Assembly (NCBI GenBank): GCA_036924855.1
Contig: JBAGRP010000001.1
Location: 7,366,001-7,430,000 of the forward strand
Direction of reading: 5' to 3'
Source: Nitrobacteraceae bacterium AZCC 2146
GTDB taxonomy: Bacteria; Pseudomonadota; Alphaproteobacteria; Rhizobiales; Xanthobacteraceae
Length of the DNA: 64,000 bases
Below the pieces are notes generated by a model, which did not search any database, was not told the DNA's origin, and saw only the letters and a list, made by a program, of their open reading frames with translations. Positions 1-64,000 of the stretch are shown here, in pieces. The position numbers and the translations under genes are program-made. The first letter of the stretch is position 1. Each line of letters begins with the position of its first letter.

Positions 1-1085
1 CCGGTCACCGCCGCATCCGCCTCGATATAGATGCCGACGCCGGCGTCGTCGTCCGGCGCGGTGCCGATCGGCCGCTTCGGCTTGAGGTTGCGGATAATGT
101 TGCCCTGCACGACGGCGATGCGGCCGCCCTCGTTGAAATTGCAGACGGAGACGCCGACTGCGGCGCCATCGACGGTATTGCCCGCGATCACCGCGGCCTC
201 GAACGCGAATTCCGAATACAGCGCGACCTCGCGGACATCGCTGACGCTGTTGCCGGAGATCTGGATGTTCGATGCCGAATTGCCGCGCACCGCGGAGTAG
301 TCGCAATTGCGGATGCGGTTGCCTGACACGATGACATTGCCGGCGCGGAATGCGTTGATGGCGTTGCCGTATTGTCCGGAGCCGCCAGGACCGGCCTTGA
401 TGTCCTCGATGCGGTTGTCGAGAACCAGCGTGCCGTCGTCGCCGATGGCGTTGCGCAAGATTTCGATGCCGTTGCTGCGGGCGCCTTGAATCGTGTTCTG
501 CGATACCATCAGGCCTTGCGCGTCGAACGAAACGATGGCTGTGCTGAAAATGTTGCTCAGCGTATTGCCGGATATGGCGCCCGCGACATTCTCCAGCCAG
601 ATGCCGTTATTGCCGCTGTTGAGGACGGTGCAATCGCTGATGCGCAGGTCGTGCGCCTGCAGGCAGTGGATCAGCCCGCGCCGCGTCGGCAGCTTGATGT
701 TGCCGCCGTCCAGCGTCAGACCGCTGAGGCCGATGTGATCGGCGCCTTCGCTTGATAGTAGTGACGCGCCGCCGCTGAAGATCAATGTGGTGGCGCCGCG
801 CACGCCGATCAGCTGCGTACCGCTGGAGAGCCTCAGCAGGCTGGTGCGGTAGATGCCGGGCGGCAGCGCCAGCGGCATTTGCGCCCGCGCGGCGTCGTCG
901 ATCGCGCGCTGCAGCGCGCGGGTCTGGTCGTCCGGACTGTTCGGCCGCACGCCATATTGCGTGACGTCGCGCCCGAGCGTCGAGGTCAGCGGCGCTGCGC
1001 GCGCGGCGTCGCTTGCGACCGCGACCGTGCCGGCTGCGAGGCCGGCAGCGGAGACGTTGAGCAGATGGCGGCGATTGACGTCCAT
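1..1085 (-). CDS. Twin-arginine-exported repeat protein, TIGR03808-like (3' end cut by window)
   Basis: The ATG is at 1085 on the minus strand and the frame stays open to the window edge, so the C-terminus is missing. The start reads MDVNRRHLLNVSAAG, a twin-arginine signal with a hydrophobic Ala-rich stretch to about residue 30. The rest is built of short repeating beta-strand units rich in N, G, I and V (GNTVDG, GNRIRN, GNSVSD types), as expected for a right-handed parallel beta-helix of the pectate-lyase-like type. It begins with a DDTRAL-type segment common in such folds. Substrate and function are unknown. It matches my memory of the family described as Tat-translocated repeat protein TIGR03808; that assignment is from recall. 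Confidence 0.75.
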   Translation of the reverse strand, partial: MDVNRRHLLNVSAAGLAAGTVAVASDAARAAPLTSTLGRDVTQYGVRPNSPDDQTRALQRAIDDAARAQMPLALPPGIYRTSLLRLSSGTQLIGVRGATTLIFSGGASLLSSEGADHIGLSGLTLDGGNIKLPTRRGLIHCLQAHDLRISDCTVLNSGNNGIWLENVAGAISGNTLSNIFSTAIVSFDAQGLMVSQNTIQGARSNGIEILRNAIGDDGTLVLDNRIEDIKAGPGGSGQYGNAINAFRAGNVIVSGNRIRNCDYSAVRGNSASNIQISGNSVSDVREVALYSEFAFEAAVIAGNTVDGAAVGVSVCNFNEGGRIAVVQGNIIRNLKPKRPIGTAPDDDAGVGIYIEADAAVT

Positions 1086-1337
1086 GGTCGCGCTCTCCGG
1101 CGGATATTCGCGTACAGGCGTAACGCAAGATGGCGCGCGTGGCGCGAACAGGCGAGGGTGGGCGCGTGCGATTGTCGGGGTAGGGTTAATAGCTGTCGGT
1201 GCGCGATGCCACGCGCTCGGCGCCCTCATGCCACCAGGCGATACGAAAGCATCGCCGAGGATGCTGCGCCACGCGCTGGCCACGTGCCCCGAATGCGCGC
1301 TTCGCGCGACCCGCGGCTTTGCCCACCCTACGAAGCT

Positions 1338-1464
1338 CGTCATTCCGGGGCGTGAGCAGCGTCAGCTGCGAGCGAGCCCGGAATCCATATTCTCGATGGT
1401 GGTTATGGATTCCGGGCCCGCGCTTCCGTCGGCTATCGCCGACGAAGGCGCGTCCCGGAATGAC
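1338..1464. repeat. Intergenic hairpin repeat, copy 1
   Basis: This lies in the 460-bp gap between the Tat protein and the small gene at 1546. It consists of paired arms of the CATTCCGGG / CCCGGAAT kind enclosing GC-rich inner palindromes. The same architecture occurs at 19666-19772 in the opposite orientation, including a near-identical inner segment (GAGCAGCGTCAGCTGCGAGC). No gene is seen in the rest of the gap 1086-1545. Confidence 0.7.
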
Positions 1465-1545
1465 AGACGAGAGGCTGTGTCGTGGTGCGAATCCCGGATG
1501 GCAACTTCGCTGCGTCCGGGCACGCCGCGACGCTATGCGCTGCTC

Positions 1546-1803
1546 TTACCGCCCCTTCAGCGATAGCTGAAAGTCCTGCTCGGCCTGCGCATCGCGCTCG
1601 TTCTTTTCCGGGCATTCGCCGGGCTCGGGTTGGCAGGGGCGGATTTCGTAGTCGTTGTCGAGCACGCGGCGCGGCGCGGGTTTGGCGTCCTTGGCTTCGA
1701 CGTCCGTGACGAGACCGCTGTCGGCGGCGAGTTTCCAGACGTCGGCTTCGGTGGGGTAGGTCTTGCTCAGCTTGGCATCGTCGCAGAACAGCGCGTAGGG
1801 CAT
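1546..1803 (-). CDS. Small conserved hypothetical protein
   Basis: An 85-residue soluble protein starting MPYALFCDDAKLSK, with many acidic residues and a Pro/Glu/Cys-rich tail (QPEPGECPEKNE). There is no signal peptide and no membrane segment. A longer open frame continues upstream over the MFS gene but reads in a shadow frame, so the ATG at 1803 is chosen. I recognise it only as the kind of small protein often annotated as hypothetical in Bradyrhizobium; no function is inferred. Confidence 0.6.
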   Translation of the reverse strand: MPYALFCDDAKLSKTYPTEADVWKLAADSGLVTDVEAKDAKPAPRRVLDNDYEIRPCQPEPGECPEKNERDAQAEQDFQLSLKGR

Positions 1804-1904
1804 CGGATCGCTCCGGTAAAAAATGACAACGTTTGAGGCGGCGCCGGGTTCAGCCCGACGTATTCCCAGAAACTTGAATGAGGCGCGGCCGTGCCGCGTG
1901 GAAA

Positions 1905-3152
1905 TCAGCTCACCATCTTGTGAGGCGTGAACAGGCGGCCCTTTTCCACCACCAGCACGACGGCCAGCGCCGCCAGCGTGCAGAGGAAGAAGCCGGTGGC
2001 AAACGGCAGCAGCGTGCCGTCGTAATCCTGGCCAATGGTGTAGCCGATGCCGATGCCCAGCAGTGTGGTAAGCGTGCCGTACAGCGACGACGCGGTGCCG
2101 GCGATATGGCCCTGCGGCTCCATCGCCAGCGCGGTGAAATTGGCGAACACCAGGCCGAAGGCGAACATCATCAGCGCCGACAGCGCCATGAACAGTGGCA
2201 GCGGCAGCATGTCGGTCTTCGCCGCGAGCAGCATCAGGCCGCCGACGGCGACGTAACCGACCAGTGCGCCATGCGAGATGACGCGCATGCCGAGTGTGCC
2301 TACGAAGCGCGAATTGAGGAATCCGGCGATGGCGACGCCGATCGCGATGGCGGCGAAGGCCAGCGGGAAATAATGCCCGAGGTGATAGATCTCGGTGAAC
2401 ACCTGCTGCGAGGTGAAAACGAAGGCGAACAGCGTGCCCTGGACGCCGCCGGCAGCCAGCGCATAGCCCAGCGTCTGCCGGTTGGTGATGGTCTGGCGAT
2501 AGGCGCCGAGCACGTCGCGGATCGCCAGCGATTTGCGCTCCGACAGTGGCAGGGTTTCCGGCATCCGTAGCGCGCTCCAGATCAGCGCCAGGAAACCGTA
2601 GACCGTCAGCACGAAGAAAACGCCGCGCCACTGCGTCGTCAGCATGATGGCCTGGCCGAGCGACGGCGCGATCACGGGGACCGCGATGAACACCATCATC
2701 GCCAGCGACATCACGCTGGCCATGCGGCGCCCGGCGTAGCAATCCCTGACGATCGAGGTGGCGATGACGCGGGTGGCCGAGGTGCCCAGGCCCTGCAGCA
2801 CGCGCGCCAGCAGCAGCGTCTCGAACGACGGCGCCACGATCGCCAGCAGGCTGGCGGCGCAATAGACGCTCATGCCGATCAGCAGCACCGGCCGGCGGCC
2901 GAAGCGGTCGGACAGCGGACCGATCACGAATTGCCCGAAGCCGAAGCCAAACAGGAACGCCGACAGCACAACCTGCAGACGGTTGGCGCTGACGACCTTG
3001 AACGCCGCGCCGATGTCCGGCAGCGATGGCAGCATGATGTCCATCGCCAGCGGGTTCAGCGCCATGATCGAGGCGATCACCAGCACGAACTCCGGGAATT
3101 TCATCGGGCTGTGGGTTGAGGAGACCCAGACGTCGGCATTGATATCGGTCAC
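1905..3152 (-). CDS. Bcr/CflA-family MFS drug exporter
   Basis: A major facilitator with about 12 hydrophobic segments. It has the MFS loop 2-3 signature GPLSDRFGRRPVLL and the Bcr/CflA-type opening AMDIMLPSLPDIG. Proteins of this family export drugs or small metabolites by proton antiport at the inner membrane. I chose the GTG at 3152 because AAGGA sits seven bases upstream. Alternatives are an ATG at 3206 (extends an unlikely N-terminus) and an ATG at 3104 (gives about 399 residues, close to the E. coli Bcr length). It appears monocistronic and the substrate is unknown. Confidence 0.85.
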   Translation of the reverse strand: MTDINADVWVSSTHSPMKFPEFVLVIASIMALNPLAMDIMLPSLPDIGAAFKVVSANRLQVVLSAFLFGFGFGQFVIGPLSDRFGRRPVLLIGMSVYCAASLLAIVAPSFETLLLARVLQGLGTSATRVIATSIVRDCYAGRRMASVMSLAMMVFIAVPVIAPSLGQAIMLTTQWRGVFFVLTVYGFLALIWSALRMPETLPLSERKSLAIRDVLGAYRQTITNRQTLGYALAAGGVQGTLFAFVFTSQQVFTEIYHLGHYFPLAFAAIAIGVAIAGFLNSRFVGTLGMRVISHGALVGYVAVGGLMLLAAKTDMLPLPLFMALSALMMFAFGLVFANFTALAMEPQGHIAGTASSLYGTLTTLLGIGIGYTIGQDYDGTLLPFATGFFLCTLAALAVVLVVEKGRLFTPHKMVS

Positions 3153-3311
3153 GAAGGCATCCTTGAAGAGGCAGGCGGCATGTAGGATGTCCATGCTGCG
3201 CTGCACAAGCGAGTTTTGGGCATGGCTGCCTCACGGAAAGGGGAATGCCGGTTCAGCCATTGCTGGAAGAACCGGTTCCACGGTGCCGGAATAGGGGATG
3301 CATCTGACGCG

Positions 3312-3959
3312 TTATGCCATCCGGCGAGGCTCACGCAGCTTGGCCCGCGTCAGCCGGATCGTCTCCAGCAGCATCGCTTCGCCGGCGTCGACCAGTTCTT
3401 CCAGTGTCATCCGGCGCGAGGCGGCGTCGCGCGCCAGCAGCGGGACGTGGATAAAGGCGGCGAGGCGAGGGCCATCGACTTGGCACGCGGCCTCGATGCC
3501 GCGCCAGGACAGATAATTGCAGAGATAGCTGCCGGCATTGCGCGAGATCCGGGCATCGACGCCGGAGCCGAGCGCGGCGCGCAGCAGGCGCGCGGTGTGT
3601 GGACCGAAGCCGACGGCGTCGGCCCCGTGGACGATCGATGCCTGCCGCACCCGGGTGTGGTCGGCATCGGGCCACAGCATGGTGACGGCGTTGCGGGCAC
3701 GGGTCTCGACCCGGACGAACGGCGTGCGCGAGGCGAGGCCGAACATCAGCAGCGCATCGGGGCGGTGTTGCACCAGCAATTGCGGCAGTTCGCGATCGAC
3801 GGCGCTGTAGGTGACGGGGAAAACATGCGCGACGCGCTCGACGTCGGCGAAAGCCGGGCGGCGCAAGGTCGCCAGCCGCTGCACCAAAGCCTGCGTCGGA
3901 TTCACCGGCGCGCCGGGAAAAGGGCCGAAGCCGGTGATGAGGATGCGCGGCTTGCTCAT
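3312..3959 (-). CDS. pcp: Pyrrolidone-carboxylate peptidase (peptidase C15)
   Basis: 215 residues, the normal size for this cytoplasmic cysteine peptidase, which removes N-terminal pyroglutamate from peptides. The catalytic triad is visible: E85 in VRVETRARN, C147 in NAGSYLCNYLSW and H171 in FIHVPLL. The N-terminal ITGFGPFPG motif is also typical. It starts one base after the stop of meaB, so it is probably the last gene of the mutA-mutB-meaB transcript. There is no obvious metabolic link to propionate metabolism. Confidence 0.92.
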   Translation of the reverse strand: MSKPRILITGFGPFPGAPVNPTQALVQRLATLRRPAFADVERVAHVFPVTYSAVDRELPQLLVQHRPDALLMFGLASRTPFVRVETRARNAVTMLWPDADHTRVRQASIVHGADAVGFGPHTARLLRAALGSGVDARISRNAGSYLCNYLSWRGIEAACQVDGPRLAAFIHVPLLARDAASRRMTLEELVDAGEAMLLETIRLTRAKLREPRRMA

Positions 3960-3960
3960 C

Positions 3961-4950
3961 TCACTCTTTCAGCAGCGCCGCAATCTGCTCCGCCGCCACC
4001 GCGGGCGCGATGCGGCCATCGGCGACGTCCTTCTCGGTCAGCTTGACCTTGGCGCGCAGCGCCGGGTCGGCGCGCAGCCGCGCCACCAGGCGCTGCTCCA
4101 ACATGGTCCACATCCACTTCACCTGCTGCTCGCGGCGTCGGGCGGCGAAATCGCCGGAGGCATTCATCGCGCTGCGATGATCGAGAACCTTCTGCCACAG
4201 CTCGGCGATGCCTTTGCCGGTCAGCGCCGAATAGGTCAGGACCGGCGGATGCCAGTGCTCGGAGCGCGGCGTCAGGATATGTAGCGCGCCGCGATATTCC
4301 GCCGCGGCGAGATTGGCGCGCGCGACATTGTCGCCATCGGCCTTGTTGATCGCAATCATGTCGGCGAGCTCGACCAGGCCCTTCTTGATGCCCTGCAATT
4401 CGTCACCGGCGCCGGGCAGCATCAAAGCGAGGAAGAAGTCGGTCATGTCGCAGACCGCGGTCTCGGACTGGCCGATGCCGACGGTTTCCACCAGCACCAC
4501 ATCGAAGCCCGCCGCCTCGCACAACAGCATCGCCTCGCGGGTCTTCGCCGCGACGCCGCCGAGCGTGCCGGCCGCGGGCGAGGGCCGGATGAAGGCGTTA
4601 TCGGCGGCGGAGAGCTGCGCCATTCGCGTCTTGTCGCCGAGGATCGAGCCGCCGGTGCGCGCGGACGACGGGTCCACCGCCAGCACCGCGACCTTGTGGC
4701 CCCCAGCGATCAGATACATGCCGAGCATGTCGATGGTGGTGGATTTGCCGACGCCGGGCGAGCCGGTGATGCCGACGCGGATGGCTTTGCCGGTGTCCGG
4801 CAACAGCGCCTGCACCAGCTCGCGCGCCGCGGCCTGATGATCGCCGCGGCGGCTCTCGATCAGCGTGATGGCGCGCGCCAGCGCCGCGCGGCTGCCGGCG
4901 CGGAGGGAGGCGGCGAGGGTGCGGATGTCGAGGGAGGAGGATGTGGACAT
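3961..4950 (-). CDS. meaB: MeaB/ArgK-type GTPase, methylmalonyl-CoA mutase chaperone
   Basis: 329 residues from the ATG at 4950 (AAAGGC six bases upstream). It is a G3E-family P-loop GTPase with Walker [10 protein letters not shown] at about 63-71, a VDPSS switch segment, ETVGIGQSE and the NKAD base-recognition motif. MeaB proteins protect methylmalonyl-CoA mutase and gate loading of adenosylcobalamin. Its place downstream of mutA and mutB on the same strand supports this role over the older ArgK (arginine transport kinase) name. The open frame extends to 5121, but that part overlaps hepT in another frame. Confidence 0.93.
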
Positions 4951-4976
4951 TGTCGCCTTTGGGACGAACGCGCCGG

Positions 4977-5321
4977 TCATTTGCCGGCTTCCCGTATGCG
5001 ACGTTGGGCAACGGACTTCAAGGTTGGCAGATGGTTTTCGATGATGTCCCACACGATCTTGACGTCGGTGGTGTGATAAGCGTGTCGCAGCCGATTGGCG
5101 AAATCGATCATTTCTCGCCATTCGATGGCTGGTTCTTCAAGCTTGATATGCTCCAGAAGCCTTCGCGCGGCCTCGCAGACGATTTCCAGCAAACGCTCGA
5201 TCAAAAGGCGCATGCGCCGATTTGCCGAAAATTGATCGAAGCCTGCGCCCTGCAAGACGTCTTCGATTTCCTCGATGGAAGCAAGGATGTCTTGCAGCCG
5301 GTCTTCCACCGAGGGCGGCAT
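4977..5321 (-). CDS. HepT-like DUF86 (HEPN) protein
   Basis: 114 residues, all-helical, of the DUF86/HepT family, which are RNase toxins in MntA/HepT modules. The conserved block reads [13 protein letters not shown]. Compared with the family motif R-x4-H-x-Y, the His and Tyr are kept (H-A-Y) but the Arg five residues before the His is Ala. RNase activity may therefore be altered or lost, or the family variant may use a different residue. The start codon directly follows the mntA stop (TGAATG), so the two are translationally coupled. Confidence 0.8.
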
Positions 5322-5636
5322 TCAGAACACCTCGATCAGATCGTCGGCCATGCGTTCCTCTATGCGTGGCGTCAATTCACTCGGCAAGGTTATGTGAGTG
5401 GTGACCCCCGTCGCGTCCTCGATCATGTGCATCACCTTGAACAGATCGAACATGCGCGCGCCAGGGCGGGAGACAGCGTCAACCAGGATGTCGAGATCGC
5501 TGTCGGGCCGCGCGTCGCCGCGCGCTCGCGATCCGAACACCGCGAGCCGCGTTACGCCTTCGGCTTTGATGTCCGGCGCGATCTCGCGCAATCGCGCGAT
5601 GATTGTTTCAATGGTGACGTCGGCAACGTTATCCAT
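5322..5636 (-). CDS. MntA-like minimal nucleotidyltransferase (antitoxin type)
   Basis: 104 residues with the minimal nucleotidyltransferase signature GS-x10-D-x-D: FGSRARGDARPDSDLDILVD, residues about 34-53. In characterised MntA/HepT pairs the MntA enzyme adds AMP to the Tyr of the HepT R-x4-H-x-Y motif and silences the toxin. The gene sits immediately upstream of hepT with no gap, and the pair is wedged between mutB and meaB. Toxin-antitoxin function is inferred from pairing and family only. Confidence 0.82.
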   Translation of the reverse strand: MDNVADVTIETIIARLREIAPDIKAEGVTRLAVFGSRARGDARPDSDLDILVDAVSRPGARMFDLFKVMHMIEDATGVTTHITLPSELTPRIEERMADDLIEVF

Positions 5637-5669
5637 GGCTCGATATTACCATAATTGCCGAGCTGCGTT

Positions 5670-7826
5670 CTACTCCGCCGCCTCGCTATGCCCGAGCCGT
5701 GCATTGAGCTTGTGGATCAGCTCTTCCGCCGCCTCCGAGATCACCGTGCCGGGCGGGAAGATCGCTTCAGCGCCGGCCTTGTAGAGTTCGGCGTAGTCCT
5801 GCGGCGGGACGACGCCGCCGATGATGATCATGATGTCGTCGCGGCCCTGCTTCTTCAGCGCCGCCTTCAGTTCCGGCACCGCGGAGAGATGGGCGGCGGC
5901 CAGCGACGACAGGCCGAGGATGTGAACATCGTTCTCCACCGCCTGCCGGGCGGCTTCGTCGGCGGTGGCGAACAGCGGCCCGATATCGACGTCGAAGCCG
6001 ACATCCGCGAAAGCCGAGGCGATCACCTTCTGGCCACGATCGTGGCCGTCCTGGCCGATTTTTGCGACCAGGATGCGCGGGCGGCGGCCCTCGGCATCTT
6101 CAAACGCATCGATCAGTGCCTGCACTTTTTCAACCTGGTTGGACATGGTGGACGCCTCCCGCTTGTAGACGCCGGTGATGGATTTGATCTCGGCGCGATG
6201 CCGGCCGAACACCTTTTCCATCGCGTCGCTGATTTCGCCGACGGTGGCCTTGGCCCGCGCCGCATCGATCGCCAGCGCCAGCAAATTGCCGTTGCCTTCG
6301 GAAGCCGAGCGCGTCAGCGCATGCAGCGCGGCGTTGACGTCGGCCTGGCTGCGCTCCTTCTTCAGTCGCGCCAGCTTGTCGATCTGCAGCCTTCGCACCG
6401 TGGAATTTTCCACCTTCAGCACGTCCAGGGGCGCTTCATCCACCGGCTTGTACTTGTTGACGCCGATCACGGCCTGGCGGCCGGCATCGATCCGCGCCTG
6501 CGTCTTGGCGGACGCTTCCTCGATCCGCAATTTCGGCACGCCGGCCTCGATGGCTTTCGCCATGCCGCCGAGTGCTTCCACCTCCTGGATGTGACCCCAG
6601 GCTTTGGCCGCGAGATCGTGAGTCAGCCGCTCGACATAGTACGAGCCGCCCCAGGGATCGATGATGCGGTTGGTGCCGCTCTCCTGCTGCAAAAATAACT
6701 GCGTGTTGCGCGCGATCCGCGCCGAGAAGTCGGTCGGCAGCGCCAGCGCCTCGTCGAGCGCATTGGTGTGCAGCGACTGGGTGTGACCCTGCGTCGCGGC
6801 CATTGCTTCGATGGTGGTGCGCATCACGTTGTTGTAGACATCCTGCGCGGTCAGCGACCAGCCGGAGGTCTGGCAATGGGTGCGCAGGCTCAGCGATTTC
6901 GGGTCCTTCGGATTGAACTGTGTGAGCAACTTGGCCCACAGCAGCCGCGCGGCGCGCATCTTCGCGACTTCCATGAAGAAGTTCATGCCGATCGCCCAGA
7001 AGAACGACAGCCGTGGCGCAAAGCGGTCGACGTCGATGCCCGCAGCCATGCCGGCGCGCAGATATTCGACGCCGTCGGCGAGCGTGTAAGCGAGCTCGAG
7101 GTCCTGCGTCGCGCCGGCTTCCTGCATGTGGTAGCCGGAGATCGAAATCGAATTGTACTTCGGCATCTTCTGCGAGGTGTAGGCAAAGATATCCGAGATG
7201 ATCCGCATCGAGGGCGTCGGCGGATAGATATAGGTGTTGCGCACCATGAACTCTTTCAGAATGTCGTTCTGAATGGTGCCCGTGAGTTTCTCCGGCGGTA
7301 CGCCCTGTTCCTCGGCGGCGGCGACGAACAGCGCCAGGATCGGCAGCACCGCGCCGTTCATGGTCATCGACACGCTCATCTGGTCGAGCGGGATGCCGGA
7401 GAACAGCGTGCGCATGTCGTAGATCGAGTCGATCGCCACGCCGGCCATGCCGACATCGCCGGACACGCGCGGGTGGTCGGAGTCGTAACCGCGATGGGTG
7501 GCGAGATCGAACGCGACCGAGAGGCCCTTCTGGCCGGCGGCGAGGTTGCGGCGATAGAAGGCGTTGGAATCTTCCGCGGTGGAGAAGCCAGCATACTGCC
7601 GGATCGTCCAGGGCTGGTTGACATACATGGTCGGGTAGGGCCCGCGCAGGAACGGCGCGATGCCCGGCCAGGTCTCGAGAAAGTCGATGCCGTCGAGATC
7701 GGCTTCGCCATAGCCGGGTTTGACCAGAATACCTTCGGGCGTGAGCCAGGGCTCGGCCTTGCCGGCGGCAGCGGCGCTGGCGCTTTTCGCGAAGGCGATA
7801 TCGGCGAAGTTGGGGATCTTGGTCAT
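5670..7826 (-). CDS. mutB: Methylmalonyl-CoA mutase, large (catalytic) subunit
   Basis: 718 residues from the ATG at 7826, close to the E. coli Sbm length. It has an N-terminal TIM-barrel domain (for example [20 protein letters not shown] and [16 protein letters not shown]) and a C-terminal cobalamin-binding domain. The base-off/His-on motif DGHDRG is present, with H595 the cobalt ligand, followed by LSSL and GGVVPPQD. It interconverts methylmalonyl-CoA and succinyl-CoA in propionate and branched-chain degradation. The partner subunit mutA is upstream and the chaperone meaB downstream. Confidence 0.96.
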
Positions 7827-7856
7827 GTCACTTGCCTTTGTCGTCATGGCTGGGCT

Positions 7857-7934
7857 TGTCCCGGCCATCCACGCCTTGATCCACAAAAGACGTGGATAGC
7901 CGGGACATCAGGTGCAAGGCTGCGCCTCGCACCT
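7857..7934. repeat. Intergenic hairpin repeats upstream of mutB
   Basis: Two consecutive inverted repeats lie in the 150-bp gap between the GFA gene and mutB. The first has long arms, TGTCCCGGC...ATCCACG against CGTGGAT...GCCGGGACA. The second is AGGTGC...GCACCT around a GC-rich loop. They resemble the other hairpin-rich intergenic repeats in this window and could attenuate or stabilise the polycistronic mRNA. Confidence 0.55.
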
Positions 7935-7975
7935 TCGCCCGGGCATGGCGTGTTGTTGTTTGCGCTTCACTCATC

Positions 7976-8443
7976 TCAATCGTGATCCGGATGCTGATAG
8001 CTGAATACTTCCGCCAGTTTCTCCGGGCCGTAATTCTGCATCGTGGTCTTGCTGGGCAGGTTGGCGACGGTGCCGACCCAGCCGAGCCGGGATTCGGTTC
8101 CGAACTGCTGTGTCGGCACCACGTGATCCGGCCGGTCGAAGGCGCCGGTCATGATCTCGATCTTGGGACCGCCGATCGCGCGGTAGCTCAGCGGCGTGCC
8201 GCATTGTGCGCAGAAGTCGCGCTCGGCGATCGACGAGGAGCGGAACGCGGCCGGCTTGCCGCGGGTCCAGGCAAAATGCTCGTTCGGAATATCGGCCAGC
8301 GAGGCGAACGGCGCGCCGGAGGCCTTCTGGCACATCCGGCAATGGCAGATGCTGATGCGGGTCGGCGCCGCCGATAGCGCAAAGCGGATCGCACCGCATT
8401 GGCAGCCGCCGGTCAGTACGGGTCTGCTCGCCGTTCCCACCAT
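7976..8443 (-). CDS. GFA/CENP-V family zinc-binding protein
   Basis: 155 residues of the glutathione-dependent formaldehyde-activating (GFA)-like fold. Cys ligands are arranged as GGCQCGAIRF, CHCRMCQ and CAQCG, the usual two-zinc pattern. Most family members have no proven enzymatic role, so the formaldehyde name should not be taken literally. It starts three bases after the mutA stop and lies between mutA and mutB, so it is almost certainly co-transcribed with the mutase. Confidence 0.85.
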   Translation of the reverse strand: MVGTASRPVLTGGCQCGAIRFALSAAPTRISICHCRMCQKASGAPFASLADIPNEHFAWTRGKPAAFRSSSIAERDFCAQCGTPLSYRAIGGPKIEIMTGAFDRPDHVVPTQQFGTESRLGWVGTVANLPSKTTMQNYGPEKLAEVFSYQHPDHD

Positions 8444-8446
8444 CGT

Positions 8447-10312
8447 TCACTCCATCAAGCCGTAGGCCAGCACCAGCATGGCCAGCGCATCGCCGCCGGC
8501 AAAGATGAAATCCTTGACGCCGGCCTCGTGCAGCGCGGCTTCGATCTCGCCGGGCTTGCCTGCCAGATAGATATGTTTCGCGCCGGCGACCTGCAGGGCC
8601 TTGGCCGCCGCGGCGGCGTGGCCGGTATAGACCTTGTCGGAGGAACAGAGGCAGGCAAGCGTCGCGCCGGAGGCCTTGAAGGCGGCGGCGAGGGCGGCGG
8701 GATCGGTGAAGCCATCGGTATCGACGGCCTCGATGCCGCCGGTCTCGAAGAAGCTCTTCGCAAACGTCGCGCGGGCGGTGAAGTCGGCGGGCGTGCCCAA
8801 ATTGGCGAGGAATGCTTTTGGCCGCCCGCCCTTTCGGGCGAGGATGTGGTCGGATTTGTCGCGCAGCGCTTCGTACGGCGTGGCGAGCCGGATCGGCTCT
8901 AGCGCGTTGAACTTGATCTTGTCCTTGCCATAGGGCTTGGCCGGCACGGGCTTTACCTTCAGCACGGTGGCACGCGCTTCGTGCAGGTTGGGGAATTCGC
9001 TGGCGCCGGTGAGCACTTCGCGGCGCCTGGCGATGCTGGCCTGGCGCGCGGCGCGGGTCGCTGCGACCTTGGGCTGGATCACGTTATTTCCAAGCGCGGG
9101 GAAGGCGCCGCCGGCTTTCTCGATGTCCTGGAACTGCGCCCAGGCGGCGTCGCAAAGCTGCTGCGTCAGCGTTTCGATACCGCCGGCACCGGCGGCGGGA
9201 TCGGAGACCTTTGCGAGGTTGGATTCTTCCAGGAGCACCAGTTGCGTGTTGCGTGCGGCGCGGCGCGCAAATGCATCGGGCAGGCCGAGCGCCAGCGTGT
9301 GCGGCAGCACGCAGATTGCATTGGCGCCGCCGAGACCGGCGGCGAACGTCGCCACCGTCGCACGCAGCATGTTCACATAGGGGTCGCGTTGCGTCAGCAT
9401 CCGCCATGCGGTGTCGGCGGCGATGAACAGCGGCTTAGGCTTCAGGCCGCAGCTCTCCTCGATGCGCGCCCACAGCAGGCGCAGCGCGCGGAATTTCGCC
9501 ATGGTCAGGAACTGATCGGCATCGGCTGAGAGCCGCGCATAGATCATGCCGCGGGCGACATCGAGCGGAATGTTGGCGTCTTCCAGCGCGCGCAGATAGG
9601 ACACCGCGACCGCGAGCACGTAAGCGAGCTCCTGCACTTCGGAGCCGCCGGCATCGTGGATGATGCGACCATCGGCGACGGCGAACGGGCCCTTGAAGCC
9701 CGCTGCGGCGAGCGTCTTGATCGCGCCGGTCACCGCGGGCGCCATCTCCCACCAGTTGTAAGCGCTTTGCCCCCACACCGCGCAGGCGCCGATCGGGTCG
9801 TAGCCGAAACGGATGTCGCATTTCGCGGGATCGATCTTCTTCTGCTGGATGGTGGCGGCGAGATGCGTCGCGGCCATGCGCGATTGCGGACCGGCGTGAA
9901 GTTCGAGTGCGATGCCGGCGTCGATGAAGATGCCGTCGAGAACCTTGTCGACGGTCTCGGCCGTGGCTTCGAGTCCAAAGCCACGCGCGCCGTTGGCGCC
10001 GGCGAATACCAGTGTCAGGCCGGTCGCGCCGTTTTCGAGGTCGTGCAGCGCCTGCGCATTGGCCTTCGCGGCGTCGGGATGATCGATCCGCTGCATGATC
10101 TGCCAGGGGGCGGCGGCGGCGCGGCCGGCGATCGGTGCGGCGTCATGGGCGCGCTCGTAGATCGGCTGGATCTTGAGGCCGTCATAGGTCTTGCTGACCA
10201 GTTTTTCGAACGGAGCGCCCTTCAGCACGCCATCGACCAGCTTGCGCCAGTCGTCATAGGTGGCGGGCGCAAAATCCGCGGCCAGCCGCAGGTCGTCAGT
10301 CGCAGTCGGCAT
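8447..10312 (-). CDS. mutA: Methylmalonyl-CoA mutase, small subunit
   Basis: 621 residues, homologous along its length to MutB but with a degenerate C-terminal domain. The cobalamin motif D-x-H-x-x-G is absent (the region reads ANLGTPADFTARATF). That is the hallmark of the non-catalytic small subunit of heterodimeric mutases. The Gly-rich tail FIFAGGDALAM remains. It is the first gene of the mut block. The 180-bp region upstream holds a short tandem repeat but no clear promoter that I can name. Confidence 0.93.
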   Translation of the reverse strand: MPTATDDLRLAADFAPATYDDWRKLVDGVLKGAPFEKLVSKTYDGLKIQPIYERAHDAAPIAGRAAAAPWQIMQRIDHPDAAKANAQALHDLENGATGLTLVFAGANGARGFGLEATAETVDKVLDGIFIDAGIALELHAGPQSRMAATHLAATIQQKKIDPAKCDIRFGYDPIGACAVWGQSAYNWWEMAPAVTGAIKTLAAAGFKGPFAVADGRIIHDAGGSEVQELAYVLAVAVSYLRALEDANIPLDVARGMIYARLSADADQFLTMAKFRALRLLWARIEESCGLKPKPLFIAADTAWRMLTQRDPYVNMLRATVATFAAGLGGANAICVLPHTLALGLPDAFARRAARNTQLVLLEESNLAKVSDPAAGAGGIETLTQQLCDAAWAQFQDIEKAGGAFPALGNNVIQPKVAATRAARQASIARRREVLTGASEFPNLHEARATVLKVKPVPAKPYGKDKIKFNALEPIRLATPYEALRDKSDHILARKGGRPKAFLANLGTPADFTARATFAKSFFETGGIEAVDTDGFTDPAALAAAFKASGATLACLCSSDKVYTGHAAAAAKALQVAGAKHIYLAGKPGEIEAALHEAGVKDFIFAGGDALAMLVLAYGLME

Positions 10313-10421
10313 TATCGAAATTCACTCCCGGCATTGCTTCGTTATTGCCCCGAAAATGCCACGTGGCGCGGGGGAAGCCAATGGCTGTTCCGGCATGCCG
10401 GGCGCGGTTTTGGCCCGCGCG

Positions 10422-10467
10422 GGGCTTGCGGCAGACCTGTGGCAGGGCTTGCGGCGAACCTGTGGCA
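10422..10467. repeat. Two tandem copies of a 23-bp unit
   Basis: Positions 10422-10444 and 10445-10467 are copies of one 23-bp unit, sharing GGGCTTGCGG and ACCTGTGGCA and differing at two central bases. They lie between folK and mutA with no reading frame of interest. Probably replication slippage. Confidence 0.6.
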
Positions 10468-10493
10468 CGGATTTTGGCAGGAAATCGCCGGGT

Positions 10494-10985
10494 TCAGGCG
10501 AGGTCGGGCAGCCTCTCGATACCCTCGGTCGACAGGCTCTTGAGCTGCTCGCGGGCGGTCTTGCCGCCGATCACCCGGTCTGGCGCGATCTCGGCAAGCG
10601 GCACCAGCACGAAGGCGCGCTCGAAGGCGCGGGGGTGCGGCAGCGTCAGTTCGGGCTTGGCGATGACGACGTCGTCATAGGCGATCAGATCGAGATCGAG
10701 GCCGCGGGGGCCCCAGTGGATCTCCTGGGCGCGATCGCGGCCGAACTTTTTTTCGATCCGGTGCAGCGTGAACAGCAGCGCGTGCGGATCGAGGTCGGTC
10801 TCGATCTCGATGACGGCATTGACGAAGCGGTCCTGCGGGACATCGCCGACGGGCGGCGTCGAATAATCCGACGAGCGCGCGATCAGCGCGGCCTGCGTCA
10901 TGCCGCAGATGTTGGAGATCGCCTTCTGGAATGTTGCGCGGACATCGCCGACATTGCCGCCCAGCGCGATGATGACGCTGGCCAT
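10494..10985 (-). CDS. folK: 6-hydroxymethyl-7,8-dihydropterin pyrophosphokinase (HPPK)
   Basis: 163 residues. Family motifs are clear: N-terminal IIALGGNVGD, the signature GPRGLDLDLIAYDD with the Mg-binding aspartates, and LPHPRAFERAFVLVPLAEI. It transfers pyrophosphate from ATP to hydroxymethyl-dihydropterin in folate synthesis. It is the last gene of folP-folB-folK, starting three bases after the folB stop. Confidence 0.96.
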   Translation of the reverse strand: MASVIIALGGNVGDVRATFQKAISNICGMTQAALIARSSDYSTPPVGDVPQDRFVNAVIEIETDLDPHALLFTLHRIEKKFGRDRAQEIHWGPRGLDLDLIAYDDVVIAKPELTLPHPRAFERAFVLVPLAEIAPDRVIGGKTAREQLKSLSTEGIERLPDLA

Positions 10986-10988
10986 CGG

Positions 10989-11354
10989 TTACTTCCGTGT
11001 GCGGGTGAGGGTGACGCCGACATCGTCGAAGATCGCGGCGATCGGTGCGTGCGGCTTGTGTACGGTGATCCTGATCGCACTGACTTTCGGAAAGGCCGCC
11101 AGCACGGCATCGGCCACGGCGCCGGCGGCGCGCTCGACCAGCTTGTAGTTGGCGTCCTTGAAGGCGGCGGTCGCGGTGGCCACCACATTGGCATAGGACA
11201 CGGTGTCGGCGAGGCGATCGCTGCGTGAGGCCGCCGCGATATCGGCGGTCAGTTCGAGGTCGATGACGAAGCGTTGTCCGACGTCGGCCTCATGATCGAG
11301 GGCACCGTGGTGCGCATGGATCGAAACGCCCTTGATGAAGATCGTATCGCTCAT
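10989..11354 (-). CDS. folB: Dihydroneopterin aldolase
   Basis: 121 residues, the standard length. The catalytic Glu is in HHGALDHEADVGQRF and the conserved Lys in TVHKPHAPI. It cleaves dihydroneopterin to 6-hydroxymethyl-dihydropterin and glycolaldehyde. Its ATG overlaps the folP stop by four bases (ATGA), showing translational coupling within the folate operon. Confidence 0.96.
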   Translation of the reverse strand: MSDTIFIKGVSIHAHHGALDHEADVGQRFVIDLELTADIAAASRSDRLADTVSYANVVATATAAFKDANYKLVERAAGAVADAVLAAFPKVSAIRITVHKPHAPIAAIFDDVGVTLTRTRK

Positions 11355-12208
11355 TTTTTGTCCTCGATGGCTGCCATCACGCGCAGTGCCTGAACGGTTT
11401 CCGCCACGTCATGGGCGCGGATGATCTTTGCGCCGCGCTGCGCCGCCAGCAGATGCGCGGCGACCGAACCACCGAGCCGCTGTTGCGGTTCGGAAGCTAC
11501 GACGGTGTTGATGAATTTCTTGCGGGAGGCGCCGACCAGGATCGGCAGGCCGAAGCTGTGCAGTTCCTGCAGCCGCGCCAGCGCGATCATGCTCTGCTCC
11601 GGCGTCTTGCCAAAACCGATCCCGGGATCGAGCACGATGTGCTCGCTGGGGATGCCGGCCTTGGCGGCGATGACGAGCGTGCGGGCGAAGAAGGCTTTGA
11701 TGTCGTCGATGATGTCGATGGAGGCATCGACATCATCGCGATTGTGCATGACGACGACAGGCGCGCCATGCCCGGCAATGACGCGGGCCATCTGCGGATC
11801 GCGCTGCAGGCCCCAGACGTCGTTGGCGATGGCGACGCCGGCGGCGAGCGCCTTGGCAACGACTTCAGCTTTCATGCTGTCGATGGAGACGGGGATACCC
11901 AGCGCGACCACGTCAGCGAGGATCGGCTTTAGCCGCTGCCATTCCTGATCGGCCGTGATCGGTTGCGAGCCGTAGGGCCGGGTGGATTCCGCGCCGATGT
12001 CGATGATGTCGGCGCCTTCCGCGATCATGCGCTTCGCCTGCGCCAGCGCGCGCTCCGGCGCGTCGAATTTCCCACCGTCTGAGAATGAGTCCGGTGTGAT
12101 GTTCAGAATGCCCATGACAGCAGGCGCAGGCTGCGACAGCAGCGCCCGCAGTACCGGATGACCGGCCGGGGAGGTCGCTGCAGCGGGTTCTGGCGGGCTC
12201 GCGATCAT
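11351..12208 (-). CDS. folP: Dihydropteroate synthase
   Basis: 285 residues. Both family signatures are present: MGILNITPDSFSDGG near residue 34 and the GADIIDIGAESTRPYG block. VSIDSMKAEV, LDPGIGFGKT and LVGASRKKFI are also visible. It condenses p-aminobenzoate with the pterin pyrophosphate and is the sulfonamide target. It is the first gene of the folate operon; a long perfect palindrome lies about 60 bp upstream. Confidence 0.97.
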   Translation of the reverse strand: MIASPPEPAAATSPAGHPVLRALLSQPAPAVMGILNITPDSFSDGGKFDAPERALAQAKRMIAEGADIIDIGAESTRPYGSQPITADQEWQRLKPILADVVALGIPVSIDSMKAEVVAKALAAGVAIANDVWGLQRDPQMARVIAGHGAPVVVMHNRDDVDASIDIIDDIKAFFARTLVIAAKAGIPSEHIVLDPGIGFGKTPEQSMIALARLQELHSFGLPILVGASRKKFINTVVASEPQQRLGGSVAAHLLAAQRGAKIIRAHDVAETVQALRVMAAIEDKK

Positions 12209-12268
12209 GCGGTCGCTTTGCGCGACCGGGAGGGGGGAGTCAAGATCAATGCCCTCAACTTGTCATTT

Positions 12269-12294
12269 CCCGACGTGCCAATTGGCACGTCGGG
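12269..12294. repeat. 26-bp perfect palindrome upstream of folP
   Basis: An 11-bp arm (CCCGACGTGCC) plus AATT centre and the reverse complement form a fully self-complementary 26-mer. It lies in the 175-bp gap between the DUF4332 gene and folP. It could be an intergenic hairpin repeat or the terminator of the DUF4332 gene read from either side. The flanks (TTGTCATTTCC ... GGGGAATG) resemble those of the other hairpin repeats here. Confidence 0.6.
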
Positions 12295-12383
12295 GAATGT
12301 GCTTTCGCCGGCGCTTGCCGACGGTGGCGCAGGCCCGCAATGACGATGATTATGGTGTGGGCGCGGTGGCCAAATCGCAGGCG

Positions 12384-12791
12384 CTAATACGTGATCTTCA
12401 GCGGCAGTTTGCGCGCCTTCTCGATCAGCTGTTCGACGGATTTTTCCGAGGGCATGACCTGGACCAGCTTGCGCTTGTCGTTGGCGTCGCGCATCGCCTG
12501 TGCGAGGCGGCTGGGGTTGCGGTGGGTGAGTTCGCGGACGGTGTTGACGCCGGAGGCGCGCAGCAATTCGGCCTTGGCCTTGCCCATGCCGGGAATCCGC
12601 AGGTAGTCGGCGAGGTTGGCCCATTCCAGCAGTTGCTGTTCGCTGAAGCCGGTTTTGGCGGCGAGTTCCTTGCGGCCCTTGGCGGTGTGCGCCGCCTCCA
12701 GCAGGCTCTCCATGGTGCGGATGCCCGATTTTTTCAGTTTGGTCGCAGCGAAGGCCGTCAGGCCGTCAATCTTGGAGATAGGATATGTCAT
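12384..12791 (-). CDS. DUF4332 helix-hairpin-helix protein
   Basis: 135 residues with two hairpin-helix segments of the kind found in DNA-binding HhH proteins: KIDGLTAFAATKLKKSGIRT near the N-terminus and YLRIPGMGKAKAELLRASGV near the middle. It is cytoplasmic and basic. The family is poorly characterised and nucleic-acid binding is inferred from the HhH pattern. It is preceded on its 5' side by an array of 15-bp repeats. Confidence 0.7.
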   Translation of the reverse strand: MTYPISKIDGLTAFAATKLKKSGIRTMESLLEAAHTAKGRKELAAKTGFSEQQLLEWANLADYLRIPGMGKAKAELLRASGVNTVRELTHRNPSRLAQAMRDANDKRKLVQVMPSEKSVEQLIEKARKLPLKITY

Positions 12792-12825
12792 GTTACTCGG
12801 ACGTATGAAGGTACTGGGCGCTGAC

Positions 12826-12915
12826 GCAGGTGATGCGGATGCACGGGATGCTTACGCATGAGATGCTTACGCACGGGATGCTTACGCACGGGATGCTTAC
12901 GCATGGGGATACTGA
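12826..12915. repeat. 15-bp tandem repeat array (5-6 copies)
   Basis: Units begin about 12826, 12841, 12856, 12871, 12886 and 12901. The consensus is GCACGGGATGCTTAC, with the copies at 12841, 12871 and 12886 identical and the outer ones diverged. The unit length is a multiple of three and the plus strand would read GMLTH-type repeats, but no real gene is supported there. There are no spacers, so this is a microsatellite-like array and not a CRISPR. Confidence 0.85.
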
Positions 12916-12927
12916 CGTAGAAGACGG

Positions 12928-13293
12928 TCAGGAGAACTGGCTGAGGCCCGGAGTGCCGGCGATGATCTTGTCCATATCATCCGCGCCGATTTTCGTGCGG
13001 CCAAACTTGAACAGTTCACGCGCCACGCTTTGAATTTCGCCCATGCCGAGACCGAGGCCCATCAGCTTGGAGCCGAGTGCCATCAGGCCGCCGCCCATCA
13101 AGCTGCCGAAGCCGCCTGACGTGCTGGAGGATGCGATGGCCGATTCCGCGCCGGGGATTTTCTCGATCAGCGCATTGACCGGCTCCGCCGGTCCTTCGTT
13201 GCGCAGGAAGCCTAAGATGATGCCGATGGTCTTTTCAGCCACGGCCTTGTCTATGCCGACCTTGGCGGCCAGTTGTTCGATCAATTCGTCCAT
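12928..13293 (-). CDS. Small helical protein, DUF2267/DUF2780-like
   Basis: 121 residues. An N-terminal helical part (MDELIEQLAAKVGIDKAVAE) is followed by a Gly/Ser/Met-rich middle (GGFGSLMGGGLMALGSKLMG) and a helical C-terminus ending in GTPGLSQFS. There is no signal peptide. The layout resembles small proteins with DUF2267 or DUF2780 domains; I cannot choose between them. It sits alone between the tandem repeats and the divergent HerA gene. Confidence 0.6.
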   Translation of the reverse strand: MDELIEQLAAKVGIDKAVAEKTIGIILGFLRNEGPAEPVNALIEKIPGAESAIASSSTSGGFGSLMGGGLMALGSKLMGLGLGMGEIQSVARELFKFGRTKIGADDMDKIIAGTPGLSQFS

Positions 13294-13643
13294 GGTGCCC
13301 CGCCTCCACCGGTTGAACGCCGGCGCTTTGTTGAAGGATTATCTTGAGCCGCCGTGATTCGAATTACAAGCACGCGTGGCCATCAACGCGCGATTCAGCT
13401 TCGAACGCGCGGTGAGTGTTGCATCAATGCAAGAGCAAACGTGAAATTTTGGTCAATTCTTCGCGGACGCGAGATCGCTTCAGTTTAGAAATGGCGAAAA
13501 GCTGCGGCGCCGCTCCGGGATCGTTTCAATTTTTCCGGTTTCCGGCGCGGCGTTTCGCTTTGAGTTTCAATCGGTCTGCCAAATGCAGTAAGGTCATCAG
13601 ATACGGCGATAAATTTTTCGATGCACGCGAAGAGGCGATCCCG
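13294..13643. other. Divergent intergenic region, no gene seen
   Basis: 350 bp between the small helical protein (minus) and the HerA-like gene (plus). An open frame runs upstream of HerA to 13416, but its composition does not look coding. The region should hold the divergent promoters; I could not identify a confident motif. Confidence 0.4.
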
Positions 13644-15215
13644 ATGGCGACGACCGAGATCAAGAGCGGCGATACCGACGCAAAAATCTTCATTGGCAAG
13701 GGCGAAGAGCCGGCCTGGCTGACGCTTGGCGTCGCCAATCGCCACGGCCTCGTCACCGGTGCCACGGGAACGGGAAAAACCGTCTCGCTGCAAGTGATGG
13801 CGGAGGGATTTGCGCGCGCTGGCGTCCCGGTGTTCGCCGCCGACATCAAGGGTGACCTGTCGGGAATCTCCGAAGTCGGCGAAGCCAAGGATTTTATCCT
13901 GCAACGCGCCAAGCAAATGGGTCTTTCGTTCCAGCCCGACCAGTTTTCGACGATTTTCTGGGACGTGTTCGGCGAGCAGGGCCATCCGGTGCGCGCCACG
14001 GTCTCGGAAATGGGGCCGCTGCTGCTGTCGCGGATGATGGATCTCAACGATGTGCAGGAAGGCGTGCTGAACATCGCGTTCCGCGTCGCCGATGAGCAGG
14101 GCCTGCTGCTGATGGACATGAAGGATCTGCGCGCGATCCTTTCCTTCGTCGCGGAACACGCCGCCGAGCTCACCACGCAATATGGCAATGTTTCCAAGCA
14201 GACCATCGGCACCATCCAGCGCCAGCTGCTGGTGCTGGAAAACCAGGGCGCCGACAAGTTCTTCGGCGAACCGGCGCTGCAACTGAAGGATTTCATGCGC
14301 ACCGACAGCGACGGCCGCGGCATGATCAACATTCTGGTCGCGGACAAGCTGATGCAGAGCCCGCAGCTTTATGCGACCTTCCTGCTGTGGATGCTGTCGG
14401 AACTGTTCGAGGAACTGCCGGAGGCCGGCGATCCGCCGAAGCCGAAACTGGTGTTCTTTTTCGACGAGGCGCATCTGCTGTTCAACGACGCGCCGAAGGC
14501 GCTGATGGACAAGATCGAACAGGTGGTCCGCCTGATCCGCTCCAAGGGCGTCGGCGTCTACTTCGTTACGCAAAACCCGATCGACGTGCCGGACAAGGTG
14601 CTGGCGCAGCTCGGCAACCGCGTCCAGCACGCGTTGCGCGCCTTCACGCCGCGCGACCAGAAGGCGGTCGCCGCGGCGGCGCAGACGTTCCGCGCCAATC
14701 CGAAGCTGAACACCGCCGAGGTCATCACCCAGCTCGGCAAGGGTGAGGCGCTGGTCTCGTTCCTGGAAGGCAACGGCATCCCGGCGATAGTCGAACGCGT
14801 CATGGTGCGGCCGCCGACCGCGCGGATCGGGCCGATCACGCCGGAGGAGCGCAAGGCGATCATGGCGGCGAGCCCGGTGAAGGGCAAATACGACACCACC
14901 ATCGATTCCGAATCCGCCTATGAGGTGCTGCAGAAGCGCATCGCCGGCACGGCCGCGACCGCCGACGGGTCGGCGGGCGGCGGCGGTATCCTGGGGCAGA
15001 TCGGATCGATTGTCGGCACCATCTTCGGCACCAATGTGCCGCGCGGCAAACTATCAACCGGACAGGTGATTGCGCGAAACGTCACCCGCTCGGTCTCCAA
15101 CAAGGTGGTCGGCGGCATCGTCGCCAGCGTTGGCAAGTCGGTGGGCGGCTCGCTCGGCAGTTCGATCGGCCGCGAGATCGTGCGCGGCGCGCTGGGCGGG
15201 ATTTTGAAGAGGTAG
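13644..15215 (+). CDS. HerA-like DUF853 ATPase (YjgR family)
   Basis: 523 residues from the ATG at 13644, which is preceded by GAAGAGGCG. It is a P-loop NTPase of the HerA/FtsK superfamily with Walker [11 protein letters not shown] at about 39-48, Walker [11 protein letters not shown] and a sensor-like [12 protein letters not shown]. The C-terminal third is Gly/Ser-rich ([18 protein letters not shown]) and may be membrane- or self-associating. The length fits the E. coli YjgR group (about 500). The cellular role of this group is unproven; relatives move or process DNA. Confidence 0.88.
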
Positions 15216-15243
15216 GGCCTCACGCGTCGCAGCTTTTCAACGA

Positions 15244-15364
15244 GTCGTCCCGGCGAAGGCCGGGACCCATACGCCGTGTTGTCTCGTTTCGGCACCGTGG
15301 CAGAAGCCTTTTAAAACAAAATTGGAAGCCAGGGGTTATGGATCCCGGCCTTCGCCGGGACGAC
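15244..15364. repeat. Intergenic repeat with long inverted ends
   Basis: The ends at 15244-15270 and 15338-15364 are inverted copies of each other with a single mismatch. They share CGTCCCGGCGAAGGCCGGGA and surround about 70 bp of unrelated sequence. The element sits between the convergent HerA-like and GT87 genes. It resembles a miniature inverted-repeat element or a double terminator. Confidence 0.7.
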
Positions 15365-15387
15365 GAGTTGGGAGACCGGGTCTTCGA

Positions 15388-16638
15388 TCAAGCGGTGACG
15401 CTTGCGGTAGCGACAGGCTGAGCGTCGGGCCGCACTCGCGCAATCCCCCATCGCTGCGGATTCCACACGATCGCGGCCAGATACACGATCAGCACCAGCG
15501 TGCCCCAGGCGATGTCGCTATGCATGCGCATGAACTCGGTATAGGCGCGCGGCACGATGTCGCGCGGAATGCCGGTACAGAGGATGAAGCTGACGCCGAG
15601 CACGGCGGCGCCGAGCCAGGCGGTGCGGCGATCCTTGATCCAGGCGGCGATCAGCACGCAATAGGGCAGCATCAGCTGGACGAAATGTCCGCGACCGGAC
15701 ATGGGCGACAGCATCAGCATCGCGATGATCAGCAGCGAGCCTTCGACTGCGATCATCTCCCAGCCGAGCGCCATCAGGAACAAGATGCCGACCGCGGCGA
15801 TGAAGACGACCTGCACGAGGCGCAGGATCAGCATGAAGCTTGGCTGGTACGATGTCTGGTCGATGCCCAGCGCGATCATGCCGCGCAGTGACAGGTTGAA
15901 CGGATTGGCGGTGTCCCAGAACGCATATTTCGTCGCGGCGGCGTTCTCGAACAGGCCGGGCGCGGCGACTTCGTGCACCCAGGTGACGAAATAGCCGTGC
16001 GCGCCGCCCTGCGGGGTGAAGAGCAGATCCGGCAGAAATGACACCGCGAGCAGCACGACGACGAACACGCCGGCCGCAGCAAAGCGGCGCTTGAACAGCA
16101 GATAGGGCAGGAAGATCAGCGGCGTCACCTTGAGCGCCGCGGCGATCGCCAGCGACGTCGCGCCGGCCATATTGCGCCGATCGACCAGCGCCAGGAGGCC
16201 CCACAATGTCAGCGGCAGCACCAGCAGGTCGTAGGCCTGGTCTTCATAAACAGCGAGGATGAATTTCAAGCTGAGCAGGAAGCTGATCCCGTGAAACCAG
16301 CGCAGGTCGTTGCCTTTCCACGGACCGGGGATCAACTGCAGCGCCAGCTTCTTGCACAGCACGAGACACCATGCCGTGCAGGCCAGCGTGATCAGGTACC
16401 AGAGCGGCACCGCGAGCCAGACCGGCATCGCGACGAAGGGCAGCATCACGAAGGCGAAGGCTGGCGGATAGGTGAAGGCGCGGTCGCAGACCTGCAGGAC
16501 CTGCTGGGTCCAGACACATTCGGCGGCGTGACGATACAGCTCCATGCCGCCGGGATGCATGAAGCGAGGATAATACGCCGCCGCCGCGACGAACAGCACG
16601 ATCCATGGCCAGTGACGGCGAAGAAATTCGCGGGACAT
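15388..16638 (-). CDS. GT87 (DUF2029) membrane glycosyltransferase
   Basis: About 416 residues from the ATG at 16638 (the frame is open to 16689). A polytopic membrane protein with roughly ten hydrophobic segments. It has the GT-C pattern of short charged loops, such as FTYPPAFAFVMLP and ALKVTPLIFLPYLLFKRR, the typical DUF2029 block. Family members transfer mannose or arabinose from polyprenyl-phosphate donors on the periplasmic side. The acceptor is unknown. A second, divergent GT87 gene follows across a 300-bp gap. Confidence 0.82.
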   Translation of the reverse strand: MSREFLRRHWPWIVLFVAAAAYYPRFMHPGGMELYRHAAECVWTQQVLQVCDRAFTYPPAFAFVMLPFVAMPVWLAVPLWYLITLACTAWCLVLCKKLALQLIPGPWKGNDLRWFHGISFLLSLKFILAVYEDQAYDLLVLPLTLWGLLALVDRRNMAGATSLAIAAALKVTPLIFLPYLLFKRRFAAAGVFVVVLLAVSFLPDLLFTPQGGAHGYFVTWVHEVAAPGLFENAAATKYAFWDTANPFNLSLRGMIALGIDQTSYQPSFMLILRLVQVVFIAAVGILFLMALGWEMIAVEGSLLIIAMLMLSPMSGRGHFVQLMLPYCVLIAAWIKDRRTAWLGAAVLGVSFILCTGIPRDIVPRAYTEFMRMHSDIAWGTLVLIVYLAAIVWNPQRWGIARVRPDAQPVATASVTA

Positions 16639-16757
16639 GTTTTGCGGCGCCGATCGGATGGACTGTGGACCCGCACAGTAGGGCCGCATTGATGCGACTA
16701 CAAGTTGCTGAATGTTTCTGCGGGATTATTCACCCGGTTGACGATGGCATCTCAACT

Positions 16758-16800
16758 TGTCGTCCCGGCTTGCGCTCGCAAGCTCGCTTGCCGGGACGAC
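16758..16800. repeat. Hairpin repeat between the two GT87 genes
   Basis: Arms TTGTCGTCCCGGC and GCCGGGACGAC surround a GC-rich inner palindrome (TTGCGCTCGCAAGCTCGC). It belongs to the same visual family as the repeat at 15244-15364. The remaining sequence in 16639-16941 shows no gene. Confidence 0.6.
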
Positions 16801-16941
16801 GCAGGAAGGGGCACGGCGTGCACTGAAAACGCCCCGCCGGTTTGCAGGGGGCCCTTTGTCTGCTACCTCCCAGCGCGAACCGACACCATTCCGGTGTCGG
16901 CATCGAGGTGGGACTGCGAATTGACGAGAGATGACGGCCAG

Positions 16942-18234
16942 ATGCCGGTGTTGCGATGGCCATCCCTGCGGCAGCCGCTGGATGTGCTGTTTCTGGTGAC
17001 CTGCGTGCTGCTGACCGCCGACGTGCTGGTCCCGGAAATATTCGGCCACGGCAAGACCAAGGATTATTCGCTGTGGTTCTGGGCCGGACAGCAGGTGCTT
17101 CATGGCGGCGACCTCTATCAAAAGGTCACCAACGGCGCGCTGGATTTCATCTATCCGCCGCTGCCCGCAATCCTGCTGGCGATCCCGAGTTTCTTTGGGA
17201 AAATCCCGCTCTATCTCGGCCTTTCGGTCCTGAATTCGGCAGCGTGGGCGATCACCAGCCAGCTCTCCAATGCGATGACCGGCTCGCAGAAAATTCCGGC
17301 GCCGTGGCTGGCAGCACTGCCGGGCTTCGCCACCGTCACCTTCGTGTTCGACATGTACGATCTCGGCCAGCCCAATCTGGTGCTGCTGGCCATGATGCTG
17401 CTCGGCTTCTGGTGGATGCAAAAGGATCGGCCGTGGCTTGGCGGCAGCATGTTCGCGCTGGCCACCGCCATCAAGGTGTTTCCGGTGGCGGTGCTGCCCT
17501 ATCTGTTGTGGCGGCGGCGCTGGGCTGCTTCCGCGAGCATGATCGCGTGCACGGCGCTGCTGCTGGTCGTGTTGCCGGCGCCGATCCGCGGCTATGAGCG
17601 CAACGTCAACGAGCTGAAGACTTGGTTCTCGGCGATGGTCGGCTCCAGTTCGGAAAAGGGTTTTGGCCAGCGCGACGAGCAGAACTGGTCGTGGGTCAAT
17701 CAATCCATCATCGCGGTGACGCACCGGTTGGTGCGGCCGATCAACTATTTCCAGGATGATCCGAAGCGGGCGCCGGCCACCATGAACGTGATCGACGTCG
17801 ACTACAAAACCGCGAACTGGATCGTGCTCGGCGTCTCCGCATTGATCGGGCTTGGATTCATCCTGGTGATTCCCGCGCAATCAAAGATCACGCCACGGTC
17901 GGATGCCGAAGAGCTGGGGATCCTGTTCTGCCTGATGACGGTGGCATCGCCGCTGGCGCGGCAATATTACTTCATGTGGCTGTTCCTGCCGCTCACCGTG
18001 CTGATGCATCGCGCCGCCTTCGATGAACGACCGGCGGTGCGCACGGGCACATGGTGGCTGCTCGGCGTTGTCGGCGTGCTGATGGCGCTGTCGCTGCCGG
18101 TGTTTCCGGCCATGCTGCAGGCGTGGGGCAACAATCTGCTGGCCACCGCGCTGCTCGCCGGCGGCCTGATCTGGCATATGCACCATCCGCCGGCGCTGCT
18201 AGATTCGTCTCAGGTTCCCGAGAGTCTTGCCTAA
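16942..18234 (+). CDS. GT87 (DUF2029) membrane glycosyltransferase
   Basis: 430 residues from the ATG at 16942; the frame is open further upstream but without a good start. Polytopic, with DUF2029 hallmarks: DFIYPPLPAILLAIPSFFG, DLGQPNLVLLAMMLLGFWW and ATAIKVFPVAVLPYLLWRRR. It is similar in plan to the divergent gene at 15388-16638. Probably a polyprenyl-phosphate-sugar-dependent transferase for an envelope polymer or glycolipid. It is followed 13 bp later by an M20 peptidase. Confidence 0.82.
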   Translation: MPVLRWPSLRQPLDVLFLVTCVLLTADVLVPEIFGHGKTKDYSLWFWAGQQVLHGGDLYQKVTNGALDFIYPPLPAILLAIPSFFGKIPLYLGLSVLNSAAWAITSQLSNAMTGSQKIPAPWLAALPGFATVTFVFDMYDLGQPNLVLLAMMLLGFWWMQKDRPWLGGSMFALATAIKVFPVAVLPYLLWRRRWAASASMIACTALLLVVLPAPIRGYERNVNELKTWFSAMVGSSSEKGFGQRDEQNWSWVNQSIIAVTHRLVRPINYFQDDPKRAPATMNVIDVDYKTANWIVLGVSALIGLGFILVIPAQSKITPRSDAEELGILFCLMTVASPLARQYYFMWLFLPLTVLMHRAAFDERPAVRTGTWWLLGVVGVLMALSLPVFPAMLQAWGNNLLATALLAGGLIWHMHHPPALLDSSQVPESLA

Positions 18235-18247
18235 AGGAATATCGCCA

Positions 18248-19654
18248 ATGTCCAGCACCTCGCAGCTTCAGCCGGTTCTCGATCGCATCGATGCCGATTT
18301 CGACAAGAGTCTGGAGCGCCTGTTCGCGCTGCTGCGGATCAAGTCGATCTCCGCCGATCCGGCCTTTGCCGAGGACTGCAAGAAGGCGGCGGCGCATCTT
18401 GCCGGCGAGATCGCTTCGCTGGGGTTCAACACCGAAGTGCGGCCGACCGCCGGGCATCCGGCCATCGTCGCCACCGCCAAGGGCAACACCGGCGCGCGGC
18501 CGCATGTGCTGTTCTACGGCCATTACGATGTACAGCCGGTCGATCCGCTGGAGCTGTGGCATCGGCCGCCGTTCGAGCCTGTGGTCACCGACCATGCCGA
18601 TGGCCGCAAGATCATCGTCGCGCGCGGTGCACAGGACGACAAGGGCCAGCTCTCCACCTTCGTGGAAGCCTGCCGCGCCTGGGTGGCGGTGACAGGCGCG
18701 CTGCCACTCGATCTCACCATCGTCATCGAGGGCGAGGAGGAAGTCGGCTCGAAGAATTTTGTGCCGTTCCTCGAGGCCAACAAGAAAGATCTTGCCGCGG
18801 ATTTCGCCCTGGTCTGCGACACCGGCATGTGGGATTCGAACACGCCGGCGATCACCACCTCGCTGCGCGGCCTCGTCTATGAAGAGGTCAAGATCCATGC
18901 CGCCAACCGCGACCTGCACTCCGGCATCTATGGCGGCGGCGCGCAGAACCCGATCCGGGTGCTGACGCGGATTCTCGGCGGGCTGCATGACGACAACGGC
19001 CGCATCACCATTCCCGGCTTCTATGACGGCGTGAAGGATCTGCCTGACGATATCCTGGCGCAGTGGAAGAAACTCGGCCTCACGGCCGATTCATTCCTGA
19101 AGCCGATCGGGCTATCGATTCCCGCCGGCGAAAAGGATCGCGAACTGATCGAACAGATATCGTCGCGGCCGACCTGCGATATCAACGGCATCGTCGGCGG
19201 CTATACCGGCGAGGGCTCCAAGACCGTGATCGCCGCACATGCCTCGGCGAAGGTTTCGTTCCGAATTGTCGAGGGCCAGGACCCCAGGAAGATCCGCGAT
19301 GCGTTCCGCGCTTATGTCACCGCGCGCCTGCCCGGCGACTGCACGGCGGAGTTTCTCGACCACTCCAACGCGCCGGCGATCGCGCTCGACTGGAACATGA
19401 AACCGCTCGCGGCCGCGCGGATCGCCCTGACCGACGAATGGGGCAAGGAAGCGCTGCTGATCGGCTCGGGCGCCTCGATCCCGATCGTCGCCGACTTCAA
19501 GCGCACGCTGGGCCTCGACACCGTGCTGATCGGCTTCGGGCTGGACGACGACAACATCCATTCGCCGAACGAGAAGTATGATCTCAAGAGCTTCCACAAG
19601 GGGATTCGGTCATGGGCGCGGATTTTGGCCGCGCTGGCCGCCGCGCCGAAGTAG
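18248..19654 (+). CDS. M20 family metallopeptidase (dipeptidase)
   Basis: 468 residues from the ATG at 18248, with AAAGGA seven bases upstream. It is a di-zinc M20/ArgE-DapE-type enzyme: GHYDVQP (first zinc His and Asp), QDDKGQ (bridging Asp), EGEEEVGS (catalytic and ligand Glu) and HSPNEKY near the end (last His). The LHSGIYGGGAQNP segment is typical of the dimerisation domain of carboxypeptidase-like members. It probably hydrolyses dipeptides or acyl-amino acids in the cytoplasm. Confidence 0.92.
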   Translation: MSSTSQLQPVLDRIDADFDKSLERLFALLRIKSISADPAFAEDCKKAAAHLAGEIASLGFNTEVRPTAGHPAIVATAKGNTGARPHVLFYGHYDVQPVDPLELWHRPPFEPVVTDHADGRKIIVARGAQDDKGQLSTFVEACRAWVAVTGALPLDLTIVIEGEEEVGSKNFVPFLEANKKDLAADFALVCDTGMWDSNTPAITTSLRGLVYEEVKIHAANRDLHSGIYGGGAQNPIRVLTRILGGLHDDNGRITIPGFYDGVKDLPDDILAQWKKLGLTADSFLKPIGLSIPAGEKDRELIEQISSRPTCDINGIVGGYTGEGSKTVIAAHASAKVSFRIVEGQDPRKIRDAFRAYVTARLPGDCTAEFLDHSNAPAIALDWNMKPLAAARIALTDEWGKEALLIGSGASIPIVADFKRTLGLDTVLIGFGLDDDNIHSPNEKYDLKSFHKGIRSWARILAALAAAPK

Positions 19655-19665
19655 GCTTGGAGTTT

Positions 19666-19772
19666 GTCATTCCGGGACGCGCTCTTGCGCGGGCCCGGAA
19701 TCCAGAGCTGTTTGAGCATCTCGGGATTCCGGGTTCGCTCGCAGCTGACGCTGCTCGCGCCCCGGAATGACA
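19666..19772. repeat. Intergenic hairpin repeat, copy 2 (inverted relative to copy 1)
   Basis: Read on the minus strand, this element reproduces the order of arms seen at 1338-1464: CATTCCGGGGCG, then GAGCAGCGTCAGCTGCGAGC, then the CCCGGAATCC / GGATTCCGGGCCCGCGC arms, then GCGTCCCGGAATGAC. Only the spacer in the middle differs. It lies between the convergent M20 and aldolase genes. Confidence 0.75.
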
Positions 19773-19780
19773 GCAAAAGA

Positions 19781-19809
19781 AAACGCCGTCCGGAATTGGA
19801 CGGCGTTTT
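19781..19809. terminator. Bidirectional intrinsic terminator
   Basis: An 11-bp stem AAACGCCGTCC / GGACGGCGTTT around GGAATT, flanked by A-rich (AAAAGA) and T-rich (TTTTG) tracts. It is well placed between the convergent M20 peptidase and class II aldolase genes and can serve both strands. Confidence 0.85.
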
Positions 19810-19853
19810 GATTCGGCGTGCAGAGGTCGTGTGACCTCAATGTAGCGCAAAAC

Positions 19854-20633
19854 TCAGGTTTTGTAAGAGGGGTCGAGGCGGTCGAGCTTGCGCAGCAGCG
19901 GCGGCCAGACCAGCCGGGTCGAGCGCAGTTCGGCGCGGTCGGGGTTCGACACCACTTCGGTGTTCTTGTCGATCACGGCCTGCTCGACCGGATAGGCCAC
20001 GGGGCCGAGCATGCGGGTGCGGACCTGCATGGTGCAGGCACGCTCCAGATGGAACATGCGCTCGAAGGCGGAGGCCACCGAGCGGCCCACCGTCAGCGTG
20101 CCGTGGTTGCGCAACAGCATGAAGTTCTTCTCGCCGAGATCCTTCTGCAGGCGCGGGCGCTCGTCGTGGTCCAGCGCGATGCCTTCATAGTCGTGATAAG
20201 CGAGATCGTGGGTGACGAGCTGCGCGGTCTGGTTCAGCGGCTGCAGGCCTTCCAGGCAGGAGGCGACGGCGGTGCCGTCCGGGGTGTGCAGATGCATCAC
20301 GCAGCCGGCGTCCTCGCGGACTTCGTGAATCGCCGAATGGATGGTGAAGCCGGCGGGATTGATGTTGTACGGGCTCTCGCTCAGCATGTTGCCGTCGAGG
20401 TCGATCTTTACCAGGCTGGAGGCGGTGATCTCGTCGAACATCAGGCCATAAGGATTGATCAGGAAGTGATGCTCGGGGCCGGGCACGCGCGCGGAGATAT
20501 GGGTGTCGACCAGGTCGTCCCAGCCGTAATAGGCCACCAGGCGATAGGCGGCGGCGAGGTTGACGCGCTGGGCCCATTCGGCCTCCGACATCTCGGACGA
20601 CACTTCCTTGAGGCGAGCTTCGGCTGGTGACAT
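19854..20633 (-). CDS. Class II aldolase/adducin family protein
   Basis: 259 residues from the ATG at 20633, with GGGAG upstream. It shows the zinc site of class II aldolases: CVMHLHTPDG (two His) and LLRNHGTLTVG (third His), with the TVGRSVASAFERMFHLE helix after it. Members include fuculose-phosphate aldolase and several decarboxylases. The substrate cannot be told from sequence, and no sugar pathway genes flank it. Confidence 0.88.
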   Translation of the reverse strand: MSPAEARLKEVSSEMSEAEWAQRVNLAAAYRLVAYYGWDDLVDTHISARVPGPEHHFLINPYGLMFDEITASSLVKIDLDGNMLSESPYNINPAGFTIHSAIHEVREDAGCVMHLHTPDGTAVASCLEGLQPLNQTAQLVTHDLAYHDYEGIALDHDERPRLQKDLGEKNFMLLRNHGTLTVGRSVASAFERMFHLERACTMQVRTRMLGPVAYPVEQAVIDKNTEVVSNPDRAELRSTRLVWPPLLRKLDRLDPSYKT

Positions 20634-20720
20634 GCGGATCTCCCGTTGCAATGCTTCTGATTGTTGGCGGAGCCTAGTCCCGCCGCCGCCGGGCAGCAAG
20701 CCGGCGGCTTTGCGGGCCAG

Positions 20721-22220
20721 TCATGCTTTCAGGCGGCGCTTCCGGGCACCGTCGGGGCGGCTGGTGGATGCGGCCAGCTCGCGCAGCACCCGGCCGATCA
20801 CGGCGGCGCCAGCGTCGATCTCCTGTTCGTTCCATGCCGCAAAGCCGAGGAACAGGCCCTGACCGGTGATCGCGCCGGTGAAATGGCGCGACAGCGGTCG
20901 CGCCGTCACGCCGGCCTCGGCCAGACGAGCCGAGATGTCGCGATCGTCGTGATGGGGATCGAGATGAGCCAGCAGCTGCATGCCGCCGGCCGGCGGTTCG
21001 ATCCTCAGATGGTCGCCAGCGGCCGCGCCGAGCGCCTGCACCAGCCGGTCGCGCCGGGCGCGATAGATGCGCGTCATCTTGCGGATATGCGCGACGAAGT
21101 GACCGTCGTCGATGAATTCGGCCAGGGCATCCTGCATCGGAGCCGGCACGATCTGGCCGCTGTGGCGTTGCGCGGTTTCGAAGACGTCCACCAGATTGGC
21201 AGGCACGATGGCGTAGCCGCTGCGGATATCCGCGAACGTCGATTTCGAGAAGGTGCCGACATAGAAGACGCGGCCGGTGTCGTCGAGGCCCTGCAAGGCT
21301 GCGACCGGTCGGCCGTCATAATGGAATTCGCTGTCGTAGTCGTCCTCGATGATCGCCGCGCCGACTTCGTTCGCAAAGGTCAGCAGTTCCTGTCGTCGAT
21401 TAGCGGGCATCAACCGACCGGTGGGGTGTTGATGGGAGGGGGTGACGAATATCAGCCGCGGCCGATCGCGCCGGCCCTTGAAGGCGAGGCCGCTGCGATC
21501 CAGCGCCACACCGCGTACGGCAGCGCCGGCGGCCTCCAGCGCGGCGCGCGCTCCGCCATAGCCGGGACTTTCGAGCCAGGCGATATCGCCTGCGTTGAGC
21601 AGAACCCGGGCGATCAGTTCGATCGACGCCTGGGCGGAGGGCATGACGATGATCTGTCGCGCTTCAGCCCTGACGCCGCGATGCTCCACCAGATGCCGGA
21701 GCAGTGCAGCCTGTAACGACGCGCGATTGACGGCCGCGGTACCCGTCAGCGCGTGACGGGCCGCGCGTCGCAGACAGCGCGCCCAGATGTCGTGCGGAAA
21801 CGCGCGCGCGTCGGCATGTGCCGGCGCCAACGGCTTCGGCCGGCCCTCCATCACGAAGGGCCAATCGGCCTTGCGCAGCCGCTCGGCCCAGCGCGATGTG
21901 CGCAAGGCCCTTGGTCCGCCGCGGGAGATTTGTCGGCCGGCCACCAGCCCGGCGTTCGTCGCTGCTGCAACGGTTGGACGTCGGCCCTGGGCCACGTCCA
22001 GATAGCCTTCCATCACCAATTGATCGACGACGAACGAAACGGTGTTGCGCGACACGCCAAGCTGCCGGGCGAGTTCGCGGCTGGACGGCAAACGATGACC
22101 CGGCGGCAGAGAACCCGTCAGGATCGTCGCGCGCAGCCGATCGTAGAGCTGGCGCGTCAGGGTCGCGTTGCCTCCCGATTGCAGCTCGACATCGATCAGT
22201 CCCGCGAGAAGTTCGCCCAT
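20721..22220 (-). CDS. MocR/PdxR-family transcriptional regulator
   Basis: 499 residues from the ATG at 22220. The N-terminal GntR winged helix (LPPGHRLPSSRELARQLGVS, followed by RNTV) is joined to a fold-type I aminotransferase domain. The PLP lysine is K326 in GTFSKSTF, and IIEDDYDSEFHYDGRP is present. MocR proteins bind PLP with an amine or amino acid and usually control a divergent gene. Here a divergent EamA exporter starts about 70 bp away, with an inverted repeat between them. Confidence 0.93.
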   Translation of the reverse strand: MGELLAGLIDVELQSGGNATLTRQLYDRLRATILTGSLPPGHRLPSSRELARQLGVSRNTVSFVVDQLVMEGYLDVAQGRRPTVAAATNAGLVAGRQISRGGPRALRTSRWAERLRKADWPFVMEGRPKPLAPAHADARAFPHDIWARCLRRAARHALTGTAAVNRASLQAALLRHLVEHRGVRAEARQIIVMPSAQASIELIARVLLNAGDIAWLESPGYGGARAALEAAGAAVRGVALDRSGLAFKGRRDRPRLIFVTPSHQHPTGRLMPANRRQELLTFANEVGAAIIEDDYDSEFHYDGRPVAALQGLDDTGRVFYVGTFSKSTFADIRSGYAIVPANLVDVFETAQRHSGQIVPAPMQDALAEFIDDGHFVAHIRKMTRIYRARRDRLVQALGAAAGDHLRIEPPAGGMQLLAHLDPHHDDRDISARLAEAGVTARPLSRHFTGAITGQGLFLGFAAWNEQEIDAGAAVIGRVLRELAASTSRPDGARKRRLKA

Positions 22221-22255
22221 CAAACTGGCTCTGTCATATTTAACAAAATGGATCT

Positions 22256-22273
22256 TTTACTGAGGCCAGTAAA
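22256..22273. promoter_or_regulatory. Candidate MocR operator (inverted repeat)
   Basis: TTTACTG AGGC CAGTAAA is a perfect 7-bp inverted repeat with a 4-bp spacer. It is in the 69-bp gap between the MocR gene (minus) and the EamA gene (plus). Position and symmetry fit a regulator binding site. Function is inferred. Confidence 0.55.
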
Positions 22274-22289
22274 CCCTAGGGTCGATCGC

Positions 22290-23279
22290 ATGTCGAGTGC
22301 TGCGATGGCACCGGGATTTGCGATGGCGGAGCCAATGACCGAACACATTCTATCTCGCCGCACATCGCTGTTGTTGTTTGCCGTCGTGGTCGTGATGTGG
22401 GGCTTGAACTGGGTGGTGACGAAAACGCTTGTGCAAAGCGTGTCTCCGCTATGGGCCACGGCGATCCGCTCCGCGATTGCCACCGTCACTTTGCTTGCCG
22501 TCCTGCTCGCGCGCCGGCAATTCATCGTGCCGCGCCGCGGCGACGTTCCGGTCGTCCTCACCATCGCGATCCTGCACATGGGGGCGTTTTCGGCGCTTGT
22601 CGGCTTTGGACTGCAGTTCGTCGCGGTCGGCCGCTCAATCGTGCTGGGCTACACCACGCCGCTGTGGGTCGCTCCCGCGGCATGGCTGTTGCTGCGCGAG
22701 CCGATGACGCGACCCCGGCTGGCGGGAATTGCATTGGGCCTGGCCGGGCTCGCGATCATGTTCAACCCGCTGGCCTTCAACTGGACCGACAGCAATGCGT
22801 TGATCGGCAACGGCCTGCTGCTGCTGGCGGCGCTGTGCTGGGCCGCCAATATCGTGTACGTCCGCGGCCACGCTTGGATATCGACGCCGTTTCAACTCGT
22901 GTTCTGGCAGGCGCTGCTGGCGACCGGCATCCTGTCGACGCTCGCTCTGGCGATCGATGGCGTGCCGCATGTCGTCTGGACGTCGACGCTTGCCAGCGCA
23001 TTCCTCTATGCCGGCATCGGCGGGACGGCGCTTGCCCATTGGGCGATGGTGACGATCAACCGCAGCCTGCCGGCCGTTGTGACGTCACTCGGCCTGCTGG
23101 CAACGCCGGTGGTTGGCGTCGCCGCGTCGGCGATCTTTCTTGGCGAGTCGATCAGCCCCTCTCTGATACTTGCCATGGCGATGATCCTGGGCGGCATCGC
23201 CATCGGGACTATTCCGCACCGGAAAAGCGACGCCACGTCACGCTCCACGCAACCGATTCCCGGCGCCGTTCGGATGTGA
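22290..23279 (+). CDS. EamA-family (DMT) exporter
   Basis: About 329 residues from the ATG at 22290; in-frame ATGs at 22305, 22323 and 22335 are also possible starts. Ten hydrophobic segments form two EamA repeats: MWGLNWVVTKTLVQSVSP opens the first, and the second ends FLGESISPSLILAMAMILGG. Such proteins export amino acids or other small metabolites. The neighbouring PLP-dependent MocR regulator suggests an amino acid, amine or vitamin B6-related substrate. The C-terminal tail is short and polar. Confidence 0.88.
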   Translation: MSSAAMAPGFAMAEPMTEHILSRRTSLLLFAVVVVMWGLNWVVTKTLVQSVSPLWATAIRSAIATVTLLAVLLARRQFIVPRRGDVPVVLTIAILHMGAFSALVGFGLQFVAVGRSIVLGYTTPLWVAPAAWLLLREPMTRPRLAGIALGLAGLAIMFNPLAFNWTDSNALIGNGLLLLAALCWAANIVYVRGHAWISTPFQLVFWQALLATGILSTLALAIDGVPHVVWTSTLASAFLYAGIGGTALAHWAMVTINRSLPAVVTSLGLLATPVVGVAASAIFLGESISPSLILAMAMILGGIAIGTIPHRKSDATSRSTQPIPGAVRM

Positions 23280-23339
23280 TCACCACCAAGCTGGCCTCAG
23301 CGCGGGTCGCGCGGCGCCTGCTGGATGGAGATACTCGAC

Positions 23340-24203
23340 CTACGCCGGATCGAGCAGTCCGAACGTCGCCACCAGCGCCAGCGCGCCGGCACCGAGCGCC
23401 AGTTCCGTGAAGGTGCTGTTGCGAAGCCAACGTGTCATGCGGCGCGGGACAAGGACATAGCGGTTGATCAGCGCGAGGCCGGTCATGGCGATGACGAGGA
23501 CGATTTTGGTGGCGAGCAGGAACTGATAGGTCGAGGTGAAATCGGTCGGCCAGCGCTGCAATGTCAGGATGGTGTTGAGGACGCCGGTGGCGATCACCAG
23601 CGCGACGGCCAGATGTCCCGCGGAAGAGAAACGCTGCAGCGCGGAGCGTGCGTCGGCGCCGAGCAGGGGATCGTGCAGCCGCGCCAGACAGGCGGGCAGC
23701 ATCACGAGGGCGCCGAGCCAGGCGCCGCCGGACAGCAGGTGCACGCTATCATTGAGCATGTGAAGCACGCCGCGCAGGCCCTGGTCCATGCGGGCGTGGC
23801 CGGTGAGTGCCAAGCCGGCAAGCAGCAGTGCGGATACGGCCAGCCGCATCAGGCCGGCGGAGCGCCACAGCAGGATTGCGAGCAACAGCAGCGACAGCGC
23901 CAGCCGAACCAGCCAGGCCTTGCCGATTCCGGTATCGAACAGCAGTGCGGACAGCGTGTCGCCATCAACAGCCGATCGCCAGCTCTCGCCGCTGGTGGCG
24001 GCTTCGAGCGGCAACCATGCCAGCGTCGCGAACACCGCGAGCAGACCTGCCGTCGCGATCAACGCATGCGACGCATTGGCCAGCGACGCACCGAGCCGCT
24101 TCGGCGCGACCCAGGCGATGAAGCCGCTGCTGCCATAGACCGCGATCGCGGCGGCGTCGAAGCACAGTCGGTCCAGGGCAAGCGCGGCTTGCGGCGTGAT
24201 CAA
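23340..24203 (-). CDS. copD: CopD-family copper-resistance membrane protein
   Basis: 287 residues with about eight membrane segments and the CopD domain (HLLSGGAWLGALVMLPACLARL, shortened here to key residues H, S, G and W). It starts at a TTG overlapping the copC stop (TTGA), so it is translationally coupled to copC. CopC/CopD pairs bind periplasmic copper and move it to or across the inner membrane. It is the last gene of the minus-strand copper-type block. Confidence 0.85.
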   Translation of the reverse strand: MITPQAALALDRLCFDAAAIAVYGSSGFIAWVAPKRLGASLANASHALIATAGLLAVFATLAWLPLEAATSGESWRSAVDGDTLSALLFDTGIGKAWLVRLALSLLLLAILLWRSAGLMRLAVSALLLAGLALTGHARMDQGLRGVLHMLNDSVHLLSGGAWLGALVMLPACLARLHDPLLGADARSALQRFSSAGHLAVALVIATGVLNTILTLQRWPTDFTSTYQFLLATKIVLVIAMTGLALINRYVLVPRRMTRWLRNSTFTELALGAGALALVATFGLLDPA

Positions 24204-24565
24204 CGAGCGACCGTGAATTGATAGCTGCCATGGGTGGTGTGGCCGTCATTGGAAAACGCGTGCCAGTCCACGGTGTAAGTGCCGGCGGAGAGCGGGCCGG
24301 GGACGGGGATGCTCATTCTCTTGTCGTCGTTCGGGCCAAGCGACGTCGCCCCGGTCGCAACCTGCTTGCCGTCCGATCCTTTCAGCGTCGCGCCGCTGAG
24401 CTTGAGCTCCAGCCCTTCGCTGAACGACAGCGACAGTGCGGATGGCATCGCGGTGATGGTCGTGCCATCGGCAGGATTCGATGTTTTCAGATGCGCATGG
24501 GCGAAGGCGCTGCCGGCGGACAGTAGGGAGCCCAGCAAGGCAAGCGCGCAGGATGTGGTCTTCAT
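24200..24565 (-). CDS. copC: CopC-type periplasmic copper-binding protein
   Basis: 121 residues: a signal peptide ending in SAFA and a mature start HAHLKTSNPADG, whose N-terminal His is a classic Cu(II) ligand. The C-terminal block DWHAFSNDGHTTHGSYQF carries the remaining Asp/His ligands. The fold is a small beta-barrel. It is directly upstream of, and overlapping, copD. Confidence 0.93.
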   Translation of the reverse strand: MKTTSCALALLGSLLSAGSAFAHAHLKTSNPADGTTITAMPSALSLSFSEGLELKLSGATLKGSDGKQVATGATSLGPNDDKRMSIPVPGPLSAGTYTVDWHAFSNDGHTTHGSYQFTVAR

Positions 24566-24589
24566 GACGATGGCCTCTCGATCGAAGGG

Positions 24590-25366
24590 TCAGATCTCCC
24601 GGGAAATCTGCCGACGCATTTCGTTGGCGATGGGATGCAGGATTTCCGGCGCGGTCGGGCCGACGAGGCTGTAGCCGAGCCCCTTGTCCGCCCACGCGAA
24701 GCCATTGATCGCGCCATGCACATGCGAGGTCATCGGCGCGTTCTGATCGGCCACCATCGGCCGCGTCAGCATCACCAGCCGTCCGCCTCGGTCGTCGTCA
24801 TACATGAACATGGCGGCCGGGCCATGCGCGGTGGTGACGACGCGTCCGCCCATGAAACGATAGCCGGAGGGGGCGAGGTCGGGAACGGCGACCGGATGGC
24901 CGAGACGCTGCGTGGCCCAGCTCACCAGTTCGGCGCGATCGGCTGCACGCAACTCGACCGGGCGAACATGATCGGAGCCATAGAAGGCGTAGTTCTCGGC
25001 GGCTTCCTGGGCAATGGCCGCGAGGCCTTCGAGCGGCGCCTGCGTGAAGCCGCGCAGTGACCAGCCACCGGCGCCGCCAAGGCAGAACAGCACGACGGCG
25101 GCTGCCGCGGCCCACCAAGTAATCTGGCGCGGCCGGCTTCGCCTTGCGATCATGCGGGCGAGATCGAGCTCGGGCGGCAACGGTTCCTCGGCGATCGGCG
25201 CCAGTGCGGTGCGCAGCATGGTGCGCTGCTGCGCGTAGCCGGCGATGCGCGTGGCCACGTCGGGATGCGCCTCGATATAGGCGGAAACCTCGGTCTCGCG
25301 ATCGGGTGGAAGAACGCGGTCGACGAAGCCGTGCAGATCTTCCTCGGTGATCGGGCGGCTGCTCAT
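24590..25366 (-). CDS. Anti-sigma factor (single-pass membrane)
   Basis: 258 residues. The cytoplasmic N-terminus (TEEDLHGFVDRVLPPDRE) resembles the anti-sigma domain of RsiW/ChrR-like factors, without an obvious HxxxCxxC zinc motif. One membrane segment sits at about 84-103 (WWAAAAAVVLFCLGGAGGW), followed by a periplasmic domain. The start is one base after the sigma-factor stop, the normal arrangement for a sigma/anti-sigma pair. The periplasmic part presumably senses the signal. Confidence 0.88.
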   Translation of the reverse strand: MSSRPITEEDLHGFVDRVLPPDRETEVSAYIEAHPDVATRIAGYAQQRTMLRTALAPIAEEPLPPELDLARMIARRSRPRQITWWAAAAAVVLFCLGGAGGWSLRGFTQAPLEGLAAIAQEAAENYAFYGSDHVRPVELRAADRAELVSWATQRLGHPVAVPDLAPSGYRFMGGRVVTTAHGPAAMFMYDDDRGGRLVMLTRPMVADQNAPMTSHVHGAINGFAWADKGLGYSLVGPTAPEILHPIANEMRRQISREI

Positions 25367-25367
25367 T

Positions 25368-25892
25368 TCAATTCACTCTCCGCAAGTGGGGGTGGATGGG
25401 CCCGGCACTGTCATGTCCGTCCATCTCCTTCAGAAGCCGCTCGCGGGCGCGCGACAGCCGCGACATCACGGTGCCCAGGGGGATGTCGAGCACGCCTGCG
25501 GTCTCCGCGTAAGACAATCCCTCGACGGTGGCGAGCAGCAGCACGGTCTTCTGCTCCTCCGGCAAGCGATCCAGCGCCTGCAGCAATTCGCCATAGCGCA
25601 GGCCGTCTTCCTGCGATGGCGCGCGGGCGAAGATATCTTCCTGCGCATCCTCGATCGCGATATGGCGCGGCCGGCTGGCGCTGCGGCGCAGCCGCGTCAT
25701 GGCCAGGTTGTGCAGGATCGTGAAGATCCAAGCGCGAGGATTGACGTCCTTGCGCTGGCTCCAGTTGCCGACGGCGCGTTCCAGGCAATCCTGCACCAGG
25801 TCGTCGGCAGCCGAACGATCGCGCAGCATCGTCCGCGCATAGCGGCGCAAGGCGGGGATCAGCGGTTCGATCAGGCGCAACATGTCATTCAT
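25368..25892 (-). CDS. ECF-type RNA polymerase sigma factor
   Basis: 174 residues from the ATG at 25892. Region 2 (DLVQDCLERAVGNWSQ, then NPRAWIFTILHNLAMTRLRR) and region 4 (LPEEQKTVLLLATVEGLSYA with a helix-turn-helix GTVMSRLSRARERL) are both present and there is no region 3. It is co-transcribed with the anti-sigma factor and probably with copC and copD. It may also direct the upstream DUF305-propeller pair; that is inference from gene order. Confidence 0.93.
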   Translation of the reverse strand: MNDMLRLIEPLIPALRRYARTMLRDRSAADDLVQDCLERAVGNWSQRKDVNPRAWIFTILHNLAMTRLRRSASRPRHIAIEDAQEDIFARAPSQEDGLRYGELLQALDRLPEEQKTVLLLATVEGLSYAETAGVLDIPLGTVMSRLSRARERLLKEMDGHDSAGPIHPHLRRVN

Positions 25893-25930
25893 GATCGCGG
25901 ACCCAAGTAACGCGTCGCTGTGACAGGACA

Positions 25931-25965
25931 GATGCCGCCCCCAAGGCATCGGCGAGGGCGGCATC
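25931..25965. terminator. Strong hairpin between the propeller gene and the sigma factor
   Basis: A perfect 10-bp stem, GATGCCGCCC / GGGCGGCATC, with a 15-nt loop. It sits in the 84-bp gap downstream of the YVTN protein. There is no clear T-run, so it may partly terminate or protect the upstream mRNA rather than fully separate the two halves of the locus. Confidence 0.5.
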
Positions 25966-25976
25966 CATGTAGACGA

Positions 25977-27458
25977 TCAATGCGCCTGAAGCTGGACGAT
26001 GGCGCCCGGCTGCGCGGCGGTGCCCTCGGCGATCACCAGATAGCGCCGTTCCGTCTTGCTCTCGCTCAGCACCAACTGCCGGATCGGGCCGACGGCGTTG
26101 ACGATGGCGGAGCCGGCCGGATTGGTCATGAAGGCCGCGAGCGGCTGGATCGGACCGTGGCCGTCGGCGTGCTCGGTCAGCCCGATCAAATAGGGCTTCC
26201 TGGCCTCCAGGCCGGTAGCGGAGGCCTGAAACACCTGGATCAGTCCCTGATCGAACAGCGAGATGCTGGTCGGCGACTTGCCGCCGACCTTTTCGCCCAT
26301 CTTTTCACCCGCCTTGGCACCCCTCACCGGCGACAAGGTCAGGTGCGCGGTCTGCCCGGCAACGCCGAGCGGCTGCAGGTTGTCGGTGCCCGCACCTTCC
26401 GGCACGGCGTTGGGAACGTAGTTGATGGCCTGCGGCGCCTGACCGATCGGGATGGTGGCGATGACCTTGTTGGTCAGCGTGTCGATGGCGGCGAGCGCGT
26501 CGGCATTTTCCAAGCCGACATAGATCCGGCTGCCGTCGCCCGATGGCCAGACGCCGTGCGGCAGGTTGCCGACCGGAATCGTCGCGACCTGCTCGAACGT
26601 ATCGGTGCGAAACACCTTGATCTCGTTCAGGCCGCCGACGCTGACATAAGCGAAAGCGCCGTTGGCGTTGTGCACGATGTTGACGTGGTTGGTGATCGGT
26701 CCGGTGTCGAAGGTCTTGATCAGATCGAACGGCGGCTGCGCGTTGAAGACCTGCGTCTTGCCGATATCCTTCAGGGTGAACCAGACCTGCTTGCCGTCCG
26801 GCGTTGCCGCGATGTTCGGGCAGAACGGGCTTTCCTGCTTCACCTTGGCGACGATGGTGTGATCGGCGACGGTGATGATATCGACTTCCGGATTGAAGGA
26901 CGAGCAGACATAGCCGTATTTGCCGTCGGGCGAGAAAATCTGCATGCCGGGGCCGTTCGGCGTCTTGATGCGGGTCTTCTCTTCATAGGTCTTGCCGTCA
27001 AGCACCGAGACGTAGTCCTCGCCGCGCACGGTCACCCAGACTTCGTTGCCATCGGGCGTAAAGAACGCCTCATGCGGCGAGCGGCCGACATAGGTGGTGT
27101 GCTTGACCGCATTGGTGGCGGTGTCGATGAAGGTGACGGAGTTCGATCCGATCGAGACCACGGCCAGCGTCTTGTGGTCGGGCGAGAAACCCATGCCGTG
27201 GACCAGCACCTGGCCCTTGTAGAGCGGACTGAAATTGCCGGGCTGGGGATCGCCGAGACGGATCACGCCGAGCAGCTTGTTGTCGACGGGATCGGTGACC
27301 GAAACGGTGTTGGAGAATTGCTCGGCGGCGTAGATGCGGTCGCGGTGGCTGACCGGGATATCCGCATCGGAGCCGGCACCCGGCGCCTGACCGGCCGACG
27401 CAGCGGAGGCGAGCATGGTGCTGGCGAGCAGCGTCGCTAGAAACAGATGGCGCTTCAT
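25977..27458 (-). CDS. Exported YVTN/YncE-like beta-propeller protein
   Basis: 493 residues with a signal peptide (MKRHLFLATLLASTMLASAASA). The mature part is a repeated propeller blade pattern, for example SVTDPVDNKLLGVIRLGDPQ, VTFIDTATNAVKHTTYVG and IDTLTNKVIATIPIGQAP. Such seven-blade YVTN proteins are periplasmic and often accompany metal or cytochrome systems. A Lys/Glu-Gly insertion (GAKAGEKMGEKVGGK) and a C-terminal module of about 100 residues are extra. It starts ten bases after the DUF305 gene stop. Confidence 0.85.
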   Translation of the reverse strand: MKRHLFLATLLASTMLASAASAGQAPGAGSDADIPVSHRDRIYAAEQFSNTVSVTDPVDNKLLGVIRLGDPQPGNFSPLYKGQVLVHGMGFSPDHKTLAVVSIGSNSVTFIDTATNAVKHTTYVGRSPHEAFFTPDGNEVWVTVRGEDYVSVLDGKTYEEKTRIKTPNGPGMQIFSPDGKYGYVCSSFNPEVDIITVADHTIVAKVKQESPFCPNIAATPDGKQVWFTLKDIGKTQVFNAQPPFDLIKTFDTGPITNHVNIVHNANGAFAYVSVGGLNEIKVFRTDTFEQVATIPVGNLPHGVWPSGDGSRIYVGLENADALAAIDTLTNKVIATIPIGQAPQAINYVPNAVPEGAGTDNLQPLGVAGQTAHLTLSPVRGAKAGEKMGEKVGGKSPTSISLFDQGLIQVFQASATGLEARKPYLIGLTEHADGHGPIQPLAAFMTNPAGSAIVNAVGPIRQLVLSESKTERRYLVIAEGTAAQPGAIVQLQAH

Positions 27459-27468
27459 GGTGTGGGTC

Positions 27469-27945
27469 CTACTTCATCTTCATGGCTGGGGACATCGACA
27501 TCGCGCCATGCGACATCGCGGAATGATCGGGGGCTGCGGCGGAAGCGGGCTGCGGCGAAGCCTGCGTCTGTGCGGCCGCCGATGGCGGCAGCGGCTGGTT
27601 CAGCGCCAGTCGCATCGCGACGATTTCCTGCTGCTGCTCGACGATGATCTCCTGCGCGATGCGCCGGAGCTGTTCGTTGTGGCCGTGGCGTAGTTCGGCC
27701 AACGCCATGTCGATGGCGCCCTGATGATGCGGGATCATCATTGCGGCAAAATCCGCATCGACGTCGCCGGTCGGCTTGACGGCCATGTCCGCCATCATCT
27801 TGTCCATAGCGGCGTTGTTTTCAGCGAGGAACGGCGCCTCGTTGACCGGCGCAGCGGACTGCGCGTGCAGGCCGAGCGGGCCGGCAAGACTGAGGTATGA
27901 CGCGAGGATCAGCGTGGGTATTTTCGGTGACAGGAGAAGCGGCAA
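27469..27945 (-). CDS. DUF305 (CopM-like) exported metal-binding protein
   Basis: 158 residues; the start is a TTG at 27945 with GGGA upstream, since no ATG precedes the signal peptide. The DUF305 core reads DADFAAMMIPHHQGAIDMA and ELRHGHNEQLRRIAQEII; its His and Met residues bind copper in CopM relatives. The C-terminus is Met/His-rich (DHSAMSHGAMSMSPAMKMK), which suggests copper or silver binding. It heads the block that also encodes the propeller, sigma factor and CopCD. Confidence 0.85.
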   Translation of the reverse strand: MPLLLSPKIPTLILASYLSLAGPLGLHAQSAAPVNEAPFLAENNAAMDKMMADMAVKPTGDVDADFAAMMIPHHQGAIDMALAELRHGHNEQLRRIAQEIIVEQQQEIVAMRLALNQPLPPSAAAQTQASPQPASAAAPDHSAMSHGAMSMSPAMKMK

Positions 27946-28128
27946 GTGACGATCCCTTCAGGCAATGAATGATGGGCCTTCGGGGAGTGGACTCGGCCGC
28001 CGCCGGATTATTCCGTGGGCAGAGATTTTTTTGAGGGGGAACTCACGTCTTTCCAGTTGTCAAAATGTCGATGGCCGGGATGAGACCCGGCCATGACGCA
28101 CTTCAGTTGTTTGCAGGCGTTGGAATAC

Positions 28129-29778
28129 CTACGGCGCCGGGATCGCCAGCAGGCTGGAGATGCTGCTGCCGCGGATGTCGTAGACCCTTGCGAACACCAC
28201 GTCGTCGCGCTTGATCTCGGCGATCACGGGGGCGGTAAGGCCCTTGCAGTAGAATTCGCCGAGCGTCATGGCGAAGTCGGCGGCGTGGCTGTCCCAGCCG
28301 ATGGTGAAGTCCGGACCGAGCGCGACCTGCGCCGGGCGCTGCGGGCCGCACACCGCGACCTTCCACTTGCGGCCATGCGGTGGGCTTTCCTGGCGCTCGA
28401 TGAGTTCCTCGCGCAATGCGTCGGACGCCTGCTTCAAAGCGAGACCCCAGTAGTCCAGCATGTACAGCGCATCGGCCTGGCGTACGGTGCCGGCGATGTA
28501 GTTGAAGTGAGTGTACTGGTAGGGATGCAGCCGGATCATCTCGGCCAGCGGCAGCATCAGCCCGAACGAGAACACGGCGACGGCGGCGGCCTGGGAACCG
28601 CGGTGATTGACGCGCAGCCAGTCCATGCCCCGGGCAAAGGCGGCGCCCGCGAGCACGGTCATCGGCGGGATCACGAAGACGAAATGCCGGATGCCGTTGT
28701 AGAGCGCGGGGCGCTTCACCATGGCGATCAGCAGCGGCAGCGTGGCCGCGAAGATCAGCATCAGCAAGATGGTCTTGCGGCGCGGCGACACGCTGTCGCG
28801 CGACAGCGACATGATGCTCATCACCACGCCGGCAATGGTGAGGCCGAGCAGCAGTTCCGGAAGCTGCAGCGCGAACAGCGTCGGCAGATAGGACCACGGC
28901 ATGTCCGGCACCGAGATCATCGCGCCGTCGAACATTTCCTTCCACGGCTTTTCGAAGAACGCCGAAAAATAGGTCAGCGCGTGAAGCGGATTGCCCGGCT
29001 CCAGGATCGACCATGGCCAGATCAGGCCCATCACCAGATAGCCGAAGGCGAGGCCGGGCAGCAGCACGTAGATCACATGGAGGAAGCGATGCGCGGCTTC
29101 GCGCAGCCCGTGGCCGCGGACTTCCGCGAGCAGCAGCGGGATGAAACCGATCAGCGCATAGACCAGCGCAAGACCACCGAGGATGCGCGAGCCGATGGAG
29201 ACGCCGGCGCCGAGGCCGACGATCAGGATCGTGCGCGGCGAGGGCTTTGGATATTCTTCCGCCAGCCTGACAAGGCCGAGCATTAGGATGATCATCGCCA
29301 CTGCGAACGGCGCATCCTTCGGGTTCATGAACATGTGGCCGTAGAAGGTCGGGCACAGCGCCAGCATCAGCAGCGTGGCGAGGCCACCGACGGCGCCGCC
29401 GACGCGGCGGCCCAGGCGCCAGGTCACGGCAAGGCCGATCACACCGACGACGGCGCCGAGCAGGCGGCGCGTCTCGAACAGTTCCAGGGGAATGATCTTG
29501 TGCAGCAGCGCCGCGGCCATGTCGAAGCCGCCGCCATACATGTATAGATTGGCGAAGGACAGAGCGCCGGTGTCCTTGAAACCGGAACCGTACATCTTCA
29601 GCAACAGGTCGGCATATTCAGCGTGGGTGTAGTCGTCCCAGCCGAGGCCATAATCGCGGAAGGTGAAGCTCGCGATGATACCGACCACCACCAGTGTCAG
29701 GGTGGCGAGGTCGTCGCAATTCCGTTCCACCGAGCGCCGCAGCGGCGTGTCGATGGCCGAAGTCGTTATGGATGACAT
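28129..29778 (-). CDS. GT-C (family 39-like) membrane glycosyltransferase
   Basis: 549 residues, polytopic. The first periplasmic loop holds the DD pair expected of GT39/ArnT-type enzymes (YGLGWDDYTHAEYADLLLK). A large C-terminal soluble domain follows the last membrane segment. Family members use polyprenyl-phosphate sugars to modify proteins or lipids in the periplasm. It is a single gene; target and sugar are unknown. Confidence 0.75.
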   Translation of the reverse strand: MSSITTSAIDTPLRRSVERNCDDLATLTLVVVGIIASFTFRDYGLGWDDYTHAEYADLLLKMYGSGFKDTGALSFANLYMYGGGFDMAAALLHKIIPLELFETRRLLGAVVGVIGLAVTWRLGRRVGGAVGGLATLLMLALCPTFYGHMFMNPKDAPFAVAMIILMLGLVRLAEEYPKPSPRTILIVGLGAGVSIGSRILGGLALVYALIGFIPLLLAEVRGHGLREAAHRFLHVIYVLLPGLAFGYLVMGLIWPWSILEPGNPLHALTYFSAFFEKPWKEMFDGAMISVPDMPWSYLPTLFALQLPELLLGLTIAGVVMSIMSLSRDSVSPRRKTILLMLIFAATLPLLIAMVKRPALYNGIRHFVFVIPPMTVLAGAAFARGMDWLRVNHRGSQAAAVAVFSFGLMLPLAEMIRLHPYQYTHFNYIAGTVRQADALYMLDYWGLALKQASDALREELIERQESPPHGRKWKVAVCGPQRPAQVALGPDFTIGWDSHAADFAMTLGEFYCKGLTAPVIAEIKRDDVVFARVYDIRGSSISSLLAIPAP

Positions 29779-30130
29779 GATGATTGGTAACCCGGTGTCC
29801 CCAGTGGCTCAGCGTTAGCGCTCTCTGAGCCTCGTTTCCCCGGCATCCATATAGCGCACTTCCCCTTATCAAGTAATTGGGAAATGTGGCTGAATTTTCT
29901 TAGTGCGTTGCAGCAAAGAGAACAAGGTAAAATCTTTTCCCGCGCTGCGTGTGCAACCGCCGCAATGAAAGAAACCCGCGATTTACGGCTCTTCCGCACG
30001 GTAGAGGGATAGTACCTGCAGGTCACTTACAAGTAGTGAATGTAAATTGCCGTTTGGCGATGCACGCCATATGACGCTATCGTGGCACAAGCGACGAGAC
30101 TCGCTCAAGTTACCGTCGTGGGAGTGGAAG
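29779..30130. other. Divergent intergenic region, no gene seen
   Basis: 352 bp between the glycosyltransferase (minus) and a membrane protein (plus). It is AT-richer than its surroundings near 29870-30050 and probably holds both promoters. An ATG at 30047 opens the downstream frame earlier, but the encoded extension has no hydrophobic or conserved character. Confidence 0.4.
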
Positions 30131-31027
30131 ATGACTGTGCTGTTGGTTACCGGGATCGGCGCTTTCGTGGCTGGTTTTCTGGTGGTCGTTTACGGGATTC
30201 AGTACAAGGAATTCGGTTTCGGCAATACGCTGATCCTGACCGGTACAATCGGTGCTTGTACCGGTATGCTCATGATCAGCCTGGCGATGGCGGTTCGCGA
30301 ACTGAAGAAATTTGCGCCGCAGCCCGAGGCGGCCGAATCGGCGGCGCCCCGGTTGCCGAAACACGAATTGCAACTGCCGGTTCACGAAGATCATGCGGAC
30401 GATGATCAGTCGCCGGCGGCGGAAAGACCGTTGTTCAGCCGCGACAAGCCCGCCGTGGCGCAGGCAGGGGCGGATATCGGTACGCCGCCGCCCTGGCAGG
30501 AAGAAGCATTGCGCGACCGTGCGCGCGGCGCGGCGGCGGCAGCCACACCCGCCGCAAAACCGGAAGAACCGAAGCGGCGCAACCTGCTGTTCTCGTCGAC
30601 GCGCCGCGAACGCGAACGCGCCGAGGCGGCGGCCGCAGCCGAGCAGAAAGCTGCCGCGCCTGCGGCGGAGAGCGCTGCGCCAACGCCGCCGAAGAGTTTC
30701 GAAGACGCCTGGCCGCAAACCGAGCGGCCGCGATCCGAGGCGATCCGCCGCGCCGCCCGCGCGCCATCGACTTTCAAGGAAGCCAATGAAGCAACCAAGG
30801 AAGCCCATGAAGCGGCGCCGGATGAGCAACTGACCCCGGAGCGCTACGTTCCGCCGACGCCCGCCGCGGCGCCGGCTGATGCCGTCACGGTGCTGAAATC
30901 CGGTGTCGTCGATGGCATGGCGTATTCGCTGTATTCGGACGGCTCGATCGAAGCGCAAATGCCCGAAGGCATGATGCGCTTCGCCTCGATCGACGAACTC
31001 CGCGAGCACCTCGATCAGCGCGGGTGA
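30131..31027 (+). CDS. Membrane protein with long Ala/Pro/Glu-rich linker
   Basis: 298 residues from the ATG at 30131, with GGAG ten bases upstream. Two membrane segments (VTGIGAFVAGFLVVVYGI and LILTGTIGACTGMLMISLA) are followed by about 180 residues of low-complexity, charged Ala/Pro/Glu sequence. A small folded C-terminus (VVDGMAYSLYSDGSIEAQMP ... FASIDELREHLDQ) closes it. This layout is seen in conserved Bradyrhizobium hypothetical proteins. Function unknown; it may be an envelope tether. Confidence 0.7.
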   Translation: MTVLLVTGIGAFVAGFLVVVYGIQYKEFGFGNTLILTGTIGACTGMLMISLAMAVRELKKFAPQPEAAESAAPRLPKHELQLPVHEDHADDDQSPAAERPLFSRDKPAVAQAGADIGTPPPWQEEALRDRARGAAAAATPAAKPEEPKRRNLLFSSTRRERERAEAAAAAEQKAAAPAAESAAPTPPKSFEDAWPQTERPRSEAIRRAARAPSTFKEANEATKEAHEAAPDEQLTPERYVPPTPAAAPADAVTVLKSGVVDGMAYSLYSDGSIEAQMPEGMMRFASIDELREHLDQRG

Positions 31028-31186
31028 GCTTTCCCCTCCCGGGAAGGGAGAGGAAGAGGCGCCTTGCTCATCTCAACTAATCTTGTCGGTGAAATAAAAC
31101 TCCGCGATCAATGCGCTGTTTATTGTCATCGCCACAGCAATCCGACCATAATAGCCAAGTAAAGACGGTTTCCGATCCGCGAAAGA

Positions 31187-31609
31187 ATGCAGGCCATGAC
31201 CGACAACGCAGCCAAAAGCTTCATCGATCTTACGGCGAGCATCGTGTCGGCCTATGTCGGCAACAATCCGACCCCGGCGGCGGAACTGCCGGCGCTGATC
31301 AGCCAGATCCATGCGGCGCTGGTGCGGGTTTCGAGCGGCCGGCCGGAGACCTTGCTGGAGCCGGCGAAACCTGCGGTGTCGCTGAAGAAGTCGATGACCG
31401 CCGATTATCTCGTGTGCCTGGAGGACGGCAAGCGCTTCAAGTCGCTGAAGCGGCATTTGCGCACGCAATATTCAATGACCCCGGAGCAATATCGCGAGAA
31501 GTGGGGCCTGCCGGCGGACTATCCGATGGTGGCGCCGAACTATGCGGTGGCGCGTTCGCAACTCGCCAAGAAGATGGGCCTCGGCCAGCAGCGCCGCCGG
31601 CGCAAGTAG
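31187..31609 (+). CDS. mucR: MucR/Ros-family transcriptional regulator
   Basis: 140 residues. The N-terminal helical part is an oligomerisation region. The C-terminal Ros-type finger reads CLEDGKRFKSLKRHLRTQYS, then MTPEQYREKWGL. Candidate zinc ligands C77, D80 and H90 are present, but the second His of the Ros finger is missing (Q94-Y95). MucR proteins silence AT-rich promoters and control exopolysaccharide, motility and cell-cycle genes. The 160-bp upstream region is AT-rich, as expected for autoregulation. Confidence 0.9.
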   Translation: MQAMTDNAAKSFIDLTASIVSAYVGNNPTPAAELPALISQIHAALVRVSSGRPETLLEPAKPAVSLKKSMTADYLVCLEDGKRFKSLKRHLRTQYSMTPEQYREKWGLPADYPMVAPNYAVARSQLAKKMGLGQQRRRRK

Positions 31610-31612
31610 GTC

Positions 31613-31708
31613 CGGTTCCATTGAACGGAACCGAGTGAGAACAAGGCGCCGACATAGCGCTTTTGCGTCGCGAACGAGCACTCCCCGGCGCCCATCGGCG
31701 CGCCGGGG
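31613..31708. terminator. Two hairpins after mucR
   Basis: 31613-31633 is CGGTTCC, a 7-nt loop, then GGAACCG. 31683-31708 is CCCCGGCG, a 10-nt loop, then CGCCGGGG. Neither is followed by a clear T-run, but together they are the best termination candidates between mucR and the next gene. Confidence 0.45.
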
Positions 31709-31820
31709 AACAACGAGCTTGAATAAATGCCTTTTTAGGAATAATATCTAATTCAGTCAGAATCGGGCTTGCGTCTTCATTCGGGATGTGTGATTATAGT
31801 CCTAAATAAAGGTCGCCTCG

Positions 31821-32398
31821 ATGGAAGCTTCCCGCAGACCAAAACACCATCCCGACGGCGTCGATACGCATCGCGCCAAACACCTGTCGCTCGAGACACG
31901 GCAGATTCTCACCGACGACGGCGCGGCCGGCGTGCTGGTCAACGACAGCGAGAGTCCGCTGGCGTGGCTGGCGCGGCGCAAGGGTCGCGACGGCCGCAGC
32001 ATGATCAGCCCGCATCAGTTCATCGCCGGCGAAAAGCTGCGCGCCGATTTCATCCGCGGCAACATGTCGCCGCGGATGACCGCAACTGCAGCGCGCCGAC
32101 CCGCGGTTCCGGCAGCGGCCCCGGCGAGTTGACCGACATGATGGTGACGTCGCAACAGCGCGTCGGGCAGGCGCTGGAGGCCTGCGGCCCGGAATTTTCG
32201 GGGCTGTTGATGGATATCTGCTGCTTCCTGCGCGGGCTTGAAGACGTCGAGCGCGAACGGGGCTGGCCGGCGCGCTCCGCCAAGATCGTGCTGCAGCTCG
32301 GGCTCGATCGCCTGGCGCGACATTACGGTTTTGCCGCGGAAGTAAGGGGACCGGCGGCGAAGGTACGGCTGGCGGAGGATGTTGCGTTCGAGAGCTAG
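31821..32398 (+). pseudogene. DUF6456-domain regulator gene split by a frameshift
   Basis: The frame from the ATG at 31821 gives [20 protein letters not shown] and [18 protein letters not shown], the first half of the DUF6456 domain. The second half ([20 protein letters not shown], then [17 protein letters not shown]) is read in another frame, ending at 32398. Restoring one base near 32083 (GC to GCN before AAC) joins them into one product of about 192 residues. It may be a real mutation, a sequence error or, less likely, recoding. Intact relatives are conserved in Bradyrhizobium. It converges on sufE with a 4-bp overlap. Confidence 0.75.
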
Positions 32399-32826
32399 CT
32401 CGCCGTGGCCAGCGTCTCGCGGGCATCGTTGCGGATGCGTTCGACCATGGCACGCAGGCCGTTGGAACGTTGCGGGGTCAGGTGCTCGCGGAAGCCGAGC
32501 TTGTCGAATACCGCGATCGGATCGGTGGCCAGAATATCCTTCGGCGTGCGGTCGGAAAGCAGTGCCAGCAGGATCGCGATCAGGCCGCGGACGATATGGG
32601 CGTCGCTGTCGCCGCGATAGCTCAGGACGGGTTCGCCGGCGTCGGTGCGGGCGAGCTGGCGCGCCAGCCAGACCTGGCTGGCGCAGCCGTTGACCTTGTT
32701 GGCGGCGGAATGCTCGGCCTCGGGCAGCGGATTCAGCGTGCGGCCAAGCTCGATGACGTACCGGTAGCGGTCATCCCAATCTTCCAGCAGCGCAAAATTG
32801 TCTTTGATTTCGTCGATCGTCGTCAT
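32395..32826 (-). CDS. sufE: SufE-family cysteine desulfuration protein
   Basis: 143 residues. The sulfur-accepting Cys is C48 in [11 protein letters not shown], the family signature, and the chain covers the whole SufE domain ([20 protein letters not shown] at the start). SufE takes persulfide from SufS and stimulates Fe-S cluster assembly. No other suf genes are nearby, so it is the stand-alone copy common in Rhizobiales. Confidence 0.94.
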
Positions 32827-32925
32827 CTCGGCCCACTTGCAATGGCAGGCCTTATATAGGGGCGGGCGGCGTCGAAAGCGACCGCCGCCGCGGCCCGATC
32901 CGGCAAATAATTGCTTCTATGGCGC

Positions 32926-33315
32926 TTATGGCGCTGGCGAGCGCCAATCGGCTGCCAGATCGTCCTGCGTCAGCGTATCCGGAGGCGTCGCAAAAACGGC
33001 ACCTGGTTCGGCGCCTTCGCCGGATCCGATTGAGCCTGTGTGGTCCGGCGGCTTCTTGTCGGTGATGATCTGGTAGAGTTTCTTGGCGCCTTCCTGGGCG
33101 CGCTGGCCGATCGCGGTGGCGGCCTGGCCGCCGACTTCGCAGGCGGCGGGCTGCCGCTTGCAGAACTGGCTCATGTCGGACATCGCCGCGGTCGCAGCCG
33201 ACACCGCTTCGGAGGTGCCGATCTGCGGCAGCTTCTCCGATTCAGGTGTCTTGTCTCTCGGCAGCAGCACGAGCACGAGCCCGAGCCAGAATGCCATGCG
33301 AAGCAGAAAAAACAT
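32926..33315 (-). CDS. DUF5330-type exported or anchored protein
   Basis: 129 residues with one N-terminal hydrophobic helix (MFFLLRMAFWLGLVLVLLP), then a soluble Ala-rich part with two Cys residues in FCKRQPAACEVG. The pattern matches the Rhizobiales DUF5330 family as I recall it. The function of the family is unknown. It is a single gene on the minus strand, divergent from the kinase at 33747. Confidence 0.7.
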   Translation of the reverse strand: MFFLLRMAFWLGLVLVLLPRDKTPESEKLPQIGTSEAVSAATAAMSDMSQFCKRQPAACEVGGQAATAIGQRAQEGAKKLYQIITDKKPPDHTGSIGSGEGAEPGAVFATPPDTLTQDDLAADWRSPAP

Positions 33316-33746
33316 CGCGCAACCCCGTTGGTCTCTTCATCTCTTGTTGATCTCTTGTTGCGATTTGTCGCAATCTGGATCGAAGTTAGCAGCGGTCGAT
33401 AAACTGCAAGTATTTGCGATGCGGTTAAATCGCCGAAAATTTGCGGAAAATGCGCATCATTTGATTCGGCGTAAATTTTCCATTGATGAGTCGCATGCGC
33501 GACCGGCGATATCATCGGCACGTCCATACTTTCGAAACCATATCGAGGCGGCGCTTTAAACTTGTCGTTCACCATCACTGTCGAATGAAAACGCGAAAAC
33601 CCAGCAAAACAGCGCCTTTTTGCGCGCGCTCGTGTTGAGCGTACGCGCCTTAGCGTTCGCTTAATTCCGCTCTGACACGGTGGGGCAACGATAAAGGAGG
33701 CGTTCCGGTACGTCTGTTTTGACGAGCAAGCCGAAGCGCGAGAGCC
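33316..33746. promoter_or_regulatory. Long divergent control region upstream of the DivJ-like kinase
   Basis: 431 bp without a convincing gene. A perfect inverted repeat TTGCGA TTTG TCGCAA lies at 33358-33373, next to a direct repeat of CTCTTGTTG. The stretch 33400-33500 is AT-rich. No full CtrA box is present here. An AAGGAGG-like sequence near 33697 is too far from the GTG at 33747 to serve it. Confidence 0.4.
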
Positions 33747-35585
33747 GTGACCGTATTGAACATCATCCGCGATTGTCTTGACGCATTGCTGCATCCCTCG
33801 GCGCGCTACGATGCGCTGACGAGCGCGCGGCATCGCGCCTTCATGGCGCCGCGGCTGCTCGGCAGCCTCGCGGCCTTCGCGGCGTTCCCGGTTTATCTGG
33901 CGCTACGCGGCGCGCCGAATGCCCTCGAGGTCGCCGCCTTTGCGTGGCTGATCGCACCGATCCTGCTGTCCTACTTCCTGTCGCGCACCGGCCGCTACGA
34001 GAGCGCGCAGATTCTGTCGTCGATCGCTCTCGCCAGCCTGGTGATGGCGATGGCGATCCCCACCGGTGGCATCGAATCCTTCGCTGCGATCTGGCTCGTC
34101 GTCGTGCCGATCGAGGCCGCACTCTCGGCCTCGCGCCGCGTCGTCGGTTTCGCATCGGCGCTCGCTCTGGTCTGCGTCGCGATGCTGATCGCCATGAGCG
34201 GCTTCGATCTGCTGCCGGCGTTGGAAGCTGGCGCCGCCAGCCGCGGCGTGTTCATGGCGTTCGGCGTGGCGTCGGCGACGATCTATGCCGCGGGCCTGGC
34301 CTTCGGCGCGGAATCGCTGGCGCGCACCAGCGTATCGTTGCTCTATGTCGAGGAAGACCGCTATCGCCTGCTGGCGCGCAATATGAGCGACGTGATCTCG
34401 CGGCATCGCCGCAACGGCGCGGTGCAGTTCATTTCGCCGGCGGCGGAAGCGCTGGTCGGCGCGCCTACCCAGCGGCTGCTCGGCCACGGCCTGTTCGACC
34501 GCGTCCATGTCGCCGATCGCCCGGCCTATCTCACCGCGCTGTCGGATGCCGCGCGCGGCGGTGAATCCCGCAGCGTCGAATTCCGGCTGCGCCGCGAGGT
34601 CAGTCGCGGCCATGATCGCGCTCGTCCGGCCGCCGCCGAATTCATCTGGGTCGAAATGCGCTGTCGGCCGCTCGAGCAAGACGCGGACAAGGTGGCACCA
34701 GCCGAAGCTGAAGTCGTCGCCGTGCTGCGCGATGTCACCGACCGCAAGGTCCAGGAAGAAGCGCTGGCGCTGGCGCGCACCGAGGCCGAGCGCGCCGACG
34801 AATCCAAGAGCCGCTTCCTCGCCACCATGAGCCACGAGCTGCGCACGCCGCTAAACGCCATCATCGGCTTCTCCGATATGATCGTACAGGAAGACCTGCT
34901 GATGATCGAAGCGGCGAAGCGCAAGGAATACGCACAGTTGATCAACGATTCCGGCCAGCACTTGCTGTCGGTGGTCAACGGCATCCTCGACATGTCGAAG
35001 CTGGAGTCGGGAAGTTTCGAGATTTCGCCGGAACCCTTCGCGCCGCGGCCAGCGCTGATCAATTGCTGCAATCTGCTGGCGCTGAAGGCGCGCGAGAACG
35101 GCATCGACCTCGTTACCGACGCGCCGAAGGATCTGCCGGAAGTGAATGGCGACCTGCGCGCGTTCAAGCAGATCCTGCTCAATCTCGTTTCCAACGCCAT
35201 CAAGTTCACCGAGCGCGGTGGTACCGTCAGCGTAATTGCCAGCGTTGAGGGGACACGGCTGCTGCTGCGCGTCAGCGATACCGGCGTCGGCATAGCCAGC
35301 GACGACCTGAAGCGGATCGGCGATCCGTTCTTTCAGGCAGGCAAGACCTATCGGCGCCGCCACGAGGGCACTGGCTTGGGCCTGTCCATCGTCAAGAGCC
35401 TTGTGGGTATGCATGGCGGTGAGATGAATGTGCAGAGCCGGGTCGACGAGGGCACCACCGTCACCATCGCGCTGCCGCTGGAGTTCTCTCCGCCGGTGCA
35501 GCCGACCAGCAACATCGCCACGCTGACGCCCGCGGCGCGCGTCGCATCTCCGGATCAAGCCCATCAGGTGAAGAAAAGTGCCTAA
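33747..35585 (+). CDS. DivJ-like membrane sensor histidine kinase
   Basis: 612 residues from a GTG. About six membrane segments lie in the first 200 residues, then a PAS-like domain (RYRLLARNMSDVISRHRRNG). The HisKA domain has the phospho-acceptor H363 in MSHELRTPLNAIIGFSDM, and the HATPase domain has N, G1 and G2 boxes (NLVSNAIKF, DTGVGI, GTGLGLSIVK). This order (multi-pass sensor, PAS, kinase) matches Caulobacter DivJ, which signals to DivK and indirectly to CtrA. The assignment to DivJ is by architecture only. Confidence 0.85.
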   Translation: MTVLNIIRDCLDALLHPSARYDALTSARHRAFMAPRLLGSLAAFAAFPVYLALRGAPNALEVAAFAWLIAPILLSYFLSRTGRYESAQILSSIALASLVMAMAIPTGGIESFAAIWLVVVPIEAALSASRRVVGFASALALVCVAMLIAMSGFDLLPALEAGAASRGVFMAFGVASATIYAAGLAFGAESLARTSVSLLYVEEDRYRLLARNMSDVISRHRRNGAVQFISPAAEALVGAPTQRLLGHGLFDRVHVADRPAYLTALSDAARGGESRSVEFRLRREVSRGHDRARPAAAEFIWVEMRCRPLEQDADKVAPAEAEVVAVLRDVTDRKVQEEALALARTEAERADESKSRFLATMSHELRTPLNAIIGFSDMIVQEDLLMIEAAKRKEYAQLINDSGQHLLSVVNGILDMSKLESGSFEISPEPFAPRPALINCCNLLALKARENGIDLVTDAPKDLPEVNGDLRAFKQILLNLVSNAIKFTERGGTVSVIASVEGTRLLLRVSDTGVGIASDDLKRIGDPFFQAGKTYRRRHEGTGLGLSIVKSLVGMHGGEMNVQSRVDEGTTVTIALPLEFSPPVQPTSNIATLTPAARVASPDQAHQVKKSA

Positions 35586-36294
35586 AGACAGTTCATCCAA
35601 AGCAAAGAAGCCGCGTCGCAGCCGCGCCGTCGCCGCGATCGAAGCGCCGGCCGAGCGCAGCCTGTTTCTGCGCATGCTGCTGCACAGCCCGAAGGACATG
35701 GTCGCCGGACTGATCGCCTTTGCCGCGGTCAGCGCCATCATCGGCAATGCGATCTTCCTGCAGGCCGGCCGGCATCCGTCGCCGATGTTCGGCTCCAGCG
35801 TGGTGGTGCCGCTGCCGGCGACCACCAGCCCACTGCCGAAGCCGCGGCCGCTCGATGCGACCTTGCGGCCGTCCGATACGAAACTCGATTCACGGATGCT
35901 GGATTCCAAGCCGGTGGATGGCAAGGCCGAGAACAAAGTGGACAGCAAGCCGGTTGAATCGCGTGCGGCCGCCGATCCGATGGCGAATCTGGTGAAGTCG
36001 ACCACCGCGCCGCCGGCGAATTCCGCCGCCGTCGCGCGTCCGCCCGCGCCGATCCCTAATGCTTCGCGCGATCCGCTCGGTGACCTGATCGTCAACTCGC
36101 GCCGCGTCGCCTCGGTGCAGCGTGCGCTGACCGAATATGGCTACGGCCAGTTGAAGCCCACCGGCACCGTCGGTTCGGATACGCAAGCCGCGATCCAGCG
36201 CTTTGAGCGCGAGCGCAAGCTGCCGGTGACCGGGCAGGTGTCCGATCGCATGGTGCGCGAACTCGCCACGGTGACCGGCCGGCCGATCGACTAG
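35578..36294 (+). CDS. Membrane-anchored peptidoglycan-binding protein
   Basis: 238 residues from a GTG that overlaps the kinase stop by eight bases, so the two are translationally coupled. One membrane helix (MVAGLIAFAAVSAIIGNAIFL) is followed by a Pro/Lys/Asp-rich linker with repeated SKPVD/SKPVE units. A C-terminal PG_binding_1 domain completes it (VQRALTEYGYGQLKPTGTVG, then TQAAIQRFERERKLPVTGQV). It probably links the cell-cycle kinase operon to the cell wall. Confidence 0.82.
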   Translation: MPKDSSSKAKKPRRSRAVAAIEAPAERSLFLRMLLHSPKDMVAGLIAFAAVSAIIGNAIFLQAGRHPSPMFGSSVVVPLPATTSPLPKPRPLDATLRPSDTKLDSRMLDSKPVDGKAENKVDSKPVESRAAADPMANLVKSTTAPPANSAAVARPPAPIPNASRDPLGDLIVNSRRVASVQRALTEYGYGQLKPTGTVGSDTQAAIQRFERERKLPVTGQVSDRMVRELATVTGRPID

Positions 36295-36327
36295 CGTCGA
36301 TACGGCCGCTGGCCTATCGTTGATCCC

Positions 36328-36672
36328 ATGAGATTGAAAAGTAGCATTTGGGTCGCGGCATATTTGCGCCGCTGCCAGACCGAAGGCGTGTTCGGTGCGG
36401 TGCGCCGGCGCGGCGCGGAGGAAGCCGGCGCAGTGTTCGTCAAGCTGGCGCTGCTCGATGGCAATGCTATGCTCTACGCGCCGGCGCCGCAAACTGCCTA
36501 TGACGACAGTCGACCGGTCGAACGCGTATTCGCGCCATCGCCGCCGCAGCCCGTCGAAGAGCGGAAGATCGAAGAGCGGCTGATGAAGGAGATTTCGTTC
36601 GATCCGGATGTCTGGATCGTCGAGATCGAGGACAAGGCCGGCCGGCATTTTCTCGATCTGGCGAAGGGGTAG
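36328..36672 (+). CDS. DUF1491 protein
   Basis: 114 residues; the family is recognised by MRLKSSIWVAAYLRRCQTEG at the start and DPDVWIVEIEDKAGRHFLDL at the end. It is cytoplasmic, of unknown function and widespread in Rhizobiales. Its last 31 coding bases before the stop are repeated exactly at 60933-60963, so its 3' end looks like the target of an integration event. The present TAG stop may have been supplied by the inserted DNA. Confidence 0.9.
   Translation: MRLKSSIWVAAYLRRCQTEGVFGAVRRRGAEEAGAVFVKLALLDGNAMLYAPAPQTAYDDSRPVERVFAPSPPQPVEERKIEERLMKEISFDPDVWIVEIEDKAGRHFLDLAKG
36639..36669. repeat. 31-bp direct repeat, left copy (attL-like)
   Basis: It is identical, base for base, to 60933-60963 and in the same orientation. 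It covers the codons for the C-terminal AGRHFLDLAKG of DUF1491. The pair frames 24.3 kb of secretion and phosphoesterase genes. Confidence 0.85.
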
Positions 36673-36761
36673 GGCTCTTCTTTCTCGGTGCCCGTTGCTC
36701 GTCTTTTAATTTCCCCTAGACTGCCGGCGAAAGAACGCCTCGATGCTTGACCATTGAGGAA

Positions 36762-37884
36762 CTAGTACCCGGAATCAGAGCTGAGTGATACGGCGGCCTT
36801 TGAAGGGGCGTTGACGGACCTTTTTCTTGGTCCAGATGAAGGGCTCGGCTTTGTCGTTATATGCGTTGATGTAGGCATCGACGTGCTCCTGGAGTTGTTT
36901 GAGGCTTGTGAAGGACGCGCCGCTGAGCGACTGCCCCTGCAGGATCGAGAACCAAACCTCGACCTGATTGAGCCAGGACGCGCTTGTCGGCGTGAAATGA
37001 AATTGCACATTGGGGTGGGCCTTGAGCCAATGTTCATTTTTCTTGTGGGTGTTGAGGTTGTCGAGGATGACGTGAAGCTGGCGGTCCGGAAAAGCTGCGG
37101 TGACGCTGTTCATGAAGTCGAGAAACTCGACGCGGCGGCGCCGTTTTGAATGCGTCGCCATGATCTTTCCGGTGGCAACTTCGAGGGTCGCAAACAGTGT
37201 TGTCGTGCCATGCCGCTTGTAGTCGTGGCTCTGGCCGGTCAAGGCGCGGCCATTGGGCAAGTTCAGATAGCCCTGCGCTCGCTCCAAAGCCTGGATCGAA
37301 GGCGTTTCGTCCACGCCATAGCACAATGGCCTTCTCGGGCGGGGCGACATAGAGGCCAACAACATCGGCGGCTTTGGCCGTAAAGTTCGGGTCGTTGCTC
37401 TCACACCAAGACTTGCGAGCCGCGAGGTCATCTTGTGGCTGCGCAGGAACCGCCAGACATATTGGACGTCAACATCGCCCAGCGCCTCGTCCAGCAGGGG
37501 TCCGGTCCAGCGTGCAAACCCGTCTGGTGGCGGTTTGTCCAGCAGCTCAGAATCCGCTTGTCGGTGGCCTTCGTGTAGATCGGCTGCTTGCCAGGCCGTG
37601 GCTTGTCTTTCAGTCCTTCAAGGCCAAGGTCGGCATAGCGATGCCGCCAAAGACTGACAATCCGAGGCTGGACCCCAACTTCCTTGGCTATCGACCGGGT
37701 GCTGCGCTCGGCCGCCGCCAACAGAACTATCCGCGCCCGCTTCAAATCGCGCTGCAATGTCACCGGTGAGCGACAACACGCCTCCAGAACCTTGCGATCT
37801 TTCCGCGAAAGGTGGACTTCTCTTGCTTCGGGTATCATCCCGATCTTGAATCACGACTCGCGCTCTAAGAAAAGAGGGTACTAG
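36762..37884 (-). mobile_element. IS630-family insertion sequence (inactive)
   Basis: The ends carry CTAGTACCC at 36762-36770 and its reverse complement GGGTACTAG at 37876-37884. This gives about 1.12 kb including a TA duplication as expected for IS630/mariner-type elements. The inner parts of the terminal repeats match only partly. The element lies 93 bp inside the left boundary of the island. Confidence 0.75.
36775..37838 (-). pseudogene. IS630-family transposase, broken by three indels
   Basis: N-terminal helix-turn-helix part: RDLKRARIVLLAAAERSTRS, then SLWRHRYADLGLEGLKDKPR. DDE core: GVDETPSIQALERAQGYLNL, VILDNLNTHKK and TPTSASWLNQVEVWFSILQ. The chain needs a one-base insertion near 37547, another near 37429 and a one-base deletion near 37316 to read as one protein of about 355 residues. 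The individual pieces are otherwise well conserved, so the decay is recent. Confidence 0.85.
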
Positions 37885-37970
37885 GGAAGAGCAGTATCAC
37901 GCGTGCGCAGCGGCGAAACCCCGCCGCAGCCAATGCCTGCGGCAGGGTTAGTTGTCGTGGTTCAGTCGTT

Positions 37971-39749
37971 TCAGTTGTCGCGCTTGTCGTTGTGGTCATG
38001 ACGGTCGTTGTCCTGGTCACCCGAGACGACCGTTCCCGTGACCTGATCGAGGACAAGAGGACGCGTATTCGGCTCGCGCCTGAAGTCGAACATGTTATCG
38101 AGTGAATTTGCATACCGGTCGACGGATCCCGTACCTGCGGGAGGAGCAACCGGGCCATCGATGAAGCCGAGGTTCCAATTGTCCTCGATGAAACGAAGCA
38201 CCGAGGTCTGGTGAGTCAGCGTGTGATCGACGAAGTTCGTTTTCGCCCAGGGCGAGATCACAAGCAGAGGCTGGCGCGGCCCGAGGCCGCAGCGCGCGGC
38301 GTCAGCACCAGGCTGCGGCGTGCCGCAATTGCCGGGGCCGAACAGGAAGTCGATGTTGGTCGCCGACGGAGTCAAGAGCGGAGGCATGACGTGGTCGTAC
38401 CAGCCGTCGGAATCATCCCAAACGATGACGATCGCAGTGTCGTGCCAATAGCGAGACTGCTGGACCGCGTTGATTGTCTTCGCAAGAAAGGCCTGTTCAG
38501 CGAGCGGATCGGAGTTTTGGGGATGACCGTATTGATAAACTGGCGCCTTTACGTAGCTGACCGCAGGCAAAGAGTTATGGGACAGCGCCGTGAAGAAATC
38601 CGAAATGTCGTATTGGTGATTCGCCTGGTCAGTCTTGCCGATCGCCTCTGGCGAACTCGGTCGCAGGTGGTGCGGGTTGCGCGTGCTCGCATATTTCATG
38701 AACGGGGTAACGCCGGTGCTGTAGTCGTTCTCGAGCTTATGCACGTCGGGACCCGGGGTGACGCTCGGGTTCTGCACGCTATAGGTGACGCCGTTGATGT
38801 CCACCTGATGAGCGACATGCTGGGAACCGCAAGACGCGGGCGTAAGCATCGTGCCGTTCGCATCGAACGTCGCGGGCTTGGTCGGCAAGAACCCGCCCTG
38901 GAAATAGCCCCAAGTCACGTTCTTCTCGTTGAGGAGATCGCCGACATTCTTGCCGGTCATTTCAAAAGTCCGGCCACTGCCGCAATCGTCGAGATAGCCG
39001 GGTAGGTTGGCGTCGGTCAAGGTTATCGATTTGTCCGCAGGATTGACGTAGAAACCGGCGGTATTGGGGTTGGTCGGGTTGGCGGGGTCGTGAATGATGA
39101 TGCCATGCGTGTTGCCCGCAATGATATTTGCGTGGCCGGGCACGGTGGGACCGTAGGTGGTGGAGAAGGAATTGTCGCTCATGGCGTAGTGCTGAGCGTA
39201 GTTCCACAGCGCGGTGACGGTGTTGCCGTCGTAGTAATTCATGATGGTTGAGCCGTCCACGGCGCAGCCTTGGCCACTGCCGCTGGCAGTCTGTGGGAAG
39301 CGATCCACCTTCCCGCCATCGTACGCTTGTTGCTCGGGCTCGTAGTTATGAGCCATATCGCAGGTGTAGGCGTCGGCGGGGCCAAGCCGCGTGGGGTTGG
39401 CGGGGCCCGCTAACAAGCTTCGATTCGGATTGTTCTGCAGCAATGCCGACGTCAGGATATTGGCTGCCGGCGTGCCGGGGCGCGCCACGAATTTCGGCGC
39501 AGGCACTCCAAGCCAGCTCTGCTCGCCGGGAATATTCGCCGCGTGCGGATAGGTCCCGAAGTAATTGTCGAAAGTTCTGTTCTCGGGAATGATGACCACG
39601 ACGTGCTTGATAGGGGTTCGCGTATCTTCGCGATGGTTGCCCCGACCTCCATCATCAGCGTGACCGACGGAGGAGCAAAGCACCAACGACGCAACCGATG
39701 AGCAAAGAATTCTGCGGATATTTTGACGAACAGGCCTCGACGATAACAT
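37971..39749 (-). CDS. Exported phosphoesterase, PF04185 family (PE1)
   Basis: 592 residues from the ATG at 39749 (AAGAAGG upstream). A signal peptide ends near SSVGHA. Family motifs: PIKHVVVIIPENRTFDNYFG, the GPTVPGHANIIAG nucleophile-region motif, IVWDDSDGWYDH and RFIEDNW. The family includes bacterial phospholipase C and acid phosphatase AcpA. The C-terminus carries an extension with RPLVLDQVTGTVV and then an Asp/His/Asn-rich tail. With PE2 and PE3 it is a likely cargo of the neighbouring type II system; that link is inferred. Confidence 0.88.
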   Translation of the reverse strand: MLSSRPVRQNIRRILCSSVASLVLCSSVGHADDGGRGNHREDTRTPIKHVVVIIPENRTFDNYFGTYPHAANIPGEQSWLGVPAPKFVARPGTPAANILTSALLQNNPNRSLLAGPANPTRLGPADAYTCDMAHNYEPEQQAYDGGKVDRFPQTASGSGQGCAVDGSTIMNYYDGNTVTALWNYAQHYAMSDNSFSTTYGPTVPGHANIIAGNTHGIIIHDPANPTNPNTAGFYVNPADKSITLTDANLPGYLDDCGSGRTFEMTGKNVGDLLNEKNVTWGYFQGGFLPTKPATFDANGTMLTPASCGSQHVAHQVDINGVTYSVQNPSVTPGPDVHKLENDYSTGVTPFMKYASTRNPHHLRPSSPEAIGKTDQANHQYDISDFFTALSHNSLPAVSYVKAPVYQYGHPQNSDPLAEQAFLAKTINAVQQSRYWHDTAIVIVWDDSDGWYDHVMPPLLTPSATNIDFLFGPGNCGTPQPGADAARCGLGPRQPLLVISPWAKTNFVDHTLTHQTSVLRFIEDNWNLGFIDGPVAPPAGTGSVDRYANSLDNMFDFRREPNTRPLVLDQVTGTVVSGDQDNDRHDHNDKRDN

Positions 39750-39996
39750 GGGATACCTTCTTTAGGACGCGAGAAAATGTATCTCTCCGAATCGAGAGAC
39801 AGCGAGTGGGCGTGAGCGCGTGTTACAAGTGATTTGTTTCGCTGGTGCGACAGTTTGCCCTATCTCGACGACCTAGCGAAATAATCCACACGTAAACCAC
39901 ACATGGGCGAGCACACATCCATCTCGACAACGCGATAAGGCCCAATTCGGAGATTGCCCGCGAGTTCAAGACCGCCAGGGTGTTCATCGTCGATAG

Positions 39997-40122
39997 TCAG
40001 GCCATTCTTGCGAGTACGTGAACCTTACGGCAAAATCCGACCCGCATCATCTGCGCGATATCACACGCATCGTTGCGATCCGTCCTGTTAACCTGCGCCC
40101 TCAAGATCGCCTTCATGTGTCG
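39997..40122 (-). pseudogene. IS110-family transposase fragment
   Basis: Frame from 40116 to the stop at 39997 reads MKAILRAQVNRTDRNDACDI and AQMMRVGFCRKVHV, which is the TDRNDARGIAQMMR block of IS110 transposases. Further degraded similarity (VLNSRAISELG) continues toward about 39880. Start and end of the protein are absent. It abuts the livM remnant. Confidence 0.65.
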
Positions 40123-40528
40123 CAAATTGCCTGACGATCCCAGGACTCTCGGCAGAACATCCTGAAATCGCTGCACCAGATGACGACGACCGCAGCACCC
40201 ACGATCGCGCTGTAGACATGCCCCGCGCCGCTAAGACCGCCATGAGAACGCATTCGATACCAGAACCCAACCCGAAAACGCACGGACAAACCAACCGCTG
40301 AAAGTGCGCGTAGAGCCAGCCGACACGCCAGCGAGCGACGCCGCGTAAACAAAGACCGCAAGTGTTGCCCGGGCCTTAGTTATCCCGAATGCCTGCGAGA
40401 CCTATCCCCCGCAGAGCGCGGATGGCGCGCCCCACACGACTGTCCACCAGGTTGCTCGTCAACAATACGCAGAAAAGGAGCGTAACCCGCGCAACGTAAT
40501 ATACGGAAATGCACTGGTAAAAGCATAG
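40113..40528 (-). pseudogene. Branched-chain amino acid ABC permease (livM-like) remnant
   Basis: Pieces in different frames follow the LivM order: YYVARVTLLFCVLLTSNLVD, then SRVGRAIRALRG, then GLYAHFQRLVCP, then FGLGSGIECVLMAVL, then GHVYSAIVGAAVVVIW. Several frameshifts and stops separate them. The N-terminal part and the true end are missing, and the left side runs into an IS110 fragment. A non-functional relic. Confidence 0.6.
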
Positions 40529-40845
40529 GTGCCTATAACCAGGGGCGGTCAGCCGTAGGGCCCAGCCACGCTGTCCGATGGCGCATCGGACCCCAAGGCG
40601 TTTTGTGCTTGAGCGCCCCGTCGCACTGGGCCGAGCCACATGTCAACCCGATCTGCCGGGATTTGATCGAGCTACCCCTAGATTTCGGTCGATCTCTCAT
40701 TGACAGAAATGGTCGTGGAGTTCATCAACAAAGAATTCGACACACCCTCGCCGTCGAAGAGTAATTTCAAAACCATGAATTTTAACGCCTTTGACTCTGC
40801 GCGCGATGAGCCACCGTGGAGAGGATCAATCGCTTCAACTCAGGG
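40529..40845. other. Non-coding stretch inside the island
   Basis: About 320 bp between the livM remnant and the Sel1-repeat gene. It has no open frame with recognisable protein character, and composition differs from the core genome by eye. It is probably more debris. The stretch 39750-39880 upstream of PE1 likewise shows only its probable promoter. Confidence 0.35.
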
Positions 40846-41439
40846 TCACCAGCGTCCCGGAGCCCAGGTCAAAGCCAGCCGCTGACCCTCGATGATCTGA
40901 ACTGATGTCATTTTCGACGAGACCGCGTCGCGAAGTCTTGAGTAGACTAAGCGCTCATGTTTGGAACCACGCGCCGCGGCCAAGTTGAGCCACATATATG
41001 CGAGGACAACGTTTTGCGGGACGCCGTGGCCCTTGTCGTACATCAATCCAAGCAGGCTCTGGGCCATCGGATTACCTCGAGCGGCAGATCTTGCGTAGAG
41101 ATCGGCAGCGACATCATAAGCTCGCGGCGCGCCGAAGCCGTGTTCGTACATGAAGCCGAGTAGTGCCAGCGCCTTTCCGTCTCCGCGCTGCGCCAACGGA
41201 GACAACTCCTTAACCGCGCGAACGTAATCTCCCATGGAGTAGGCTGCAGTCCCGCGCCTAAATCCGTCGGCATGCGCAGCCTGCATCGTCGCGGAGTTCA
41301 ATGTCAAAATGACGAGCAGGATTGCCCGCGATATCTGCCGCAGCGGACCTACATTCCGGAGCGCAGCGCAAAGCCCCTCAAAAGCAGGACTCGGCGTCGA
41401 CTTTGCTGCATTAGTGTATTCCAGGAACCCGAGTTTCAT
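40846..41439 (-). CDS. Exported Sel1-repeat (TPR-like) protein
   Basis: 197 residues. A hydrophobic segment with Ala-x-Ala-type end (AILLVILTLNSATMQAAHA) suggests export. Sel1-like repeats follow: GDGKALALLGFMYEHGFGAP, then NPMAQSLLGLMYDKGHGVPQ and AYMWLNLAAARG. The ATG at 41439 overlaps the gspD stop by 29 bases, so it is translated with gspD; a later ATG at 41286 is the alternative. Sel1 proteins act as adaptors, so it could be a periplasmic helper of the secretin. That role is a guess. Confidence 0.75.
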   Translation of the reverse strand: MKLGFLEYTNAAKSTPSPAFEGLCAALRNVGPLRQISRAILLVILTLNSATMQAAHADGFRRGTAAYSMGDYVRAVKELSPLAQRGDGKALALLGFMYEHGFGAPRAYDVAADLYARSAARGNPMAQSLLGLMYDKGHGVPQNVVLAYMWLNLAAARGSKHERLVYSRLRDAVSSKMTSVQIIEGQRLALTWAPGRW

Positions 41440-43753
41440 TTATCAAGCTCGCGCCAATACTTCCACGTAGTTTCGTTCGAAGTTCTTCGGCCACGAAATG
41501 AGCATCCGCGCTGTCGCGGATAATCTGCGGCCGGATGAAGATGATGAGCTCGGTGCGGGCGGTTGTTTTGTCCTGATGAGCAAAGCCGTCCCCCAAGCCG
41601 GGAATCTGGTCGAGCAGGGGAATTCCGCTACGATTGTTGTTCTGCTGCTCGCTGATTAGTCCGGCCAGCAGCACCGTCTGACCAGTCGCCACCGAAATCG
41701 AACTCTTGACCTTTCGTTCAGAGACCGTCGGCGTCAAGCTGCTGGCGGTTGTAGACGAAACGTTGCTGATTTCCTGTTCGACATCAAGCCTGACATTTCC
41801 ATTGACGTTGATGCGAGGAGAAACACGCAGAATGATACCCGTGTTGCGATAGTCGATTGTGTTCACGACGGTATTGCTCGTCGTCAACACCGTCGCGCTG
41901 CCGGTGGAAACTGGCACAACGTCGCCGACCTGGAGGGTCGCTGCTTGATTGTTGATCACGACCAGGGACGGGTTGGATAGAACCTTGACGCTGGTCACTG
42001 CGTGAAGAGCGTCGAGAATCAGGCTCGGCTGCGTCTCCGATCCGATCAGGAAATTGAATCCGGGAAATGCACGATTGATAAATGCGTTGGCGACCGATCC
42101 AGCGACTGATGCCGCCCCGGTCGTTGGATCGACGGTCGTGGCCGGCGGGGTCGTCGCCGTTGTGTTGAGGATGGAGCCTTGGTTGGGTTTCAGTCCAAGA
42201 TTGTGACTCGTCAGGTAAGACTGAACGCCATAGCTCAACGCGCTATTGAGCGTGACCTCGGCGATGGTCGCATCGATCGCGACCTGCAACTGCGGTTGAT
42301 CGACCTGTTGCAACGTCGCTTCGATGATTCGGTAGTTTTCCTGATCCGCATAAATCAGCAGGGTGTTGTTGACGGTATCCGGCGTGATCCGGACGCCCTG
42401 CAGCACCGGTTGACCGGAGCCTGAGCTTCGGCTTTCGAGCGATACGCCCCCGGACGCATTCGCGTTTGCGCCTGCTGGCCCGGCAGCGGGTTGCGCGCCG
42501 AAGCCCGACGTGCCGTTGGTCCCGGATGCCGTGCGGGAGCCGAAGCCATTAGTCGACGACGACGAACTTCCATTTAATGAGAGGCGATCGGCGCTCGACG
42601 TCGCGGAAGTGCCCGATCCGGGCGCGATCTGGCTGTCGGCGTTGTCGAGCAGGTTCGAGGATGATCCTCCGATGAACATATCGGTGAGCACGCGAGCGAT
42701 CTGGCGTGCCTCGCCGTATTTTACCCGGTAAACGTGAACGCTGGTTCTCGCGGTGTCCGCATGATCGAGGCGCTTGATCCAGGTCGCGGCCGTGCGCAGC
42801 AGCGCGGGCTTTTTGCTGACCACTAAGATGGCGTTGAGGCGGCTGACCGGTTGAAACTTGATGACGTTCTGGCTGAGACCGTTCTCGCCAGAATCAACGA
42901 TTTTTTCGAGCTCAGCGATAATGGATTCCGGACTGCTGCTGACGATGGGGAAAATTCCGACCGATTGACCGCGCATCCAATCGACGTCGAAGCTGAGCGC
43001 GGTATCTACGGCCGTGCGACGTTCCGCGCCGCTGCCTTGAATGAGAAGGAGATTTCGCGTCACGTCTGCGCGCACCATGCCAGCTTTGGTAGCGAAGCTA
43101 TCCATCAATTTCAGCAGCGTTTGCGCCGAAACATATTGCAGAGGCACCACGGAGATGCCGAAACCGGGCTCCGGACTGGAGGCGGCCGCGTCAACACGGC
43201 CTGAGCCCACCGCGTCGCCCAGCGGCGTCAATCGATAACCGGCGGTATCTCGAACAAGCACGATTCCGTTCAGCCGCAGGGCATTTTCGAGCACAAAGAC
43301 GATGTCCGATTTGGCTACCGGTCTTACAGAGACGAGGCTGACGGTGCCCTGCACCCTAGGATCGATCGTATAGCCCGTACCCAGGATGTCGCCTAACACC
43401 ACTTTGGCTACGGTGGCGACAGGCGTGTTTTCAAAATTCAAATCGAAGCCGTTGCCGGTGGCGGTCGGCTGCGGGCGCTCGTCCGAGACGTCAGGCACCT
43501 CCGCTCCTTCGAACATCGTCGGGCGATTTCGCTGGCCAGCGTTGGTCGCGACAGCATTCACTTGCTGTGGCTGACGGGGCAGGATGTCCAGCGAGCGGAC
43601 CTTGTCGAGCACATCGATATCGGAGCTGTCGGTGCTGGAACTGATAGTTGCGGATCCGCAGGACGCCAGCAGGCCGGCGGACAACAGCACGAATACAGCG
43701 CAAATGCTGCGACCGATCGTCGGGTTTCGGCCGAGGTTGCCGACGCGTGCCAT
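41411..43753 (-). CDS. gspD: Type II secretion system secretin GspD (lipoprotein)
   Basis: 780 residues. The signal peptide has a lipobox LLASC (C32), so the subunit is itself lipidated, as in pilotin-independent secretins. N0 to N3 domains include FDLNFENTPVATVAKVVLGD. A long Ser/Asn/Gly-rich insertion sits at about residues 350-430. The C-terminal secretin core contains LSNPSLVVINNQAATLQVGD and VPVSTG. It forms the outer-membrane channel. It is transcribed away from the gspE-N operon, with a Sel1-repeat gene overlapping its end. Confidence 0.95.
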   Translation of the reverse strand: MARVGNLGRNPTIGRSICAVFVLLSAGLLASCGSATISSSTDSSDIDVLDKVRSLDILPRQPQQVNAVATNAGQRNRPTMFEGAEVPDVSDERPQPTATGNGFDLNFENTPVATVAKVVLGDILGTGYTIDPRVQGTVSLVSVRPVAKSDIVFVLENALRLNGIVLVRDTAGYRLTPLGDAVGSGRVDAAASSPEPGFGISVVPLQYVSAQTLLKLMDSFATKAGMVRADVTRNLLLIQGSGAERRTAVDTALSFDVDWMRGQSVGIFPIVSSSPESIIAELEKIVDSGENGLSQNVIKFQPVSRLNAILVVSKKPALLRTAATWIKRLDHADTARTSVHVYRVKYGEARQIARVLTDMFIGGSSSNLLDNADSQIAPGSGTSATSSADRLSLNGSSSSSTNGFGSRTASGTNGTSGFGAQPAAGPAGANANASGGVSLESRSSGSGQPVLQGVRITPDTVNNTLLIYADQENYRIIEATLQQVDQPQLQVAIDATIAEVTLNSALSYGVQSYLTSHNLGLKPNQGSILNTTATTPPATTVDPTTGAASVAGSVANAFINRAFPGFNFLIGSETQPSLILDALHAVTSVKVLSNPSLVVINNQAATLQVGDVVPVSTGSATVLTTSNTVVNTIDYRNTGIILRVSPRINVNGNVRLDVEQEISNVSSTTASSLTPTVSERKVKSSISVATGQTVLLAGLISEQQNNNRSGIPLLDQIPGLGDGFAHQDKTTARTELIIFIRPQIIRDSADAHFVAEELRTKLRGSIGASLINETRVPGIH

Positions 43754-44104
43754 GTATCCGCCGTTCTGACTTCGTGTTCAGGCTCGTGGATCATTCGCGA
43801 CGATCCATTCGAGCCGGTCGGCATACTTAGCGGCGGAATATGACAGGAATAATTGTTCACACGGATCGTCGGTAAACCATCTTCCGTTTCGAACAAATTT
43901 GGACTGTTGCGCGATGCACCGCCGCAGCGACCGGCGAATCCGCACTGTTTCAAATTTTTTTTGACGTTTTCATCCGACGCACTTCGTACAGCTGTCATAC
44001 TTCGGATCGATAACCATTCCGCAGTCGACAACTGCCGGGCGATGGCCCGCAGATGTCCCGCGATCTGCTGACGATCTCGAAAAACGGCACGACCGGAAAA
44101 ATAA
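43754..44104. promoter_or_regulatory. Divergent promoter region of the gsp cluster
   Basis: 351 bp between gspD (minus) and gspE (plus); it must contain both promoters. Single CTGTCAT half-sites occur near 43993 (plus) and 43839 (minus), which is half of a PHO-box unit each. No full box is present. A T-rich tract (CAAATTTTTTTTGAC-like) lies near 43950-43965. Confidence 0.45.
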
Positions 44105-45787
44105 ATGGCCAGCGAAGAGTCTTTGCAGTTCGTGGAACATCTGCGCCAAAGCAATCATTTGACGAAGACAAGCGGCCATGGCGATCCCGCGGAACAGGGC
44201 GGATCCGATCGTCGTCAAGGCAAGCTCTGGGAGCTCACCGATCTTTCGGCCGGCGAGTTCGCGGAGGAGGCGGCTCGATTCTACGGTCTGGAACGCGTCG
44301 CGCTCCAGGACATGCTGTCAGCCCTGCCGCGGGTCGCGTCGTTCTCGCAACGCTTTCTGCGGGAAATGCTGGTCTTTCCCTATCAATCTGCCGACGGAAC
44401 TCCCGTGCTCGCGGTCGCGGATCCGACCGATATGGCGGCGCGGCGGGCGGCGGAGATCGTGCTCGGCGCGGGCGTCGCCGTCAAGGTGGCGTCATTTGAA
44501 GACCTCACGGTCGCCCTCAATCTACGTCTGGGCGATGAAGACGTCGAGGCTGGGGGCGACGGTGAGACGCGGCAGCCGCGCGAAGACGATATCGAGAGCT
44601 TGCGGGACCTCGCCAGCGGCGCGCCCGTGGTACGTGCTGTCAACGATCTCTTGGAAAAGGCGGTCGAGTTGCGCGCGAGCGACATTCATATCGAGCCCTT
44701 TCACACCGGGCTCGTGGTCCGCATGCGCATCGACGGCCTGCTGCGGCCGGTCGCAGCGCCTGTCGGCGTTTTGCCGCAAGCCGTCATCTCTCGCATCAAA
44801 ATCATCGCGAGTCTCAATATCGCGGAGCGTCGTCTGCCGCAGGACGGCGCCGCGCGGCTGCGGGCTGGGCGTTCGGACGTCGATATTCGCGTCGCGATCA
44901 TGCCGACCCAGCATGGGGAATCCGCCGTCATCCGCATCCTGCCAAAGGATCGCGGACTGCTCGTCGTCGAAAAGTTAGGATTTTCACCGGCCGATGATGC
45001 CACGCTCAGACGATTGCTGACGCTGCCTCACGGGATGATCGTCATCACCGGTCCGACCGGAAGCGGCAAAACCACGACGCTGGCGACGATCCTGTCTATC
45101 CTGAACGAACCGGTTCGAAAAATTTTGACCATTGAGGATCCAGTCGAATACGAAATACCCGGCGTCAATCAATCGCAGATCAAGCCGACGATAGGGCTAA
45201 CGTTCGCAGCGGCGCTGCGCTCGTTCGTGCGTCAGGATCCCGACGTCATCATGGTCGGTGAGGTGCGCGACTCCGAGACCGCACATGTGGCCATTCACGC
45301 AGCCCTGACCGGGCATCTCGTGCTGACGACGCTGCATACCGAAACCGCGGCCGCAGCGGTGCCTCGTCTGCTCGATCTCGGCGTCGAAGGCTATCTGTTG
45401 CGATCGACCCTGCGCGCGGTGGTCGCGCAACGGCTCGTTCGTCAGCTGTGCGAGCGCTGCAAATTGCCGAAGATGCTGACTGAAGCCGATCTCGCCGAAG
45501 ATCCCCGGCTCGGTGCCTTCGGCTTCCGCGCCGGCGAAACGATTGCGGAGCCGTGCGGCTGCGAGCGCTGCGGCGGCATGGGCTATCGCGGCCGGTTGGG
45601 CGTGTTCGAGATTCTCGAACTGACCAATGACCTTCGCCAGATGATCAGTGAGAAGACCGACGGACTGAAGATCGACGAGACGGCGATCCGCGCCGGAATG
45701 ACGACGATGCTCGACGATGGCATTGCGAAGTGTCGTGCTGGCCTGACCTCGCCCGCGGAGATTTTCCGCGTCACAACCGGACGGTGA
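44105..45787 (+). CDS. gspE: Type II secretion ATPase GspE
   Basis: 560 residues with GGA eight bases before the ATG. Features: an N-terminal N1E-type domain, Walker A GPTGSGKTTT at 316-325, an Asp box, IMVGEVRDSETAH with the Walker B Glu E386, and a His box. The zinc site has four Cys (CERCKL and CGCERCGGMGYRGR). It powers pseudopilus assembly at the inner membrane. First gene of the overlapping gspE-to-gspN operon. Confidence 0.96.
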   Translation: MASEESLQFVEHLRQSNHLTKTSGHGDPAEQGGSDRRQGKLWELTDLSAGEFAEEAARFYGLERVALQDMLSALPRVASFSQRFLREMLVFPYQSADGTPVLAVADPTDMAARRAAEIVLGAGVAVKVASFEDLTVALNLRLGDEDVEAGGDGETRQPREDDIESLRDLASGAPVVRAVNDLLEKAVELRASDIHIEPFHTGLVVRMRIDGLLRPVAAPVGVLPQAVISRIKIIASLNIAERRLPQDGAARLRAGRSDVDIRVAIMPTQHGESAVIRILPKDRGLLVVEKLGFSPADDATLRRLLTLPHGMIVITGPTGSGKTTTLATILSILNEPVRKILTIEDPVEYEIPGVNQSQIKPTIGLTFAAALRSFVRQDPDVIMVGEVRDSETAHVAIHAALTGHLVLTTLHTETAAAAVPRLLDLGVEGYLLRSTLRAVVAQRLVRQLCERCKLPKMLTEADLAEDPRLGAFGFRAGETIAEPCGCERCGGMGYRGRLGVFEILELTNDLRQMISEKTDGLKIDETAIRAGMTTMLDDGIAKCRAGLTSPAEIFRVTTGR

Positions 45788-45791
45788 GACT

Positions 45792-47006
45792 GTGCCGAAT
45801 TTTCGCTATCGGGCCTTGACGCAGAACGGAGAGATCGTGCACGGCACGTTGTCGGCTCCGACGGCTGCGGAAGTCGCGCATCGTATCGAGTATCTCCAGC
45901 TACTGCCGATCGAAACGATCGAGGATAAGCGAACGACCGTTGGGTCGGGAAGCGGCTTCGGTTTTTTTAACCGGCCAAGTCCCGCGGAGGTGACAACGTT
46001 TACCCGCGATCTGGCGTTGCTTTTGAAGGCAGGCGCGCGTCTCGACGACGCCCTCGAACTACTGGCTACTGATACGGATGTCGGCCGGCTTCGCCCGGTG
46101 GTCGGAAAATTGCGGGCCGCGCTCTTGAGCGGAGAGAGCCTTGCCGACGCGGTCGCAGATCATCCAACATTGTTTCCTGTCATGTATGGCGCACTGGTTC
46201 GTGTCGGCGAAGTGTCGGGCACGCTCGATCAGGTGCTGGAAATGCTGGGAACAGAGCGGGCGCGATCCGAACTGATGCGCCGCAAGCTTACGGATGCGAT
46301 GCAGTATCCGGCGTTCGTTCTGATTGCAGCGGCCTGCGTGATGCTGTTTTTCATCCTGTTCGTGTTGCCACAGTTTTCTGCGGTACTGCAGGACTTCGGC
46401 GCAAAATCGGATTCCGCGCTCAGCATTTTCATCAAGCTGTCGGACTTTCTTCGGGCTAACGCGACCGCTGTGATGCTCGCCGCCGCCTCCATCATGGCCG
46501 GCATCTGGTGGCTGCTCAGTCGGCCGGGCACAGGCGCCGCGATCATGACCACGCTCTCTCGCACTCCTGGGATCTCCGGCATCTTTCAGTTTTACCGCAC
46601 CAGTCTCTTTTGCCGCAATCTTGGCGTCCTGCTCGGAAGCGGCGTCAACCTCACAGCCACCTTGCGCATCCTGGTCGACATCATGGCGGTCACAGGAAGC
46701 GTGGCGACCTGGATAGCGGCCGCCGATCGCGTTCGTCACGGCGGCAAGCTGTCCGACGCGCTGTCCGCCGCGAGCAGCCTGCCGCCAATGGCGGTCCGCA
46801 TGTTGCGGCTGGGCGAGGAAACCGGGCAACTGCCCGCGCTGGCGGGCCGCGTCGCCGAATTTTACGAGGCAAAATTGCAGCGCAGCCTCGACCGCATCGT
46901 CGGCATCGTTGGGCCGCTCGCCATCGTCACTATCAGCGCGGTCGTCGGCGGGCTGATCGTATCGGTCATGACCGCGCTGCTGTCGGTCACTCAACTTGTT
47001 GGCTAG
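45792..47006 (+). CDS. gspF: Type II secretion inner-membrane platform protein GspF
   Basis: 404 residues from a GTG four bases after the gspE stop. It opens PNFRYRALTQNGEIVHGTL, the typical GspF/PilC start. Two T2SSF domains follow (TFTRDLALLLKAGARLDDAL and RTSLFCRNLGVLLGSGVNLT), each followed by membrane helices. It forms the platform that GspE acts on. Confidence 0.95.
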   Translation: MPNFRYRALTQNGEIVHGTLSAPTAAEVAHRIEYLQLLPIETIEDKRTTVGSGSGFGFFNRPSPAEVTTFTRDLALLLKAGARLDDALELLATDTDVGRLRPVVGKLRAALLSGESLADAVADHPTLFPVMYGALVRVGEVSGTLDQVLEMLGTERARSELMRRKLTDAMQYPAFVLIAAACVMLFFILFVLPQFSAVLQDFGAKSDSALSIFIKLSDFLRANATAVMLAAASIMAGIWWLLSRPGTGAAIMTTLSRTPGISGIFQFYRTSLFCRNLGVLLGSGVNLTATLRILVDIMAVTGSVATWIAAADRVRHGGKLSDALSAASSLPPMAVRMLRLGEETGQLPALAGRVAEFYEAKLQRSLDRIVGIVGPLAIVTISAVVGGLIVSVMTALLSVTQLVG

Positions 47007-47024
47007 ATCAAGGGTTGGTTCATC

Positions 47025-47522
47025 ATGAAGTGGGTAAAAAGCATCGGCAGGCTTTTCGTCAGGCGCGCAGAGGATAAGCACTGGCGGCATATCGGCCAGC
47101 AGGGTTTCACGCTGGTCGAGATGCTGGTGGTGATCACCATTATCGGTCTCATCATGGGCCTGATCGGCCCACGCGTTCTCAATTATCTTAGCGAATCGAA
47201 AGTCAAGGCCGCGAAGATTCAGTTGCAAAGTTTTGGGAGCGCGCTCGACCTATTCTACCTCGATGCCGGCCGGTTCCCCTCTACGGCAGAAGGCCTGACA
47301 GCCCTCGTCCGACGGACACCAGGCGTCGCCGCCTGGAACGGACCATATCTCAAAGGCGGCAACGTCCCCAACGATCCCTGGAACAATGCCTATATGTATC
47401 GCTCACCTGCAGAACGCGGCCCGTACGACATTACGTCTTACGGGTCCGACGGCCAGGAGGGTGGCAGCGGTATTGCGTCCGACATTTCGGTCCAAAGCAT
47501 GGCCAGCGCGAAAAATGAGTGA
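47025..47522 (+). CDS. gspG: Major pseudopilin GspG
   Basis: 165 residues. The prepilin motif GQQG/FTLVEMLVVITIIG follows a leader of about 27 residues; processing before F leaves Glu at position +5. The C-terminal part has the GspG signatures AEGLTALV, NDPWNNAYMY and the calcium-site region SYGSDGQEGG. It builds the main shaft of the pseudopilus. Confidence 0.96.
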   Translation: MKWVKSIGRLFVRRAEDKHWRHIGQQGFTLVEMLVVITIIGLIMGLIGPRVLNYLSESKVKAAKIQLQSFGSALDLFYLDAGRFPSTAEGLTALVRRTPGVAAWNGPYLKGGNVPNDPWNNAYMYRSPAERGPYDITSYGSDGQEGGSGIASDISVQSMASAKNE

Positions 47523-47976
47523 TGGCGCTGAACGCGGCTTCACCTTGCTCGAGATGGTGTGTGTCCTAGCGCTCATCGCCATGATGGCGGCCGTGCTTTT
47601 GCCGTCGATTCCACATGAGACTTCCCGTTCCCGCCTGCAGGCCTATGCCCTTCAGACCGCGACGCTTCTGAAGGCGGACCGCAACGCGGCGATCCGGCGC
47701 CGGGTGGACGTCGCCACGCTGGTCGATGCCGGAACGCACTCGATCCGGTCGGGCGCGACAACGGATATGATCCGTATTCCCGACGATGTTCAATTCGACG
47801 CCCTGCTGCCGCAGACCTGCAACCGGCGGACGGCGCTGTCCACCATCAGTTTTTTCGCCAACGGAACGTCGTGCGGCGGAACAATCGCGCTGACGCGGTT
47901 CGCCGCAGGCTTTGAAATTCGCGTCAACTGGTTGACCGGAAGGATCGAGATTGTCTCCCGCAGCCACCGCCACTAA
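47515..47976 (+). CDS. gspH: Minor pseudopilin GspH
   Basis: 153 residues from the ATG at 47515, which overlaps the gspG stop by eight bases. Very short leader MSDGAERG/FTLLEMVCVLALI, with Glu at +5. The C-terminal globular domain has two Cys (QTCNRRT and GTSCGGT) that may pair. The position after gspG fits GspH. Confidence 0.88.
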   Translation: MSDGAERGFTLLEMVCVLALIAMMAAVLLPSIPHETSRSRLQAYALQTATLLKADRNAAIRRRVDVATLVDAGTHSIRSGATTDMIRIPDDVQFDALLPQTCNRRTALSTISFFANGTSCGGTIALTRFAAGFEIRVNWLTGRIEIVSRSHRH

Positions 47977-48365
47977 TTGATAGCCGTGAAGCCGGCTTCA
48001 CAATCATTGAAGTGCTGATTGCGCTTGCGATCGTTGCCGTCTCCATCGTTGCAATCGGATCGGTGATGTCGACCAACGTGCGCGGTGTGCGGTCGTTGGA
48101 GCAGCATGTCGCATTGATGCAGACGACGCGTACCGTCATGACCACGGGTATTCCGTCGGGCGCCGGCGCTGGCCCTGGCGCGACGTCCGGGCAAATCGAC
48201 GATTATCGGTGGACAATCGACGTCAGACCGCTGGGCGGCGACTGGACCGTGCCAGGGGCCGACATCGCTTGGGTTCCTGAACTCGTCAGGGTTCGCGTCC
48301 GATCGCCATCCGGGGCGGTTTCCGAACTTCGTACCGTGCGTTTGACGCACAGGCCATCGGAATGA
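47976..48365 (+). CDS. gspI: Minor pseudopilin GspI (non-canonical start)
   Basis: The processed part AG/FTIIEVLIALAIVAVSIVAI is clear, with Glu at +5, but no ATG, GTG or TTG lies upstream of it in frame before the stop at 47913. The best candidate is an ATT at 47976 that overlaps the gspH stop (TAATT), giving leader xDSREAG and about 129 residues. A GTG at 48012 would remove the cleavage motif. Either this gene uses a rare start or a base is missing upstream. Globular GspI-type C-terminus (WVPELVRVRVRSPSG). Confidence 0.75.
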   Translation: MDSREAGFTIIEVLIALAIVAVSIVAIGSVMSTNVRGVRSLEQHVALMQTTRTVMTTGIPSGAGAGPGATSGQIDDYRWTIDVRPLGGDWTVPGADIAWVPELVRVRVRSPSGAVSELRTVRLTHRPSE

Positions 48366-49105
48366 GCGCCTCGCCTGCAAAGCAACCGAACGGACAATGC
48401 GGCTTTTCGCTGATCGAGACCCTTGTAGCGCTGGCGTTGATGGGCCTAGTGCTCTCGGCGCTCGCCAGCATCACCGCGCAATGGCTTCCGAACTGGAATC
48501 GCGGCATCGACCGCATCCAACGCAGCGAAGTGATCGGCATCGCGCTACAGCGGATCGGGGCTGACCTTGCGGCCGCCGAATACGTTCCAGCCAATCGCGA
48601 CTCACGCCGCCCGCTGTTCGACGGTTCGGAGCTGTCGGTGATGTTCGTGCGCACGGCGTTTGGCCCGAATACCGGGCCCGGACTGGACGTTGTGCGGATC
48701 GGAGAAACGACCGACCGCAGGGAATTCGTAACGGTCCGTTCGCGAGCACCGTTCATGCCGCTGCCTCCGGCGTCATCTTTGTCCGAACAGATTCATTTTG
48801 GGGATCCTGTGGTGCTGTTGCGTGCCCCGTTCCGGCTGTCATTTACCTATGCCGGCCAGGACGGGAACTGGAAAAGCAATTGGCACGGATCCGACAAGTT
48901 GCCGGCGTTGATCAAGCTGACGGTTCGCGACGCGGCGACAGAACGGATCCTGTCAATTTCAACTGTGACGCCGGTTCACGTCCAATTGTCCAGCGATTGC
49001 GCGCGGCCGGACGGTGGCTGCGACGGCAAACCGGCCACCCCGCAGAATTCTCAAGAGAAGTCCCGGGCCGGAATCGCCGCCACGGGGCAGGGAGGATCGC
49101 TGTGA
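48362..49105 (+). CDS. gspJ: Minor pseudopilin GspJ
   Basis: 247 residues; the ATG overlaps the gspI stop (ATGA). Prepilin motif CG/FSLIETLVALALMGLVLSA with Glu at +5. The globular part is of the usual GspJ length and ends in a Gly/Gln-rich tail with two Cys (SSDCARPDGGCDG). GspI, J and K form the tip of the pseudopilus. Confidence 0.92.
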   Translation: MSASPAKQPNGQCGFSLIETLVALALMGLVLSALASITAQWLPNWNRGIDRIQRSEVIGIALQRIGADLAAAEYVPANRDSRRPLFDGSELSVMFVRTAFGPNTGPGLDVVRIGETTDRREFVTVRSRAPFMPLPPASSLSEQIHFGDPVVLLRAPFRLSFTYAGQDGNWKSNWHGSDKLPALIKLTVRDAATERILSISTVTPVHVQLSSDCARPDGGCDGKPATPQNSQEKSRAGIAATGQGGSL

Positions 49106-50031
49106 CGCGAGAGCACCTGCGTGTAACGGCAAAATCCTCGGAGCGCGGCTTCGTGATTGTCGCTGTGCTCTGGATTCTTGCGGCCTTGGCGGCTCTGGCG
49201 ACGATCTTTTCGGTCTATCTGTCCAATTCGGCGCAGGCGTTGGCCGTCAACGATACCGGGCTGCAGGCGGAGGCGCTGGTGTCGGCCAGTCTCGAGCTTA
49301 CGACCTATCAGCTGTTGCTGGTGGGCGACAAGGCGCGCCCCTCGCACGGGTCGTTTCAGTTCCGGCTGGACGATGCAGACGTTCTGGTATCCTTCGCGTC
49401 GGAAACCGCCCGCATCGATCTCAATTTCTCTTCCAAAGACATGCTGGCCAATTTCTTTGTGGGTCTCGGTGCGGATCAGGTGGCCGCCAAGGAGTATGCG
49501 GACCGAATCGTTGGATGGCGGACCCGTCCCGCGGCCAATACGGCCAACGACGAGGAGGCGCTTTATGGGGCCGCAGGTCTTGCTTATTCTCCGCGACAGT
49601 CGCTTTTTACCCATGTGAACGAACTCAGTCTCGTTCTTGGCCTGCCTCCGGCGCTGGTCGATCGCGCGTTGCCTTTCGTCACGATCTTCAACGGATCATC
49701 CAACGTCGATGTCTTGATCGCGCCACCGGAGGTGATCGTCGCTCTGCCCGGTATGACGCCGTCCAATTTGAAAGATTTTCTGAGCGTGCGCCCTGGGTTG
49801 TCGACAGATACGTCTGCGATCGCGGATGCGCTCGGCCCCGCGAAGGCCAGCGCGACGATTCCGAAGAGCACGTCCTTTCGCATCCTGACGGCGATCAAAT
49901 TCAACGACGGCCGCCGCACCTCGTCTGAGGTCGTCATCGCGTTGGGCGGCAATGAGGGTCCTTACCGCGTGCTGTCGTGGCAGGATGATGTAGAGGCGGG
50001 CCGCAGCCCGCTGAAACGGAGCGGTTTGTGA
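49102..50031 (+). CDS. gspK: Minor pseudopilin GspK
   Basis: 309 residues from a GTG overlapping the gspJ stop (GTGA), with GGGAGG upstream. Prepilin-like motif RG/FVIVAVLWILAALAALA; as in other GspK proteins the +5 Glu is absent (Val here). A large helical insertion domain follows (NANDEEALYGAAGLAYSPRQ-type SAM-like segment, HVNELSLVLGLPP). The longest minor pseudopilin, as usual. Confidence 0.93.
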   Translation: MTREHLRVTAKSSERGFVIVAVLWILAALAALATIFSVYLSNSAQALAVNDTGLQAEALVSASLELTTYQLLLVGDKARPSHGSFQFRLDDADVLVSFASETARIDLNFSSKDMLANFFVGLGADQVAAKEYADRIVGWRTRPAANTANDEEALYGAAGLAYSPRQSLFTHVNELSLVLGLPPALVDRALPFVTIFNGSSNVDVLIAPPEVIVALPGMTPSNLKDFLSVRPGLSTDTSAIADALGPAKASATIPKSTSFRILTAIKFNDGRRTSSEVVIALGGNEGPYRVLSWQDDVEAGRSPLKRSGL

Positions 50032-51113
50032 TGGCGATGATATCCGAACTCAAAGAGCTGTTCGGCGAATGGATCACGGCCGTTGCCGGGGCCATCGATG
50101 CCGTGGCCGGTCGGTACGTGCCCCGGCGGCAAATCCTGCTTAGCGAAGGCGAGGGCAACGCGATCACGGCTAAAGTGATGTCGGCGCGAAAAGGCATCGC
50201 TTTGCCGGAAGTGTTATTTCGTCTGATCAATGGCCGGCCCTATCCTCCGTTGCCGGCGGACTGGGAGACCACCTTTCGCGGCAGCCGCGTCGAAGTTCTG
50301 CTGCAGTCCGATCACGTCATGTTTCGATCGCTCAACTTTCCTAAGCGGGCCGGCGATTTTCTCGACAGCATGATCCGCGCGCAGATCGACCGTCTGACGC
50401 CGTGGACCGCAAACGACGCGATTTTCGGATGGAGCCCGCCCGCGGCCATTGCGAATGAGCGAATTGAGCTGACCTTCGCTGCAACATCGAAACACGAAAT
50501 TCAGCCTTTCGTTCAACTCGCAAGCGATCTGGATGCTGCGTCCGTTGCTGCATTCGCCGAGTTCCCAACCGGGGAAAGCGGGCCCGCCAAGATCAAACTC
50601 TTTGACAAACCGTTGCAGGGCGCGAACGGGCGGACGGTGAACGTGCCGCGTATTCTGCAGGTCATTTTGCTGTCCACTTGTCTCGCCGCCGCGGCCTCTT
50701 CGGTTGTCGCGGCTTACGTCGGCAGCACACTGGAGTCCGAGCAGCAGCAATTGTTGCGCCGGATTTCGGAACGCCGTGCCGCGCTGCGTCTCGACCCGAA
50801 TGCCGCGGGCGGATCGGGCCTGAGCCTGCTGGCTAAGCGCAAGCGGACGACGCCATCGAGCGTCATGGTGCTTGAAGCCATCTCGCGGGCGTTGCCCGAC
50901 AGCACCTACGTGACGGAGTTGCGGATCGAAGGTGACAAGGTTCAGGTGGTCGGTATGACGCAGGATGCACCGTCCCTGATCCGTTTGATTGAGCAGTCGC
51001 CACAATTCACTCAGGCCACCTTTTTTGCGCCCACCACGCGCGCGCAGAACGATCCAGGCGAGCGTTTTCACATCGAGGCGCACATCACCGCCTATTTCGG
51101 TTCGGGCACATGA
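50028..51113 (+). CDS. gspL: Type II secretion protein GspL with PilN-like C-terminus
   Basis: 361 residues; the GTG at 50028 and ATGs at 50031 and 50037 are all possible starts, overlapping gspK. An actin-like cytoplasmic half lies before one membrane helix (ILQVILLSTCLAAAASSVVA). The periplasmic part resembles PilN (TYVTELRIEGDKVQVVGMTQ, then DAPSLIRLIEQSPQF). It connects GspE to the platform. Length is shorter than enterobacterial GspL (about 400). Confidence 0.88.
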   Translation: MMAMISELKELFGEWITAVAGAIDAVAGRYVPRRQILLSEGEGNAITAKVMSARKGIALPEVLFRLINGRPYPPLPADWETTFRGSRVEVLLQSDHVMFRSLNFPKRAGDFLDSMIRAQIDRLTPWTANDAIFGWSPPAAIANERIELTFAATSKHEIQPFVQLASDLDAASVAAFAEFPTGESGPAKIKLFDKPLQGANGRTVNVPRILQVILLSTCLAAAASSVVAAYVGSTLESEQQQLLRRISERRAALRLDPNAAGGSGLSLLAKRKRTTPSSVMVLEAISRALPDSTYVTELRIEGDKVQVVGMTQDAPSLIRLIEQSPQFTQATFFAPTTRAQNDPGERFHIEAHITAYFGSGT

Positions 51114-51673
51114 ACGCGATCGCGACGTTAAGAAAAACCTTCGCAGCGTCTCCCGTCCTGGCGGCCGCCACTTACGCCGGCCTCGTGGTCTTGCTGCTGT
51201 TCACGGTTGCAACATCCGTTGCGGACGTTCTCGGCAAGCGCGACGAGGTTTCGTCGCAGGCGAACATGCTGGAGCAGCTCGAGGGCCCCAGACCCGGCGC
51301 GGCCCGCGGTCCATCCGGCGACGCGATGATGCCTTCGGGCTCGGCGTTTCTGGAGGGGACGACGGTCACCATCGCGGGTGCGACTCTGCTTCAGCGCGTG
51401 GACGGCGCGATAACGAAATTCGGCGGAAACGTCTTGTCGTCTCAGGTCGAATTGCAAGGCACGCAATCCAAGGCGGGGTTTCTCAGCATGATCGCGAGTT
51501 GTGAAATCGATCAGCCGGAATTGCAGCAGCTGCTCTACGACGTCGAAGCCGGCATGCCGTTTTTGTTTGTTGATCAACTCGTGGTTCAGACGTCGATCGC
51601 GTCATCCAGCGCCGGGAACGGGAGATTGCGGATTCTACTGGCGGTGTCCGGGCAATGGCAGGGCGCAAAATGA
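51110..51673 (+). CDS. gspM: Type II secretion protein GspM (subtype b)
   Basis: 187 residues with an ATG overlapping the gspL stop. One N-terminal membrane helix (VLAAATYAGLVVLLLFTVAT), then a periplasmic domain with AFLEGTTVTIAGATLLQRVD and MPFLFVDQLVVQTS, typical of the PilO-like GspM subtype. It partners GspL in the inner-membrane assembly platform. Confidence 0.88.
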   Translation: MNAIATLRKTFAASPVLAAATYAGLVVLLLFTVATSVADVLGKRDEVSSQANMLEQLEGPRPGAARGPSGDAMMPSGSAFLEGTTVTIAGATLLQRVDGAITKFGGNVLSSQVELQGTQSKAGFLSMIASCEIDQPELQQLLYDVEAGMPFLFVDQLVVQTSIASSSAGNGRLRILLAVSGQWQGAK

Positions 51674-52329
51674 GGCGGATGTTCACGATTAGCACCGTGC
51701 TGCTGGCGCTGTCAGTGCACAGTGCGTCCGCGTTGACGTCCGCGGTTTCCAACGATGCCCTGGACGCCGATCTTGCTGACGACGCGCGGACGGCGGGACC
51801 CCCTGCGGCATCCCCCATCCCCGCCGGTCCGACGCAAGTTGTCGTGCCTGCGCCGGCATCGGAGCGGGCACTCAGCGCCAATCCGTTGTGGGCTATTCCC
51901 TTGACTCAATTATCGGGCACCCGCGATCGGCCGATCTTTTCATCGTCTCGGCGGCCGCCGCCCGCCGCCGTTGCTGAACCTGTCGTCGCCAAAGCAACGC
52001 CACCGCCGAGAAAAAGGGAGCCGGAGCCCCCACAACTTTCTTTGGTTGGCACGATCACAAGCGGGGACGAGGGGTTCGGAATCTTTCTGGATCAATCGAC
52101 CAAAGCGGCACTTCGGCTGAAAGTCGGCGAGGATTATCAGGGATGGAAGCTGCGGTCGATCCAGGGCCGGGAAGTAACTTTGGAAAAAGATCAACAGGCC
52201 GCCGTCCTGAGCTTACCGCAGCCCGGCGCAGGACAGGCAGGCGGCGAAGTCCGGCTTCTGCCGGCGAGCGCTGTCAAATTACTTTCGGCGACATCACGGC
52301 CACCACCGTCCGGTCAGTCCGGACGCTGA
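51670..52329 (+). CDS. gspN: GspN/GspC-like protein with HR domain
   Basis: 219 residues; the ATG at 51670 overlaps the gspM stop. An N-terminal signal or anchor (MRRMFTISTVLLALSVHSAS) is followed by a Pro-rich linker. The GspC-type homology region reads LSGTRDRPIFSSSRRPPP, then PPQLSLVGTITSGDEGFGIF and LRLKVGEDYQGWKL. No separate gspC exists in the window, so this protein probably does the secretin-coupling job of GspC. It lacks a PDZ domain. Confidence 0.82.
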   Translation: MRRMFTISTVLLALSVHSASALTSAVSNDALDADLADDARTAGPPAASPIPAGPTQVVVPAPASERALSANPLWAIPLTQLSGTRDRPIFSSSRRPPPAAVAEPVVAKATPPPRKREPEPPQLSLVGTITSGDEGFGIFLDQSTKAALRLKVGEDYQGWKLRSIQGREVTLEKDQQAAVLSLPQPGAGQAGGEVRLLPASAVKLLSATSRPPPSGQSGR

Positions 52330-52354
52330 CCATCTCTGACGATGGTGAACCCGA

Positions 52355-52828
52355 TCAGCTTTGTGGCAAGTATTGCCGAAACGCGAGCGTGAGCAACAGG
52401 CCGATCGCCAGAAATGGCCCGAACGAAATGGACGTCCGGCGAGTCATTTGCTGCCCCGCCACCTGCATGAATCCGGCTGCGGCAAGAGCCGTCAGCGCGG
52501 CAACCAGCAACAACATGGGAAGCCCAGCAATGCCGATCCACAATCCGGCGGCGGCCAGGAATTTGACGTCTCCCAGACCAAGGCCCTGGATTTTTCGTAA
52601 AACGAAATACAGTCGTCGCAATAGCCAAAATGTGACTCCGATAGCCGCGCCCTCGCACGCGACCTCCAGGCCGGCCAGCGAACCACCGGCAATGACGGCT
52701 TTCGACAGTCCCAGAACGGCGACGGTTGCATTCAGCCAGTCCGGAATGATTCCGTGGCGAATATCGATCCACGCAAGCACCCAGCTCAGCAAACAGAGCA
52801 GCGCAAAGAATCCGATGTCAACGACCAT
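52355..52828 (-). CDS. Short A24 prepilin peptidase (GspO-like, no methylase domain)
   Basis: 157 residues from the ATG at 52828; the frame is open to 52969 but that extension is polar and codon-poor. The aspartic-protease residues are in WIDIRHGIIPDW and GLGLGDVKFLAAAGLW, followed by a FGPFLAIG end motif. The domain with the zinc Cys motif found in full-length GspO/PilD is absent, as in CpaA/TadV-type enzymes. It would cleave the five pseudopilins. Convergent with gspN, 25 bp apart. Confidence 0.85.
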   Translation of the reverse strand: MVVDIGFFALLCLLSWVLAWIDIRHGIIPDWLNATVAVLGLSKAVIAGGSLAGLEVACEGAAIGVTFWLLRRLYFVLRKIQGLGLGDVKFLAAAGLWIGIAGLPMLLLVAALTALAAAGFMQVAGQQMTRRTSISFGPFLAIGLLLTLAFRQYLPQS

Positions 52829-53022
52829 GCCGGAGCTCAATGACCTCTTCAACTTCGATGTCGCCGAGGGTGCGAAGAGCTCAGCCGATTTGCCGCCGGG
52901 TCCGTGGCGGACATGCTGTGAATGTGCCGTTTCTTTATCAGCTACGGAACGATGTCGTGTCATCTTCATAGTTGAGCATGATCCCCCGGGTCGAGCCCCG
53001 GGGGACTTTCTCGGATCAAGCT

Positions 53023-54861
53023 CTAGTGACGATCATGATCACGATCGTCGCCGCTCTTGGAGGCGGTGATCACGACACCCGTCGCCTCATCGAGAACCAG
53101 CGTGCGCGGGCCGTCATCATCTCGATCGTCGAAGTTGAACATGTTGTTGAGAGGTCCGGCGATGGTGTCGAACGAGCCACCCGGTTGAATGCGCTCACCG
53201 GAAAGCCAGTTGTCTTCGACGAACCGAAGCACCGACGTCTGATCGGTCAGGGTATGATCGACGTAGTTCCGTTTCGCGAAAGGCGAAACCACCAGCAGCG
53301 GCATGCGGGTTCCATAGCCACAACGGCCCCACGCCGGCTGGCCGAAGTTGCCATTGAGCGGCGCTGCCGGGACCATTTTTCCCTGCTGAAAGCCGTTGCT
53401 CGTGTTGCAGACCCCGGGGCCGTTGAGGGTGTCTACCGCAGGGTTGAACGACGAGTTCACGATCGGAGGCATCTGATGATCGTACCAGCCATCGGAGTCA
53501 TCATAGAGGACAACCACTGCGGTTTCCGACCATTCCGGACTCTCCTGTAGCGCATTGATGACCCGGACGAGGAAATGCTGCTCATCGATCGGATCCGAAT
53601 ATCCAGCATGTCCATCTTCAAACGCCGCGGCCTTCAGGAAGCTCACGGCCGGCAGGTTGCCTGCTTTCAACGTCGTGAAAAAGTCTTTGATGTCATATTG
53701 GTGATTAGCCGGGTCCGGCGTGTTGGTATGCGGGATCACGCTGTGACCGATGGCCTCAACCGAGCTAGGACGCGCGTGAGTTGGATTGCGAGTAGACGCA
53801 TAGTATTGGAACCAGGCGTGGTGGGGAATGTAATCGACTGACGTGGAAGCAGGTGTGCCCGGCACCGTCGGATTGGTTTCCCGTGCGCAGCCGGTGGTGC
53901 CGTTGGCGTTGACGGCGGTCAGGTCGAACCCGCCCATGAACGAACCCCACGTGGTGCCCTTGGCATTGAGAAGGTCGCCAATGTTTTTGCCGGCCATGGT
54001 GACCTGATCGATGCTCGAATTCGAGCACACATCTTGGAGCGGGTCGCCGTCGCCGATTTCAGTGATGTTGCTCGCGATGTGGTCGGAGCCCCCGAACGCC
54101 TCATGCGTGCCGTGCAGCAGATTGCCCGAGCCGTCGAGAACGTTCAGCGTTGCTGCGATGCCGTTGGTCTGGCCTGAGATCAGGTTGATAGCACCGGGCG
54201 TCGAGGGACCGAACTGCGTCGTGTAATTGTTGTCGTTCAATGCGAAATGTTGGGCGTAATTCCAGAGTGCGGTGACGGTGTTGCCGTCGTAGTACCCCAT
54301 GACGAGCGCCTTGCTGCCGATGCCGCTCGGCGGCGGACCTGCGGTGCCGACGAATGCGGGGAAGCCGTCCATCCGGCCGTTATTGTACGCGCTTTCCTCC
54401 GGGCTTTCGTTGTGACCCTGATCCGCCGTCAGCGCTTGCGAAGGCGCCAGCCGGAATGGGTTGGACGCGGCAGCGCCATTGCTCTTGCTACTGTTCGGAG
54501 CGACCGGAGCATTGGGATTGCTGTTGGGGTTGTTGTTGAGGAGGTCGACGCCTGCGAGCGGTGTGAAATTGTGATTCACGTCGAGCGGCGTGGCGAGATT
54601 GTTGACTTTAGGCGTGTGCTTCGACGGCGAGAACGGGGTTTCGCCTTGCAGATTCAGGGCGTTCGGATAGGTGCCGAAATAGTGATCAAACGAGACGTTT
54701 TCCTGAAAGATCACGACGAGATGCTTGATCGGCGTTGCGGTGCGAGAATTATGGAAGTCGTCGGAACCGCGGCCGCGATGATCGTCGGCGGCGACGGCAC
54801 TCGCTGCTGCGATCACAAGTGCGAGAGAAGATACAAATCCTAAGGCTGCTGGCAAACGCAC
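53023..54861 (-). CDS. Exported phosphoesterase, PF04185 family (PE2)
   Basis: 612 residues from a GTG at 54861 with an excellent AAGGAGG upstream. The signal peptide ends around AAASAVAA. Motifs: PIKHLVVIFQENVSFDHYFG, FGPSTPGAINLISG, VVLYDDSDGWYDH and RFVEDNW. It shares with PE1 the C-terminal block RTLVLDEATGVVI and an Asp/His-rich end. It is closest to PE1 in plan. Probable phospholipase C or phosphatase released through the type II system. Confidence 0.88.
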   Translation of the reverse strand: MRLPAALGFVSSLALVIAAASAVAADDHRGRGSDDFHNSRTATPIKHLVVIFQENVSFDHYFGTYPNALNLQGETPFSPSKHTPKVNNLATPLDVNHNFTPLAGVDLLNNNPNSNPNAPVAPNSSKSNGAAASNPFRLAPSQALTADQGHNESPEESAYNNGRMDGFPAFVGTAGPPPSGIGSKALVMGYYDGNTVTALWNYAQHFALNDNNYTTQFGPSTPGAINLISGQTNGIAATLNVLDGSGNLLHGTHEAFGGSDHIASNITEIGDGDPLQDVCSNSSIDQVTMAGKNIGDLLNAKGTTWGSFMGGFDLTAVNANGTTGCARETNPTVPGTPASTSVDYIPHHAWFQYYASTRNPTHARPSSVEAIGHSVIPHTNTPDPANHQYDIKDFFTTLKAGNLPAVSFLKAAAFEDGHAGYSDPIDEQHFLVRVINALQESPEWSETAVVVLYDDSDGWYDHQMPPIVNSSFNPAVDTLNGPGVCNTSNGFQQGKMVPAAPLNGNFGQPAWGRCGYGTRMPLLVVSPFAKRNYVDHTLTDQTSVLRFVEDNWLSGERIQPGGSFDTIAGPLNNMFNFDDRDDDGPRTLVLDEATGVVITASKSGDDRDHDRH

Positions 54862-55265
54862 TGGGATGGCCTCCTTGTTGAAGAGTTGAACTGGAAGAAT
54901 TCTGAGAGTTACGTCGTGACGATTAAATGCGAAGCGCCGCGCAAATGTTTCAGAGCCAAGTTACAGTTCGACGAAAAAAATGTGACATCGCATGGAATAC
55001 GTTGGTAGCCGACAAAGGTCGTCGAGCGGCATCTACCAGATTCGATTGATGTTTCACGTGAAAATGGGGAGAGAGAAAATAGAAAGCGCAGAGCGAACAG
55101 GCCCGGCCTTTCGAGTCGTCCGTTCTCACAAAAAATTCGGAGTGCGTGAGAAAATCCCGACGCAATGCGTTCTCGTCACAAAACGGCAAACGAAGCAGAC
55201 AATATTGCGCTACGCGCGACATACGGTCGCAGCATGCAAGCCGCGACGCAAAGAGTTTCAAAATC
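54862..55265. promoter_or_regulatory. Divergent intergenic region with parS-like palindrome
   Basis: 404 bp between PE2 (minus) and the M75 gene (plus), AT-rich. At 55050-55065 it reads TGTTTCACGTGAAAAT, matching 14 of 16 positions of the ParB-binding parS consensus, with the 12-bp core TTTCACGTGAAA fully palindromic. No gene is seen. Confidence 0.5.
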
Positions 55266-56129
55266 ATGATGGATCCTTATCTCGGCCGTGAACTCTTTGC
55301 GTCGCCGAGGCGGAGCCTGGCACGCGACGGTGGGCCACCCGTGCGCCGGCGTCAGTGGGCCGCCATGTGTCTTTTATCCGTTGTGTTGGTGACTGGCGCA
55401 CGAAGTGCGAACGCTACGCCGCTTGACGAAGCCGCGGAGCGCTACCGGCCCTATATGACCGAGGGCATCGGTCAGGCTCTAGCAGGCGCGCGCGACTTGC
55501 GCGGGCGGATCGCCGCTAAGGATCTTGCAGGAGCCAGGAAAGCTTGGATCGCGGCTCGCGCCGGCTGGGAGCGTTCGGAAGTCTTTACGGCCGGCTTCGT
55601 TCCCGAGCTTGACGCCCAAGTCGATGCCTGGCCGAACGCCGATACCGGTTTTCACGCGATCGAGGCGAAGCTGTTTGGCGCAAATCGCATCGACGTCGAA
55701 AACGAGACTGATGCTCTCGTCGATCATCTGAGCAATCTTCACGGCAAGCTTCGTGACATGCCGCTCACACCGCAGGGGTTGCTGGATGGCACCGTGCGGC
55801 TTGCCTACGAGGTCGGCGAGAGCAAGGCCGACGGCGGCGAATCCCGCATCAGCGGAACATCGCTGGACGACATGCGCAACAATATCTCCGGCATCCAGTT
55901 GGCTTATCGCACCATTTTCGCGGCGGTGCTCAAATCGGCCGATCGAAAGTTCGCTGATGCGGTGGACGGAAAAATCGAGGAGCTCAAGGCGCTCCTGGCG
56001 GGGCGCGATCTGCAGCGCGTCGATATTCCGAAACTGCGTCGCGCAAGCGAGGAACTCGTGGTCGCGTTGCAAAGCGCAGCGACCATGCTTCGGTTGCAAC
56101 GACCGACGCTAGAGGCGGCATCGCGATGA
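55266..56129 (+). CDS. EfeO/EfeM-like M75 (imelysin-family) periplasmic protein
   Basis: 287 residues from the ATG at 55266 (a second ATG follows immediately). A long n-region (RRRQWAAMCLLSVVLVTGA) leads into a cleavage site near RSANA. The M75 metal motif H-x-x-E is H130-E133 in DTGFHAIEAKLFG. Helical repeats follow, including SISGT-like and NISGIQLAYR segments. EfeO/EfeM proteins bind ferrous iron in the periplasm. It is coupled by a 4-bp overlap to the di-heme protein, with no EfeU permease near. Confidence 0.82.
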   Translation: MMDPYLGRELFASPRRSLARDGGPPVRRRQWAAMCLLSVVLVTGARSANATPLDEAAERYRPYMTEGIGQALAGARDLRGRIAAKDLAGARKAWIAARAGWERSEVFTAGFVPELDAQVDAWPNADTGFHAIEAKLFGANRIDVENETDALVDHLSNLHGKLRDMPLTPQGLLDGTVRLAYEVGESKADGGESRISGTSLDDMRNNISGIQLAYRTIFAAVLKSADRKFADAVDGKIEELKALLAGRDLQRVDIPKLRRASEELVVALQSAATMLRLQRPTLEAASR

Positions 56130-57505
56130 CCGTTCGAGGCTCATGGATCGTTGCCGTCGCGCTCGGCTTCCTGGTGATGGGCCTTCATGGACGCGTCGGG
56201 GCTTTTCCGGTCGACGGCGACCAGACCACGCTGCCTGCAACAACGGAACTCAACGAGGATGCGCTGGACAAGCCACGCGAGGTGTTCCGATCTGAAGGGG
56301 TTGGCGGCGGCAAGTCCTATCTGGTCAATCTCGGAAATCTGGCCTTCAGTTCGTCCGGGATTCTGGGTGGCGTAGCGCGACAGGCCGGTGTCAGCTGTAG
56401 CACCTGCCACGTCAACGGTGCCTCCAACGCCAAGTTCTTCATCCCGAAGTTGTCGACGCGTCCCGGCAATTTCGATACCACCGGTCCGCTGTTCAACCCC
56501 AAGGCCGACAACTTCGTGCTGGATCCGATCAGGATTCCGAGCTTGCGCGGCGCGCGATACCTCGCTCCATATGGCCACGATGGCCGGATGGCATCGCTGC
56601 ACGATTTTGTCCGCAACGTCATCGTCAATGAGTTTTCCGGCCCTGAACCCTCACCTGGCATTGTCAACGCCATCGTCGCATATATCCACGACATCGATTT
56701 TCTACCCAACCCCAACCTCGGCCCCGGCGGCCATTTGATAGGACAAGTCAGCGATGCGGAACGGCGAGGCGAGGCCTTGTTCCTCAAGCCTTTCCCGCAC
56801 GATCCGAGCCTAAGCTGTGCCGGCTGTCACGTGCCGTCGGCCGCATTCGTCGATCATCAACAACACGATGTGGGCTCCGGCGGCCTTTTCAAGACGCCGA
56901 CGCTGCGCAACGCCGATTTCAACGCGCCATATTTTCATGACGGGCGCTTCGACAGTTACGATCAAGTGGTGGCGCATTTCGACCGCGTGTTCGATCTCGG
57001 TCTGTCGACGCAGGATCGGCGCGATCTGGTGGGCTATCTCACCGCGGTGGGTGACGGCGTGCAGCCCTATGAGCACGATGGCGCCGGCGCCGTGCTCAAG
57101 GAAATCAACGATTTCACCGCCGTTCTCGGAACCGCAATTCCGGCGAGCGACAGGGACATCATCGCACTTGCGGTCGACACGATCGGCAGCGAATTGCGCG
57201 AACTGACCGAGCGCTATCCCGATCGGAAGAACACCAGCGTATCGGGTGGCCAGCAAGAACGCGGACTCGCACGTCTTGCCCTCAAGGAACTTGTCCTTAC
57301 GCTGCGCCGCATCGACACGGCCGCTGCTGAAGGTCGCTTCTCCGACGCGGCCGCTGAATACAAAAATTATCGCTATTTGATGGTCGCTGCCGTGCCCACT
57401 TTGTTGGCGGGCGCCGAGCCATGGTCTCTGTTCAATCCCGTAGTTCATGACGCTCACTACGCGGCGCTGCGGCAGGTCCTGCAGACAAGGCACACTGCGC
57501 GCTGA
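56126..57505 (+). CDS. Di-heme cytochrome c peroxidase (MauG/CcpA superfamily)
   Basis: 459 residues with an N-terminal signal helix. Two c-type heme motifs are present: C91-STC-H95 and C231-AGC-H235. LDPIRIPSLRGARYLAPYGH and FKTPTLRNADFNAPYFHDGR are the usual conserved blocks between and after the hemes. It overlaps the M75 gene (ATGA). Such pairs occur with iron-uptake or oxidation systems. Whether it reduces peroxide or oxidises a protein or metal cannot be told from sequence. Confidence 0.88.
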   Translation: MTVRGSWIVAVALGFLVMGLHGRVGAFPVDGDQTTLPATTELNEDALDKPREVFRSEGVGGGKSYLVNLGNLAFSSSGILGGVARQAGVSCSTCHVNGASNAKFFIPKLSTRPGNFDTTGPLFNPKADNFVLDPIRIPSLRGARYLAPYGHDGRMASLHDFVRNVIVNEFSGPEPSPGIVNAIVAYIHDIDFLPNPNLGPGGHLIGQVSDAERRGEALFLKPFPHDPSLSCAGCHVPSAAFVDHQQHDVGSGGLFKTPTLRNADFNAPYFHDGRFDSYDQVVAHFDRVFDLGLSTQDRRDLVGYLTAVGDGVQPYEHDGAGAVLKEINDFTAVLGTAIPASDRDIIALAVDTIGSELRELTERYPDRKNTSVSGGQQERGLARLALKELVLTLRRIDTAAAEGRFSDAAAEYKNYRYLMVAAVPTLLAGAEPWSLFNPVVHDAHYAALRQVLQTRHTAR

Positions 57506-57706
57506 TCGTCTTGCGCTGATTTTCGCCGCCACGAATGACTGCTCGTCGGATGAACCGCGCCGCGCGCGACGGTGCATTGAAGTTCCAATCGCGTTGAGTT
57601 TTTTTGGAATCAGAATTTTCTTTCTTCGCTTTCACAGCTCCGAAACGCGAGCGTCATGTTCGGCGACTAAGTATACTAACGCGAACTTTAACCTTTGAGG
57701 TCGACA

Positions 57707-59761
57707 ATGAAACTGACATTCGATGTGAAAAAAAGATGGCGTGCCACGACCGCGTTATGCGTCGTCTCGACGCTGGCGATTGTTACCGCAAGCTACAGCG
57801 CCGAAGGGGGCAAAAGTAACTGGGACCAGCGCAAGCATCCTCATCACAGCCATCTTGACCAGAACAACAACGGCGACAACGACAAGCACCACGACAATGA
57901 ATCCGCAGACGCAGTCAGGACCGAAAGCCCGATCAAGCACGTCATCATTCTGATCGGCGAGAATCGCGGTCTCGATCACACTTTCGGCGTGTATCGGCCG
58001 AAGGGCAAAGGACAAACGATTTCCAACCTTCTGTCCAAGGGCATCGTCAACGAAGACGGCTCGCCGGGTCCGAATTTCGCACAGGCGCAGCAGTTCTCGA
58101 TCGGAGCTCAACCGGCCTATTACATCGGCGCTCCCAATGTCGCCAAGTTCCCCTACAGCGCGACCAACGCGATGCCGCAGCCCAACACTGCTGGCACTCC
58201 GACGACATCGAGCGATACGGCGCCGCCGTTCAAGACCGTTGCCGAAGCCAGCGTCGAAAAGGACATGGATCGGTCCGACCTCGACATTCTGACGACCGGC
58301 GCCAGCAGCCTGCCGGTCAATTCACTGGATACCCGCGTTCCCGGCGCCGGCACCCTGGCGGGCCCGTTTCCGCTGCAAGGTCCTGCCATCAGCGACGACG
58401 ACTATACCGGTGACACGACGCACCGCTTCTACCAAGCATGGCAGCAGCAGGATTGCAGCCTCGTCAACGCGACGAAGGACAATCCCGCTGGCTGCAAGAG
58501 CGATACGTTTCCGTTCGTGATGGCCTCCTATTCGGCGACCAACAAGAGCCAAGGCAACTCGATGGGATTCTACAATGCTGAGCAGGAGCAAGCTCCGGTC
58601 CTGAAGAGCTTGGCTGACCGCTTCACGCTGAGCGACAATTTCCATCAGTCGTTCCAGGGTGGTACCGGTGCCAACCACTTCATGCTCGGCACCGGCGACG
58701 CCGGCTTCTGGAGCGACGGTAACGGCAATGCCACCACGCCTCCTGCGACCGTGATCGCCAATCCTAATCCGAAAGCGGGGACGGTCAATCAGTACACCGT
58801 CGACGGCAACTTCAGCGCCTGCGCGGACGTGTCCCAGCCCGGCGTCCAGCCGATCGTGAGCTATCTGCAGCATCTGTCTTACGCTGCGGAGCCCAATTGC
58901 CAACCGCGTCACTACTACATGCTCAACAACGTCAATCCGGGCTTCCTGCCGAACGGTGCCTTGTCGGGGGGGAACAACCTTCCGCCGTCGGCCGTCAAAA
59001 CGATTGGTGACGCCCTGATCGAGAAAAAAATCTCGTGGGCCTATTACGGCGGTGCGTATAATGACGCCGTGGCTCTCTCGAATGCGGCAGTTGCGGCAAA
59101 TCCGACCAACCCAAATCTGTCCGCAGCAGCCCTCACCGATCCGGCCCACGCTCTCGGCGTGGCCTATTGCCAGATATGCAATCCGTTCCAGTACGCGAAG
59201 TCGATCATGGCCGATCCAGCGGTCAGGACGGCGCACATCAAGGATACCGCGGATCTGATCACTGCCATCGAGAACAACACCCTGCCTTCGGTGTCGTTCG
59301 GCAAACCTGATGGTTTGCTTGACGGACATCCGCAGAGTTCGAAAGTCGATCTGTTCGAAGCCTACGCGCTCAACGTCCTCTCTGCCCTTGACGACAATCC
59401 CAAGCTTAAGGCCGAGACGGTCGTGTTCATCACGTGGGATGAGGCTGGCGGCTACTGGGACTCGGGCTTCGTCCAGCCACTCGACTTCTTCGGCGATGGA
59501 CCGCGCGTTCCGTTGCTGATTCTCTCTCCTTACTCGACCGGCGGAAAGATCGATCATGGTTATGGCGATCATGTCTCGCTGTTGAAGTTCATCGAGCGCA
59601 ACTGGAAGCTCCAGCCGCTGACGAACCGTAGCCGCGACAATCTTCCCAACCCGAAAATGGCGAAGAACAATCCGTACGTGCCGACCAACAGTCCGGCGCT
59701 TTCCGACCTGTTCGATACCTTCGACTTCGACCATCCGGTCAATCAGGCCTACACCGAGTGA
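57707..59761 (+). CDS. Exported phosphoesterase, PF04185 family (PE3)
   Basis: 684 residues from the ATG at 57707 (GAGG upstream). After the signal peptide there is a His/Asn/Asp-rich stretch (KHPHHSHLDQNNNGDNDKHH). Then come PIKHVIILIGENRGLDHTFG, QGGTGANHFMLGTGDAGFW and FITWDEAGGYWD. It is longer and more divergent than PE1 and PE2 and lacks their C-terminal LVLD extension. It resembles AcpA-type acid phosphatases or the non-hemolytic phospholipase C group. Downstream of the di-heme gene on the same strand. Confidence 0.86.
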   Translation: MKLTFDVKKRWRATTALCVVSTLAIVTASYSAEGGKSNWDQRKHPHHSHLDQNNNGDNDKHHDNESADAVRTESPIKHVIILIGENRGLDHTFGVYRPKGKGQTISNLLSKGIVNEDGSPGPNFAQAQQFSIGAQPAYYIGAPNVAKFPYSATNAMPQPNTAGTPTTSSDTAPPFKTVAEASVEKDMDRSDLDILTTGASSLPVNSLDTRVPGAGTLAGPFPLQGPAISDDDYTGDTTHRFYQAWQQQDCSLVNATKDNPAGCKSDTFPFVMASYSATNKSQGNSMGFYNAEQEQAPVLKSLADRFTLSDNFHQSFQGGTGANHFMLGTGDAGFWSDGNGNATTPPATVIANPNPKAGTVNQYTVDGNFSACADVSQPGVQPIVSYLQHLSYAAEPNCQPRHYYMLNNVNPGFLPNGALSGGNNLPPSAVKTIGDALIEKKISWAYYGGAYNDAVALSNAAVAANPTNPNLSAAALTDPAHALGVAYCQICNPFQYAKSIMADPAVRTAHIKDTADLITAIENNTLPSVSFGKPDGLLDGHPQSSKVDLFEAYALNVLSALDDNPKLKAETVVFITWDEAGGYWDSGFVQPLDFFGDGPRVPLLILSPYSTGGKIDHGYGDHVSLLKFIERNWKLQPLTNRSRDNLPNPKMAKNNPYVPTNSPALSDLFDTFDFDHPVNQAYTE

Positions 59762-59874
59762 TCGTACGACAATAACTGCGCGGTTGTGATCTGACCTCGT
59801 TGTGGCGGCGCCGATCGAACCTGATGGCTCGGTCGGCGCTGTTTTTGTGCGGACCCATACAACGGATTATTGCG

Positions 59875-60555
59875 ATGGCCAAAGGCCTGATGGTTTCGTT
59901 CTGGCTGAGCCTTCTCGGCCTCGTCAGCGCTCTTATTTGTGGCTGCGTCTCAGCGCAGGCGCAGCAATTTTCGGCCGATCTCGTCACTACTCACATCAGT
60001 GCCCCGGAAACCGCGACTGCCGGGAAGCTCCGTGTTTTCAACGACAAGGTGCGCATCGAAACACCGGATTTTGCGGACGGCTTCTTTTTGGTCAACGCCA
60101 CGAGCCGCGCCGCTTTTTTCGCACGCCCGGCCGAAAGAATTTTCATGGATGCGCGGCAATCGAGCCGGCTGACCCGGATGTTCGTTCCGGTCGATCCGAG
60201 CGACCCTTGCCGGCAATGGCAGACTATGGCGAAGCTCGCTGGCGCCACGGACCCGAGCGATTCATGGCTGTGCGAGCGCATCGGCGAGGAGATGATCGAC
60301 GGACGCCGTACTGCCATCTACCGGGCCATTTCAGCCCCGAATCGCAACATCCTCGGCTGGATCGACGCGGACCTTAAATTTCCGCTGCGCATCCAGACGG
60401 AAGACGGGGTGACCATCACTGCTGAGAACATTAGGGAAGAGCCACAGCCCGCGCGTCTGTTCGAGATCCCCCCGGACTTTCGGAAATTCGATCCCCAGGC
60501 CCTGATCAAGCGTATCAAGCAAAGCGATGTGTGGGTCGATGAGCCGCCACTGTGA
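59875..60555 (+). CDS. Exported protein with LolA-like character
   Basis: 226 residues from the ATG at 59875 (59824 is an alternative in frame). Signal peptide GLMVSFWLSLLGLVSALICG with cleavage near SAQA. The mature part begins QQFSADLVTTHISAPETATA and has beta-strand alternation (KLRVFNDKVRIETPDFADGF) like LolA/DUF4412 periplasmic proteins. Two Cys (DPCRQW and SWLCERIG) may form a disulfide. Function not recognised. Last intact gene of the island. Confidence 0.65.
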   Translation: MAKGLMVSFWLSLLGLVSALICGCVSAQAQQFSADLVTTHISAPETATAGKLRVFNDKVRIETPDFADGFFLVNATSRAAFFARPAERIFMDARQSSRLTRMFVPVDPSDPCRQWQTMAKLAGATDPSDSWLCERIGEEMIDGRRTAIYRAISAPNRNILGWIDADLKFPLRIQTEDGVTITAENIREEPQPARLFEIPPDFRKFDPQALIKRIKQSDVWVDEPPL

Positions 60556-60565
60556 TTGTGCACCA

Positions 60566-60870
60566 GGAATATTGGGCTCTACACTGCTGCGCAACTTTGC
60601 GAGCTACGCGGCGGCGCTGGCCGGTCTCACCGCCACGGTCATCGCGAGCGACGAACTCGGCGCGATCGGAGGCACGAACGGCGACGTTTTCATCCTTGCC
60701 GTGACGCGCAAGCGAGATCTGCATCGGCATCATCTGCGCGGGCGTCGTACTCGCGGGGACCGATTTTGGTGGAGCGCGGCACCGGCTGGCCGCCCAGCTT
60801 GCTACGATTTCGGCCGAAATCGCCGAGAGGCTTGCCGGCAGCTCATCTGGTCACCACTACAGGTCGAGAC
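60566..60870 (+). pseudogene. FUSC-family transporter fragment
   Basis: GILGSTLLRNFASYAAALAG, then LTATVIASDELGAIGG and GDVFILAVTR, are read in one frame. After a shift near 60711 a second frame gives SEICIGIICAGVVLAGTDFG, then ARHRLAAQLATISAEIAERL. Together these follow the membrane domain of fusaric-acid-resistance (FUSC) exporters. Both ends are missing. It lies directly before the right direct repeat. Confidence 0.65.
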
Positions 60871-60932
60871 ATGAGTCAGTAAATCTCCGAAAGTTTACGA
60901 TTACTATCCCGGATTACGCGAGCTATCGCGCT

Positions 60933-60963
60933 CGGCCGGCATTTTCTCGATCTGGCGAAGGGG
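60933..60963. repeat. 31-bp direct repeat, right copy (attR-like)
   Basis: An exact copy of 36639-36669 in the same orientation. Here the DUF1491-like codons continue in frame past the repeat (GRGEERRLAVL then stop), which may be the ancestral end of the DUF1491 gene. DUF2336 follows 33 bp away on the opposite strand. Confidence 0.85.
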
Positions 60964-60996
60964 AGAGGGGAAGAGCGCCGCCTTGCTGTTTTGATA

Positions 60997-61971
60997 CTAC
61001 TTCCCGCTGGTCCGCGTCCGCGTGACGTCCACGCTCGGCGGCACGCTCGGTCGTGTCTGTGCCGGTGCTGCCCGCGCACGGTGGCGTTCCTCGTCATAGA
61101 GGGCGGGGCGATATTTCGCGCGGGTGGCGGCCACGATGGCGCCACGCCAGGCGGCGACCATGATCAGTGCCGAGCGTTCGCTGAGAACGTCGTAGAAGCG
61201 CGACAGCCGGTAGACATTGGTCACCGACGTGCCGAATTCCGGATTGAGGAACAGCAGTACGCGCTGGAAGATTGCGCTAGGCATGCCCAGCGCCTTGGCG
61301 CAGCAGGTCAGCGGTTCGCCGCCGGGATCGTTGACGACCTGTTCGGCGATCTGATGCGGCAGCAGCAGGGCTTCGCCGAGTTCGCGGGAAAAATTGTCGC
61401 GGTCTTCGGCGAACGCTGCCATCTCCAGAATATGCATGGCGCGGGCGGCGCGGGCTTCCGGAATCCGTGCCGACGGCTTCAGCGGCGTTTCGGCGAGATT
61501 GTGCAGGATCCGCGCGCGCTCGCTGGCGGAGGCTGCAAAGAACATCGTGCTGATCTCGGACGCATCCTTCGGCTGCATCGGGAGACTCGCGGCCATCCGC
61601 ATTTGCGCGTCAGTCGGTGGTGGCGTTGTCGCCGGCGCGACCGGCGCGGAGGCCGGCGCGATCGATTGGGCGAGCGGCATCGGCTGGCCGGGTTCAAGCG
61701 GCCGCAGATTGAGCTTGTGCAGGATCGCGCGCGGGGTATGCGGATAGATCGAGAGCCTTGCGCGCACCGCGGCGCGGGTGGCGTCGTCGACCTGATCGAT
61801 CAAGCGCGCGGTCAGTTCGACGAACTGCTTTTCTTCATCGAGCGTATGCGAGCCGGCCTGGACATAGAGATCGGTCAGCACCCGCAGCAGCGTCGGACGG
61901 ATATCGACGCCCTCGCGGCGCGACAGCGTCATCAGGCCATCGAAGCCCGGAAATAGCGGAGGTGTCGTCAT
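60997..61971 (-). CDS. DUF2336 protein
   Basis: 324 residues, soluble, with the helical repeat pattern of DUF2336 (REGVDIRPTLLRVLTDLYVQ, and later SRELGEALLLPHQIAEQVVN). A Pro/Ala-rich linker sits around residues 100-125. The C-terminus is basic. The family is found across alphaproteobacteria and is of unknown function; some members are linked to cell-cycle control. Two CtrA boxes lie in its promoter region. Confidence 0.85.
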   Translation of the reverse strand: MTTPPLFPGFDGLMTLSRREGVDIRPTLLRVLTDLYVQAGSHTLDEEKQFVELTARLIDQVDDATRAAVRARLSIYPHTPRAILHKLNLRPLEPGQPMPLAQSIAPASAPVAPATTPPPTDAQMRMAASLPMQPKDASEISTMFFAASASERARILHNLAETPLKPSARIPEARAARAMHILEMAAFAEDRDNFSRELGEALLLPHQIAEQVVNDPGGEPLTCCAKALGMPSAIFQRVLLFLNPEFGTSVTNVYRLSRFYDVLSERSALIMVAAWRGAIVAATRAKYRPALYDEERHRARAAPAQTRPSVPPSVDVTRTRTSGK

Positions 61972-62021
61972 GGGCGATACGCTTACTGATGAAAACTTGA
62001 CGCAACTTTACGCCCCACCGC

Positions 62022-62037
62022 TTAAGGCCCCGTTAAC
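62022..62037. promoter_or_regulatory. CtrA box 1
   Basis: TTAAGGCCCCGTTAAC is a perfect TTAA-N7-TTAA(C) match, and the right half continues as TTAACCAT. It is 51 bp upstream of the DUF2336 start and 112 bp upstream of the gene at 62149. Confidence 0.7.
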
Positions 62038-62069
62038 CATCCGCTTTGTCCCGACGGCCAGGTACCCCG

Positions 62070-62085
62070 TTAAGAGCCCATTAAC
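62070..62085. promoter_or_regulatory. CtrA box 2
   Basis: TTAAGAGCCCATTAAC is again a perfect TTAA-N7-TTAA(C), with right half TTAACCAT. Centre-to-centre distance from box 1 is 48 bp. Both boxes point the same way. Confidence 0.7.
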
Positions 62086-62148
62086 CATGATTGCTTTTAG
62101 ATGATGACGCACCGGCCATTCGGGGAGAGCGGTGCGGAGAGAACGGGC

Positions 62149-62352
62149 ATGAGCACCATCGTCAAGTTCCCGGCGGATGCGGCAGCGCGACGGCTGGGCC
62201 TGAGCATGGGCCACGCGCCGAACGGAAGCGCCACCATCCTGATCCTGCCCGTGATCCGCATCGAACGTTCCACCGACGACTCGACCGGCGGCAGCGGCCC
62301 GGAAGAGGGCACCGCGCCGGGACGCCGCCGCAAGCGCCGCGCCCGTTCTTGA
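62149..62352 (+). CDS. Small basic conserved hypothetical protein
   Basis: 67 residues from the ATG at 62149 (start MSTIVKFPADAAARR). Middle part ATILILPVIRIERS, then a Gly/Ser/Glu linker and a strongly basic end (GRRRKRRARS). The frame is open from 62101 but the upstream part lies over promoter sequence. No domain recognised. Its promoter region has two CtrA boxes. Confidence 0.6.
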   Translation: MSTIVKFPADAAARRLGLSMGHAPNGSATILILPVIRIERSTDDSTGGSGPEEGTAPGRRRKRRARS

Positions 62353-62368
62353 TTCCGGACTTCCTAAG

Positions 62369-63151
62369 ATGCCGACGATGTCTCATCCGATCCGGACACG
62401 GCCTCGGCACCCAACGCCATTCTTCGTACTTGTCCCGTTGCTGTTGAGTGCTGCGCTTGGCGGCTGCAGCAGCGGCGATTTCGGCCGCGTCCGCCCGAGT
62501 GCGCTGAGCGATAACATGCACAGCTGGATCGGCGTGGAAGCCACCGGCAGCATCGGCCTGCCGGCCTCGCAATTCCAGCTCACCGACCAGGAACGGCTGA
62601 TGCGCGATCTGGCCTTTCCGCTGATCGAGCCGCCGCTTTCACGGCCGCTGTGGAAGAGCGTGTTCGGCGACTACAAGCCGCTGCCGTCGCCATGGCGGCA
62701 GACCCCGGTATTCGACCGCACTGCCTATGGCCGCCTCTTGATCGACGAACCGCACCGTTCGCACACCTCGCGCTACAGCGAGTTGATCGACGACGTGCGC
62801 AACGACATCCTGCGGTTCGAGGCATTCTACGCCAACGCCGCGCGCGTCATCGAACTCGACCGCAAGCGCAACGCCAGCCTGAAGCTGGTGTCCGGCCTGT
62901 CGCCGCGCGAACGCGAGGACGCGCTGGCGCGGATGGACGAGAACGCGCTGATCATCCAGTGGGTGGAGCAGTGCCTGCAGCGTCGCGTGTCGTCCTATCG
63001 CTGGGCGCTGGAGCGGCTGGTGATCCACACGCCCGATGGCCTGGCGGCGAGCGCCGACATGCTGATCGGCGAGATGGCCGCGCAGACAACGGCTGTGGCG
63101 GCATCGATCACGCCGGTACGCAATGGCAAGGTGCTGCGGGTGGGCGGGTAA
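62369..63151 (+). CDS. Conserved lipoprotein of unknown function
   Basis: About 260 residues (ATG at 62369; 62378 is equally possible). Signal peptide with lipobox LGGC (FFVLVPLLLSAALGGCSSGD). The mature part is helical and rich in Arg and Glu (RYSELIDDVRNDILRFEAFY, then ERDALARMDENALIIQWVEQ-like region). It begins 16 bp after the small basic protein, so probably co-transcribed. I do not recognise a named domain. Confidence 0.75.
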   Translation: MPTMSHPIRTRPRHPTPFFVLVPLLLSAALGGCSSGDFGRVRPSALSDNMHSWIGVEATGSIGLPASQFQLTDQERLMRDLAFPLIEPPLSRPLWKSVFGDYKPLPSPWRQTPVFDRTAYGRLLIDEPHRSHTSRYSELIDDVRNDILRFEAFYANAARVIELDRKRNASLKLVSGLSPREREDALARMDENALIIQWVEQCLQRRVSSYRWALERLVIHTPDGLAASADMLIGEMAAQTTAVAASITPVRNGKVLRVGG

Positions 63152-63165
63152 CGCCAGTCTTGTTT

Positions 63166-63209
63166 CCCGGATGCGATGCGGCACTCTTGTGCCGCCTCGC
63201 AGATCCGGG
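63166..63209. terminator. Hairpin between convergent genes
   Basis: Outer arms CCCGGAT / ATCCGGG enclose a perfect inner stem GCGGCAC TCTT GTGCCGC. More hairpins follow up to 63306 (for example CGATGC TTC GCATCG and GCTGCGC GTT GCGCAGC). The lipoprotein gene and the DUF1254-like gene converge here, so bidirectional termination is likely. The sequence also resembles the hairpin repeats elsewhere in the window. Confidence 0.55.
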
Positions 63210-63328
63210 ACCCACAACTACACTTCAGGTCGATGGGCCCCGGATCAGCAGCGCACCACGCCGCCCGAACGATGCTTCGCATCGTCGGGCTGCGCGTTGC
63301 GCAGCATCCGGGCACGATGCCTCGTTGC

Positions 63329-63907
63329 TTATCGCTTCCCGGGACTCGCCTTCGCCGGCGGTTCGGTCTGCATCTTGCAGCTCGACGCTGCGAGCGAGGC
63401 TTGCGCTTGTGCCATCAGGCCGGGCTCGGCGGCCAGCGCCTTCAGCACGATCAGGCCCGTCTCGGTGGGGGAATCGATGATCAGCCGGTCGGCGGCGGTG
63501 ACGTCTTCGTCTTCCGGCAATGCGGCGTGCTGGGTTTCGGTCATCAGGTCGAGCTCGATGACGCGGCGTCCGGCGGAGCGATCGTTGATGGCGTAGTAGG
63601 CAACATCGCTACGGGTGTAGAACGACACCGAGGTGTAGGACTGGCTGACCGGCACCGCGAGCTTGATCGGTCCGGTGGACAGATCGTAGCGGCACACCGC
63701 CAGCGCAAAGGCGGGGTCCATGAAGGGCAGCAGCGCGTTGCTGGGCTCCGTCAGCGGCAACGGTGTCACCGCGTTCAATTTGCTGATCGGCGTCAGCCGC
63801 GAATAGGCGTCCTGTGTCGCGATGCGCGGCAGCGCCAGCACGCTGACAAGATGCACGACGCCGCCGAGCAGAATGCCTCCGACGATGGCGAACAGCAGCC
63901 GGATCAT
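63329..63907 (-). CDS. DUF1254-like membrane-anchored protein
   Basis: 192 residues. An N-terminal membrane helix (MIRLLFAIVGGILLGGVVHL) is followed by a beta-rich domain (CRYDLSTGPIKLAVPVSQSY, then TSVSFYTRSDVAYYAINDRS), which resembles DUF1254. The ATG overlaps the stop of the upstream gene (ATGA). In Bradyrhizobium such genes come in pairs with a DUF1214 protein. Function unknown. Confidence 0.7.
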   Translation of the reverse strand: MIRLLFAIVGGILLGGVVHLVSVLALPRIATQDAYSRLTPISKLNAVTPLPLTEPSNALLPFMDPAFALAVCRYDLSTGPIKLAVPVSQSYTSVSFYTRSDVAYYAINDRSAGRRVIELDLMTETQHAALPEDEDVTAADRLIIDSPTETGLIVLKALAAEPGLMAQAQASLAASSCKMQTEPPAKASPGKR

Positions 63908-64000
63908 GGGCAGCCCACCGTGGCAATGGCGGGCATCGGCGCGTCGCGCTGGGTGCGGGTGGCGACGCCGACCGGCGTGTCGTAGAGCCGCAGCATCAAG
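63904..64000 (-). CDS. DUF1214-like protein, C-terminal end (cut by window)
   Basis: Only the last 31 or so codons are inside the window: LMLRLYDTPVGVATRTQRDA, then PMPAIATVGCP and a TGA that overlaps the next start. The LMLRLYDTP ending resembles DUF1214-domain proteins. The rest lies beyond position 64000. Confidence 0.5.
   Translation of the reverse strand, partial: LMLRLYDTPVGVATRTQRDAPMPAIATVGCP

Follow-up and report, generated by a model that had tools for sequence, protein, structure and literature searches.

In the 64,000-nucleotide stretch of Nitrobacteraceae bacterium AZCC 2146 DNA analysed here (the window), type II secretion system (T2SS) and phosphoesterase genes lie between two copies of a 31-bp sequence, one of which ends a DUF1491 gene. 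The original prediction read this as site-specific integration of an island into the end of a protein-coding gene. The question is whether the two 31-mers are the attL and attR of such an island, or whether the interval was assembled in another way.

The direct repeat and the host locus

The following features define the locus.
36328..36672, plus strand: DUF1491 gene, intact, 114 aa (Pfam PF07372, E 8.7e-33)
36639..36669, plus strand: left 31-mer copy, inside DUF1491, with the stop codon TAG directly after it
60933..60963, plus strand: right 31-mer copy, lacking the remainder of DUF1491 and a stop codon
60997..61971, minus strand: DUF2336 gene, the native right flank (Pfam; neighbourhood in relatives)

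As predicted, 36639-36669 and 60933-60963 have the same sequence (31 of 31 bases), and the left copy forms the 3' terminus of the intact DUF1491 gene. Since a given 31-mer is expected by chance about 3e-12 times in 15.3 Mb (both strands, by arithmetic), the pair must be a true duplication. Scattering of the 31-mer through the genome, which would have spoken against an island, was not observed: searches with repeat-spanning DNA, in each of which 40 of 70-89 candidates were scored, found it at these two places only, and a third copy is unlikely. The real duplication is possibly only 25 bp long, because the last six bases (AAGGGG) are also part of a repeat element continuing rightwards. Near DUF1491 in locus L015, 21 of 31 bases matched the core, which was taken as chance.

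DUF1491 matches were present in 95 of 101 genomes, the own genome counted. The predicted neighbourhood of DUF1491 and DUF2336 was found, at a distance of 1.2 kb or less and free of the island, in 16 of the 17 congeners compared; the DNA between the 31-mers is therefore inserted, and its accessory character was borne out. The empty-site reference consists of congeners, including the sister species G008. G008, a Tardiphaga MAG and the closest congener, has an empty site. DUF2336 was within 1.5 kb of DUF1491 in 24 of the 29 relatives whose flanks were examined; in the other five the DUF1491 flank was seen in part only, one being cut by a contig end. The 24 relatives with the whole interval in view carried no comparable island at this gene end. 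By eye, the inserts that relatives have in this interval included palindromic repeats of two or more kinds, what looks like the start of an IS, a gene for a membrane protein and a stretch of 1.2 kb. In G059 (locus L028), which belongs to another genus, DUF1491 is followed downstream by a transposase of the IS630 type, 40% identical. Viral contigs carrying DUF1491 or its 3' end were searched for and none was found, and a literature search found no paper naming DUF1491.

The secretion and phosphoesterase unit

The genes between the repeats were assigned as follows.
37882..60565: unit that G008 also has, T2SS plus phosphoesterases (96.8% over 22.7 kb; similarity 37880-60565)
37971..39749, minus strand: PF04185 phosphoesterase 1 (Pfam)
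40846..41439, minus strand: Sel1/TPR-like protein adjoining GspD (Pfam, p186_1 order)
41411..43753, minus strand: GspD secretin (Pfam)
44105..51673, plus strand: genes for GspE, F, G, minor pseudopilins, K, L (PilN-like) and M (T2SSM_b) (Pfam; p186_1 order)
51655..52329, plus strand: conserved protein with weak GspC similarity (26.3 bits, cut-off 150)
52355..52969, minus strand: prepilin peptidase, A24 (same place in p186_1)
53023..54861, minus strand: PF04185 phosphoesterase 2 (Pfam)
55146..56129, plus strand: imelysin/EfeO-like protein (Pfam; NCBIfam EfeO match below cut-off)
56126..57505, plus strand: MauG/cytochrome c peroxidase-like protein (Pfam; NCBIfam matches below cut-off)
57695..59761, plus strand: PF04185 phosphoesterase 3 (Pfam)
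59800..60555, plus strand: conserved protein, last gene of the module (no Pfam or NCBIfam match)

Secretin, ATPase, inner-membrane platform, pseudopilins and prepilin peptidase, by which a T2SS is recognised, are all encoded: the set comprises GspD, E, F, G, K, L and M, ORFs with the pseudopilin N-terminal motif, the A24 peptidase and, weakly, GspC. Inside the gsp run, ORF 48012-48365 had no match in a Pfam search. A 109-bp direct repeat at 39136/54194 is explained by the likeness of two phosphoesterase genes. The last protein has relatives in Bradyrhizobium sp. dw_411 and STM 3843 and a DNA match on the Bradyrhizobium conjugative plasmid p186_1. From the TPR/Sel1 protein to this last protein, p186_1 and dw_411 (the latter locus compared from the Sel1 gene rightwards only) have the same gene order of T2SS, phosphoesterase, EfeO-like and MauG-like genes. 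The p186_1 module has one annotated phosphatase, whereas the units of the window and G008 also carry phosphoesterases 1 and 2. Judged from its gene content, the module likely serves phosphoesterase export and hence phosphate acquisition. In PMC2996285 the Caulobacter T2SS is linked to phosphate starvation and adjoined by the gene of the lipoprotein ElpS. Both are thus alphaproteobacterial T2SSs adjoining a gene tied to phosphate supply, but in place of ElpS the window has PF04185 phosphoesterases. No description of the module or the site was seen in the titles and abstract openings of the literature matches listed, nor was a paper found combining Tardiphaga, genome and type II secretion.

In G008 the same unit lies on another contig than the empty site. 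Because the MAG G008 is incomplete (completeness 77%, contamination 4%), the position of its module copy is less certain; when the flanks of that copy were compared with the AZCC 2146 genome in search of an orthologous empty site, only short or paralogous matches were obtained, and its site could therefore not be placed. The similarity between the two copies starts at the right end of an insertion sequence (IS) and leaves a gap of 1.2 kb to the left 31-mer and of 0.37 kb to the right 31-mer. An insert that begins and ends at its repeats was thus not observed. The best matches to the 31-mer in the G008 module contig were 15 bp, and for the 31-mer, the 93-bp stretch next to its left copy, the debris on the right and the IS together, matches were 19 bp at most.

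The two joints

The DNA between the shared unit and the 31-mers contains the following features.
36706..36764, minus strand: probable C-terminal remnant (VPQWSSIEAFFRRQSRGN stop) of a small membrane protein gene truncated by the IS
36765..37881, minus strand: ISRj1-like IS630-family element, TA on both sides (three other genomic copies, 91-92%)
36775-37431 and 37428-37838, minus strand: IS transposase in two overlapping frames
60566..60932, plus strand: debris including a FUSC transporter-like gene fragment (not present in the G008 contig)
60958..60981, plus strand: terminal part of a common palindromic (REP-like) repeat; its first six bases coincide with the last six of the right 31-mer

On the left, the minus strand next to the 31-mer probably encodes the C-terminus of a membrane protein belonging to the locus. 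The complete gene sits between DUF1491 and DUF2336 in the island-free congener G010, and the family has members P0001-P0005. When the family C-terminus was compared with the six-frame translated window, the best position was the remnant, with 11 of 17 identities (next-best 9). Its DNA alignment score of 42 was matched by none of 1000 mononucleotide shuffles, and windows from other loci scored up to 37. The remnant is only 18 codons long, and tblastn taken alone supports it weakly, with E-values of 0.038 (window) and 0.39 (pooled loci). Since G010 is the sole congener among those compared that has the gene here, the gene may itself be transferred DNA. A 20-bp repeat at 36747/45125, with copies in the remnant and in gspE, was taken as chance.

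The remnant extends right up to the IS, which has the DDE_3 transposase and TA target of the IS630 family. Like ISRj1 and its Bradyrhizobium relatives, to which it is 91-92% identical, it is inserted at TA. It marks one joint only, a second copy on the right being absent. This element is where similarity to the G008 module ends on one side and similarity to the locus gene on the other.

On the right, the predicted setting of the 31-mer stood in part: DUF2336 lies on one side, and the transporter debris on the other is a FUSC resemblance below the Pfam cut-off (24.9 bits against the curated 30.9; 72% at the DNA level to a gene annotated as FUSC). In G008 the core is followed by TAG, whereas the right copy lacks TAG and continues into the palindromic repeat; repeat and outer flanks do not, therefore, rebuild the relative's empty site. 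The end of the palindromic repeat is found in G017 and G014 at the corresponding locus and, in the own genome, at other places too, and is taken to be native intergenic DNA. With up to three mismatches its pattern was found once in the window against 0.01 expected. AAGGGG is common to the repeat end and the 31-mer core. The other half of the palindrome was not found in the window, and its loss must therefore be assumed.

A probable stepwise origin and its alternatives

The reading we favour, as probable, is a mosaic grown stepwise between DUF1491 and DUF2336, with an IS at its left joint and a repair scar at its right. Accessory DNA would have built up step by step in the permissive intergenic space that separates these convergent genes. 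The 22.7-kb module would have been joined to the locus on the left at the ISRj1-like element, and we infer that this element mediated the joining. At the right end, 25 nt copied from the DUF1491 3' end would come after the transporter-gene debris and be fused, by way of the 6-bp microhomology AAGGGG, to the palindromic repeat's end; such short templated or duplicated filler would produce the 31-bp direct repeat. Because the right joint can be read in this way, the repeat is most likely a repair scar and not an att core. The occurrence of the same module elsewhere in the closest relative, without the 31-mer or the DNA touching either copy, supports the mosaic. Against it counts that an integrase would be expected to flank foreign DNA with direct repeats and to place one of them at a gene end. 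A true attR altered by a later deletion would look no different from a scar, and templated insertion is something we infer.

True site-specific integration at the DUF1491 3' end is a possible but unlikely alternative. The core would be at least 31 bp, the recombinase gene would have been lost later, a deletion between two AAGGGG motifs would have taken away the stop codon on the right together with the greater part of the palindromic repeat, and the membrane-protein remnant would be island edge. It would account for an exact direct repeat at a gene end around foreign DNA, possibly 25 bp plus 6 bp of microhomology, and for congeners without the island. Islands are known to enter protein-coding genes: PMC4482086 describes dusA-associated islands that use tyrosine recombinases. 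These resemble the present case in foreign DNA beside a protein gene, a flanking direct repeat and island-free relatives. Here, in contrast, no integrase was found, the unit stops short of the repeats, the right junction has an unexpected sequence and no second island was seen at the site. A profile search gave no PF00589 (tyrosine recombinase) match between genome positions 7252099 and 7465491; the genome has 18 matches (15 over cut-off), the nearest 38.5 kb away, and the family was found in 14 of 14 control genomes. No serine recombinase was detected among 40 ORFs submitted to Pfam from the window's 107. The predicted attL/attR pair is thus unsupported, because the unit common to both species ends before either 31-mer, the sequence that follows the left copy resembles the island-free G010 locus, the TAG is missing on the right, where an extra deletion would be required, and PF00589 is absent within 38 kb. 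Unlikelier still is that the DUF1491 3' end is an unreported att site of a lost or unrecognised recombinase moving the module between Nitrobacteraceae plasmids and chromosomes, its right end later eroded.

It is improbable that the locus was duplicated, the insert bringing in a second DUF1491 (by way of a cointegrate of two IS630 copies, for instance) that was then deleted except for 31 bp. The IS630 element at the left joint, its three other genomic copies and the related module on a conjugative plasmid are consistent with this, but the right side has neither a further trace of a second DUF1491 nor a second IS630 copy. That an ancestor had already lost the DUF1491 stop by a deletion joining gene to repeat, the insert entering by recombination across 31 bp and bringing a new TAG, is very improbable: the right copy and repeat would then be the true pre-insertion sequence, but the ancestral gene must have read more than 320 codons antisense to DUF2336 (frame of ORF 60991-61956), and the incoming DNA must by chance have supplied TAG, the same stop as in G008.

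The region is ordinary accessory DNA, and explaining it calls for no novel type of mobility. It illustrates how a persuasive att-like pair of repeats can be misleading, the likely joints being placed elsewhere by comparison with relatives. The T2SS and phosphoesterase genes form a travelling module: two close species have it at different sites, and a conjugative plasmid carries a related version. This bears on the ways in which alphaproteobacteria of the soil may acquire secretion that scavenges phosphate.

The insertion and its surroundings

The insertion and the repeat are both real. As noted, the 31-mers at the two ends of the island are identical, and no third copy was found in searches of the genome (40 of the 70-89 first-look candidates scored per search), a single contig of 7,640,769 bases in which the window occupies 7366001-7430000; the 31-mer being scattered through the genome had been named as an objection. 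The features concerned are:

36639-36669, left copy of the 31-mer, at the 3' end of the DUF1491 gene
36765-37881, minus strand, ISRj1-like IS630-family element with TA on both sides; similarity to G008, the closest congener, begins at its right end
37880-60565, unit of T2SS and phosphoesterase genes
60933-60963, right copy of the 31-mer, before DUF2336

DUF1491 protein matches were obtained in 95 of 101 genomes (own included); for 29 relatives, 17 congeners among them, the locus was available with as much as 1.5 kb of flanking DNA. DUF2336 adjoins DUF1491 in 24 of the 29; 16 of 17 congeners show the arrangement sought as a check, the two genes side by side with the island absent. The exception is G001, whose contig stops some 0.13 kb past DUF1491, in an apparent IS start. 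None of the 16 congeners with a measured gap (6 to 1172 bp) carries the 24-kb island there. By eye, the gaps hold varying DNA: G010 has a membrane protein gene, G002 a stretch of 1.2 kb, and palindromic repeats of two or more kinds also occur. The space is a variable, permissive, convergent intergenic region. In G059, from another genus, an IS630-type transposase 40% identical to that of the window lies downstream of DUF1491 (L028, 151-663).

The unit in other genomes

Besides a T2SS that has a prepilin peptidase of its own and only a weak candidate for GspC, the unit codes for three PF04185 phosphoesterases and for two further proteins, one EfeO/imelysin-like and one MauG-like. By eye the phosphoesterase N-termini look like export signals, and the enzymes may be secreted by the T2SS of the unit. 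In Caulobacter a T2SS is reported to be tied to phosphate starvation (PMC2996285).

Counting the own genome, 21 of 101 gave a GspM match, which was near-identical only in G008 (98%). This Tardiphaga MAG carries window 37880-60565 on contig C557 (44,996 bases), the two versions being 96.8% identical across 22.7 kb; its DUF1491/DUF2336 site, on a different contig, is without the unit. When 36670-36765, the IS, 60560-60935 and the 31-mer were sought in C557, only short matches were obtained (19 bp at most); the shared unit therefore does not fill the whole stretch from one 31-mer to the other. Around the unit on C557 (L070-L072), matches to the own genome are limited to short or paralogous ones; this DNA includes an AbiTii gene, an NMT1-type substrate-binding gene and ORFs that are ParB-like and DNA-methylase-like by eye.

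Gene order is the same on p186_1, a Bradyrhizobium plasmid typed as conjugative (TPR protein, GspD-M, A24 peptidase, EfeO-like, cytochrome c peroxidase, one phosphatase, last hypothetical gene), and, as far as genes were compared, in Bradyrhizobium sp. dw_411. With GspM identities of 57% and 66%, respectively, these are relatives, not recent copies.

Fourfold-site differences from G008 were determined for 15 island genes, leaving out the ORFs at 47386, 48012 and 51655 and the A24 peptidase. They were 0.9-5.1% in 11 genes, 10.8% in GspF and 12.6-16.6% in phosphoesterase 3, the MauG-like gene and phosphoesterase 1; genes beside the insertion gave 12-19%. Divergence from C557 is blockwise: 39.4-56.4 kb is mostly 97-99% identical (95-96% around GspF), and towards both ends, in phosphoesterase 1 and from the MauG-like gene through phosphoesterase 3, identity is mostly about 90-95%. 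The pattern suggests exchange of most of the T2SS since the two species diverged and a different history for the ends, which would make the unit itself a mosaic; a caveat is that G008 is a MAG.

The joints and the mode of insertion

Read on the minus strand, the DNA from the left 31-mer up to the IS gives VPQWSSIEAFFRRQSRGN, then stop. At the same place, with DUF1491 and DUF2336 on either side, G010 has a 136-aa gene with the C-terminal end IPQWSSIELAARRLFRRQTTWY; a database relative ends in LIPQWSSMRAFFRRRFP. Aligned as DNA with G010, the stretch scores 42, above anything in 1000 mononucleotide shuffles (maximum 34); under a stricter control, scores rose to 37 elsewhere in ten loci and were 34-42 in overlapping windows of the G010 locus itself. 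The relative's C-terminus, a query picked with the match already known, was also scanned against all six frames of the window; this place ranked top (11 of 17 identities; next 9). By itself, tblastn gives a weak match (E 0.038 for the window and 0.39 for the pooled loci). Since place and orientation are shared, the stretch is probably the C-terminus of a G010-type locus gene. This membrane protein family (L016, 1077-1484) has only five database clusters at E 0.001; by eye, cluster P0003 continues into sequence antisense to that of DUF1491, an indication of the same neighbourhood.

With a probable locus-type remnant left of the IS and similarity to G008 starting from its right end, the foreign DNA probably begins at the IS or within it, rather than at the left 31-mer. 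The IS is only 91-92% identical to three other copies in the genome, and thus was not recently copied from them.

At the right joint, the core is followed by AGAGGGGAAGAGCGC; in G008 an identical core is followed by TAG. Counted from the final six bases of the 31-mer onward, the window sequence here forms the end of a palindromic repeat, copies of which read ...CACAAGGGGAGAGGGGAAGGAAGCGC in the own genome (L095) and ...CACAAGGGGAGAGGGGAAGAGCGC in Blastochloris (BLAST E 0.001 and 2.7e-5, respectively, in the pooled loci). Of 59 candidates in the own genome 40 were scored, giving partial copies at 10 places, and G017 and G014 have the same kind of repeat between DUF1491 and DUF2336. A search of the window for the other half of the repeat gave nothing. 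Thus 25 bases of DUF1491 are fused to what is probably native repeat DNA, with 6 bp common to both. One copying event, primed by microhomology while ends were being repaired, would account for this joint; the main rival is integration followed by later deletion.

The island contains no PF00589 match (18 in the genome, 15 over the cut-off), the nearest lying 38.5 kb to the right, and the ORFs given to Pfam included no serine recombinase. Three of the four testable structural features of a site-specifically integrated island were absent, and site-specific integration into the DUF1491 end, the original interpretation, is not supported. What is found is an ordinary horizontal acquisition with an att-like signature, and it is this signature that makes the insertion instructive.
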